Below, one piece after another: positions 1-36,161 of a DNA stretch of 36,161 nucleotides. The notes beneath the pieces were generated by a model. It did no database searches. It saw nothing but the letters and a program-made list of their open reading frames with translations, and was not told the origin of the DNA. Source of the stretch: a virus; IMG/VR virus record IMGVR_UViG_3300032323_001303, positions 1 through 36,161 of that record, one strand, 5' to 3'. The position numbers were made by a program, and so were the translations under genes. How positions within the stretch are numbered: position 1 is the stretch's first letter; every line of letters begins with the position of its first letter.

Positions 1-1
1 G

Positions 2-229
2 CCATCGGACATCCGCAATGACCGTCTCGCCTTACGCTTTTCTCTGGCCGCTAGATGGTGCGCAACCAACGATTACAGGTTTATAAACGTCCATCGAGCC
101 TACCGCGAAAGCTCTACTCCGCTCACTGATTTAGTAGAGCAGGGCGGCGACAACACACACCCCACGACAGCCGGGAACATACTATGGGCGAATACCATCA
201 TCCGCGCCTACGAACGTGGGCTTTTTTAA
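2..229 (+). CDS. SGNH/GDSL hydrolase-like protein, C-terminal part
   Basis: Only the last 75 residues are inside the window; the gene starts upstream and ends at a TAA. Seen: the segment contains G-G-D-N-T-H-P followed by T-T-A-G-N, which fits block V of SGNH/GDSL hydrolases, where the D-x-x-H supplies two catalytic residues; the residues before it (INVHRAYRE, then TPLTD) are also compatible with the end of such a domain. In phages, SGNH domains often sit at the end of tail fibres or tailspikes and de-esterify surface glycans, so a receptor-degrading virion protein is the likely role (inference). Base composition is more GC-rich than the portal gene that follows, as in the surface-protein module at 2.8-4.3 kb. 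The nucleophile block lies outside the window, so catalytic competence cannot be judged. Confidence 0.6.
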   Translation, partial: PSDIRNDRLALRFSLAARWCATNDYRFINVHRAYRESSTPLTDLVEQGGDNTHPTTAGNILWANTIIRAYERGLF

Positions 230-326
230 TCCCATGACCCACCCCAAACACCCGTTCCGCGCTCCTCCGCTCGCTCACCGTCGCGGGGATCATTTGATGT
301 TAAATTTGATTTAATTATCCTTTCCA

Positions 327-333
327 TTAAATA
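327..333 (+). promoter_or_regulatory. late-type promoter motif before portal gene
   Basis: TTAAATA lies 5 bp before the ATG at 339, resembling the T4 late octamer TATAAATA. No Shine-Dalgarno site is visible. The 230-326 stretch before it is a GC-rich gene tail followed by AT-rich DNA without a gene. Confidence 0.6.
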
Positions 334-338
334 CTTGA

Positions 339-2117
339 ATGGCAGGTGCAGACGGTTCAGTGACCCCAAATCAAAACGAGAAAGGAACGTATGATCGCTC
401 CATGCGTTCGTATTTGAAAAATAGGGGCAATTTTCGTGTGGAACAGCCCGATGAGGCTAAAAACACAAAATATAAGTATTTCCAAAAGGTGGGAATGCGT
501 CGTCCCGAAGCCATTGCGAAAAATTCGGTAGCTCTTTCCAATGATTGGAATACCACGGCATTCTCAGCCATTGAACAAGATAAGACATTCTCCACCCTCA
601 TGTATGCTTCGGCATCGGAGGAAAAACCCGGAAGATTGGCAGAATATCGTAGAATGGCAGGATTCTCAGAAGTTGCGGATGCTCTTGATGAGATATGTGA
701 TGGAACGATCAATGTTGATGCAAATAATCACATAGTTATTCTTGATTTTATGGATTCTGATTTGGAGTCTATCAAAAAGGAGGAGATTCAGAAAGAATTT
801 TCAAAATTCATCAACCATTTAGATCTCAAGGATAATGGATGGTTTTATTTTAGACAATTTCTTATTGAGGGGGAATTATATTTTGAATTGATCGTTAAAG
901 AGGGATACTTGAATCAAGGAATTGTAGCGGTTAGAAATCTACCAGCAGATTTATTTGATCCTGTATATGACAACATTCAAACGATGTTGGTGAAGGCGTT
1001 CATCTATAAGAAGCCGATATTCTCAGAAGTTGATAATAAACAAGTGGAACGATATGAACATATTCCGTTTGAACAGAATCAAGTTCTTTATGTCAATAGT
1101 GGACAATACAATGAGACGAAAGATTTCGTAATTCCATTTATTGAGAATTGTCGCAGACCGTATAGACAGCTTTCCATGATTGAGGATTCTGTGGTGATTC
1201 ATAGGATGGTTCACGCTCCCCTTCGATTCATTTTCAATGTTGATGTTGGGAGATTACCTGTTCCTCAAGCTGAAGCATATTTAAGAAAATTACAATCTCA
1301 ATATTGGTCAACCAAAACATTTGATATGGATCAGGGAGATATTGTAAAGAAATACTCTCCTCAGTCCACCATGGACTCTTTCTGGTTTGCAAAACGTCAA
1401 GGAACGGAAGGAACCACCGTTGACACATTTGGAGGACAACCAGCCGATGGAAACCTTGAGGTTTTAAATATCTTCCTTAAAAAACTTTATCGCTCTCTTA
1501 AAGTTCCTACTTCTCGTTTAAATGAGGAGACGGGATTTAATGATGGAACAGAAATGCTTCGCGAAGAATTGAAATTTGCGGACATGATCATTCGCCAGCA
1601 ACAAAGGTTCGCGGCGGGTATCAAACGGGCATTTATCACTCACCTCAAATTCCGTGGAATGTGGGATGAGTATGATCTCTATGAAGAGAATCTTGATGTA
1701 AAATTTAATGAACCTACCAATTTCTATGAAATGCGGGAAGCTCAGAAAATGGAATTGAAGATCAATACTTTCAATAGTATTGTATCAAATGAAAACATTT
1801 CCGTGACATGGGCTATGAAGAAATTCCTCAAATTTGAAGATCGTGAAATCCTCACTAACAGGGAGTTTTTGAGGAGCGATGCGGAGCTTATGTTTGAAAT
1901 TTCCCAGATTCAGACCAACGGGCCGGGATGGAAAGCTATGTTAGCCCAACAAGCTGAAGGTGGTATGGAGGGTGGTGAAGAAATGGGGGGCGATCTTGGT
2001 GGGGGTGGCGGAATGCCGCCCGCGTTTGGAGGGGGTGAGGTGGCCGTTGGGGGTGGTGAAATGGAAGCCGATATTCCCGAAATGGAAGCTCCCCCCGTTG
2101 AAGAACCCGTTCAGTAA
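339..2117 (+). CDS. 20: portal vertex protein (T4 gp20-like)
   Basis: 592 residues, close to T4 gp20. The dodecameric portal sits at one capsid vertex, nucleates prohead assembly and is the DNA channel and terminase dock. Seen: hallmark stretches of T4-type portals, including DALDEICD near residue 115, ENCRRPYRQLSMIEDSVV near 270, HRMVHAPLRFIFNVDVG near 290, the KKLYRSLKVPTSRLN segment near 385, and F..G..RAF..HLK near 430. The last ~70 residues are a low-complexity Gly/Glu/Pro tail ending EAPPVEEPVQ, which probably is flexible and is not typical of the family core. Start chosen at the ATG right after the late-type motif. It converges with the PAS-protein gene, whose stop is only 3 bp away. 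Family assignment is firm. Confidence 0.95.
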   Translation: MAGADGSVTPNQNEKGTYDRSMRSYLKNRGNFRVEQPDEAKNTKYKYFQKVGMRRPEAIAKNSVALSNDWNTTAFSAIEQDKTFSTLMYASASEEKPGRLAEYRRMAGFSEVADALDEICDGTINVDANNHIVILDFMDSDLESIKKEEIQKEFSKFINHLDLKDNGWFYFRQFLIEGELYFELIVKEGYLNQGIVAVRNLPADLFDPVYDNIQTMLVKAFIYKKPIFSEVDNKQVERYEHIPFEQNQVLYVNSGQYNETKDFVIPFIENCRRPYRQLSMIEDSVVIHRMVHAPLRFIFNVDVGRLPVPQAEAYLRKLQSQYWSTKTFDMDQGDIVKKYSPQSTMDSFWFAKRQGTEGTTVDTFGGQPADGNLEVLNIFLKKLYRSLKVPTSRLNEETGFNDGTEMLREELKFADMIIRQQQRFAAGIKRAFITHLKFRGMWDEYDLYEENLDVKFNEPTNFYEMREAQKMELKINTFNSIVSNENISVTWAMKKFLKFEDREILTNREFLRSDAELMFEISQIQTNGPGWKAMLAQQAEGGMEGGEEMGGDLGGGGGMPPAFGGGEVAVGGGEMEADIPEMEAPPVEEPVQ

Positions 2118-2120
2118 TAA

Positions 2121-2774
2121 TCAGAACAGGGGAATGTTATATTCCTTCGCATAATCCTTGGCGGTTTGATCATATGGATAAAGCCCCCCGTGCCACAAAT
2201 AATCTGTGTTTGGCTGATGATCAATAGCCCCCAAAAGGCGAATTCTTATAGTCCATTCGCCCATGTATTCTCCCGCATTGTTTTGAAATTTCAATTTTCC
2301 CACAAATTGTGACAAATTTTCTGCTGCCATTCCCCAACGTTTGAAGAAATCATCCGCTTGATCCAAATCATATGCAAAATTTTTCCAGCCCAATTTTAAC
2401 AATTCCGATGATGTGACACCACAAAGCTGACAATATGCTTCGTTGACAAAAATGTTGAGTCCCTTGGAAGTGCAGCGAAACATTGGTCTTGGGGAAAGCC
2501 AGTTGGTTGCTTCAATCTCAGCTTTGATAATTTTTAAAGAATCTTTCATTGAACCTCCCCCATTTGGGGAAATTTCATATTCAACTTTCCTCAATCGCTC
2601 ATCAATATTTTTTATGAGAAATGGCATCTCTTTTTTAGATTTTGTATATTCTCTCCAATCCTTGTAACGTTTGATGAAAAAATCCCTACCATTTTTAGTA
2701 GCCACTATAATGGCTGTGATGGCTCCCAAGAGCAATCCAATATATTCCAAAAGCTGTGGAGATAAAAAATTCAT
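2121..2774 (-). CDS. membrane-anchored PAS-domain protein
   Basis: 217 residues. Seen: one hydrophobic segment near residues 9-26 (YIGLLLGAITAIIVAT), a charged, probably coiled linker (residues 30-90, with SPNGGGSMKDSL), and a PAS-like domain from about 98 to 185: PMFRCTSKGLNIFVN, then EAYCQLCGVTSSELL, GWKNF, and a late beta-strand pattern ending EWTIRIRLLGAI. PAS domains bind ligands or cofactors and mediate sensing or dimerisation. No kinase, cyclase or DNA-binding output domain follows, so the protein would act alone or by docking to a host or phage partner in the membrane (inference). It is preceded by a late-type motif 5 bp from the ATG and converges with the portal gene. PAS assignment is likely; role unknown. 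Confidence 0.7.
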   Translation of the reverse strand: MNFLSPQLLEYIGLLLGAITAIIVATKNGRDFFIKRYKDWREYTKSKKEMPFLIKNIDERLRKVEYEISPNGGGSMKDSLKIIKAEIEATNWLSPRPMFRCTSKGLNIFVNEAYCQLCGVTSSELLKLGWKNFAYDLDQADDFFKRWGMAAENLSQFVGKLKFQNNAGEYMGEWTIRIRLLGAIDHQPNTDYLWHGGLYPYDQTAKDYAKEYNIPLF

Positions 2775-2779
2775 AACAA

Positions 2780-2787
2780 TATTTAAT
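2780..2787 (-). promoter_or_regulatory. late-type promoter motif before PAS gene
   Basis: On the reverse strand ATTAAATA lies 5 bp before the ATG at 2774. It sits inside a small AT-rich inverted sequence (AACAAT...ATTGTT). Confidence 0.5.
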
Positions 2788-2794
2788 TGTTATA

Positions 2795-3097
2795 TTAATT
2801 TTCTATCGCTATGATACTTGAGGGGTCGATGTCCACGCGGGCATCGAGTCCGCCGAGGAGGGCGATGAGTTGGGAAAACTCAGGGAAGTCCCGTGGAGTC
2901 TGGACTGGATTGCCACGAAGGGGCACGTCAAGGATGCTGTCATCGGCAGGGATGAAGTGCATCCCAGTATACTCGCCGGAATAGATAGGCATACCGATCA
3001 ACAGCCAGAACACTGGAAGGTCACGCGATGCTTGCGCGTCACGGATTGCCTGTGTCACGGCATCGGATGTTTCGGGAGTGGTGATGAATCCGATCAT
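2795..3097 (-). CDS. hypothetical protein, last gene of a surface-protein operon
   Basis: 100 residues starting MIGFITTPETSDAV. The start is set by an ATGA overlap with the stop of the upstream gene (3094-3963), a typical translational-coupling arrangement; a longer frame from 3193 would overlap that gene by 100 bp and is not preferred. Seen: a helical N-terminal part (TQAIRDAQASRD), a hydrophobic beta-like stretch (LPVFWLLIGMPIY) and an acidic C-terminus (DARVDIDPSS). No family recognised. Its position downstream of two probable virion surface genes suggests an accessory, adaptor or chaperone for that module (inference only). GC content is higher than in the flanking portal and neck genes. 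Confidence 0.65.
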   Translation of the reverse strand: MIGFITTPETSDAVTQAIRDAQASRDLPVFWLLIGMPIYSGEYTGMHFIPADDSILDVPLRGNPVQTPRDFPEFSQLIALLGGLDARVDIDPSSIIAIEN

Positions 3098-3963
3098 GGT
3101 AGTGTAAGTCCGGTGGAGGTTTCCCAAAGGTTTTTTAGGGCAAGTGTAAAGTTTTCCGATTGCGCCACCGTGAACCCTTCGGTCATGCCCCATGCTCCGT
3201 TCTGCAAGCGACTTTCAAGGTAGCTGAGAATCGGTGACGCATTGGATGCCATGAATGCCATAGGACGGGTGGAATTTAATGAGCTGGAAACATTGTTTAA
3301 TAGAGTGTTTGTGGTTCCAGCGGTTTTGCGCGTCAGTCCTACTACATTGGTGTTGTTAATTCTCAATATGTGAACGATTGCCCGTTGATCCGTCCCTATC
3401 CCGTTATGGAATTGGCTGTTCGCAAGCGAATTGTGTCCAGATATAGCGAAGGAGTTATTTATACCGTCGAATCCACCACTTAACCGAATGGTTGAAGCTA
3501 CTGATGCACCCCTAGAACCAAACAAAGGCCCGGAGAATCCAGCCACCGCACTTTCCGCAGTCATCAATGAAAAAACGCCCGTCCCGTTCAGTGTGCATCC
3601 GATGCTCGCAACTGTCCCGTCCGTGATGAAATACCCCGTTGCTCCATCATTTTGCACAAATCCCGCACTGTGCGTCACACCACCCACGAATGTCCCGCTT
3701 GTCCGAGTCACCAAGTCGATGGCATTCGGCGCAGCGACTCCCCATATCGGGAGATACATGCGCTTGAGAGACGAATACCAGCCATCGGCCTTCCCTGTCT
3801 TGTAGAAGGTATTGATTACAGTTCTCTGCGTATCACTAACCGTGCCACCCGCTGCCACTACGGCGGCGATGTATGCGGCAGCATCGGAGTCTAACGAAAT
3901 TCCCGAAGATGATACACCTCCAAATAATCCATTTATCTTGGGTATTGACGGGATACTACGCAT
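3094..3963 (-). CDS. probable virion surface or fibre protein with lectin-like fold
   Basis: 289 residues, rich in Gly, Ser, Thr and Asn as in phage fibre and decoration proteins. Seen: residues 24-75 match a pattern recurrent in phage and marine viral structural proteins (DSDAAAYIAAV, a Thr-led helix, ADGWYSSLKRMYLPIWG, APNAIDL), followed by beta-rich sequence with repeated short hydrophobic strands (FSLMTAESAV, GPLFGSRG, TIRLSGGFDG, AIVHILRINNTNVVGL), which suggests a concanavalin/LamG-like jelly roll. Probable role is binding the cell surface (inference). Start ATG at 3963 overlaps the stop of the preceding gene as TAATG. It is encoded opposite to the flanking head genes. Confidence 0.6.
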   Translation of the reverse strand: MRSIPSIPKINGLFGGVSSSGISLDSDAAAYIAAVVAAGGTVSDTQRTVINTFYKTGKADGWYSSLKRMYLPIWGVAAPNAIDLVTRTSGTFVGGVTHSAGFVQNDGATGYFITDGTVASIGCTLNGTGVFSLMTAESAVAGFSGPLFGSRGASVASTIRLSGGFDGINNSFAISGHNSLANSQFHNGIGTDQRAIVHILRINNTNVVGLTRKTAGTTNTLLNNVSSSLNSTRPMAFMASNASPILSYLESRLQNGAWGMTEGFTVAQSENFTLALKNLWETSTGLTLP

Positions 3964-4277
3964 TAACCTTGGTTATAATTGCTGAAGTTGCTCGTTCTGT
4001 AATAGACCAAACCAGAACCAGATGCGGTCTTGGCACTGAGAGAATCACTATTTGACAGTCCACGAACAACGATGGATTCCGTGTCAGCTATGAGAAATCT
4101 GTTGTTATCCGAAAAAATATTATTATCATAAAGATAAACGTTTTGTCCCGTCCTATTTACGATCAATACTTCCGAGCAAACATTAGCACTGAGAGCCACT
4201 AGATTGGTGGTGATACTCTGTTCAAAAGATTTGGAATTGTTGGTGTTGAGATACACGCTACCATTGTTACCTGTCAT
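3963..4277 (-). CDS. small virion-associated protein, first gene of surface-protein operon
   Basis: 104 residues, no signal peptide or membrane segment. Seen: beta-rich sequence with the phrase NRTGQNVYLYDNN, then RFLIADTESIVVRGLSNS, and a C-terminal GSGLVYYRTSNFS. This layout (strand, turn, exposed 'toxic' Ser/Thr-rich edge, aromatic strand) resembles small head-fibre or decoration proteins of T4-like environmental phages, but I cannot tie it to a named family. It opens a three-gene operon (then 3094-3963 and 2795-3097) with 1-bp and 4-bp overlaps, controlled by a late-type motif 5 bp upstream. It is divergent from the neck gene at 4311. Confidence 0.6.
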   Translation of the reverse strand: MTGNNGSVYLNTNNSKSFEQSITTNLVALSANVCSEVLIVNRTGQNVYLYDNNIFSDNNRFLIADTESIVVRGLSNSDSLSAKTASGSGLVYYRTSNFSNYNQG

Positions 4278-4282
4278 ATTGA

Positions 4283-4290
4283 TTATTTAG
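4283..4290 (-). promoter_or_regulatory. late-type promoter motif, surface-protein operon
   Basis: CTAAATAA on the reverse strand, 5 bp before the ATG at 4277. It is paired back to back with the motif at 4299 within a 33-bp divergent intergenic region. Confidence 0.65.
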
Positions 4291-4298
4291 CGGAGAGA

Positions 4299-4306
4299 TT
4301 AAATAA
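4299..4306 (+). promoter_or_regulatory. late-type promoter motif, neck gene
   Basis: TTAAATAA, 4 bp before the ATG at 4311; no Shine-Dalgarno site. Confidence 0.65.
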
Positions 4307-4310
4307 TTTT

Positions 4311-5447
4311 ATGTCTCTTTGTCAAGTACAGCCGATTTCTGCCTTCATGTCAACCAATCTCAATAGTCAGATTGATTGTTACCAGAGACTTGGGCAGAGG
4401 ATTCTCAGAATGTTGGGACATCCGATGATTAATATTGAGGTTCATCCCGATCAGTTATACGAAGCTATATCTACTTCGCTTGATCTATTCTCCAGTCATT
4501 TGGGATACACCCAAGAGACTTTAATTTTTGATAGTAGGTTATATGAAAATAATGTAGGAATTAGACTGGATCATTTATTCACTATTGCTAGTAATAGCAT
4601 CACCCCTAGAGAAGTCCTCCAAAATGAAAAAGTTGGACCTACCCCAGATTTTAATATAGAAATTCCAAAGACATTATATATTTCACAATCTGCAATTCCT
4701 CAATCATATTTCACCACAGCATCATCCCTAAGCTCCGATGTTCCAGAAGAGGGCATCACACCGATGCAAATTCTCAATGAGGAGACATATCAAGCTTTGA
4801 TAGATTTTAATGCTTCTCTATCGGCATATTTCATCCCGTCCAAACAAAAGAATTTCACAATCCAGTGTGAACCACAGGAGAATATCGCATCATATAATAA
4901 TATGTTTGATTATGATATTTTAGATTATCGCAAGGTGATTGATGTGATCCGTTTTGAAGAAGGTTCGTCCACTGGAGTTAATAACCTTTTCTCGATGGAA
5001 AGTTTCATGCAGCAGCAATCCTATTTCGCTATGGGCAATTTTGGATTTGATATGCTTACATGGCATACTACCAAGGATTGGATTGATACACGGGAGAAAT
5101 TATTTTCCACAAGAAGGGATATGCATTTTGATCCAAGGACTCAATATCTTAAATTATATCCACAACCAAGAAATACACAATTTTATGGTGTAATTGAATG
5201 TTACGTGGAAAGACCGATCCGTGATCTGATCAAGGAAGCATGGGTATTCAATTATGCATTGGCTTTGACAAAAATCATGTGGGGGAGGATACTTACTAAG
5301 ATAAATGGAGTCAATTTGGTAGGTGGAGGGACGATTAACGGGGAAAATCCGCTTCAGGAGGGATTGGCCGAAAAAGAAAAACTCGAAGAATTACTCTATG
5401 AAGGAGGTATGAACGGCTCTTCCCCCGTCATGCCATTGGTGATGTAA
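4311..5447 (+). CDS. neck/virion structural protein (T4 gp13/gp14-type)
   Basis: 378 residues. Seen: an N-terminal motif INIEVHPDQLYEAISTSLDL that matches the 'x-V-x-L-x-DEQL-x-x-A-I-x-x-A-L' element found in T4-like neck and head-closure proteins, and a C-terminal block with WVFNYALALTKIMWGR, KINGV, then LVGGGTINGENPLQEGLAEK, matching the conserved C-terminus of gp13-like proteins (helix, Gly-rich turn, NG-D/E, helix). In T4, gp13 and gp14 form the neck that closes the packaged head and receives the tail. The gene lies between the portal and gp4 genes, in keeping with a head-to-tail connector role. Which of gp13 or gp14 it represents is not decided by sequence reading alone. Confidence 0.7.
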   Translation: MSLCQVQPISAFMSTNLNSQIDCYQRLGQRILRMLGHPMINIEVHPDQLYEAISTSLDLFSSHLGYTQETLIFDSRLYENNVGIRLDHLFTIASNSITPREVLQNEKVGPTPDFNIEIPKTLYISQSAIPQSYFTTASSLSSDVPEEGITPMQILNEETYQALIDFNASLSAYFIPSKQKNFTIQCEPQENIASYNNMFDYDILDYRKVIDVIRFEEGSSTGVNNLFSMESFMQQQSYFAMGNFGFDMLTWHTTKDWIDTREKLFSTRRDMHFDPRTQYLKLYPQPRNTQFYGVIECYVERPIRDLIKEAWVFNYALALTKIMWGRILTKINGVNLVGGGTINGENPLQEGLAEKEKLEELLYEGGMNGSSPVMPLVM

Positions 5448-5463
5448 GTCGTTGATTATCAAT

Positions 5464-5916
5464 ATGTTACCACTCAAACGCGATCACCGATTTAAACAAG
5501 GAATTTATCGTCCTCAAAATAAGGATAAATTCATTGGAAAAGAGGCAATATTTCGCAGCGGCTTAGAACTCAATTTTTTTCGTTTTTGCGACTCCAATCC
5601 CAATATCATTCGTTGGGGTAGTGAGTGTGTGATTGTGAATTATTTTGATCCGGTTCTGGCGCGGAACAGGAAATACCACATAGACAATTACGTGGAAATA
5701 AAGGAGGGTAACATCATTAAAAAATATTTGGTGGAGATAAAACCATTCAAGCAAACACAAGAACCCAAAGTTACTAAGAGAAGAAAGAAAGCTCATCTGC
5801 TTTATGAGCAATCGCAATTTAAAACAAATACTGCTAAGTGGCAATATGCAAAAGAATTCGCCAAAAAGCACGGAATGGAATTTATTATTATTACTGAAAA
5901 GGATCTAGGCGGTTGA
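5464..5916 (+). CDS. 4: head completion nuclease-like protein (T4 gp4-like)
   Basis: 150 residues from ATG 5464; an in-frame TTG at 5452 would add four residues, and neither start has a clear ribosome site. Seen: the gp4/TnsA-like nuclease pattern: SGLELNFFRFCDSN near residue 30, W-G-S-E near 47, YHIDNYVE with the likely catalytic D near 72, and VEIKPFKQTQEP near 87 with the E-x-K pair, followed by a final W.YA..FA...G.EFIIITEKDL. In T4, gp4 (gp50/65) completes filled heads so that tails can join, and it has the PD-(D/E)xK-type fold. Follows the neck gene by 16 bp, likely cotranscribed. The stop TGA is part of the TTGACA at 5913. Confidence 0.85.
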   Translation: MLPLKRDHRFKQGIYRPQNKDKFIGKEAIFRSGLELNFFRFCDSNPNIIRWGSECVIVNYFDPVLARNRKYHIDNYVEIKEGNIIKKYLVEIKPFKQTQEPKVTKRRKKAHLLYEQSQFKTNTAKWQYAKEFAKKHGMEFIIITEKDLGG

Positions 5917-5945
5917 CAAATAAATTCAGAAGCTAAATAGAAGTA
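5913..5945 (+). promoter_or_regulatory. composite promoter before fibre gene (late-type motif plus TTGACA)
   Basis: CTAAATAG (5933-5940) lies 5 bp before the ATG at 5946 and is the likely late promoter. A TTGACA at 5913-5918 lies 15 bp before TAAATA (5934-5939), so the same octamer could also act as a sigma70-type -10. The TGA of this TTGACA is the stop codon of the gp4 gene. Confidence 0.5.
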
Positions 5946-8900
5946 ATGAAATTATTTGGAGAGAAGGTTAAACATACCTTCACGAACTCTCCTCATAACA
6001 TCCTTGAGTGTAAAGATTATAATGAAATCTTTTTTGATGTTTATGAGATAGAGCTTAATAATGGAAAATACCCCGTGGAGAAAATTTCAGAGGAATCTGG
6101 AATGCCTGTGGTGTCTATTCCCATTATCGTGGATGGTGTGGAACAGGAAGTGTCCTTTGTGTTGACAAAGGGTAAAGAAAATATTATTTTTCTAAATGAG
6201 GAGAATAAAAATCTTGTAAATTCTTCCGATCTTCCAGAAAAATCCATTGAAACAATGGAAATGCATATTGACATTCCTCAAGTCTTACATGAGGATGTTG
6301 AAGAAGTTGATCAGCCATTATCTAATATTCAAGAATCCAAGAGGGAGATTTTAGAACAGATTGATGAAGCTAAGAAACGAGCGATCAAACAAGCATCTAA
6401 AATCAAGAAAAGAAAATTAGAAGAAGCAAATTCTGAAATTTCTGAAAAGAAAAAGGCTCTTGATGTGATGTTGGAATCTGCCAGAAATTCTCTGGTTGAT
6501 GAATTTCTGGATATATCCAAAAAAATTAAAAACGAGTTCATTTCTGAAAATGATAATCGTTGGGAAGAAATTCAAGAAACAATTGATAACAAGATTGAGG
6601 ATATTTCTTCATCTTTATCCAAATCATTGACAGAGGACTTCTCCACATCAGAGAAGCAATTTGATGGTAAAATCCGAGAACTCGTCAAGGAATTATATAA
6701 TTCTTTACAACCTAAAATTGATAACGATCTTAAGGATATCGCCAAACAGATTGTTGAAAAAGTTAATGTAATTGAAAATAATCTCACGGGAGAGTTTGAA
6801 AAGATTGACGAAAGATTCCAGAGAAACCTTTCCGATGTCGAGGAAAACATGACGGAAATTGCCCTTGATATGTCGGGCAAAGTGAACAGTGTCAAATCAG
6901 AATTGAATGAAAAATTCAACAAGATAGATAAAAATGTCAACAAATCCCTATCTCGCGTCGGACTTTTAGATAAAAAAATTGACACTGCGGTTTACACAAT
7001 CTCAGAAGAGATTGATAATAAAATTCAACAAGTTGAAAATGATATTGAAAAATCTTGTAATGATAAATTGGAATTACTGGAAAGTAAAAATCTTGATATT
7101 AATGACAAGAATAGAAAATACCTGATTGATCTTATCACCGAATCAAAGCACGGGTTGATTGAAGAGGTTAGGAAAATTTCAAAACAAGCCCCCATAGAAT
7201 ATGTGGTGGAGGCCAACAATGCCAAGAAGAATATCAATCAAGATGATATTGTAAAAGATCTGGAGAAGAAAATAAATTTTCTAGTTGGAGATGTGGAAAC
7301 ACGACTCCGTAAATATGTTGCTGTTTATGGTGGAGGGGGTGGAACCGTAGCCACCCAATATCAAGATGGGGGGACTATGAACGGGAACCTCACAATTGTT
7401 GGAAGCATTAGTGCGAGCGAATATCTTGGAATTCCTTATCCATCAGAAAATGATACATTAGATATTGTCACATCTAGGGGTAATATCACCAATAATTCAA
7501 TAAAGGTTAATACTCTTTCCGCCAACTCGGCTCATCTCACATCAGTAATAGAGGCATCTGCATTCGTTACCACAGGTGGCACATCTTCGGATTTTGTGAA
7601 AGGGGATGGATCTCTGGATAGTAATACTTATATAACAGAAGAAGCCTTTTTATCAAATCTTGTTTTATATCCCACAACGGCAGCGAGTGACATAGCTGGT
7701 TATTCTAAAATGGTTGTCAGCGTTACAGATATTGATTACGATACAGTGGCGGTAGATGTATCCACGGGGGGTATAACGGGGACTGATGTATTTATATCCA
7801 GCTTGATTTCCGCACCTGATCTTATTATTGGAGAAGTTGATACGATTAATTTAACCGTTATCGGTAATATTAAAAAGGTGTCTGGCGGCAATAATAAAAA
7901 TGCATCTTTCCACTTTCATGTTTATAAAAGAGCCGCAAGTGGCGTTGAAACTTTATTGGGGGTGAGTTCCAATACCGCAACAGTTGCATCGGCAATATAT
8001 GAAGAATATGACGCATCGCTTTTACTGAACACCAGCGATTGGATTGATACTGACAGACTTGTATTGAAATTATATGGAACTCTGGTAGGTTCTGGTGGTG
8101 GAAGTAGTCCCGTATTCAATTTTATGTTTGGGGGCGATACACCCGTGCGAGTGTTATTACCTCTACCAACTAATGTTCAGCTAACCAATTATATACCTTA
8201 TGTTGGAGCATCCAAAGACATCAATCTTGGAACGCATGATGTCACTACAACGGGTAGTATTAGTGCTTCAAATTTAATTTATACTACTGGTAATCAAAAT
8301 ATATCGGGTATAAAAACATTTGCAGATAATGTGGGTATCGGAACAACATCGCCATCTGCTAAACTCCATACTGTATCTACCACTGAGCAATTACGTGTAG
8401 GTTACGATGTCTCAAATTACTTAAGCACCACTGTCAATTCTTCTGGTGTAGTTACTTTAAATGCTATCGGTGCGAGTGCTGGATTTAGTTTGACAAAACC
8501 TGTTATTGCAACGGAGCAACCCGCTTTAAGTTCGATTACCAATAACCATTTGATGACGTATGGTTTATCCAATGAACTATATGCATGGGTTGATTTACCA
8601 TCTGGGTTTGCAAACTTTTCATCAACTGGAGGTTCCGCTTCTACCTCCGTAATTGGAGTCTCTATTGATACTGGCGCATCAACTGTCAGTTTTTCAACTG
8701 CTAGAGCTAGATTTGCTGGGTTTTTTAATAGATCACCTCTCGCATGGGTGGGTGGTCAAGCGAGAAACATACCTTTCGGAAGTCGAAGAACGAGAATAAG
8801 AGCGATCATTGATGTTGTCTCATTAACAGGTAATGCCTATTTTTGGTTTGGAATATGGGATAAAACTAATCTGATAGTCACTACTGATGAATTTGATAAT

Positions 8901-9206
8901 AGAGGGTTTGGAGCGAAAATAACTACAACACAGCTAATAGCGCAAACTCATAATGGTACGACATTATTTCAAAGTACTCCATCATCTTTTGTTTCAACCA
9001 ATACTTTTTTATTGGAACTTGACTATTACCAACAATATCTATCGGTAAAAGTGAATGGTGTCGTTATCGCCAATGTTAGTGGTGGGCATAATACCGATCA
9101 ACAGGCTCAAATACATTTCTATGGTTATGCACCCGCTGGAGGAGTCGCTGGAGATCAAGCAAGAGTAGAGCTAAAACAACTCCAATATCTAATAACTCAA
9201 AATTAA
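5946..9206 (+). CDS. long tail-fibre-like virion protein with coiled coil and lectin-like tip
   Basis: 1086 residues. Seen in order: an N-terminal beta-rich domain (1-100; HNILECKDYNEIFFDVYEI, then NGKYPVEKISE) typical of a virion-attachment domain in T4-like environmental phages; a long charged coiled coil (about 130-440) with many DISKKIKNE/EKIDERF-type heptads; a glycine hinge YGGGGGTVATQY near 460; a beta-rich shaft with two similar phrases LTIVGSISASEY and VTTTGSISASNL; and a C-terminal jelly-roll-like domain (about 890-1086) with FAGFFNRSPLAWVGG, AYFWFGIWD and LSVKVNGVVIANVSGG, the last resembling LamG/concanavalin strands. Likely a trimeric fibre or whisker whose tip binds the host (inference). 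Late promoter 5 bp upstream. No intramolecular chaperone motif was recognised. Confidence 0.75.
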   Translation: MKLFGEKVKHTFTNSPHNILECKDYNEIFFDVYEIELNNGKYPVEKISEESGMPVVSIPIIVDGVEQEVSFVLTKGKENIIFLNEENKNLVNSSDLPEKSIETMEMHIDIPQVLHEDVEEVDQPLSNIQESKREILEQIDEAKKRAIKQASKIKKRKLEEANSEISEKKKALDVMLESARNSLVDEFLDISKKIKNEFISENDNRWEEIQETIDNKIEDISSSLSKSLTEDFSTSEKQFDGKIRELVKELYNSLQPKIDNDLKDIAKQIVEKVNVIENNLTGEFEKIDERFQRNLSDVEENMTEIALDMSGKVNSVKSELNEKFNKIDKNVNKSLSRVGLLDKKIDTAVYTISEEIDNKIQQVENDIEKSCNDKLELLESKNLDINDKNRKYLIDLITESKHGLIEEVRKISKQAPIEYVVEANNAKKNINQDDIVKDLEKKINFLVGDVETRLRKYVAVYGGGGGTVATQYQDGGTMNGNLTIVGSISASEYLGIPYPSENDTLDIVTSRGNITNNSIKVNTLSANSAHLTSVIEASAFVTTGGTSSDFVKGDGSLDSNTYITEEAFLSNLVLYPTTAASDIAGYSKMVVSVTDIDYDTVAVDVSTGGITGTDVFISSLISAPDLIIGEVDTINLTVIGNIKKVSGGNNKNASFHFHVYKRAASGVETLLGVSSNTATVASAIYEEYDASLLLNTSDWIDTDRLVLKLYGTLVGSGGGSSPVFNFMFGGDTPVRVLLPLPTNVQLTNYIPYVGASKDINLGTHDVTTTGSISASNLIYTTGNQNISGIKTFADNVGIGTTSPSAKLHTVSTTEQLRVGYDVSNYLSTTVNSSGVVTLNAIGASAGFSLTKPVIATEQPALSSITNNHLMTYGLSNELYAWVDLPSGFANFSSTGGSASTSVIGVSIDTGASTVSFSTARARFAGFFNRSPLAWVGGQARNIPFGSRRTRIRAIIDVVSLTGNAYFWFGIWDKTNLIVTTDEFDNRGFGAKITTTQLIAQTHNGTTLFQSTPSSFVSTNTFLLELDYYQQYLSVKVNGVVIANVSGGHNTDQQAQIHFYGYAPAGGVAGDQARVELKQLQYLITQN

Positions 9207-9215
9207 CCTCAATTT

Positions 9216-9596
9216 ATGTATAATATACAGAAAACAGAAGAACTAAAGGCGATTGAAGAAGTCAACGCTATGAACACCCATGCTGAAAATGCACTGAGAC
9301 AATTACAATCCTTTGCAAAACAAGCTTATGATGCTTTTTGGTTTGGAGAAACCAGCCCTACCGTTAAGGTAAAACTATTAGGAGAACAAGCAATACGAAT
9401 ATTTACCGACTCCGCGCAAGTGCAGGGATTTTTGGCGAGCAAGGTTGATGGATATGTGCCATTGGGTGTTCCAGAAGGATATAGCGTTTCATTTAAAGAA
9501 GATGGTAGTGCCGAAATTACTTATACGCCGCCAGTTGTTGAAGAAGTGGAAGAGGTTGTGGAGGATATTCCTTTTGTTGATGAGGAAGAGGTGTAA
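9216..9596 (+). CDS. small fibre-linked protein, function unknown
   Basis: 126 residues, 9 bp after the fibre gene and so probably cotranscribed and cotranslated with it; no own promoter motif and no Shine-Dalgarno site. Seen: a helical N-terminal third (EELKAIEEVNAMNTHAENAL), a mixed middle with WFGETSPTVKVKLLG, and a strongly acidic end (EEVEEVVEDIPFVDEEEV). Small acidic genes directly after fibre genes are often fibre assembly chaperones or tip-attached proteins, but there is no sequence support here beyond position. The homing endonuclease gene starts 13 bp after its stop. Confidence 0.55.
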   Translation: MYNIQKTEELKAIEEVNAMNTHAENALRQLQSFAKQAYDAFWFGETSPTVKVKLLGEQAIRIFTDSAQVQGFLASKVDGYVPLGVPEGYSVSFKEDGSAEITYTPPVVEEVEEVVEDIPFVDEEEV

Positions 9597-9609
9597 ATGG
9601 GAGATTTGC

Positions 9610-10365
9610 ATGGATTATAGTCGAATATATATTGAATTGATGGAGAGATCATTCGGGAGAGAATTAGAAGGATATACGGAGAAACATCACATAGTTCCGA
9701 AGTGTATGGGCGGTGACAATAAGCTAAGAAATATTGCAATTTTAACTCCCGAAGAACATTACATCGCTCATCAATTGCTAGTGAAAATCTATCCAGAAAA
9801 TAAAAAGTTAATATATGCATTGAACATGATGTCGGATCGTAACCCGCTGATTAGACGAGTGAAATCCAAGAGATATGGGTGGATTAGAAGAAAAGTATCT
9901 GAAGCTAGAATGGGATATTCACATTCCGAAGAAACTAAACGTAAAATAAGTGATTCACATAAGGGGAAGAAACTTTCAGACGAGCATATAGCAGCAATGA
10001 TAGCATCTAAAACTGGAAGTAAGATGTCCCCAAAATCTAAAGAAAATATATCACTTGGTATAATGAAAAGAACCAGAAGAGCATGGAATCATGGCTGTAA
10101 GGGGTGGCGAAATGGTATCAAACATACTGAAGAATCTAAAGAGAAATTGAGAAAATCCGCCACGGGTAAAATTACCAAAACTTTGTTAGTATATCAATTT
10201 GACATGCTAGGTAACAAAGTAGCTCGATATAACTCTGTTAGAGAGGCGACTAAAATAACAGGGATTCACCGGAAAACTTTTACCACGATTAAAGATAAGG
10301 GATTGTTGGAATATAAAAATTACCTTTGGTTTTTTGTTTATAAGCATCAAATACTAAATAAGTGA
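9610..10365 (+). CDS. HNH homing endonuclease with NUMOD repeats
   Basis: 251 residues. The start is ATG 9610, preceded by GGGAG at a plausible distance; an upstream ATG at 9597 is closed by a stop. Seen: an HNH-type nuclease core near residues 17-50 (EKHHIVPKCMGGDNKLRNI, then LTPEEHYIAHQLL); two NUMOD3-like DNA-binding repeats (SEETKRKISDSHKGKKLS near 100; TEESKEKLRKSATGKI near 175); and a NUMOD1-like helix-turn-helix (VYQFDMLGNKVARYNSVREA, ending IHRKTFTTIKDKG). This is the layout of free-standing phage homing endonucleases such as Mob/SegB-type genes. It sits between the fibre-linked gene and the prohead protease, is collinear with them and probably spreads by cleaving homologous sites in uninfected relatives. 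Confidence 0.88.
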   Translation: MDYSRIYIELMERSFGRELEGYTEKHHIVPKCMGGDNKLRNIAILTPEEHYIAHQLLVKIYPENKKLIYALNMMSDRNPLIRRVKSKRYGWIRRKVSEARMGYSHSEETKRKISDSHKGKKLSDEHIAAMIASKTGSKMSPKSKENISLGIMKRTRRAWNHGCKGWRNGIKHTEESKEKLRKSATGKITKTLLVYQFDMLGNKVARYNSVREATKITGIHRKTFTTIKDKGLLEYKNYLWFFVYKHQILNK

Positions 10366-10366
10366 T

Positions 10367-11041
10367 ATGGGAATGCTCAAACTTAAATTAATGTATCCTG
10401 ACACCAACATCTTTGATGGTATGGAGATTGTTGAGGAACAGAATAAACTCGGGGGCGGTAATACACTATACATCCAAGGGCCATATACAGGAGTGGCGAA
10501 GAACAAGAACAAACGAGTGTATCCAAAAGATGAGCTTGATCGTGATGTGAACCGTTACATCAATGAGATGGTTAAGACCAATAGATCATTGGGAGAACTC
10601 AATCATAGTCAAACCGCTGAAGTCAACCCTGAAAGAGCGTGTCACATGATCACCAGTTTAACAGAGGATAATGGCACATGGTATGGTAAATCTAAAATTC
10701 TCACAGGGGAAGGTATGACATGTGGAAATCTTGTAAAGGGACTTATTAACAACGGTGTTTCTCTTGGAGTGAGCACAAGAAGTCTTGGAACACTTGAAGA
10801 ATCCAGTGATCACAACATTGTTAGAAATCTGCATATTGTGGCGTGGGATTGTGTAGCAGACCCAAGTTTTCCTACCGCATTTGTTGATGGAATTTTGGAG
10901 AGTAAAACATTTTCAGTTGATACCAGCGGATCTTATGAAGAACTTTACGAGGATTTTGAACAACGATTGAAAACACTCCCGAGAAAAGATGTGGATCAAT
11001 ATCTCCGCGAACAGATCATCAAATTTATTTCTGCAATCTAA
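10367..11041 (+). CDS. 21: prohead core protease (T4 gp21-like)
   Basis: 224 residues. Processes scaffold and capsid proteins after prohead assembly and then digests itself out. Seen: the catalytic His in SLGELNH (H80), a Ser-containing strand GVSLGVSTRSLG with S136 as likely nucleophile, and the WDCVADPSFPTAFV block near 160, all standard for the gp21 serine-protease family. Start ATG 10367 directly follows the homing endonuclease stop (TGATATG spacing); MGML and a later Met are alternatives. It is followed by the small core-like gene, the gp22 scaffold and gp23, the standard T4 order. A predicted target in gp23 is Ile-Gln-Glu at residues 55-57. Confidence 0.92.
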   Translation: MGMLKLKLMYPDTNIFDGMEIVEEQNKLGGGNTLYIQGPYTGVAKNKNKRVYPKDELDRDVNRYINEMVKTNRSLGELNHSQTAEVNPERACHMITSLTEDNGTWYGKSKILTGEGMTCGNLVKGLINNGVSLGVSTRSLGTLEESSDHNIVRNLHIVAWDCVADPSFPTAFVDGILESKTFSVDTSGSYEELYEDFEQRLKTLPRKDVDQYLREQIIKFISAI

Positions 11042-11045
11042 ATAA
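11038..11045 (+). promoter_or_regulatory. late-type promoter motif, core-like gene
   Basis: CTAAATAA, 4 bp before ATG 11050; its TAA (11039-11041) is also the stop codon of gp21. Confidence 0.65.
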
Positions 11046-11049
11046 CAGT

Positions 11050-11427
11050 ATGAAAATCTCCAAGGAAGTTAATGACAAGGGTAAAGCGGCATTTGAGAAA
11101 AAATCAAATGTAAAGAATCGTGGAAAGATGCCACCTCCCGGTAAAGCACATGCCAAGAAAAAAGGCAAGGGGTCATATGATCGTAAGAATGCATTTGAGG
11201 AAGATGAGGAAGGAAAAGATTGCTGGAAAGGTTACAAGAAAAAAGGAACTAAGAAGAAGGGCGGAAAAACCGTAAACAATTGTGTGAAAGAAAACACGGA
11301 AATCCAAGCATTTGTGGAAGCCATTATCAATGAGGAACCTTCCAAGGCATTTGATCATCTTAAAAAAGCGGCGGAACTCAAATTGCAAAGTCGCATTGAA
11401 TCGGAGATGGATAAGCCAATTTTCTAA
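11050..11427 (+). CDS. small basic prohead-core-like protein
   Basis: 125 residues, strongly basic N-terminal half. Seen: Lys/Gly-rich N-terminus (KAHAKKKGKGSYDRKNAF), a Cys-containing motif DCWKGYKKKGTKKKGGK followed by VNNCVKE, and a C-terminal helix (IQAFVEAIINEEPSKAFDHL) ending in a charged helix and DKPIF. The position between gp21 and gp22 is that of T4 gp67/gp68 prohead core proteins, and the C-terminal helix with final F is compatible with a core or prohead-lining protein; the two Cys within the K-rich motif recur in T4-like marine phages. Assignment rests mainly on synteny. Confidence 0.6.
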   Translation: MKISKEVNDKGKAAFEKKSNVKNRGKMPPPGKAHAKKKGKGSYDRKNAFEEDEEGKDCWKGYKKKGTKKKGGKTVNNCVKENTEIQAFVEAIINEEPSKAFDHLKKAAELKLQSRIESEMDKPIF

Positions 11428-11444
11428 TTTTTTAAACGTCTCTG

Positions 11445-11452
11445 CTAAATAA
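11445..11452 (+). promoter_or_regulatory. late-type promoter motif, scaffold gene
   Basis: CTAAATAA, 4 bp before ATG 11457. Confidence 0.65.
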
Positions 11453-11456
11453 CATT

Positions 11457-12329
11457 ATGAAGAAAAATTTGAAGAGTCTTTTCAGCGAGGATGTCCAAAA
11501 AATCCTTAGTGATGACACCCTAACAGCCATCGAGGAAGCCATTGAAGCTAAGGTCAAACTTGCTGAAGATGCTGCCCTTGCTGCTCAAGATGAGGTATAT
11601 GCTGTGAAACTCAAAGCCCTTGTGGAAGCCATTGACAAGGATCATACCAAAAAGATGAAGCGCATTCTGGAAAAGGATGATAAAGCCAAATCTGCGAAGC
11701 TTCTCTCTCTTGTTAAGAAGTATGAGAGATCACAGGGTCAAGATCTCAAGAAATTCAAGAAATCCATCGTGGAATCTGTCGGTGCTTTCCTTGATGAATT
11801 TATCAATGAATCCATCTCCAAGGATGATCTGACACAAGCTGTCAAGAACAAGTCCGCTTATAATGTTTTGGAAAATCTCCGCAAGGTTCTTGCTGTTGAT
11901 TCCACTCTGATGAAAGAGTCCATCACTTCTGCCATTCTTGATGGTAAACAAGAGTATGACACTCTCAAGGAATCTCACATCAAGCTCCAGAAGCAATTCA
12001 AGCTTCTCAAGGAACAAAAGGATGAGGCTGATAAGAAAGTCTTCCTTGAAAGCAAATGTGCCAAGTTTCCCGAAACCAAGAGAAATTTCATCACCAAGGC
12101 TCTTGGTGACAAGTCTCTCAAATTCATCCAAGAGAACTTTGATTACTCTATTCGTCTCTTTGATAAACAAGAGAAGAAGCAACTTCAAAATCTTAAGGAG
12201 GATGCCATCAAAGAGCGTCCCATGAAGCCGGATTTTGTGAAAGAACAAAAAATTCTAACGGAAAAGCTAAATAAAGAAGATGACGCTATCAGCCCCTATC
12301 TCCAAGAGATGGATAAGATGCGCTTCTAA
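11457..12329 (+). CDS. 22: prohead scaffolding core protein (T4 gp22-like)
   Basis: 290 residues, T4 gp22 being of similar size. Forms the internal core around which gp23 assembles and is degraded by gp21. Seen: almost entirely alpha-helical and charged; helical repeats AAIDKDHTKK-like near residue 58, a conserved segment FLDEFINESISKDDLTQAVKNK near 115 (read in two parts), LESKCAKFPETKRNFI near 200, and a C-terminus DAISPYLQEMDKMRF characteristic of gp22 proteins of T4-like phages. Several (L/I)-x-E sites for gp21 are present. It is followed by a 66-bp gap with a hairpin and then the capsid gene. Confidence 0.88.
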   Translation: MKKNLKSLFSEDVQKILSDDTLTAIEEAIEAKVKLAEDAALAAQDEVYAVKLKALVEAIDKDHTKKMKRILEKDDKAKSAKLLSLVKKYERSQGQDLKKFKKSIVESVGAFLDEFINESISKDDLTQAVKNKSAYNVLENLRKVLAVDSTLMKESITSAILDGKQEYDTLKESHIKLQKQFKLLKEQKDEADKKVFLESKCAKFPETKRNFITKALGDKSLKFIQENFDYSIRLFDKQEKKQLQNLKEDAIKERPMKPDFVKEQKILTEKLNKEDDAISPYLQEMDKMRF

Positions 12330-12350
12330 TAAAAATTTCCCAGCACTATG

Positions 12351-12366
12351 AGGGATAACAATCCCT
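12351..12366 (+). other. perfect hairpin in the leader of the capsid gene
   Basis: AGGGAT, loop AACA, ATCCCT: a 6-bp perfect stem with a tetraloop 30 bp before the gp23 ATG, in a gene-free gap of 66 bp. No T-run follows, so it is not a normal terminator. Possibly an mRNA-stabilising or processing element for the capsid message. Confidence 0.5.
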
Positions 12367-12395
12367 GAACAAAAGAAATAGAAAGTCAAATACAT

Positions 12396-13850
12396 ATGAA
12401 TATCCCACAAACACAAGTCAACGACGGTAGCGTGAATAGCATTGTCAAGAAATGGTCTAAACTTCTGGATTATAGCTCTGATTCTGTCAAAGCCATTCAG
12501 AATGAACACGTTTACAAGGCAACTGCCATGCTCCTCGAAAACCAAGAAAAATGGTGTATCCAAGAATCGAACGTAGCCAGCACTGGCGGTGTTTTCGGCG
12601 CAACTCAAACCATTGGTTCGGGTATCGCTAACACCGACTCTTATGCTTCCGGCGATGCTCGCCTTCCGAAGATCCTTATTCCAATGATTAGACGCACTTT
12701 CCCAGAATTGATCTCCAATGAGATCGTTGGTGTTCAGCCAATGGGTGGACCAGTTGGTCTTGCTTTTGCCCTTCGTTATGCCTATCAAGGTGAAACGCTT
12801 GGCACTGGTATTGACGGTAAGACTGTTCCAGTTCCCGGCGCAAATCCTCGTGCAAACGGTTCAACCGATTACACAGGCAATGCAGGACTCCCCAACGACG
12901 AAATGGGTTATCAACTTCTGGATACACGTTTCACTGGTGCTTCTTCAGCATTCCTCTCTGGTCATGCCGAGTGGACATTCGCTGACCAAGACCGTGGTGT
13001 TGCAGAACTTCTTGCTAATTACGAACTGACCGGAAACATCCCTCAGATCGAGCTTAAGTTTGAAAAGACCGCTGTTGAAGCCGGAACTCGCCGCCTCGCT
13101 ACCCGCTGGGCTGTTGAACTGGAGCAAGACATCAAAAACATGAACGGTATTGATATCGACGGAGAACTCACCAACGCTATGTCGTATGAGATCCAAGCCG
13201 AAATCGACCGTGAAGTTGTGATGCGTATGATTCAAACCGCGTTTAACGCTGGTTTTGGTGCTGGATACTCCATCTGGAGTCCAGTAAGTGCTGATGGTCG
13301 CTGGACTGCGGAGCGTAATATCACATTCTATCAACGTCTTATCATCGAGGCTGGTCGTATGGCCGCTCGTAACCGTAGGGGTGCTGCTAACTTTGTTATC
13401 GCTACTCCTCGCGTTTGCTCTATCCTCGAAATGCTTCCCGATTTCAAAACCTTTGAAATCACTGGAACTGTTTCGACCACTGGAGTTGGTATTGCGAAGG
13501 TTGGAACTGTCGGTAGCCGCTTCACGGTATATCGTGATACTCGGACTGAAGTTCAGAATTCCGCGCTCTACTCGCCTAACTACTACACTGGTCAAACCAG
13601 CGGAGTTGAATACGCGCTGTTGGGCTACAAGGGTTCTGAATACTACGATACGGGAATCATATACTGTCCGTATATTCCGATTATGGTTCAAAGAACCATC
13701 GGACCCCAGGATTTTGCGCCAAGAGTAGGCTTAATGACTCGCTATGGAATTGTGAATAACATTTTCGGTGCGAATCTTTACTACCATCTCATTATCGTTA
13801 AAGGTCTTGGAACGGCATTCGTGCCGGGCAGTGTATCCACCTACCTCTAA
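12396..13850 (+). CDS. 23: major capsid protein (T4 gp23-like)
   Basis: 484 residues, slightly shorter than T4 gp23 (521). Forms the hexamers of the shell. Seen: N-terminal delta region with WCIQESNV, where cleavage by gp21 is predicted after IQE (E57); FGATQTIGSG-like start of mature chain near 69; IPMIRRTFPELISNEIVGVQPM near 106-127 (in two parts); the central RWAVELEQDIKNMNGIDID; MIQTAFNAGFGAG; RGAANFVIATPRV; and the C-terminal FAPRVGLMTRYG, all landmarks of gp23. Start ATG 12396 is preceded by a weak late-like TCAAATAC and no Shine-Dalgarno site. Codon use looks more GC-rich and translationally optimised than in neighbours. A terminator follows. Confidence 0.97.
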   Translation: MNIPQTQVNDGSVNSIVKKWSKLLDYSSDSVKAIQNEHVYKATAMLLENQEKWCIQESNVASTGGVFGATQTIGSGIANTDSYASGDARLPKILIPMIRRTFPELISNEIVGVQPMGGPVGLAFALRYAYQGETLGTGIDGKTVPVPGANPRANGSTDYTGNAGLPNDEMGYQLLDTRFTGASSAFLSGHAEWTFADQDRGVAELLANYELTGNIPQIELKFEKTAVEAGTRRLATRWAVELEQDIKNMNGIDIDGELTNAMSYEIQAEIDREVVMRMIQTAFNAGFGAGYSIWSPVSADGRWTAERNITFYQRLIIEAGRMAARNRRGAANFVIATPRVCSILEMLPDFKTFEITGTVSTTGVGIAKVGTVGSRFTVYRDTRTEVQNSALYSPNYYTGQTSGVEYALLGYKGSEYYDTGIIYCPYIPIMVQRTIGPQDFAPRVGLMTRYGIVNNIFGANLYYHLIIVKGLGTAFVPGSVSTYL

Positions 13851-13883
13851 CTCATTGTAAATCAATCAGTTACGTCAAATCTG

Positions 13884-13918
13884 AAACCCGAAGGAACCGA
13901 AGATCCTTCGGGTTTCCT
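13884..13918 (+). terminator. intrinsic terminator after capsid gene
   Basis: 12-bp perfect stem (AAACCCGAAGGA with TCCTTCGGGTTT, loop ACCGAAGA) then a short T/C-rich tail. It lies between the converging gp23 gene and the reverse-strand homing endonuclease, and could end both transcripts because the stem has A and T flanks. Confidence 0.85.
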
Positions 13919-13921
13919 CGT

Positions 13922-15799
13922 CTATAGATGTAGTGATAATTTACAATTCCCACAATCCCAAATTTTACAATAACCATTTAATTTCATATTATCCGATTCT
14001 GTTAATTCGTCTTCATAATGTTTGAGTATATTTTTTAACTTATGTTTCTGAAATCTCATCCTTGAGTATCTTATACCTTCGTTTCGGGTAAAGTAGTAAA
14101 AATTAGGAGCGGTTATGGACATATCAGAAAATCCAGCCAACCGATAAACATCCCCATTTGAATATCTCCTATCAGCATAGGTCAAAATATTTTTAGGATT
14201 TTTCAACTTTATGAAATGTTTAATCAATTTTTGAAATCCTCCAATAATTGAAGTATTGAGAACACACGAAAATCTTAAAATTTCCCACTCAAAATTTTTA
14301 TCAAATCTACTTTTACCCATTGTCAATAATGACACCAATTGATCTTTGTAGTAAAGTCCTAAATTGGTAGAAGATGGACATGATCCTTGTAAATGCGTAT
14401 CAGTTAAGAACATATCTTTATCATGTTTATTCACGATCTTGATTTGGCATTTTCTGGCGTATATTCGATTATTAGATAATCCTAATTTATGAGAAATTAT
14501 TGATTCCCATATATTTCTTTTGTTTCTCCACTCGTCTTCAAATACGTGTAACAATTGAATATTATTGTCCTCACAACCTTCTGTTTTTCCTATATGATAT
14601 TTATCTGTTTTGTTTTTAGCATCGGAGTGATGATACAATCCATTAAGTTCTATTGCTAAATTGTGAGAAGGTATTAAAATGTCCAATTCCAATCCATCTA
14701 AAATATTTTTATCGTTCTTGATGAAATCAACCCCCAATGTTGAAATATATTCTCTAAGTTCTCCCTCAATTTTAGAAAGGCTACCAGCACAAGTTGGGCA
14801 TCGCTGTTCAAGATTAATTAGATTCCCCGCGCAAATAGTCCAAGCCCCATGAATAGGACAAATGACCTCCAATTTAGATTTATTATTGACATATTCTTGA
14901 TCAGGAATTATATAATCATATTTCAACTTCTTGCGAATTTCTTCAAGCGTTAGTTTCTTCTTACCGGAACATGTTAAACAACCCTGATTTTTTGTTATTA
15001 ATTGTTTGGGGGTTTTTAAAAATTCTCCATGTTTGGGGCAAATTACTATACCTTTAGTGTTACTATCCACAAAATTAAATTTTGATAGATCATATAATCC
15101 ACCATATAATTCTTCTACCTCTTGTAAAAATTGTTCTTTTGTTCTACCAATAAAATTGTTCCTATTTTTTGAGCATTTGGGACATCCATATCCCCTCATG
15201 TGATTGGCATAATTGATTTCAAAATCTCCATGTTCAGAACACATTACAACCGATTTCTCCAATTTGCCAGAGTATGTAAATTTGGAATAATCATACCTCC
15301 CACCATGAATGTTTTTAAATTTTTCTAAACATGTTGAGGAATTTTGTTGAATTTTACTATTACGATATTCCTCAGTTTTGGTATAGGATTCTTGTCCATA
15401 TTTTTCAAGGGATGTTGATTTAATTTTTTCCTTTGTTTCTTTCAATTGGAATACATTTTCAACCCCGTATTTTTCCAAATTATTATTTTTTCTAATTTCG
15501 TATGCATCCTTGGCATTTTCCATGGAACATTTTTTGCAACAATATTTTGAAAATTTCTTCTGATTGGGATCAAATTTATTATTTTGCCCACACACGCATT
15601 TAGGGTGTTGTGTGATGTCATTCAAAAAACAATACACCATTAGAGATACTGGACTTGCCAATGTCTCATCCATGGAATTTTTAATCATATTAAAATTATC
15701 TTCTCCAATCAATACTTTCAGGTTCTTATCCTTAAAATATTTCAGACTTCCTTTCCATTTTTGATCGGAATGGGTTTTGATTACGTTCTTCAGTTCCAT
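13922..15799 (-). CDS. Vsr-like (EDxHD-type) homing endonuclease with zinc-ribbon repeats
   Basis: 625 residues. Seen: an N-terminal Cys cluster (CVCGQNN ... KYCCKKCSME, residues 70-95); short repeated phrases NNLEKYGVENVFQ and STSLEKYGQESYT typical of phage endonuclease DNA-binding tandem repeats; three DUF723-like units (HGGRYDYSKFTYSG...VVMCSEHGDFEI...GCPKCS, then LYGGLYDLSKFNF...VICPKHGEF...GCLTCS, and VICPIHGAW...RCPTC); a Vsr-like nuclease domain near 345-430 (GLELDILIPSHNLAIELNGL, then LLHVFEDEWRNKR); and a C-terminal domain (HLQGSCPSS, ADRRYSNGDVYRLAGF). Such proteins are free-standing homing endonucleases, also found next to split inteins. It has its own early-type promoter and is inverted relative to the capsid operon. 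Confidence 0.85.
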   Translation of the reverse strand: MELKNVIKTHSDQKWKGSLKYFKDKNLKVLIGEDNFNMIKNSMDETLASPVSLMVYCFLNDITQHPKCVCGQNNKFDPNQKKFSKYCCKKCSMENAKDAYEIRKNNNLEKYGVENVFQLKETKEKIKSTSLEKYGQESYTKTEEYRNSKIQQNSSTCLEKFKNIHGGRYDYSKFTYSGKLEKSVVMCSEHGDFEINYANHMRGYGCPKCSKNRNNFIGRTKEQFLQEVEELYGGLYDLSKFNFVDSNTKGIVICPKHGEFLKTPKQLITKNQGCLTCSGKKKLTLEEIRKKLKYDYIIPDQEYVNNKSKLEVICPIHGAWTICAGNLINLEQRCPTCAGSLSKIEGELREYISTLGVDFIKNDKNILDGLELDILIPSHNLAIELNGLYHHSDAKNKTDKYHIGKTEGCEDNNIQLLHVFEDEWRNKRNIWESIISHKLGLSNNRIYARKCQIKIVNKHDKDMFLTDTHLQGSCPSSTNLGLYYKDQLVSLLTMGKSRFDKNFEWEILRFSCVLNTSIIGGFQKLIKHFIKLKNPKNILTYADRRYSNGDVYRLAGFSDMSITAPNFYYFTRNEGIRYSRMRFQKHKLKNILKHYEDELTESDNMKLNGYCKIWDCGNCKLSLHL

Positions 15800-15833
15800 A
15801 ATAGTATTATACTATTTAGATTGGAAATGTCAA
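15800..15833 (-). promoter_or_regulatory. early-type promoter with leaderless geometry, homing endonuclease
   Basis: Reverse strand: TTGACA (15833-15828), 16 bp, TATAAT (15811-15806), 6 bp, ATG at 15799. Both hexamers are perfect sigma70 consensus. Transcription should start at about the ATG. Confidence 0.85.
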
Positions 15834-15858
15834 CAAGTAAATTTATTTCCCTCCCCGA

Positions 15859-15866
15859 CTAAATAA
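15859..15866 (+). promoter_or_regulatory. late-type promoter motif
   Basis: CTAAATAA, 4 bp before ATG 15871; divergent from the early promoter of the homing endonuclease. Confidence 0.65.
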
Positions 15867-15870
15867 TAAC

Positions 15871-16245
15871 ATGCCTCAGATCTACACATTCTCCACAACC
15901 CTCCTCTCCGCTGTAAAGACAGGAACTCCCAACCTCGTAACCACCGCTCTATCAGCGTCAGGAGTCAACACCATCTCTCTTTCCACGAATGATGTGGGTA
16001 TTTCCTTCACACCGAATACCACACTCACGGGAACGCTCTGTTCAACCACCGTCCAAGGATCAGTCTTCCGAATTGACACCTCCTATCACCAAGCCAATAA
16101 TCAAATGGTTCTCCTCAAGAGCAATGGCAGCGGAACCATCTTCCAATACGCCTCTGGTGGTTCTGTGGGCGTTGCGCTCTCCGCTAATTACACGGACTTC
16201 ACTACCAGCGATACCCGCCGCAAATGGCATCTGGGATATCGTTAA
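15871..16245 (+). CDS. small Ser/Thr-rich virion-like protein
   Basis: 124 residues, no signal peptide. Seen: beta-rich composition dominated by Ser, Thr, Gly and Asn (TTALSASGVNTISL, SVGVALSANYTDF) and a positively charged end (DTRRKWHLGYR), as in small decoration or tail-associated proteins. It has a private late promoter and is followed by a strong terminator, forming a monocistronic late unit next to the capsid operon, which suits an abundant virion protein such as a capsid decoration protein (inference). No family recognised. Confidence 0.6.
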   Translation: MPQIYTFSTTLLSAVKTGTPNLVTTALSASGVNTISLSTNDVGISFTPNTTLTGTLCSTTVQGSVFRIDTSYHQANNQMVLLKSNGSGTIFQYASGGSVGVALSANYTDFTTSDTRRKWHLGYR

Positions 16246-16269
16246 TAATATTTGTAGGGCGACCTAATA

Positions 16270-16307
16270 AAAAAGTCAGGGATTTTTAGTCCTTGACTTT
16301 TTTTCGT
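16270..16307 (+). terminator. strong intrinsic terminator
   Basis: 13-bp stem AAAAAGTCAGGGA with TCCTTGACTTTTT (one G-U pair), loop TTTTTAG, then a T-run. Ends the 15871 unit. Confidence 0.9.
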
Positions 16308-16318
16308 TTTATGGTTTA

Positions 16319-16777
16319 ATGGAGGAAATGAACGACGACATGGATACGAAACAAGTAATAATAATAAGAAAGTTTCCGAATCTTAGGACTGGAAAATACT
16401 GTAGCCAAGTTGCCCATGCTTCCATGGCATTTTTAACAAAAAATGGTAAAGTTGTGACTGATAGCGAATTTGAAGAATATGGTTCACAATTCGCACCAAC
16501 ATTCTTCGAAAGTTACTCCCTAGATATTATAAATAACAAAGAAGAAATCAACCATTGGCTCGAAAATTCCTTCCGCAAAATCGTCTGTTATGTGGATTCA
16601 TTAGAGGAACTGGAAGAGATTCATCAAAAGGCTCTGGACGCTGGATTGATGTCCCATATGATTGAGGATAATGGCGCGACTGAATTTGGGGGTGTGAAGA
16701 CTAAGACCTGTATCGCCATTGGGCCCCATGTGGATGAGAAATTCGTCGGTATCACCGATCATCTCAAGTTGGCATGA
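16319..16777 (+). CDS. peptidyl-tRNA hydrolase, PTH2 family
   Basis: 152 residues from ATG 16319; ATG 16328 and 16340 (MDTKQVIII) are alternatives, the domain beginning near KQVIIIRKF. Seen: PTH2 landmarks: LRTGKYCSQVAHASMAF near residue 22 (the K..x..Q..HA helix), KIVCYVDSLEELEEIHQKAL near 88, and the C-terminal EDNGATEFGGVKTKTCIAIGP (split here as EDNGATEF and KTKTCIAIGP) with the T-x-x-A-I-G-P block and a final HLKL. The enzyme releases tRNA from dropped-off peptidyl-tRNA. PTH2 is the archaeal/eukaryotic type, uncommon in bacteria but carried by some large phages. It complements the tRNA cluster and the nucleotidyltransferase in this window. No clear promoter was found in the 40 bp before it. 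Confidence 0.85.
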   Translation: MEEMNDDMDTKQVIIIRKFPNLRTGKYCSQVAHASMAFLTKNGKVVTDSEFEEYGSQFAPTFFESYSLDIINNKEEINHWLENSFRKIVCYVDSLEELEEIHQKALDAGLMSHMIEDNGATEFGGVKTKTCIAIGPHVDEKFVGITDHLKLA

Positions 16778-16783
16778 TAAATA
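16776..16783 (+). promoter_or_regulatory. late-type promoter motif, baseplate hub N-part
   Basis: GATAAATA, 5 bp before the GTG at 16789; it overlaps the stop (TGA) of the peptidyl-tRNA hydrolase gene. Confidence 0.6.
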
Positions 16784-16788
16784 CTTAG

Positions 16789-17514
16789 GTGTTTATCCGT
16801 GGATCAGGGGCAGGTAATGAGTTTCGTAGGAATGATCAATCATTCTATCGTGGAATTGTAGTCCGCAATAATGATCCCCTCAAGCTCAATCGGGTAAAGG
16901 TTTATATTCCCGAATTATCAAATCAGCCCTATGATGAATGGTTCGGCAAATTTGATGACATTAATTTAAAATATCCGGGAATCAACAACGAGACGGATAA
17001 CTGGAAGGATACCAAGATCTTTCAAGAGATCGCCAAAAACATTCCATGGGCGGAACAGATGGCTCCAATATTTGGAGAGTCTTCCAATGCCCGTTATTAT
17101 GCGGAGGATGAGATTTCCACGTTATCTGATTGTAATTATGTGGAAGGATTTGAGGAGAACAATACAAAAAGTATTTCCCTATCATCCGGCACATTTGCTC
17201 CCGCATTCCTATATGAAAATGAGGATACGGTTCTTGGGGATGCTTTCTCAAACCCATTGGGTAATTTCTCCGTGAAATGCAATCCCTATTCATTCTCCTA
17301 CAAACCCGTGAAACATGTCAACAAGGGTAAGGGACTATTCTCCATTCCCGAAGTGGGGGCAAAGGTATGGGTGTTCCATTACCAAGGAGACTTGAATTTT
17401 CCCGTGTATTTCGGAGTGTCACAGGATCAGAGGACGAATCTCCTGATACAGAATGCGGATAACAAGGAGAAAATATCTCCGCATTATCCTAGTGATTTTG
17501 AAAATCCTCTTTAG
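16789..17514 (+). CDS. 5: baseplate hub gp5-like, N-terminal OB-fold part (split gene)
   Basis: 241 residues from a GTG start. Seen: the OB-fold of gp5/VgrG-type hubs: FYRGIVVRNNDPLKLNRVKV near residue 19, IPELSNQPYDEW, IPWAEQMAPIFG near 85, and a second half LFSIPEVGAKVWVFHYQGD then FPVYFG near 190-215. It ends with YPSDFENPL and a TAG. In related phages the same chain continues into K-Y-x-N-R-x-V-L-N-x-x-G-G, which here begins a separate gene at 17739. No lysozyme domain is visible, unlike T4 gp5. The part would cap the central spike. The last 26 bp overlap the inserted reverse-strand gene. Confidence 0.8.
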   Translation: MFIRGSGAGNEFRRNDQSFYRGIVVRNNDPLKLNRVKVYIPELSNQPYDEWFGKFDDINLKYPGINNETDNWKDTKIFQEIAKNIPWAEQMAPIFGESSNARYYAEDEISTLSDCNYVEGFEENNTKSISLSSGTFAPAFLYENEDTVLGDAFSNPLGNFSVKCNPYSFSYKPVKHVNKGKGLFSIPEVGAKVWVFHYQGDLNFPVYFGVSQDQRTNLLIQNADNKEKISPHYPSDFENPL

Positions 17515-17677
17515 GAATTGATGATGTATCTCTAGTATCAAGAAGTTTATACCATTTTCCATCTTCGCCTAAAAATGGTTCAAAATTACGTGAGGGTATT
17601 TTTTCAAATAATTCAAGTTCAAAATTATTAACTATCTTACAAGCTTCTTTATACTTATCATAATCTTCTTGATTCAT
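17489..17677 (-). CDS. small inserted protein of unknown function inside the split hub locus
   Basis: 62 residues (MNQEDYDKYKEACKIV, then FELELFEKIPSRNFEPF and GEDGKWYKLLDTRD), acidic, no recognised family, no nuclease motif. It stands on the reverse strand between the two hub genes, with its stop inside the 3' end of the N-part. Real-gene support: a TTGACA promoter with the same 16-bp spacer and 6-bp-to-ATG geometry as other early genes. Being early and opposite to the late hub genes, it looks like a later arrival (inference). Confidence 0.65.
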   Translation of the reverse strand: MNQEDYDKYKEACKIVNNFELELFEKIPSRNFEPFLGEDGKWYKLLDTRDTSSIPKEDFQNH

Positions 17678-17711
17678 AAAAATAATTTAACATTTAAATC
17701 TTATTTGTCAA
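17678..17711 (-). promoter_or_regulatory. early-type promoter with leaderless geometry
   Basis: Reverse strand: TTGACA (17711-17706), 16 bp, TAAATT (17689-17684), 6 bp, ATG 17677. Confidence 0.7.
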
Positions 17712-17725
17712 TAGAAACGTCACTA

Positions 17726-17733
17726 TTAAATAA
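17726..17733 (+). promoter_or_regulatory. late-type promoter motif, baseplate hub C-part
   Basis: TTAAATAA, 5 bp before ATG 17739; it lets the C-part be expressed independently of the N-part. Confidence 0.65.
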
Positions 17734-17738
17734 TTTTT

Positions 17739-19301
17739 ATGGGAAAATATAAAAATAGGGTTGTTTTAAACCAACGGGGGGGATCACTCACGATCAACAA
17801 TGAGACTGATCAAGAGAATATCAGTATCTCCCAACGCTCTGGTAGCAACATCCGCTTAACCAATGTCGTCAACACTGAGCTTGCCACGAACAACAAGCAG
17901 ACAACGGTTGTCAATGATGAGTTCAAAACAGTGGGAAATGATTCATCGGAATTTGTAGCCAAGAACAGAACCACTCGCACGGGAGAGGATTCCTATGAAT
18001 TGGATGGATTTGTATCAGATGATGAGATCAATGCTTATAATGAGTGGAAGGAAAGCTGGAAAGAAATTGCCCTACTCAATGCTGAATTCAAGATCAAACG
18101 GGGAGGAACATCCTTACCCAATGGGACAACCACTGAGCCAGAAGGTTCACGCAAGGACAATCCGGTGATAGGTTCAAAAGTGTTCACAGTCCAGAATGAT
18201 TTTAATGGTTATACGGGAATTCCCATTCGTTATAGTAATTTGGACGAGGTGACAATCTATGCTAAGGTTCCCGACAGAGGAAAGACCAAACCAGCATCAG
18301 AGAAAGATGTTAAAAAGGAAGATGTGGAAGCTTCAAATGCTCCTGCTGTTGCAGAATTCGGTGCTGATAAAAGTGCGGCAACTGAAGGAGGGGAATGGCA
18401 AATCAATCAGGAAGCCATGGAGATTGATCAAAAGATTCTGGATAAAACCGATGAATTATTTCCCATTGAAAAACGAATGGGAAATGGTGGCGATAAAATA
18501 AAATTTATCAAAAGAAATAAATTTGAACAAGTTGGGGCGGCTTTCAATGACTTTCCATCTGTTCGCATTGACACCAAGGGTAGAAGCCAACCCATTGAAA
18601 TGTGTGTGGGAAAAACCGGAGCTTTCAAACAACATGATTATGTTTCTCTTGTGGAGGAAGTGGATAATACATCCGCATTTCCCGGAGGAGATGATACCAA
18701 ATATGTAGGAAATCGTTATGTCCGTAATGTCGGATCGGGAGGAATCTCATTCAAGACCACGGGAGTAGTGGAGCAATCTGGAACGATCCTTAAACAAGGA
18801 TTCAAGAAAGTCAATATCAATGCGTCCCATGGTATTCATATTGGATCTGAAGATCATATTGATATTCAATCGGTTAAGACAATTACTCTCAGAACCAATC
18901 GACAGGTCTATGTGGAGTCCTCTTTGGGTGTTCGCAATAATCTGATTGTGGGGGGAGGCTTGTATGTGGAAGGGGAAACTTATCTACATCATGTCACAGC
19001 CCCTCTGGAGGTGCAACAGACAGAAGACACGGTGGTTCTTGGTAAGTTCGCCACGGAAACGAATCGTCGTCTTGTAATCGGGGAATGTAACGTGGGGGGT
19101 GCTTGGTATCCCGTATATGCTCTGGCGAATGATAATCTCATTTTGACATATCCCCATTCTCACCACTTTAATAACATTCCCCTGAGAATGATGAAATCAA
19201 ATGAAAAATTGAGGGAGAAGGCGCAATCGGAGAATATCAATAAACATAATACGATTGTGCAATCTCTCCCGCAATTACATGAGAGGAAGACCGCTCAGTG
19301 A
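17739..19301 (+). CDS. 5: baseplate hub/spike gp5-like, C-terminal part (split gene)
   Basis: 520 residues. Seen: starts MGKYKNRVVLNQRGGSL, the segment that in intact gp5-like hubs directly follows the OB-fold; then ENISISQRSGSNIRL and FKTVGNDSSEF; a middle region with KAPDRGK-like linkers and charged helices (260-250); and a C-terminal part (about 330-450) with short alternating hydrophobic strands and Gly turns (GHIDIQSVKTITLRTN-type, GIHIGSEDHIDIQ, LIVGGGLYVEGETYLH), consistent with the triple-stranded beta-helix of the cell-puncturing spike. PHSHHFNNIPL near 480 is His-rich, as in spike tips that bind metal. The gene ends with 27 bp of antisense overlap with the methyltransferase gene. 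Confidence 0.8.
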   Translation: MGKYKNRVVLNQRGGSLTINNETDQENISISQRSGSNIRLTNVVNTELATNNKQTTVVNDEFKTVGNDSSEFVAKNRTTRTGEDSYELDGFVSDDEINAYNEWKESWKEIALLNAEFKIKRGGTSLPNGTTTEPEGSRKDNPVIGSKVFTVQNDFNGYTGIPIRYSNLDEVTIYAKVPDRGKTKPASEKDVKKEDVEASNAPAVAEFGADKSAATEGGEWQINQEAMEIDQKILDKTDELFPIEKRMGNGGDKIKFIKRNKFEQVGAAFNDFPSVRIDTKGRSQPIEMCVGKTGAFKQHDYVSLVEEVDNTSAFPGGDDTKYVGNRYVRNVGSGGISFKTTGVVEQSGTILKQGFKKVNINASHGIHIGSEDHIDIQSVKTITLRTNRQVYVESSLGVRNNLIVGGGLYVEGETYLHHVTAPLEVQQTEDTVVLGKFATETNRRLVIGECNVGGAWYPVYALANDNLILTYPHSHHFNNIPLRMMKSNEKLREKAQSENINKHNTIVQSLPQLHERKTAQ

Positions 19302-20234
19302 TTTGAAGAAATGGACAATTACATCCACCGTCCACCCATTACCAATAGCCTTTTTAGCGAGATTGTCTGATATTTCTCTAGTATATCCAACGGGTAGTGT
19401 CTGAGCTTTTTCACATTCTTCTCTGTTGATCTTTCGCCATCTCAAATTACCATCTTCAAGATATACAAAATTTGAACATCCGCAACCAGCCGGATTGTAT
19501 GTATTGGAAGCGGTCAAACAATTTATCTTTTGATCCCCACCCTTGATGTTTAAAAGTATTCTCCGCTTAGAATTATCACTTTCAAATCCTCCAAAATCCA
19601 TATCAAGAAGTTGATCTTTATATTGTGTGATTTCATTCTTTGTCAATATTCTTCCAGATACAATATCTTGAGCATAAAGATTTTTTGTTGGGATTTCTGA
19701 TGCAATGGGTATATTTGTCCAATATAACCGTTTTCTCATTTGTGAGCTAATTACCTGACTATCTATATGAATAGGTGACACTCCCAAAGTCTCTGTTATA
19801 ATGTCCTCCCATTTTTTGGCCATTTTGACATTTTCTAAAAAGAAATACTTCGGTTTAATTTCTTTGAGGATGCGAACATATTCCCAAAACAGATATGATT
19901 GACCTTTGAAATTAAATCCTTCATTTTTCAATTCCAAATATTGAAGTAAAGAAGTTATTTCCAAATTATCAAGTGTTGTCATACCATTTCTTTTACCTGC
20001 AAATGAAAAGGATTGACAGGGTGATCCTCCAATCAGCAATTCAATTTTCGGCAAATCCTTGGCGAAAACTTCCGTCACAGATCCCAATTGGATAGTATCA
20101 GGATAATTGCTTTGTGTTACCTTGATGGCATGTTTATCAATTTCCGATGCAAAATACTTATCATATTTTACACCAGCACGATTCAGGGCGATTTGCCCCG
20201 AACTGATCCCATCAAAAAGAGAAAGAACGTTCAT
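19275..20234 (-). CDS. DNA (cytosine-5)-methyltransferase
   Basis: 319 residues. Transfers a methyl group from S-adenosylmethionine to C5 of cytosine. Seen: motif I LSLFDGISSGQIAL (residues 4-17), motif IV GGSPCQSFSFAG with catalytic C73, motif VI FFLENVKM (ENV 134-136), motif VIII QMRKRLYW near 165, and motif X AIGNGWTVDVIVHFF at the end. The target-recognition region between VIII and IX is short. The SSGQIAL variant of motif I resembles DNMT3-like phage enzymes. No restriction endonuclease is adjacent, so it is an orphan enzyme that may protect phage DNA. It has its own early-type promoter and lies directly downstream of clpP on the same strand. Confidence 0.92.
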   Translation of the reverse strand: MNVLSLFDGISSGQIALNRAGVKYDKYFASEIDKHAIKVTQSNYPDTIQLGSVTEVFAKDLPKIELLIGGSPCQSFSFAGKRNGMTTLDNLEITSLLQYLELKNEGFNFKGQSYLFWEYVRILKEIKPKYFFLENVKMAKKWEDIITETLGVSPIHIDSQVISSQMRKRLYWTNIPIASEIPTKNLYAQDIVSGRILTKNEITQYKDQLLDMDFGGFESDNSKRRILLNIKGGDQKINCLTASNTYNPAGCGCSNFVYLEDGNLRWRKINREECEKAQTLPVGYTREISDNLAKKAIGNGWTVDVIVHFFKSLSGLPLM

Positions 20235-20268
20235 GGATGAATCATACCAGACAAAATAATTTTGTCAA
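20235..20268 (-). promoter_or_regulatory. early-type promoter with leaderless geometry, methyltransferase
   Basis: Reverse strand: TTGACA (20268-20263), 16 bp, TATGAT (20246-20241), 6 bp, ATG 20234. The promoter begins 2 bp after the clpP stop codon. Confidence 0.8.
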
Positions 20269-20269
20269 C

Positions 20270-20929
20270 TTAAAGAATCTCATCCACGATACCATACTGG
20301 AGACATTCATCCGCCATCATCCAGATATCTCTCTTCAAGATCTCATCCAATTTTTTCATGGGAATCTTGGTATTCTTTTTGTAGAAATCCTTGAGAAGTT
20401 TCATAAGATTCGTGCAATTGAAAATTTCATCTTCCATCTCAGAGAATTTACCATACACACCCGATGAGAGTTGATGGATCAGAAGGTGTCCATGTTTTCC
20501 AATAAATCGTTTGTGTCCAACTGCCGTGATGAGAGTTCCCGCCGATGCGACAGATCCATCCACATATGTATAGACCTTGGATTTTAGGGAAGCCATCGTG
20601 TCAATGGTGGAAAATGCTGCAAAGATACTTCCACCAAATGTGTTGACATGTAGATGAATAATTGGATCATAATCATCTCCAAGGGAAATCTTGAGATGTT
20701 GTAATTTATTATCCACATCCATCAGAATTTTGTTGAGTTCTAGAGCGGTGGATTCATCAACTTCCCCATAGAATAGGATTTTATTGTCCGATGCTCTGAT
20801 TGTATTTCCACTAAAACTTGGGGAATCATTACCTTGTGATGTGATAAATATGTTTGGCATCTGAGGTGAATCATTCTCCTCTTCGTCTGTGTTCATTTTT
20901 GCTTTCCATTTCATAAAATTATCCTTCAC
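20270..20929 (-). CDS. clpP: ClpP-like serine protease
   Basis: 219 residues, near the usual ClpP size. Seen: ILFYGEVDESTALELNK near residue 51, HLHVNTFGGSIFAAF near 92, catalytic Ser129 in GSVASAGT, His152 in LLIHQLSSG, and Asp201 in RDIWMMADECLQYGIVDEI, so the S14 triad is intact. The first 45 residues (acidic, NTDEEENDSP) are an unusual extension. No AAA+ partner is visible in this window, so it may use a host Clp ATPase or act as a self-contained peptidase. It overlaps the nrdA end by 11 bp and is thus translationally coupled within the nrdB-parB-like-nrdA-clpP operon. In other phages ClpP-like enzymes serve prohead maturation, but gp21 is present here. Confidence 0.9.
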   Translation of the reverse strand: MKDNFMKWKAKMNTDEEENDSPQMPNIFITSQGNDSPSFSGNTIRASDNKILFYGEVDESTALELNKILMDVDNKLQHLKISLGDDYDPIIHLHVNTFGGSIFAAFSTIDTMASLKSKVYTYVDGSVASAGTLITAVGHKRFIGKHGHLLIHQLSSGVYGKFSEMEDEIFNCTNLMKLLKDFYKKNTKIPMKKLDEILKRDIWMMADECLQYGIVDEIL

Positions 20930-22568
20930 ATGATGTGCATGTTAAAATTGATCTTGCCAGCATTTGAGCCGGATTTGACGAACGACTATAATATAGACTC
21001 TTAATTCCCTGTTCCCATGCGAAAATCATAAGCTCATTAATTTCTTTTGGTTTTGCAGTTGGAGGGATCATAAGATTCAAGGATTGTCCCTGATCAATAA
21101 ATTTCTGTCTTTGAGCCGCTTGAATGATGATTTCCTTTTGGGAAATTTCCCCGAATGTTTTGAAGACATCCTTTTCTTCTTGGGAAAGGAAATCCAGATG
21201 TTGAACGCTTCCACCGTGAGAGAGGATGGATTTCCATGTTTCGCTGTCATTCTTACCTTTATCACTCAGAAGATTCATGAGACATGGATTCTTGTAAGTG
21301 AAATTGCCTTTCGCTAAAGCTTTCACGAAATAATTGCTATTGAGAGGTTCAATGGACGGAGATGTTTGTCCAAGAATAAATGAACTTGAAGTGGTGGGGG
21401 CGACTGCAAGTGTTGTAACATTTCTCCTGCCGTAACCTTCAAGAAGAGGTGGTTCTCCGAATAATTTGGCAAGTTCTTCTGTCGCTTTATCAGCTTTCTT
21501 CCTGATAAGATCCCAAATCTCAACATTGAGAAATTTAGCATCCATAGATTCCCATGCAATCATCTTGGATTGTAAGAGGGAATGCCATCCAAGAACCCCA
21601 ATTCCCAAAGCCCTCTGATTGATGGCAAATTTTCTAGGAGCTTCCATGAATTCCATTCCATTTGTTTTATTAATAAACTCTGTCATCACAGCATCCAAGA
21701 AATACACCAGCGTTTCAACAGCATCCGTATCTTTCCACTCTTCATAAGTTTCAAGATTTTGGGATGACAGATCACATACAAACGATTCATCTTTAGATGT
21801 TGACAAAAATATTTCCGTACAAAGATTGGAATTATGAATTTTTAATCCTTTATCTTTATAAACTTGAGGAGCTTGATTATTCGCATTATCAGAATAAAAG
21901 ATGTATGGATAGCCGCTTTCAGATCTTCTCTTAATAACTTGTCCCCAAATTTTACGAGCTTGCTTATCCCCCTCAATCATTTTAGTCATCCACTCGTCGG
22001 ATACACACACGCCAAAAGAAAGATTTTGAATGGGATTTCCATCTGATTTGATTTTGAGAAATTCTTCAATGTCGGGATGATCAATGGGGAGATACGCGGC
22101 AAATGATCCCCTGCGAACATTTCCTTGGGAAACGACCTCCATCAATTTGTCAAACAATTCCATGAAATGGACAGATCCAGTGGATGTCCCACCAGCAGAT
22201 ATCGGAGTTCCCCTTCCACGAAGCTCTCCGAAATATGCAGAGGTTCCACCGCCCATTTTAGTCATGATACCCACCTCCGAAATCTTATTCAAGATTCCTT
22301 CCATTGTATCGGGGATGTAACTAGAAAAGCAGGAAATTGGAAGTCCACGCTCTCTTCCAAAGTTGCTCCAGATCGGGCTTGCCAAAGAGTAAAATCCTCT
22401 ATGTAAATAATTCTCAAATTTGTCAGCGAATCCATCAATTCCTAGATATTTTTGGGCGGTTTCTGCAATATCTCGCATTCTTTGTTCCGCTGTTTCATCT
22501 TCAAGCAGATAACCTCTTTCCAGAAATTTTCTGGAATCCTTATTAAGCCATTTTATGTCTTTGTTCAT
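20919..22568 (-). CDS. nrdA: ribonucleoside-diphosphate reductase, alpha subunit (class I)
   Basis: 549 residues, shorter than E. coli NrdA (761), lacking the N-terminal ATP-cone, so no dATP overall-activity control is expected. Reduces NDPs to dNDPs. Seen: redox Cys80 in LPISCFSSY and Cys265 in FVCDLSSQNL; catalytic loop NSNLCTEIF with N248, Cys250 (thiyl) and E252; MGGGTSAYFGELR near 105; ALGIGVLGWHSLL near 315; PTTSSSFILGQTSPSIEP near 390; radical-transfer Tyr pair in SLYYSRSS; and the C-terminal shuttle CTSCEG. Start ATG 22568 shares a 20-bp identical context with the start of the ParB-like gene. Confidence 0.95.
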   Translation of the reverse strand: MNKDIKWLNKDSRKFLERGYLLEDETAEQRMRDIAETAQKYLGIDGFADKFENYLHRGFYSLASPIWSNFGRERGLPISCFSSYIPDTMEGILNKISEVGIMTKMGGGTSAYFGELRGRGTPISAGGTSTGSVHFMELFDKLMEVVSQGNVRRGSFAAYLPIDHPDIEEFLKIKSDGNPIQNLSFGVCVSDEWMTKMIEGDKQARKIWGQVIKRRSESGYPYIFYSDNANNQAPQVYKDKGLKIHNSNLCTEIFLSTSKDESFVCDLSSQNLETYEEWKDTDAVETLVYFLDAVMTEFINKTNGMEFMEAPRKFAINQRALGIGVLGWHSLLQSKMIAWESMDAKFLNVEIWDLIRKKADKATEELAKLFGEPPLLEGYGRRNVTTLAVAPTTSSSFILGQTSPSIEPLNSNYFVKALAKGNFTYKNPCLMNLLSDKGKNDSETWKSILSHGGSVQHLDFLSQEEKDVFKTFGEISQKEIIIQAAQRQKFIDQGQSLNLMIPPTAKPKEINELMIFAWEQGIKSLYYSRSSNPAQMLARSILTCTSCEG

Positions 22569-22578
22569 ATATTAAAAT
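22559..22578 (-). repeat. 20-bp repeated start-codon context, copy 1 (nrdA)
   Basis: Identical to 22997-23016: AT-rich leader plus ATGAACAAAG. It carries the start codon of nrdA and the last bases before it; the ParB-like stop lies within it. Confidence 0.7.
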
Positions 22579-23006
22579 TATTGCGGAATGAATACCAAAA
22601 TGTAATCATCTCCACGTTGTTTAGCGACCTCTAAACGATGTCCACCATCCACAATACTACCATTACGATCTATCACTATGGGAGGTGATTGCGTGTTTAA
22701 GCTTGAAAAATCTTCCAATTTATCATCATCTAAATTCCATTCGGATGATTCAATGTCTTGAGGATGCATCTTCTCTAATTTGTATATTCCCTCAATTCTA
22801 TCTTCATCTTCAAAATCTTCGTGGAGGTTTAGGACATATCTTAAAACGTCGCCATCCGAATAGAATTTGCCCACAACAAAATTTCTCCAATCGTAAGGCA
22901 TTTGTCTATACGTGCCATTAGGGGACTTGACCAGTGGATATTTAATTTCTTCCACTTTAGTCATATTTTCATATAACATTTCTAGATGTCTTTGATCTTT
23001 GTTCAT
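22578..23006 (-). CDS. ParB/sulfiredoxin-fold-like protein in nrd operon
   Basis: 142 residues. Seen: the C-terminal part has SPPIVIDRNGSIVDGGHRLEV then AKQRGDDYILVFIP, matching the ParB/Srx nucleotide-binding core (a beta strand, 'I-x-D-G-x-H-R' turn and following helix). The N-terminal half is helical and charged (HLEMLYENMTKVEE; YDWRNFVVGKFYS). No DNA-binding domain follows the core, unlike chromosomal ParB, so a small nuclease or NTP-using enzyme is possible. Position between nrdB and nrdA in one operon suggests an early role in nucleotide or DNA metabolism (inference). It starts MNKD in the same 20-bp context as nrdA. Confidence 0.7.
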   Translation of the reverse strand: MNKDQRHLEMLYENMTKVEEIKYPLVKSPNGTYRQMPYDWRNFVVGKFYSDGDVLRYVLNLHEDFEDEDRIEGIYKLEKMHPQDIESSEWNLDDDKLEDFSSLNTQSPPIVIDRNGSIVDGGHRLEVAKQRGDDYILVFIPQ

Positions 23007-23016
23007 ATATTAAAAT
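22997..23016 (-). repeat. 20-bp repeated start-codon context, copy 2 (ParB-like gene)
   Basis: Identical to 22559-22578; covers the last codons/stop of nrdB and the start of the ParB-like gene. It may be a local duplication or a shared translation-initiation or processing element. Confidence 0.7.
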
Positions 23017-24011
23017 AATTCGTCTTCGTCAAATGATTTATCAGACTTGGAATACTCTGTGGGCTTGGAATTGAAAAAATCTACCATATTATTTCCAAGA
23101 AGTTGTTCGTCAAACCACATTGTATCAGCAATTAATGATTCGTCAATATCAAATGCTTTTTTAAATCCGATTTGAAGTAAAGATTCATTGATACGATTTT
23201 TGATAAATTCTTTTAGGATTGGAGCGGATAATCCCTCTTCATCAATCCCATTGATCATCCAATCCACGATTTTGGATTCGGCCTTGAATGCTTCTTGAGC
23301 CTCTTGAGTGATTTTTTCTTCAAGTTCTTCATCGAATAATTCTGGATGTTCCTCACGGATGGTGTTCACAATTTTGATACCGACTAATGCATGGATCAAT
23401 TCCTCGTTTCTAGTATAACATACTTGTTGGTTGGTGTCCTTCAATACGTTTTTCTTTGTATTAAACCAATTGATAATATAAAATTGTGAGAATAGGGAAA
23501 CGTTTTCCACAAAAAGGGTGAAGAGAATTAAAGCATAAAGATATTGTTTCTTAGAATCTTTGTAGAATCTATGAGTATATTTTTTGAGATATTTTACACG
23601 ACCCTGAATCCATTCCAATTTAAGGTTTTCTTCAAAAGTATCATTAAGTCCCAACACATCAAGGAGACGTTCATATGCCTGATTGTGAATAACTTCCGTG
23701 TTAGCCATTACATATCCTAGATCTTGAAGGGATGGATGGGGTAGATTTTCCCCCAACTTTGCCCAAAAGGTTTTGACAGCCACTTCAATTTGTCCAATAG
23801 CTGATAGAGTTCGGATAATAATTTCTCGTTCCTGATCTGTTAAGACGGTTTTAAAATGTTGAATATCTGATTTGAATGAAAACTCCTTATCGGTCCAAAA
23901 ACCATTATGCATCGCACTAACGAAACTATCCGTCCAAGGGTATTTATTTGGCTTTCTACTAATCTGTTCCTCGAAAATACTGTATCCTCTTCCCTCATTT
24001 TGCTCGCTCAT
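23010..24011 (-). CDS. nrdB: ribonucleoside-diphosphate reductase, beta subunit (class Ia)
   Basis: 333 residues from ATG 24011 (MSEQNEGRG); an in-frame ATG at 24062 gives a 350-residue form, but those first codons hold a strong early promoter, so the shorter start is preferred for early mRNA. Houses the diiron-tyrosyl radical. Seen: TEVIHNQAYERLL with E-x-x-H ligands and the radical Tyr four residues after His; second ligand set in LFVENVSLFSQF and RNEELIHALVG (E-x-x-H); QIEVAVKTFW near residue 75; C-terminal acidic tail DKSFDEDELF that docks to NrdA. Class Ia by the conserved Tyr. First gene of a four-gene early operon. Confidence 0.95.
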   Translation of the reverse strand: MSEQNEGRGYSIFEEQISRKPNKYPWTDSFVSAMHNGFWTDKEFSFKSDIQHFKTVLTDQEREIIIRTLSAIGQIEVAVKTFWAKLGENLPHPSLQDLGYVMANTEVIHNQAYERLLDVLGLNDTFEENLKLEWIQGRVKYLKKYTHRFYKDSKKQYLYALILFTLFVENVSLFSQFYIINWFNTKKNVLKDTNQQVCYTRNEELIHALVGIKIVNTIREEHPELFDEELEEKITQEAQEAFKAESKIVDWMINGIDEEGLSAPILKEFIKNRINESLLQIGFKKAFDIDESLIADTMWFDEQLLGNNMVDFFNSKPTEYSKSDKSFDEDELF

Positions 24012-24024
24012 GTTGTCTTTTTTT

Positions 24025-24052
24025 ATTGTATCACCCTCTTGAAAATTGTCAA
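24025..24052 (-). promoter_or_regulatory. early-type promoter of the nrd operon
   Basis: Reverse strand: TTGACA (24052-24047), 16 bp, TACAAT (24030-24025). ATG 24011 follows 13 bp later, leaving a leader of only a few bases. It lies inside the N-terminal codons of the longer nrdB frame. Confidence 0.8.
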
Positions 24053-24069
24053 CGTCTATCATCGCTGGA

Positions 24070-24078
24070 TTATTTATC
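24070..24078 (-). promoter_or_regulatory. late-type promoter motif upstream of long nrdB form
   Basis: Reverse strand GATAAATAA, 7 bp before the in-frame ATG at 24062. Confidence 0.45.
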
Positions 24079-24124
24079 CCTGAGAATTTTCAAATCGGTT
24101 CCCCCCAAAAACATACTCCAAGGG

Positions 24125-24132
24125 TTAAATAC
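24125..24132 (+). promoter_or_regulatory. late-type promoter motif
   Basis: TTAAATAC, 9 bp before ATG 24142. Confidence 0.45.
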
Positions 24133-24141
24133 AGACTAAGT

Positions 24142-24507
24142 ATGTGGATGGACGAACTCGGTAAAATTTATGGCGATCAACTGATCACCGAAGAAACAAG
24201 GGGAATTCGTGTAGATTCTCCAAAGATTACGGGTGGTATGAAATCTCCACATGATAGCGGACAGGGCTTGGGTTATCGTGGTATGAAAGTGGGAGAAATC
24301 AGCCAGAATGCCGCCGCTGACAGCCTTGCGGGCAATGTCCCGTTCGGCAATCCCCATGAGCAGGAAGAGGGTGTGGATGACGCTCCTGTGAGCCGCAATC
24401 GGGTATTCTCGGAGATTGATAAGTTGATGGGAGATTTGAACGAGTCATCCCCCACTGATCGGGTGGCATTGATGGTTCTTGGGCAATTGAAACAGAAATT
24501 ACGATAA
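24142..24507 (+). CDS. hypothetical late protein
   Basis: 121 residues, MWMDELGKIYGDQLI start; a frame from 24046 would run through the nrd control region and is not preferred. Seen: hydrophilic, Gly/Ser/Asp-rich middle (SPKITGGMKSPHDSGQGLGY) that looks disordered, and a helical C-terminus (NRVFSEIDKLMGDLNES, then ALMVLGQLKQKLR). No membrane segment and no family recognised. Late-type motif suggests a structural or assembly role; the C-terminal helical pattern recurs in small T4-like hypothetical proteins. It is followed 11 bp later by another late gene with its own motif. Confidence 0.6.
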   Translation: MWMDELGKIYGDQLITEETRGIRVDSPKITGGMKSPHDSGQGLGYRGMKVGEISQNAAADSLAGNVPFGNPHEQEEGVDDAPVSRNRVFSEIDKLMGDLNESSPTDRVALMVLGQLKQKLR

Positions 24508-24510
24508 ATA
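24503..24510 (+). promoter_or_regulatory. late-type promoter motif
   Basis: GATAAATA, 8 bp before ATG 24519; overlaps the stop codon of the preceding gene. Confidence 0.5.
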
Positions 24511-24518
24511 ATATTATT

Positions 24519-24782
24519 ATGGATTCTCTCACAAACATGATGGAAATTTATTCCGATATTATTCAGGAAGCTCGTTCTTCACATGGAGACAAGGCCGCAA
24601 CTCAAAATCTGTTGAAATATGCCATGAAAAAAGGTTTGGTCAATGTGGAGGATAAAAAGAATGGATCATTGGTGAAATCCCTTGTGGATGATACACAATT
24701 TCTGATTCATCGGGGAGAGAGCGATTATCATTATCTGCGTAGGTATATCCAGAAATTGGAGAAACTTGGGGTTGCGGCTTGA
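24519..24782 (+). CDS. hypothetical late protein
   Basis: 87 residues, nearly all helical (MMEIYSDIIQEARSS; LLKYAMKKGLVNVED; SDYHYLRRYIQKLEKLG). No family recognised. Own late-type motif. Its TGA stop is embedded in the TTGACA of the early promoter for the next gene, so early and late units are packed with a 3-bp overlap of functions. Confidence 0.6.
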   Translation: MDSLTNMMEIYSDIIQEARSSHGDKAATQNLLKYAMKKGLVNVEDKKNGSLVKSLVDDTQFLIHRGESDYHYLRRYIQKLEKLGVAA

Positions 24783-24812
24783 CACGAATAAAAACTAGCG
24801 TATCATGGGAAC
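24779..24812 (+). promoter_or_regulatory. early-type promoter with leaderless geometry
   Basis: TTGACA (24779-24784), 16 bp, TATCAT (24801-24806), 6 bp, ATG 24813. Confidence 0.8.
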
Positions 24813-25256
24813 ATGAACGAAGAAGAAATTGACAAGCAAATTAAAGAATTGGTGAGAAAAAAGGAAGCGATCAATAAAGAGAAAGAAATTTCTCAATATA
24901 AAGATCACGCCAAAACAATTCTCACTAAAGGGAATGTTGACAAAAATCTAATATTCTCAGATTTATCAGATGGATATCTCCCCAAAAAATTAAATTTTAA
25001 TCTTTGTTGGAGAGATATAAAATATCACGAATCCTTTTGGTATGATGGATTAAATTTTGATTATGATTATTCAAATGATGATAGACATAGCTATGATTTC
25101 ATTGTGACCAAATCGAATAGCAAACGTTTCACTTACGAAGAATTGTTAAAAATGATACCAGATCTTAAATCCACTATTGAACAAGTGATTGAAAATCGTG
25201 AGAATGAATTGGAAAATTTGAAAGAAGCTCTTGACAAAATGAAAAGTCATGGTTAA
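24813..25256 (+). CDS. hypothetical early protein with terminal coiled coils
   Basis: 147 residues. Seen: N-terminal charged helix (EEEIDKQIKELVRKKEAINK), a central aromatic, acidic region (FNLCWRDIKYHESFWYDGLN, then FDYDYSNDDRHSYDF), and a C-terminal helix (IEQVIENRENELENLKEALD). No enzyme motif recognised. The acidic, compact make-up and early leaderless promoter fit a small host-takeover protein (inference). It stands just before the tRNA region on the same strand. Confidence 0.65.
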   Translation: MNEEEIDKQIKELVRKKEAINKEKEISQYKDHAKTILTKGNVDKNLIFSDLSDGYLPKKLNFNLCWRDIKYHESFWYDGLNFDYDYSNDDRHSYDFIVTKSNSKRFTYEELLKMIPDLKSTIEQVIENRENELENLKEALDKMKSHG

Positions 25257-25370
25257 ATAATCTCGCAAACCTCCCGCGCCTCTCTCACAAGTCACCCATT
25301 AAGATTCAGGAACAGCTTCAAAATAGGGAACAACGATTGTGGTGATGCGTAATTCGGGAGGTATCTTTTC
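25253..25370 (+). ncRNA. candidate late non-coding RNA
   Basis: Gene-free stretch. TTAAATAA (25253-25260) overlaps the preceding stop, with no start codon close behind. From 25269 an 8-base arm ACCTCCCG pairs perfectly with CGGGAGGT at 25355-25362, followed by ATCTTTTC. Internal pairs CGC (25277) with GCG (25347) and CACAA (25286) with TTGTG (25337) are possible. A transcript starting near 25266 and ending near 25370 would have paired ends. Unproven. Confidence 0.35.
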
Positions 25371-25378
25371 AAAAACGC

Positions 25379-25406
25379 TTGACAAATCAGATTAGTATGC
25401 TTAAAT
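25379..25406 (+). promoter_or_regulatory. early-type promoter of the tRNA cluster
   Basis: TTGACA (25379-25384), 16 bp, TTAAAT (25401-25406). The expected start lies 2-4 bp before the first tRNA gene (25416). Confidence 0.65.
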
Positions 25407-25415
25407 AAAATAAAT

Positions 25416-25509
25416 CGCAGAGTAGAGAAGTCCGGTCGATCTCGTCGGGTTCATAACCCGAAGGCTACAAAAACGCGCATAAGTGATTCAAATTCCGCCT
25501 CTGCAACCA
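25416..25509 (+). tRNA. initiator-like tRNA-fMet (CAU), with about 17 extra nt
   Basis: Seen: CAT anticodon in loop TTCATAA on a TCGGG/CCCGA stem (the three G-C pairs of initiators); acceptor CGCAGAG against CTCTGCA, giving the C1xA72 mismatch that marks bacterial initiator tRNA; discriminator A and encoded CCA. The gene is 94 nt. The excess lies between the anticodon arm and T-loop (TTCAAAT): the 3' T-strand TCCGC would need GCGGA, and GCG and GA are present but separated by CATAAGT, with a further ACAAAAAC before them. Could be an insertion-bearing, processed or decayed gene. Confidence 0.75.
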
Positions 25510-25534
25510 ATTTCAGAAAAATAAATCGTAAACG

Positions 25535-25542
25535 CTAAATAA
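25535..25542 (+). promoter_or_regulatory. late-type promoter motif, tiny unit
   Basis: CTAAATAA, 9 bp before ATG 25552, between the first and second tRNA genes. Confidence 0.5.
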
Positions 25543-25551
25543 CTTTAACAA

Positions 25552-25617
25552 ATGCAAAAACATTATCAACAAAATATGAAACCGACATGGTGTGAGGGGA
25601 ACTCAGGCTGTGGCTGA
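25552..25617 (+). CDS. candidate 21-residue microprotein
   Basis: ATG to TGA, 21 residues: MQKHYQQNMK followed by PTWCEGNSGCG. Support: a late-type motif just upstream and a strong terminator 40 bp downstream make a self-contained unit that has no other gene. The two Cys in a Gly-rich end could bind metal or form a disulphide. It may instead be just part of a small RNA. Confidence 0.35.
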   Translation: MQKHYQQNMKPTWCEGNSGCG

Positions 25618-25657
25618 TGGTGTCGTTTTGTTTGTTAAAAACTAGATTATGATGACA

Positions 25658-25686
25658 CCCTCGCCACGAAATGGCGGGGGTTTTTT
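25658..25686 (+). terminator. strong intrinsic terminator inside the tRNA region
   Basis: 9-bp stem CCCTCGCCA with TGGCGGGGG (one G-U), loop CGAAA, then six T. A second arm GGTGTC (25619-25624) can pair with GACACC (25654-25659), overlapping the terminator's left side, so alternative folding is possible. Confidence 0.85.
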
Positions 25687-25779
25687 GTTTGAAAAATTAC
25701 TGATAGGCTCATGACGAGGGAATGCCTGAAATGCCCAAGCTGCACAAGATTCACTGTATGAAACAGGAGTGCGACCACC

Positions 25780-25872
25780 CGGAATGTGGCGAATCGTATA
25801 TATTTTTAATGAAAGGCTATGCGGGGGATTGCAAATCCCTTTATAACGATTCGAGTTCGTTCATTCCATCCA
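25780..25872 (+). tRNA. tRNA-Cys (GCA), with about 18 extra nt in the D region
   Basis: Seen: anticodon GCA in loop TTGCAAA with stem GGGGA/TCCCT (one G-T); perfect T-arm AACGA-TTCGAGT-TCGTT; 3' end CATTCCA-T-CCA with U73, the Cys identity base. The matching 5' acceptor GGAATG is at 25781, but 37 nt separate it from the anticodon stem where about 19 are normal. A poorer 5' match, TTTAATG, lies at 25805. Ends 2 nt before tRNA-Trp. Confidence 0.6.
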
Positions 25873-25874
25873 AC

Positions 25875-25949
25875 TTATCCATGGTGTAACGGCTAACATT
25901 TCGATCTCCAAAATCGAAGATCAGGATTCGAATTCCTGTGGATATGCCA
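25875..25949 (+). tRNA. tRNA-Trp (CCA)
   Basis: Loop CTCCAAA on stem TCGAT/ATCGA; acceptor TTATCCA against TGGATAT (first pair T-T mismatched); discriminator G as usual for Trp; encoded CCA; 75 nt. Confidence 0.85.
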
Positions 25950-25958
25950 ATTTTCAAT

Positions 25959-26036
25959 GCGCTTATAGTGTTTAACGGATTAGCACGGATGGCTTCCACC
26001 CATCAGGTCAGGATTCAAATTCCTGTGGGCGCACCA
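25959..26036 (+). tRNA. tRNA-Gly (UCC)
   Basis: Loop CTTCCAC on stem GATGG/CCATC; acceptor GCGCTTA with TGGGCGC (two G-T pairs); discriminator A, encoded CCA; 78 nt. Confidence 0.85.
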
Positions 26037-26047
26037 ATTTTCAATAT

Positions 26048-26122
26048 GATCTCATCGTCTAGTGGTCAGGACAGCAGGTTTTCAACCTGAAGGGGAGGTT
26101 TCAATTACCTCTGGGATTACCA
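26048..26122 (+). tRNA. tRNA-Glu (UUC)
   Basis: Loop TTTTCAA on stem GCAGG/CCTGA; D region TCGTCTAGTGGTCAGGACA is the classic Glu form; acceptor GATCTCA/TGGGATT with wobble pairs; encoded CCA; 75 nt. Confidence 0.85.
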
Positions 26123-26131
26123 ATTTTTCAT

Positions 26132-26205
26132 CGGGTATTATTATAATGGTAGAATGGGGAGTTTGGATCTCTCAGGCGGATGTTTGATTCATCCATACCC
26201 GACCA
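26132..26205 (+). tRNA. tRNA-Pro (UGG)
   Basis: Loop TTTGGAT on stem GGGAG/CTCTC; perfect acceptor CGGGTAT/ATACCCG; discriminator A, encoded CCA; 74 nt. Confidence 0.87.
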
Positions 26206-26213
26206 CTTTCAAA

Positions 26214-26289
26214 TCCTGTGTAGCTCAGTTGGTAGAGCGAACGACTGTTAATCGTTATGTCGGTGGATCGTAGCCACCCACAGGAGCCA
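26214..26289 (+). tRNA. tRNA-Asn (GUU)
   Basis: Loop CTGTTAA on stem AACGA/TCGTT; D-arm GTAGCTCAGTTGGTAGAGC; acceptor TCCTGTG/CACAGGA; discriminator G, encoded CCA; 76 nt. Confidence 0.9.
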
Positions 26290-26300
26290 TTTTCAAAAAC

Positions 26301-26376
26301 TGAGAGTTCATATAATGGTTATTATTCTCCGCTTTGAACGGAGCAATGGTGGATTCGATTTCCCCACTCTCTACCA
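26301..26376 (+). tRNA. tRNA-Gln (UUG)
   Basis: Loop CTTTGAA on stem CTCCG/CGGAG; acceptor TGAGAGT/ACTCTCT (first pair T-T); discriminator A, encoded CCA; 76 nt. Confidence 0.85.
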
Positions 26377-26384
26377 ATTTTCAC

Positions 26385-26470
26385 GCTTCGGTCGCTTAGT
26401 GACGATAGCAACACATTTGTAACGTGTCCGGGAAACCGCATCGTGGGTTTGAGTCCCACCCGAAGCTCCA
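26385..26470 (+). tRNA. class II tRNA with UGU (Thr) anticodon
   Basis: Acceptor GCTTCGG/CCGAAGC perfect; loop TTTGTAA gives anticodon UGU; stem ACACA/CGTGT with one A-C mismatch; a 15-nt variable region with a CGG-GAAA-CCG hairpin, as in Ser/Leu/Tyr tRNAs; T-arm GTGGG/CCCAC perfect with loop TTTGAGT (position 56 is T, not C); D-loop TAGTGACGAT lacks the usual GG. Discriminator T, encoded CCA; 86 nt. Amino acid identity uncertain: Thr by anticodon, Ser-like by shape. Confidence 0.75.
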
Positions 26471-26478
26471 CTTTCAAT

Positions 26479-26554
26479 TCCTCTATAACATAATTGGTTA
26501 ATGTAGCGGACTTTTAATCCGTTGATCCAGATTCAAGTTCTGGTGGAGGAACCA
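26479..26554 (+). tRNA. tRNA-Lys (UUU)
   Basis: Loop CTTTTAA on stem GCGGA/TCCGT; acceptor TCCTCTA/TGGAGGA; discriminator A, encoded CCA; 76 nt. Last tRNA of the cluster. Confidence 0.9.
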
Positions 26555-26563
26555 TTTTCATTA

Positions 26564-26597
26564 TTGACAAACTCCCCCAATCTGTTACAATCATCCC
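26564..26597 (+). promoter_or_regulatory. early-type promoter with leaderless geometry
   Basis: TTGACA (26564-26569), 16 bp, TACAAT (26586-26591), 6 bp, ATG 26598. It begins 10 bp after the last tRNA. Confidence 0.85.
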
Positions 26598-27266
26598 ATG
26601 ACATACGATGAAGTAATGGAGAAGAACGGTCGTCATCTGGATTGGGATTTGGAAATCCATGACAAGCCATATCAGGTGATCAAATATGATGGCTACAATA
26701 ATGAGGATTATGTTTGTTATGAAATCAAGCCCCATTATAAAAGAATAATGGATTATTTTGTTCCTGATGGCAACATTGAAGTTTTCAGTTGTTATGGTGT
26801 CCGTGGAAATGCCCCAACATGGGAAATAAAACAATCCAAGGTCAAAACATTCAAAACGAAATGGGGAGAGACTGATGTTCGGTTTTCCTGTTTAACCACC
26901 GTATATAGAAATGGTGATCCATTCTTTGAATTCGGGGGTGATGAGGATTATGCATATCATAAGGCCAAATCCCAACTTGTAGAAATTTGGGACGGCCCGA
27001 TCAGTTTCCATTCCCGTTGGTGGAGAGACGAATTGATCGACAGGGAAATCAAATATGATGGTCAACCTGCAATCATCAAGCGTGTCAATTCATCCCCATT
27101 CTCCATGTGGATTGAGCCTGTGAATGATAAGTTCAATCCACCCCCATCATGGGATAATGATTCAAATGATATTTGTAATAGAGAATCATGGGATGAGGAG
27201 TATGCGGATGGTCTGATCGTTGAGAGTGTCCTTAACCCAAGTATTGATTGGTTTCCAAAGGACTAA
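26598..27266 (+). CDS. hypothetical early protein
   Basis: 222 residues, acidic, rich in Trp, Tyr, Asp and Pro. Seen: no signal, membrane segment or coiled coil; beta-leaning segments (KPYQVIKYDGYNNEDYVCYE; VRFSCLTTVYRNGDPFF) and a tail IDWFPKD. No family recognised. Expressed from a leaderless early promoter directly after the tRNA cluster; its 3' end overlaps the endolysin end by 4 bp on the opposite strand. Confidence 0.7.
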   Translation: MTYDEVMEKNGRHLDWDLEIHDKPYQVIKYDGYNNEDYVCYEIKPHYKRIMDYFVPDGNIEVFSCYGVRGNAPTWEIKQSKVKTFKTKWGETDVRFSCLTTVYRNGDPFFEFGGDEDYAYHKAKSQLVEIWDGPISFHSRWWRDELIDREIKYDGQPAIIKRVNSSPFSMWIEPVNDKFNPPPSWDNDSNDICNRESWDEEYADGLIVESVLNPSIDWFPKD

Positions 27267-27832
27267 TCCTTGATCCAATCCTTCACCAATCGCACTGTGT
27301 TGATGTGCCTACGCTTGGAGAACACACCTTGACCATCCCTATCAGCGGCAGAGCCAACGGCAGCATTACCACTGGTGTTCGCCTCAACGGTCACTAGGTA
27401 ACTTCCTGATTTCTCCTTTACGAGTCCCGTGTGTCCAATCCTTTTGAGATTGTTGAAATAAATGCCAAACGTTTCCGCACCTTTGATCGTGGTTGATGTA
27501 GGGGACACACCCCCTTTGACATGATCGGGACTCCATGCTGATTTTGGGTATGGATTCTTACTACCCAATGCTTCTTTACCAACCCAATAATTATAGGCCG
27601 CGCAATAGGGATAACCACCTTTTGGATTCAATCCAACGGAAGCAATATATTTTTCAACATCTCCATCATTCTTTCCCGTTTTCTCGACAATCCCCACTTG
27701 GGTCATGGCTTTGTCGATCACCTTTTGGCGATCAGATTTAGCCACCACGGGAGGTTTGACATCCGGTGTATTATCTTTGGGAACTCCCGCCATGGCGAGA
27801 ATCCCCACAAAAGCTAGAATTGTAAATTTCAT
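27263..27832 (-). CDS. endolysin, CHAP/NlpC-type cysteine peptidase, with N-terminal signal or SAR segment
   Basis: 189 residues from ATG 27832, whose ATGA overlaps the stop of the holin-like gene; a frame from 27928 is not preferred. Seen: hydrophobic, Gly/Ala-rich N-terminus FTILAFVGILAMAGV (either a Sec signal or a signal-arrest-release segment); domain AMTQVGIVEKTGKNDG then VEKYIASVGLNP; catalytic Cys77 in GYPYCAAYNYWVG; His134 in KRIGHTGLVKE; a strand YLVTVEANTSGNAA. This matches CHAP-type amidase/endopeptidases that cut peptidoglycan. Last gene of a reverse-strand late cassette: spanin-like lipoprotein, holin-like protein, endolysin. Confidence 0.82.
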   Translation of the reverse strand: MKFTILAFVGILAMAGVPKDNTPDVKPPVVAKSDRQKVIDKAMTQVGIVEKTGKNDGDVEKYIASVGLNPKGGYPYCAAYNYWVGKEALGSKNPYPKSAWSPDHVKGGVSPTSTTIKGAETFGIYFNNLKRIGHTGLVKEKSGSYLVTVEANTSGNAAVGSAADRDGQGVFSKRRHINTVRLVKDWIKD

Positions 27833-28263
27833 AGGGCAAGAGCCAATGCGGTGATGAATCCTATAAACAGGATAGACCAAGTGGTGAGAGTGGCAACAAT
27901 CCGAACAGTCGGAGAAACCTTTTTCCAATCACGCTTAAAGGAAACCTTATCAGATTCCTTAACCTCTGGATCTCCCTCATCTTTTCCATCAATATAATCA
28001 TCAAGTTCCGTCCATGCGAAATTGATGACAGTGAATGCCACGATGACAGAAACAACGACACCAACAATGGAAAGGACTAGGAAATGGAGGATACCTTCAT
28101 CCAGACCACCAACGGCCAGACCAGCACCTTGCATCCATCCGATGACCTTGAAGAAGAGAATCAATGCTAATGTTCCAAGAGCGAGTTCCCCTTTGATCGT
28201 CCAGAGATACTTCAAACGAGAAGCGATTGCGAATTTATCCCAATATTTTTTAAAATTATTCAT
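27829..28263 (-). CDS. holin-like three-segment membrane protein
   Basis: 144 residues. Seen: three hydrophobic segments at about 26-45 (ELALGTLALILFFKVIGWM), 60-82 (FLVLSIVGVVVSVIVAF) and 121-143 (IVATLTTWSILFIGFITA), with a charged stretch between the second and third (DDYIDGKDEGDPEVKESDK). No catalytic motif. Position immediately before the endolysin with a 4-bp overlap makes a holin or pinholin the best guess; the sequence itself is not diagnostic. Own late-type motif 7 bp upstream that overlaps the stop of the preceding spanin-like gene. Confidence 0.6.
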   Translation of the reverse strand: MNNFKKYWDKFAIASRLKYLWTIKGELALGTLALILFFKVIGWMQGAGLAVGGLDEGILHFLVLSIVGVVVSVIVAFTVINFAWTELDDYIDGKDEGDPEVKESDKVSFKRDWKKVSPTVRIVATLTTWSILFIGFITALALAL

Positions 28264-28270
28264 AACACTA

Positions 28271-28279
28271 TTATTTAAT
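28271..28279 (-). promoter_or_regulatory. late-type promoter motif, holin-like gene
   Basis: Reverse strand ATTAAATAA, 7 bp before ATG 28263; shares bases with the TGA of the upstream gene. Confidence 0.5.
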
Positions 28280-28968
28280 CACCAGCGTAATCTTGCGACG
28301 GGATTCACACTCATCCACACGTTCTTGACGATTAGAAGCAGGACATAAATTCCGATGGCATACCAAAACAATTTCTTGTATACCATGGCATCTGCCTTTT
28401 CCTTGATCAATTTTTCCTTCTCTTTGGAAACATCGACAACTTCCTTGTTATTTTTATCCAGATTTTCAGCCAGAAATATGAAACCTTCTCTCAATTGATT
28501 GGCTTCAAATTCTTTTGCCATAAGTTTGTCCATAGTATCCTTGGAATTTTTTCTAGCTTCTTCCAAAAGATTCTTTTGAATATTATTATTTTTTGTCAAT
28601 TCTTCGGTTTGTTTTTCAAGGAAAAGGTTTCTAGTCTCCACTTTTTTCAGGGTGTTGATAAGATTGATCGCTTCAATCTCAGAGATGAGTTGTTTCGCAA
28701 CTGCCTTTTCCTTGATCTTCTCAGCTTCCAGCAATGCTTGGGTGGTATCTTCCATCTGTTCCTTTATGGCTTCCGTCTGATTTTTCAGACCCTCCCCGAT
28801 TTTTGTATTCTCTTCCAGACTTCCATCAATGTTTTTTTGTGTCTTCTCAAGGGCTGGTTTTGCGCTCTCCTGAACGATGGGAGCCTTGGGAATATTCACA
28901 GGAGGAGTGATATCCTTGGAACAAGCCACAAAGAGAAAGGGGGTCAGGAGTATGAAAAGATGTTTCAT
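28279..28968 (-). CDS. lipoprotein with coiled coil and C-terminal membrane segment (unimolecular-spanin-like)
   Basis: 229 residues from ATG 28968 (MKHLFILL), chosen because a late-type motif lies 4 bp upstream. Seen: a type II signal MKHLFILLTPFLFVAC with lipobox Cys at about residue 16, then SKDITPP; a long charged coiled coil (30-190: ALLEAEKIKEKAVAKQ, EEARKNSKDTMDKL, KEKEKLIKEKAD-like); and a single C-terminal membrane segment LFWYAIGIYVLLLIV followed by KNVWMSVNPVARLRW. Outer-membrane lipid at one end and inner-membrane segment at the other is the topology of u-spanins such as T1 gp11, which fuse the two membranes at lysis. T1-type u-spanins are mostly beta, so this would be a coiled-coil version. 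Alternative: a tail-tube or generic envelope lipoprotein. Confidence 0.6.
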   Translation of the reverse strand: MKHLFILLTPFLFVACSKDITPPVNIPKAPIVQESAKPALEKTQKNIDGSLEENTKIGEGLKNQTEAIKEQMEDTTQALLEAEKIKEKAVAKQLISEIEAINLINTLKKVETRNLFLEKQTEELTKNNNIQKNLLEEARKNSKDTMDKLMAKEFEANQLREGFIFLAENLDKNNKEVVDVSKEKEKLIKEKADAMVYKKLFWYAIGIYVLLLIVKNVWMSVNPVARLRW

Positions 28969-28972
28969 GCCT

Positions 28973-28980
28973 TTATTTAG
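28973..28980 (-). promoter_or_regulatory. late-type promoter motif, lysis cassette
   Basis: Reverse strand CTAAATAA, 4 bp before ATG 28968; lies 4 bp from the TTGACA of the divergent early promoter. Confidence 0.65.
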
Positions 28981-28984
28981 CGGG

Positions 28985-29012
28985 TTGACATCCTTAAAAA
29001 TTAGGATACAAT
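28985..29012 (+). promoter_or_regulatory. early-type promoter of the LemA-like operon
   Basis: TTGACA (28985-28990), 16 bp, TACAAT (29007-29012); the only early promoter here with a normal leader, about 35 nt to ATG 29054. Confidence 0.8.
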
Positions 29013-29053
29013 GGAGGGACAATCAATAAAAACTAGATCACAATACAAAAACA

Positions 29054-29611
29054 ATGAGCAAAGCACTAATAGCAATGTCGGTCTTGGGAGGTATCATCCT
29101 CCTCGGAGTAATCCTTCTTTTCTCTGTAATCGGTAACTTCAACAGTTACACGAAGATTGAGAATCTAGCCAAAGCAACCCAAACGGATAACAAGAACATC
29201 CTAGATAATACCCGAAAGGCGATTCGGGAAGCTGCCAATGTTTCCGACAAGGAAGTGGAAGCCCTCACCAATATCATCACTGGATATGCCGAATCTCGCG
29301 GAGGTAATACCGCTGGAGAGGGGCAGCTTGTCACGGTGGGTATGGTGACGGAAGCAGTTCCAAGTATTCAGAGCATTGAAACCTTGAAGAATCTACAAAA
29401 CATCGTGGTGGCTGGTCGAAAGGATTGGCAATTCGCCCAAACTCGATTGGCGGAAATCAAACGTCAAGGGGATGATATGTTGGGTATGGTTCCATCTGGA
29501 ATGATCCTCAAAATGTTTGGAAAGAAGCCAATTGAGATTGTCATCGTGACTTCCAAGGAAACTGAAGAGAATTTCGCGACGGGGGAAGATAACTCTGAAT
29601 GGGTGAAATAA
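29054..29611 (+). CDS. LemA-like membrane protein
   Basis: 185 residues. Seen: one N-terminal membrane segment (LIAMSVLGGIILLGVILLF) followed by NSYTKIENLAKATQTDNKN, a helical bundle (NTRKAIREAANVSDKEVEAL), and AGRKDWQFAQTRLAEIKRQG ending ILKMFGKKP. The layout of membrane anchor, helices and a final amphipathic helix matches LemA-like proteins that occur in many large phages; in those the following gene is also a membrane protein, as here. Function unknown; LemA was named from a Listeria antigen. It starts an early operon (29054-30685), opposite to and facing away from the lysis cassette. Candidates: envelope remodelling, lysis timing or superinfection exclusion. Confidence 0.7.
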   Translation: MSKALIAMSVLGGIILLGVILLFSVIGNFNSYTKIENLAKATQTDNKNILDNTRKAIREAANVSDKEVEALTNIITGYAESRGGNTAGEGQLVTVGMVTEAVPSIQSIETLKNLQNIVVAGRKDWQFAQTRLAEIKRQGDDMLGMVPSGMILKMFGKKPIEIVIVTSKETEENFATGEDNSEWVK

Positions 29612-30685
29612 ATGACAATAGGATACTGGATATTTGTTCTCATGATCATTCCCGTAATCGCGGGAGTGGTTTCATGGGTGAAGTTTCATGAGATTGATTT
29701 GAAGGAATCAGCCATGAGTGTCGGAGCAGCATTGCTTCTGATTTCTGCAACTCTTCTGATCTCAAAATGTTCATCAAGGATGGACACGGAGACTCTTTCG
29801 GGAAGGATTACATCGGTTCATCACACACCCGAATGGGAAGCCAAATGGAGAGAGCAGCAGACATATACCACAACCGTCAATGGAAAATCGGTGACACGCA
29901 CCAGATGGGTAACAAGAAGGGAAACACATTCCCCAAAATGGTGGGCCGAAACGACTGTTGGAGATATATCAATGAGTCAGGGTTACTTCAATCACATTGG
30001 ACAAAAATATGGAATTGAGAAAGAAATGGGATATCGTCCAAATTTCAATTCAGGGGACAGATATGATTATTATTCTCATGTCAATGATGATCCAGAATTT
30101 TGCGATTATCCCGTCACCCAAACAGCCCATTGGCAAAATCCCCTGAAAAATTCCAAGGGTCTTCATAGCTTCAAGAAAATCAATGAAGAAGAGGCTTTGA
30201 AAATGGGATTACCCAATTATCCCCAAAACGATTCATTCAAATCTTCCCGATTGATTGATGGGGTTCCCATTGATATTTGGAATTGGGATAAGCTGAATGC
30301 TGCATTGGGAGCTAATCATAAAGTAAATCTAATCATGGTAAATCTCGGGGGAGGTATTGAAAATGCGAAGAATCTTCAAGCTTATTGGAAGAATGGTAAG
30401 AAGAATGATATTGTAATGTGCTATGGAGATGGATGGTCATATGTATTTGGGTGGTCGGAAACGGAACTTGTCAAATTGAATCTCCAAACCATCTTACTTG
30501 ACAATCCTGTGAATGATGGTATCATTCCTCTGATCAAGGAAGAAATTAGAAAGAATTTCAAACCCCACAAATGGACAATGTATGAAGAGCAGGAATTCAT
30601 CGTTCCCACTTGGACGGTGGTAACGGCATTCATTCTGATGATTCTTTCACAGATTGGACTTTATTACACATTCCACAAAAACTAG
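29612..30685 (+). CDS. conserved phage membrane protein paired with LemA-like gene
   Basis: 357 residues; ATG directly follows the LemA-like stop. Seen: two N-terminal membrane segments (YWIFVLMIIPVIAGVVSWV; AMSVGAALLLISATLLI), a large extracytoplasmic domain (60-330) with motifs LSGRITSVHHTPEWEAKW, THSPKWWAETTVGDI and HWQNPLKNSKGL, and one C-terminal segment (VVTAFILMILSQIGLYY). The His- and Trp-rich motif after the second segment is a landmark of a membrane-protein family found beside LemA-like genes in other large phages. No enzymatic motif recognised. Probably forms a complex with the LemA-like protein in the inner membrane (inference). Confidence 0.65.
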   Translation: MTIGYWIFVLMIIPVIAGVVSWVKFHEIDLKESAMSVGAALLLISATLLISKCSSRMDTETLSGRITSVHHTPEWEAKWREQQTYTTTVNGKSVTRTRWVTRRETHSPKWWAETTVGDISMSQGYFNHIGQKYGIEKEMGYRPNFNSGDRYDYYSHVNDDPEFCDYPVTQTAHWQNPLKNSKGLHSFKKINEEEALKMGLPNYPQNDSFKSSRLIDGVPIDIWNWDKLNAALGANHKVNLIMVNLGGGIENAKNLQAYWKNGKKNDIVMCYGDGWSYVFGWSETELVKLNLQTILLDNPVNDGIIPLIKEEIRKNFKPHKWTMYEEQEFIVPTWTVVTAFILMILSQIGLYYTFHKN

Positions 30686-30693
30686 AATAAATA
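30686..30693 (+). promoter_or_regulatory. late-type promoter motif
   Basis: AATAAATA, 6 bp before ATG 30700. Confidence 0.5.
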
Positions 30694-30699
30694 GAAACC

Positions 30700-31104
30700 A
30701 TGTTTAAAATAATCACATTACTAATAGCATTGACCTTGACTCTGAATGCCAAGGATTACGATAACCCTGATGAATTTACCGCTAAAACCGCAAGAGTAAC
30801 ATACTATTGGCCGGGAAGTGGGGGTCAAGTGGGATATCAAACAGCTACGGGAAAGCGGGCTATTTGTGGTCAATCTGCCGCCGTTGATCCTAGAATCATC
30901 CCTTATGGTTCAGAAATTCATATCCCGAAGATGGATATGGTTGTAAAAGCCGTGGACACCGGATCGGCGGTGAAAGCCAGAACCGCATCTAAAAAGCTTG
31001 GAAGAAATGATATTGTGATTGATATATTCTGTAAGAGTAGGGCGGATGCGATGCGGAGGATTAAAAATTATCCAATGTTTATGAAAATTTACGTGAAGAA
31101 ATAA
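30700..31104 (+). CDS. secreted 3D-domain (RlpA/MltA-type barrel) protein
   Basis: 134 residues. Seen: signal peptide MFKIITLLIALTLTLNA, then a 3D domain: ARVTYYWPGSGG, YQTATGKRAICGQSAAVDP, IIPYGSEIHIP, VKAVDTGSAVKA and GRNDIVIDIFC, with the three conserved Asp. This fold occurs in RlpA, Rpf/YuiC and MltA proteins and either cuts or binds peptidoglycan glycan strands. With the CHAP endolysin nearby it may be a second wall enzyme or a periplasmic wall-binding factor. Located 14 bp after the membrane-protein gene, with its own late-type motif. Confidence 0.75.
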   Translation: MFKIITLLIALTLTLNAKDYDNPDEFTAKTARVTYYWPGSGGQVGYQTATGKRAICGQSAAVDPRIIPYGSEIHIPKMDMVVKAVDTGSAVKARTASKKLGRNDIVIDIFCKSRADAMRRIKNYPMFMKIYVKK

Positions 31105-31107
31105 TAT

Positions 31108-31752
31108 ATGAAAGCAGAAATATTGAAATACTTTGGAGATGATTTAATGATTTGTAATGTAGCCCGCGTTTCCTATAACAAGGAAAGTGAAGAAGTTGGT
31201 CATAAAGAAGAACGACTTCTCAAATACTTAGCGGAACACAAACACACCACACCATTTCGACACCCCCAATTACAATTCAGAGTTGAATGTCCAATCTTCG
31301 TGGAAAGGCAATTGTTCACACATCAAATTGGATGGGCGAGAAATAGTATTTCGGGAAGATATGTTGACTTCTCTGATACATATTGGCTACCGGAACAACT
31401 TAGGATGCAGTCAATGGATAGTAAGCAGGGAAGCTCTGGACTTGTCCCGAAACCTCAAAGTGATTTTTTTATTGGAGAGATGAAAAAATTGGTAGATCAA
31501 TCTGCGGCTCTTTATAAGGAAATGTCTGAATATGGGGTTGCGAAAGAACAATGTAGAATCCATTTACCATTGGCACTTGAAACAAAATTCATCTGGACTG
31601 GTAGTTTTCACGCCTTTGTTCATCTTTGCAACCTTCGACTCAAATCAGACGCACAAGAAGAGACTAGACTTTTAGTTGGTGAGATGCTACAATTGGTTAA
31701 GAACCTTGAAGGGGAACCATTCAAACATTCTTTGGAAGCATTCAATCTATAA
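31108..31752 (+). CDS. thyX: flavin-dependent thymidylate synthase (ThyX-like)
   Basis: 214 residues. Makes dTMP from dUMP with FAD, folate and NADPH. Seen: EHKHTTPFRHPQLQFRVECP near residue 43, FVERQLFTHQIGWARNSISG then RY (65-85), and a C-terminal half RIHLPLALETKFIWTGSF, HAFVHLCNLRLKSDAQEETR typical of ThyX. Odd point: the ThyX signature RHR-x7-S is here THQ (71-73) followed by eight residues before S82, so two of the three canonical residues are changed and the spacing is one longer. The downstream Arg residues that grip dUMP look intact. Three bp after the 3D-domain gene; pairs functionally with the nrd operon. Confidence 0.85.
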   Translation: MKAEILKYFGDDLMICNVARVSYNKESEEVGHKEERLLKYLAEHKHTTPFRHPQLQFRVECPIFVERQLFTHQIGWARNSISGRYVDFSDTYWLPEQLRMQSMDSKQGSSGLVPKPQSDFFIGEMKKLVDQSAALYKEMSEYGVAKEQCRIHLPLALETKFIWTGSFHAFVHLCNLRLKSDAQEETRLLVGEMLQLVKNLEGEPFKHSLEAFNL

Positions 31753-31756
31753 TCAT

Positions 31757-32224
31757 ATGGGATCAATATTCAACAGCCGAAAAATACTACATGGTCTTCC
31801 AAAAGAAGGTCAGAAAATCAAATTCACTAAACCCACCAAATTCGCATTACATACCAATGTGATTGAGGATGAAAAATTGCTGGAACTTGGAAAGGAATAC
31901 ACCGTCAAGAAGACGGAACTCAATTCATCATCCACCTATGTTTATCTGGAGGAATTTTGGGACGATGATATGGACATGTATCGGAATAACCAAAAAGCAT
32001 TCAGTATGCATTCTTTTGAGTGGGAATTGCCGGAAATCAATCTGGATGAATTGATCGGGTTGGGACAAACTGATATGTGTATGTTGTCCAATACATATAA
32101 AGTGGGAGTGGAACTGAATGGGGAAACACTTTATAAGGGAGATCCAGTCTTGGTGATAGAAGTGTCCGATCCTTCTTACAGGGGACATATCACTAAAGCA
32201 TTTTGGAAAAAAGATACTAAATAA
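31757..32224 (+). CDS. hypothetical protein
   Basis: 155 residues from ATG 31757, 4 bp after thyX, so probably cotranslated with it. Seen: mixed alpha/beta with KPTKFALHTNVIEDEKLLEL, an acidic patch FWDDDMDMYRNNQ, and a C-terminal VLVIEVSDPSYRGHITKAF. No signal, membrane segment or family recognised. Its stop lies within the late-type motif of the next gene. Confidence 0.6.
   Translation: MGSIFNSRKILHGLPKEGQKIKFTKPTKFALHTNVIEDEKLLELGKEYTVKKTELNSSSTYVYLEEFWDDDMDMYRNNQKAFSMHSFEWELPEINLDELIGLGQTDMCMLSNTYKVGVELNGETLYKGDPVLVIEVSDPSYRGHITKAFWKKDTK
32217..32224 (+). promoter_or_regulatory. late-type promoter motif
   Basis: CTAAATAA, 4 bp before ATG 32229; its TAA is the stop codon of the gene before. 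Confidence 0.6.
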
Positions 32225-32228
32225 AAAT

Positions 32229-32426
32229 ATGATAAAAATACTGAACAATAATAGCGTAAAATTGTGTTGCAATGGGCAAGGTTGTCCAATCGTGACTGAG
32301 TTGGCAAATGGAATGGTGGAAATCATTGATGACGATGGTAACAAGATCGTTGTCAAGAAAGAGGAAGCTCTTCTCATTTCCGATGGAGTTAAAACAATTG
32401 ATGAGAAAAAGTTAATCCTTGGATAA
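32229..32426 (+). CDS. small conserved phage protein with CCNGQGCP motif
   Basis: 65 residues. Seen: KLCCNGQGCPIVTEL, then VEIIDDDGNKIVVKKEEALL, a compact beta-rich layout with two Cys pairs in the first half that could bind zinc. Small proteins with a CNG-x-GCP motif recur in T4-like phages, function unknown. Overlaps the next gene by 8 bp. Confidence 0.6.
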   Translation: MIKILNNNSVKLCCNGQGCPIVTELANGMVEIIDDDGNKIVVKKEEALLISDGVKTIDEKKLILG

Positions 32427-32691
32427 TCTGTGGTTCCATACCATTTCAATGATCGGACTTTGTTTCATTCTGAAATACGGTTCCATCTTGAATTTCATCA
32501 GAAAACCATTAACAAAAATTAAATTCTTCGAGGAACTTTTCAAATGCGCTTTATGTCTAGGATTTTGGGTGGGATGTTTTTTTGGCTTGTTCTTTCATGG
32601 AGCATTCTTATTATGGGGGTTTTATTCGTGTGCCGTCTGTTGGGGTGCTGATCATCTGATTATGTTAGCTCAAAAGAAATTGTATCCATGA
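32419..32691 (+). CDS. small membrane protein with C-x2-C motifs
   Basis: 90 residues from TTG 32419, overlapping the previous gene; ATG 32449 (MIGLCFILK) is an alternative. Seen: hydrophobic N-terminal segment (ISMIGLCFILKYG), a Cys pair FKCALCLGFWVG, a second hydrophobic stretch (FFGLFFHGAFLLWGFYS) and CAVCWGADHLIM. The CxLCxGFW pattern resembles DUF1360-type small membrane proteins of phages. Likely two to three membrane segments. Function unknown. Confidence 0.6.
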   Translation: MDNLWFHTISMIGLCFILKYGSILNFIRKPLTKIKFFEELFKCALCLGFWVGCFFGLFFHGAFLLWGFYSCAVCWGADHLIMLAQKKLYP

Positions 32692-32694
32692 AAA

Positions 32695-32823
32695 TTGAGA
32701 GGTAAAACATTGGCTTGCTGGTGTAAGGATAATAACTGCCATGTCCAAGTGATGGTGGATTGGCTCAATAGGGATACAAAATTGGATGAGTTGTTCGGAA
32801 TATCAGATCAAAGCGATCTATAA
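32695..32823 (+). pseudogene. fragment resembling C-terminus of a DUF4326-type protein
   Basis: 42 residues if read from TTG 32695, in frame with and directly after the stop of the membrane-protein gene. Seen: RGKTLACWCKDNNCHVQVMV then DWLN, matching the C-terminal signature of DUF4326-type proteins (GK-x-LACWC-x-CH-x-DVL-x-x-x-N). The usual N-terminal half (about 70-80 residues with a GNPF motif) is absent. Either a remnant or a very short gene. It overlaps the next gene's start in another frame. Confidence 0.45.
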
Positions 32824-32977
32824 AAAAAGATTGATGAATGCCAAGGGATATGTTATATTCTGGAAGGAACATGTGAAGAAGTATCCCGACAAGCTGGCAT
32901 TGACAATGTTGAAAGTTGCGGAGACGACACTGGAAAAAATAGAAAAAGAGATTGATAAACTTGACAATAACGAATAA
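32786..32977 (+). CDS. hypothetical small protein
   Basis: 63 residues from ATG 32786, basic N-terminal half (YQIKAIYKKRLMNAKGY) and charged C-terminal helix (TLEKIEKEIDKLDNN). No family recognised and no own promoter motif. Overlaps the DUF4326-like fragment by 38 bp in another frame and holds the TTGACA of the next early promoter in its final codons. Confidence 0.5.
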   Translation: MSCSEYQIKAIYKKRLMNAKGYVIFWKEHVKKYPDKLALTMLKVAETTLEKIEKEIDKLDNNE

Positions 32978-32993
32978 TGATGTAGAATTAATT
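32961..32993 (+). promoter_or_regulatory. early-type promoter with leaderless geometry
   Basis: TTGACA (32961-32966), 16 bp, TAGAAT (32983-32988), 5 bp, ATG 32994. Embedded in the end of the previous gene. Confidence 0.75.
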
Positions 32994-33275
32994 ATGAAAT
33001 TGGATAAACTATTAGACACGACACCAGAACAGTTAGCAAAGCTTCAATTTGATGAGTTGAAGCGAGAGGCAGTGGAAACTTTGAGAAATGTTGCGGAACT
33101 TCTGGATAATGAAAAATTTAAAGAGATTGAAAAGATGATTGAGTATAGTCCTGCGGGGGATGGCATGGGCTGTGATAATCAATACATCACATTCAATCAT
33201 ATTCATAAAAGTATGGATGATATTGGGGATGTATTAAACAAACTTGTGGAATTGAAAAAATTGATTAAAAAATAA
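32994..33275 (+). CDS. hypothetical early protein, helical
   Basis: 93 residues from ATG 32994; an upstream TTG at 32952 would lie across the promoter and is rejected. Seen: helical segments KLDKLLDTTPEQLAKLQFDE, ETLRNVAELLDNEKFKEIEK and DIGDVLNKLVELKKLI, with a Gly-rich turn AGDGMGCDNQYITF. Opens a chain of closely packed early genes running to 34387. Confidence 0.6.
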   Translation: MKLDKLLDTTPEQLAKLQFDELKREAVETLRNVAELLDNEKFKEIEKMIEYSPAGDGMGCDNQYITFNHIHKSMDDIGDVLNKLVELKKLIKK

Positions 33276-33279
33276 AATT

Positions 33280-33741
33280 ATGGCGATACAATTAGATGAA
33301 CTGGCGGATCTGCTTTTTGAAGCAGAATTGGAAACGGAACAAAGGAACAAAGTCATTCAACTTGTCAAAGAGTTGGAAGAGGAAAAGAAAGCGGAAAGGG
33401 CTGAGAACAAGCAACCCAAAGCAAAGCATCAGCTTGTGGCTATTCTTAAGATTCCACATATGACCCCCCATGAGGCAATTCAAAGTGATAACATGGTAAC
33501 ACACATCTTTCAAATTCCAGAGGATGCCGATCCCAATGAGTTGATTCCCAATCTTGTTCAATGTGCGGCGGATCATAATGAAGTCACCAAGAAGCGTAAG
33601 AACCGTGTGGAAAGCTTTGATGATGTGACACATATTAAGCGCAAGTTCCTGAAAGAGAAGAACATCATGCTCAAGACGAAGACGGATTGGGCTAGGGTGA
33701 TCGTGCTTCCCGAAGATTTACAGATTGGAGGATATGAGTGA
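33280..33741 (+). CDS. hypothetical early protein
   Basis: 153 residues, 4 bp after the preceding gene. Seen: N-terminal charged coiled coil (ADLLFEAELETEQRNKVIQL), a linker rich in Lys/Glu, then a mixed alpha/beta half (KHQLVAILKIPHMTPHEA; THIFQIPEDADPNELIP; DWARVIVLPEDLQIGG). No family recognised. Overlaps the next gene by 8 bp. Confidence 0.6.
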   Translation: MAIQLDELADLLFEAELETEQRNKVIQLVKELEEEKKAERAENKQPKAKHQLVAILKIPHMTPHEAIQSDNMVTHIFQIPEDADPNELIPNLVQCAADHNEVTKKRKNRVESFDDVTHIKRKFLKEKNIMLKTKTDWARVIVLPEDLQIGGYE

Positions 33742-33967
33742 TCATTTCTTAACTGATGAAAATGGTAGATGCCATACGATAATTACCATGGCAAACATAT
33801 ATGAATATAAGGGATTTCTTTTTGAGTTTCATCGTTATTGTGGTCCATGTAAATTAAAAAAGGATTGGGAACCCGCTGCAAAAATGGGTCGAAAATTTTG
33901 GAAAATTTGGGAAGAATGGTATAAGTTATCACCAGAAGAAAAAACCAAAACTCAAATTTCTGGATAA
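33734..33967 (+). CDS. hypothetical small protein
   Basis: 77 residues from ATG 33734 (MSDHFLTDENG); ATG 33788 is a possible internal start. Seen: aromatic-rich, with YKGFLFEFHRYCGPCKLKKD (a C-x2-C pair) and KFWKIWEEWYKLSPEEK. GGAGG lies 2 bp before the ATG, closer than is useful. Function unknown. Confidence 0.5.
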   Translation: MSDHFLTDENGRCHTIITMANIYEYKGFLFEFHRYCGPCKLKKDWEPAAKMGRKFWKIWEEWYKLSPEEKTKTQISG

Positions 33968-33968
33968 T

Positions 33969-34037
33969 ATGAGTAAATTTACATATCCTGAGATGGAAGA
34001 AAGGTTCGTCAAAAGTATCCAGAAATTGCAGAGATGA
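33969..34037 (+). CDS. candidate 22-residue coupled peptide
   Basis: ATG to TGA, MSKFTYPEMEERFVKSIQKL then QR. Starts 1 bp after the preceding stop, and its TGA overlaps the next ATG as ATGA. The tight fit suggests that it is translated, perhaps to lead ribosomes into the next gene. Confidence 0.35.
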   Translation: MSKFTYPEMEERFVKSIQKLQR

Positions 34038-34387
34038 AAAATCCGATAGAAGACATTGCAGATATAGATACATATTATGACAATGAGCCTGTGTGGGGCG
34101 GTTCCGACTCAACTTGTTCAAATTGTCGGAATTGGGAACCGAGACAGAACAGCGGCATGGGGGATGGATACTGTCCAATATTTGACAAGTTCACCGATCC
34201 TGACCATGGAAAACACTGCACAGCATTTCAATTAAACACGTTGAATGATGAAGTATCTATTTTAGATGAATGTAAGGACATCTGTAATCGCATTTACATT
34301 GCGCGGAATATCACCATGAATGCGGATGAGATCGAGGAACAGATGCGGAGGATTGATCGGTTGTTGCGGGAACCGAATTGGAATTAG
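34034..34387 (+). CDS. hypothetical early protein, Cys-rich
   Basis: 117 residues. Seen: STCSNCRNWEPRQNSGMGDGYC then PIFDK, and HGKHCTAFQL, giving four Cys with spacing C-x2-C-x18-C-x16-C that suits a small zinc site, followed by helices (ILDECKDICNRIYIARN; ADEIEEQMRRIDRLL). Small zinc-like proteins with 'CxxCRxW...GxC' are common in phages but unassigned. Converges with the reverse-strand 45-residue gene with a 4-bp overlap. Confidence 0.6.
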   Translation: MKNPIEDIADIDTYYDNEPVWGGSDSTCSNCRNWEPRQNSGMGDGYCPIFDKFTDPDHGKHCTAFQLNTLNDEVSILDECKDICNRIYIARNITMNADEIEEQMRRIDRLLREPNWN

Positions 34388-34521
34388 ATCACTCCCCGCG
34401 CAACTGCGAAATCATAGAAAGATTTTCTTTCATGAAGATTCAAAAGCTTGGGAATCTTCTCTTCAAGACCTTCCACCAGAAGTTCCTCGTAGATCATGGA
34501 TAAAATTTGGGAGTCAAACAT
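34384..34521 (-). CDS. small late protein downstream of nucleotidyltransferase
   Basis: 45 residues: MFDSQILSMIYEELLVEGL then EEKIPKLLNLHERKSF and YDFAVARGVI. Helical, acidic. Supported by a perfect late-type motif 4 bp upstream and an open frame ending in TAA. It lies 8 bp after the stop of the nucleotidyltransferase gene. No function recognised. Confidence 0.6.
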   Translation of the reverse strand: MFDSQILSMIYEELLVEGLEEKIPKLLNLHERKSFYDFAVARGVI

Positions 34522-34525
34522 GATA

Positions 34526-34534
34526 TTATTTAAT
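34526..34534 (-). promoter_or_regulatory. late-type promoter motif
   Basis: Reverse strand ATTAAATAA, 4 bp before ATG 34521; overlaps the stop of the upstream gene. Confidence 0.6.
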
Positions 34535-36041
34535 CATAATTCAGGATGGAATAGAACAAACGATTAAATTCCTCCCCAATCGGAATGTTGTCGGAAGCGA
34601 TTGCCTTGATCTTCTCTTCTTCGGGTTCTTGTCCCGCATCCAATGTATCTATAATGTATTCATGGATCTTGGGCATGATCTCTTTCATCAAGGTGGGTTG
34701 TTTCCTGAGTTGGGGGAACCATGTCATGAGTTTGTTGCCATCCACATATTGCTTGAGCCTCTTTCGAAGCTCGTCTTCGTTTCCACCAAGATTTTGCACC
34801 TTCGCTTCCGCCCTCTGGATCTTGGCATGGAATTCCTCCTCATTGAACAATGCGCCACGGGATGCTTCATCGCAATAACCCACAGCCTTGATGGTTTCCC
34901 ACGAAGGAGAGAGGATCAATTTTGATAGGGTCTTGGGATTGAGCTTGTCAAGATTGTGAATAAGCATGTGTCGGTCAACCGCCGCAAGGATGTTTTTCTT
35001 ATCATCAGAACTTAACTCCGCGAAGCGGAGTCTTCTAAATATATTCTCGACAATTGGTACACCCGCAGCCTCATGACCATAATAATTTGAAAACCCATTA
35101 TCCTTTTTACCACGAGTAGTCGCCTTACCAAAATCATGGAAAAGAACTGCTAGATTAATCACAGGATCATTATAGGGAGAAACCTTTAAACACTCATAGA
35201 TGTGACCCAACACTTGGGAGTCTCCTTCAGGATGATGTTCAGGATCATGATCATATCCTTCCATATTGGTGAACTCAGGTAGAATGTCATGGAGAATTCC
35301 CGTGTCCTGTAATTTCTTGAGGAAATTGGCAAGGGTTCTTCCGCTCTTGGCAGACTTGTAAAATTCCTTGGAAATACTTTCCACGGATATTGCAGAGGAA
35401 TCTTTCAGAAGTCCCTTCAATTCAATGGCAGCACGTTTGGTATTTTCCTCAATATCAAAATCCATCTTGGCGGCAAATCGGAAGACTCGGAGAATGCGAG
35501 TGGCATCTTCAATGAACCTTTTCTTGGGATCACCCACGGCGCGGACGATCTTGTTCTTTAGGTCTTCCAACCCTCCCTGATAGTCAACGATTGCGCCATT
35601 CTCATCCAATCCGAAAGCATTGATCGTTAGATCCCGTCTCTTGGAATCCGCTTCAAAGGAATCGGTTTCCGTTGACACATTGTTTTGCCTTCCCACATCT
35701 CCCGAATCTTCCCTGAATTTCGCAAGATCAAAATTATATCCTTTCCAGAGAATGGTATAAACAGGTTGGGAATCGTTCTTGGAGATGTTGCGGATGTCAA
35801 AATCCTTGGCGATATCCTCAAAGGGAATGTTCGTCGCCATGTCCACATCATCAATCTCATTACCCATGAGAAGATCGCGGGGAACTCCTCCCACAATGTA
35901 GATGTCCCCCGAATGTTTTGCCTTGATGTTCTTCATCAGATCCAGACCAACCCGAAGTTCCTCCGATGAATCCACGGCAGATTTCCATTTGGAATCAAAA
36001 TCCTCCATATAGGATTCGTATAATTTCTGAAAGCGAAGCAT
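34530..36041 (-). CDS. cca: tRNA nucleotidyltransferase / poly(A) polymerase family protein with HD domain
   Basis: 503 residues. Seen: class II nucleotidyltransferase head, DIYIVGGVPRDLLMGNEIDD then VDMATN, with the GG-x-x-RD motif and metal-binding D-x-D; RRDLTINAFGLDE near residue 135; RAVGDPKKRFIEDATRILRV then FRFAAKMDF near 165-195, which is the R-x-x-R-F basic motif; and an HD-type hydrolase domain with GYDHDPEHHPEGDSQVLGH near 265 and VLFHDFGKATTR near 300. This is the bacterial CCA-adding enzyme layout. All ten tRNAs here already encode CCA, so repair of CCA ends or a poly(A)-type role is possible. Late-type motif 4 bp upstream suggests late expression, unexpected for a tRNA enzyme. 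Confidence 0.88.
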   Translation of the reverse strand: MLRFQKLYESYMEDFDSKWKSAVDSSEELRVGLDLMKNIKAKHSGDIYIVGGVPRDLLMGNEIDDVDMATNIPFEDIAKDFDIRNISKNDSQPVYTILWKGYNFDLAKFREDSGDVGRQNNVSTETDSFEADSKRRDLTINAFGLDENGAIVDYQGGLEDLKNKIVRAVGDPKKRFIEDATRILRVFRFAAKMDFDIEENTKRAAIELKGLLKDSSAISVESISKEFYKSAKSGRTLANFLKKLQDTGILHDILPEFTNMEGYDHDPEHHPEGDSQVLGHIYECLKVSPYNDPVINLAVLFHDFGKATTRGKKDNGFSNYYGHEAAGVPIVENIFRRLRFAELSSDDKKNILAAVDRHMLIHNLDKLNPKTLSKLILSPSWETIKAVGYCDEASRGALFNEEEFHAKIQRAEAKVQNLGGNEDELRKRLKQYVDGNKLMTWFPQLRKQPTLMKEIMPKIHEYIIDTLDAGQEPEEEKIKAIASDNIPIGEEFNRLFYSILNYD

Positions 36042-36045
36042 TTTA

Positions 36046-36054
36046 TTATTTAAT
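36046..36054 (-). promoter_or_regulatory. late-type promoter motif, nucleotidyltransferase
   Basis: Reverse strand ATTAAATAA, 4 bp before ATG 36041; its TAA doubles as the stop of the upstream gene. Confidence 0.6.
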
Positions 36055-36161
36055 CTCCGCTTCTGCGATAGAAATTTGGTCTGTCATCATCAGCGGAACG
36101 TCTTCTTGGTTTGTTACCAAGTTCATAATCCGCCAACATTCTTTTACGACTCTCCTTATCC
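36050..36161 (-). CDS. C-terminal end of a basic protein, partial
   Basis: Last 36 residues of a reverse-strand gene that begins beyond the window: DKESRKRMLADYELG, then NKPRRRSADDDRPNFYRRSGD. Highly basic and Arg-rich, probably disordered. Not identifiable. Confidence 0.5.
   Translation of the reverse strand, partial: DKESRKRMLADYELGNKPRRRSADDDRPNFYRRSGD

Follow-up and report, generated by a model that had tools for sequence, protein, structure and literature searches.

Six genes on the two strands of a viral DNA fragment of 36,161 nucleotides (the window, by which we mean that whole stretch) have their ATG only 5 or 6 nt behind a sigma70-type promoter, which raises the question of whether transcription begins on the start codon itself, and of how far such a rule extends. 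All six TTGACA-N16-TANNNT-N5/6-ATG sites listed by a first-pass annotation are present (Table 1), five having a gap of 6 and the sixth, at 32994+, a gap of 5. In 200 dinucleotide shuffles of the window the mean was 0.015 sites and the maximum 1, and the reversed pattern gave 0 sites in the window itself. The constant 16-bp spacer is borne out as well, being found in 9 of the 12 TTGACA-N14..20-TANNNT pairs of the window and favored in each of the ten contigs that were examined first (the window and nine out of nine relatives); a 207-kb contig holds 30 pairs with this spacer versus 1-7 at each other length. The distance from N16 pairs to the ATG of an ORF peaks at 6 (21 sites; 36 at 5-8), and pairs with other spacers contribute 0 sites at distances of 4-8. 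The same spacer occurs with the longer gaps reported at nrdB (13), tRNA-Met (8) and the 28985+ operon (41), although the name 'LemA-like' for 29054-29611 of that operon found no Pfam match. Nor is the 'early module' that had been described a compact one, since most genes of the window are structural or concern nucleotide metabolism and tRNAs, and 'early' is itself an inferred timing.

Table 1. Promoter-like elements of the window and their distance to the start codon.
Positions	Strand	Element	Gap (nt)	ATG	Gene or remark
15806..15833	-	sigma70-type, TTGACA-N16-TATAAT	6	15799	gene 13922-15799
17684..17711	-	sigma70-type, TTGACA-N16-TAAATT	6	17677	62-aa ORF
20241..20268	-	sigma70-type, TTGACA-N16-TATGAT	6	20234	C5 cytosine methylase
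24779..24806	+	sigma70-type, TTGACA-N16-TATCAT	6	24813	AAAACTA box within (24791-24797)
26564..26591	+	sigma70-type, TTGACA-N16-TACAAT	6	26598	
32961..32988	+	sigma70-type, TTGACA-N16-TAGAAT	5	32994	
24025..24052	-	TTGACA-N16-TACAAT	13		within 5' end of longest nrdB ORF; gap to in-frame ATG
25379..25406	+	TTGACA-N16-TTAAAT	8		ahead of tRNA-Met (25415)
28985..29012	+	TTGACA-N16-TACAAT with AAAAATTAG box	41	29054	true leader of about 35 nt
30678..30693	+	AAAACTA box (30678-30684)-N3-TAAATA (30688-30693)	6	30700	
328..333	+	late-type TAAATA	5	339	portal
2780..2785	-	late-type TAAATA	5	2774	
4284..4289	-	late-type TAAATA	6	4277	
4300..4305	+	late-type TAAATA	5	4311	head-tail adaptor Ad2
5934..5939	+	late-type TAAATA	6	5946	1086 aa
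10355..10360	+	late-type TAAATA	6	10367	prohead protease
11039..11044	+	late-type TAAATA	5	11050	
11446..11451	+	late-type TAAATA	5	11457	
15860..15865	+	late-type TAAATA	5	15871	back to back with - strand promoter 15806-15833
17727..17732	+	late-type TAAATA	6	17739	
28974..28979	-	late-type TAAATA	5	28968	
32218..32223	+	late-type TAAATA	5	32229	
36047..36052	-	late-type TAAATA	5	36041	tRNA nucleotidyltransferase

Judged by its sequence, the window belongs to a large clade of uncultured T4-like phages in IMG/VR. It encodes a T4-type portal, major capsid protein, prohead protease and neck protein (phrog_213, 138, 207 and 211), the capsid protein being 25-33% identical to those of T4 and cyanophages. 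Homologues of the gp55 late sigma factor (phrog_234) are encoded by the relatives G001, G002, G003, G005 and G011 and are absent from the 36-kb window itself, and the 1086-aa structural protein had 0 matches in the phage records searched. A search for the host through capsid protein matches in genome contigs yielded two gut MAG contigs (46-50% identity) and two marine ones (about 30%), which are probably binning errors and do not show the N5 peak described below.

The leaderless rule had been proposed for early genes, a scope that proves too narrow: late- and middle-type promoters are fused to start codons too, and are more numerous. The distance from the late-type motif TAAATA to the ATG peaks at 5 (256 sites versus about 12 for a control motif), and in three contigs of about 200 kb TAAATAN5ATG occurs 48, 47 and 54 times, against 3, 5 and 2 for the reversed control. 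Genes fused in this way encode portal, terminase, protease, head closure and tail tube proteins. TAAATA is present at 29-37% of genes that have a gap of at least 6 or are divergent versus 7% of abutting genes, and in the clade it is often preceded by C. In the window, the divergent start codons 4277- and 4311+, each with its own late-type element, are only 33 bp apart. Overlapping TTGACA/TAAATA dual promoters were seen in a few orthologues only, and are not a general rule, since over all late sites taken together TTGACA is not clearly enriched at the corresponding position.

The arrangement box-N3-TANNNT-N6-ATG is a third, middle-type promoter class, apparently undescribed so far. Its box varies among relatives (AAAACTA, AACACTA, AAAACCG) and its position is constant, at -22 to -16. 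In G001, AAAACTA-N3-TANNNT is found at 74 sites and AAAACTA-N15-ATG at 79; the corresponding counts are 52 and 44 for AACACTA in G003, and 65 and 44 for AAAACCG in G002. Much like the MotA-dependent middle promoters of T4, this class combines a phage-specific box with a -10 element and has no -35 consensus, and both drive rII, helicase, primase and UvsX-type genes; the class-3 genes include rIIA/B and RNA ligase. The MotA box (TGCTT-type) is centred near -30, whereas the class-3 box adjoins the -10 element, shifts in sequence among relatives and belongs to an ATG-fused promoter; a MotA-type consensus near -30 was found in none of G001-G004. A point against a start-site rule is that two tRNAs of G001 begin 0 nt after box-N3-TAGAAT, so that +1 would fall inside the tRNA.

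Where transcription would start can be read from the register of these elements. The late TATA box of T4 starts at -13 (PMC2988020), hence ends at -6, and a gap of 5 sets +1 on the A of ATG. The modal gaps are 6 for the sigma70-type and class-3 promoters and 5 for the late ones; measured from a -10 element of sigma70 type in the first case and from a late box as in T4 in the second, either gap places +1 exactly on that A. With this A counted as +1, class-3 sites have A-11 in 98-100%, T-7 in 98-100% and a pyrimidine at -1 in 100%; Y-1 reaches 92% at early and 86% at late sites versus 57-62% at unfused genes. Shine-Dalgarno motifs are at or slightly above the shuffled background in the clade, unlike in T4, where 42% of genes have them. 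Clade-wide geometry, two exactly predicted gaps, the A-11/T-7/Y-1 pattern and scarce Shine-Dalgarno motifs are independent lines that strongly support the earlier suggestion of transcription from the start codon, and on this evidence leaderless transcription is very likely phage-wide. On the other side, a fused promoter stands before only about 35-54% of called genes, though the lists of calls also hold spurious ORFs and genes internal to operons. Nor does the rule apply everywhere: a leader precedes the gene for the major capsid protein, whose expression is surely high, and this made the gene unsuitable for testing whether promoters are conserved.

Some sites have gaps of 7-9, corresponding to leaders of 1-4 nt, and late sites with a gap of 7-8 carry a Y-R step at the predicted +1 (leaders of 2-3 nt). 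Both would suit very short leaders of 1-6 nt with a loose choice of start site, in place of none; we regard this as unlikely, because the modal gaps set +1 on the A and Y-1 is strongest there. It is still less probable that the AT-rich elements are translation-initiation signals within a leader, substituting for Shine-Dalgarno sequences and having no promoter role. The want of Shine-Dalgarno motifs in these phages would agree with such a function, as would the A-rich sequence that frequently precedes the ATG of unfused genes too, but the hallmarks of promoters are in exact register (TTGACA at N16, TG at -15/-14, A-11, T-7, Y-1). Furthermore, TAAATA and the class-3 promoter never coincide in the four genomes where class 3 is common, and both are missing from most abutting genes. 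TTGACA-N16-box-TANNNT also precedes tRNA genes and an ORF 41 nt away, so what the elements hold constant is their spacing to one another, not their distance to the ATG.

Start codons are themselves predictions, and real promoters could have ordinary leaders if the true starts lay downstream of the fused ATG. This we hold to be the least probable reading. Orthologues align from residue 1 for three of the six early genes (15799-, 26598+ and 32994+), several of those of 15799- having promoter motifs fused to the ATG and some an upstream TTGACA; the 26598+ orthologue in G001 (61% amino acid identity) retains TTGACA-N16-TAAATT-N6-ATG. Starting at the fused ATG 28968- gives MKHLFILLTPFLFVACS, a lipoprotein-like N terminus, as of a signal sequence. 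No Shine-Dalgarno sequence was found, and downstream starts would leave 275 ATGs at exactly one distance unexplained. We consider it very likely that the window is a genome fragment from an uncultured T4-like phage and that, through three promoter classes, the gene heading many of its transcription units is transcribed without a leader.

In this reading all three classes place +1 on, or adjoining, the A of ATG. A host sigma70-type holoenzyme would read TTGACA-N16-(TGn)TANNNT-N6-ATG, and a gp55-type late sigma factor of the phage would read TAAATA-N5-ATG at structural genes. At replication and rII-type genes, a putative factor together with a -10-reading holoenzyme may recognize the lineage-specific box at -22 to -16 before TANNNT-N6-ATG. 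Such mRNAs would be translated by way of binding to the 5'-terminal AUG instead of Shine-Dalgarno pairing, and downstream genes of operons through coupling or SD-independent initiation; a phage-encoded ribosomal protein S21 as a helper of SD-less translation was looked for and none was found.

A phage-wide leaderless rule has a precedent in the Thermus thermophilus phage phiYS40, likewise a large lytic phage, the majority of whose middle and late mRNAs are described as leaderless (PMC3594737), and the middle and late promoters of P23-45 are of the extended -10 class (PMC7403470). These phages are not T4-like, however, and leaderless genes are normal in their host phylum; the T4-type late promoter, the separate box-dependent class and the TTGACA-N16 promoters set the present clade apart from phiYS40. 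In Actinobacteria and Deinococcus-Thermus, a TANNNT some 12 bp ahead of the start codon is taken to mark leaderless ('TA-led') genes (PMC3160421; PMC12340547), and a similar -10 element at this distance, without a Shine-Dalgarno motif, is what we find here; those genes are cellular with one promoter type, whereas the clade consists of phages with three. The gp55-dependent late promoters of T4 (TATAAATA) share their core motif at structural genes with the clade, where, in contrast, it is fused to the ATG: in T4 and marine cyanophages TAAATA-N5-ATG is at most about twofold over the control (motif/control 10/5 in T4, 5/3 in S-PM2, 3/3 in Syn9 and 6/6 in P-SSM2), KVP40 gives 2/2, and T4 and S-PM2 are without the fused-promoter rule. 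The Far-T4 phages (Roux et al. 2015) are also uncultured, widespread and equipped with T4 structural genes, with promoters not mentioned (PMC4360716); against RM378, the sole comparison on the Far-T4 side, the capsid protein scores no higher than against S-PM2 or HTVC008M.

On balance we favor a broader reading, in which an ecologically common T4-like clade has early, middle and late promoters that share a +1 on the A of AUG, leaderless mRNA as the default, and a new middle class whose box adjoins the -10 element and diverges between lineages along with a putative phage factor. Because the box differs by lineage, its variants form a ready-made series in which to look for the factor recognizing it, and the fusion shows a way for two divergent genes to share 33 bp. 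If the reading is true, start codons, promoters and temporal class would be readable from sequence alone in hundreds of uncultured genomes. It would also suggest host ribosomes tolerant of leaderless messages, a clue to host identification, and would add to phiYS40, on a far larger scale, lytic phages that run a regulatory cascade of the T4 type on leaderless mRNA.

The first-pass annotation had described six genes of the window that open with TTGACA, exactly 16 bp, a TANNNT hexamer and an ATG 5 or 6 bp further on. All six sites are present as described, with a gap of 6 nt at five of them, against a mean of 0.015 occurrences of this geometry in 200 dinucleotide shuffles. The 16-bp spacer accounts for 9 of the 12 TTGACA-N14..20-TANNNT pairs in the window, and the nrdB, tRNA and 28985 promoters combine it with longer gaps, again as claimed. 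The preference is clade-wide: 16 bp is commoner than every other length in all 10 contigs first tested (30 pairs versus 1-7 at other lengths in the relative G001, 29 versus 1-8 in G002). Between the -10 element and the first ORF-opening ATG a distance of 6 is the most common, and pairs with other spacers (15 and 17 excluded) gave no site at distances of 4-8. The early sites also carry TG at -15/-14.

The window, a complete IMG/VR record of 36 kb, encodes T4-type portal, adaptor, prohead protease and major capsid proteins, together with nrdA/nrdB, ThyX, tRNA nucleotidyltransferase and seven tRNAs. Against phage records its capsid protein reaches at most about 33% identity, but viral contigs hold hundreds of relatives, three of them on contigs of 202-207 kb. 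Nine relatives' contigs were analysed in a first round and two were added afterwards, with genes called as greedy ORFs. Bacteroidetes promoters are usually not of the TTGACA/TANNNT type; published host predictions for Far-T4 relatives are in part Bacteroidetes.

TAAATA, the T4 late promoter core, is the element most often fused to start codons. Most frequently it lies exactly 5 nt from an ORF ATG (256 sites versus about 12 for a control motif at the same distance), and this peak is still present, but diluted, at 58-63% capsid identity (80 loci). TAAATA-N5-ATG is at background level or within about twofold of it in T4, S-PM2, Syn9, P-SSM2 and KVP40. A moderate excess is seen in S-CRM01 (5 versus 0 for the control) and in pelagiphage HTVC008M (L173-L180; 14 versus 4), which keeps its Shine-Dalgarno (SD) motifs. 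Genes with this late-type promoter match structural families. A leaderless design would allow the compaction of one divergent gene pair. For the gene at 28279-28968 the usual start of the longest ORF, a TTG at 29022, is probably incorrect. The fused pattern does not extend to the major capsid gene: its retained leader (loci L007-L023) has a conserved stretch resembling ATAGAAAG, with a hairpin, AGGGATAACAATCCCT, upstream in the window, and more distant relatives often have AAAGGAAA or AAGGAGA instead.

Searching positions upstream of ATGs with no prior motif revealed a third class, in which a box ends 15 nt before the ATG and 3 nt before TANNNT. The box is AAAACTA in G001, G004, G005 and, at no more than two or three sites, the window, AACACTA in G003 and AAAACCG in G002; the register is absent from T4, S-PM2 and HTVC008M. 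With positions numbered from the A of ATG (+1), almost every site has A at -11 and T at -7, all have a pyrimidine at -1, and these promoters have no -35 consensus. The genes they precede have matches in families of replication, rII and RNA ligase. The names early, middle and late are presumptive, taken from homology with T4. Two tRNA genes of G001 that abut the -10 element of this class are at odds with transcription beginning 6-7 nt downstream.

Features of the window and of relative G001 by position
Position	Feature	Observation
4277-4311	Divergent genes	33 bp between ATGs; own late-type promoter on each
9445-10365	HNH/homing endonuclease ORF	Overlaps gene upstream of prohead protease gene
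12330-12395	Major capsid gene	Leader retained
28279-28968	Gene start	ATG at 28968, 5 nt after TAAATA, yields lipoprotein-like signal sequence
30700	Box and TAAATA at one gene	
32994+	Early-type ATG	Gap of 5 nt
L089:19643-19717	tRNA-Met, G001	Directly abuts box-N3-TAGAAT
L089:19738-19814	tRNA-Arg, G001	Directly abuts box-N3-TAGAAT

The fused elements could be read as ribosome signals instead of promoters. TAAATA precedes 29-37% of genes with intergenic space versus 7% of abutting genes, and of 362 abutting genes in the four box-rich genomes a single one has the third-class box. Box and TAAATA never occur together at one gene in those four genomes, and do so once in the window. This exclusion, the spacing dependence and the split of classes by function form the pattern expected of promoters, not of ribosome signals. 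SD-like motifs are at shuffled background or little above it whichever gene class of the clade is taken, while among non-fused genes T4 has them at 42% versus 11.5% and HTVC008M at 47% versus 15%; more distant relatives use them slightly more (12% versus 5%).

A gap of 6 would place +1 on the A of ATG at a sigma70 promoter, whose -10 hexamer occupies -12 to -7. The T4 late box has its first base at -13 (PMC2988020) and spans -13 to -6, so that a gap of 5 would do the same. Two promoter types of unlike geometry each have exactly the gap needed. Pyrimidines at -1 reach 100% in the third class, 92% in the early and 86% in the late, versus 57-62% in unfused genes. We found no report of a leaderless pattern in T4-like phages, or of the third promoter class, among the open-access papers searched. 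In bacteria, TANNNT about 12 bp upstream is accepted as the mark of a leaderless gene (PMC3160421), and phiYS40 offers a precedent of a lytic phage whose middle and late mRNAs are mostly leaderless (PMC3594737). Judged from promoter geometry, transcription at these fused genes would start on the A of the ATG.
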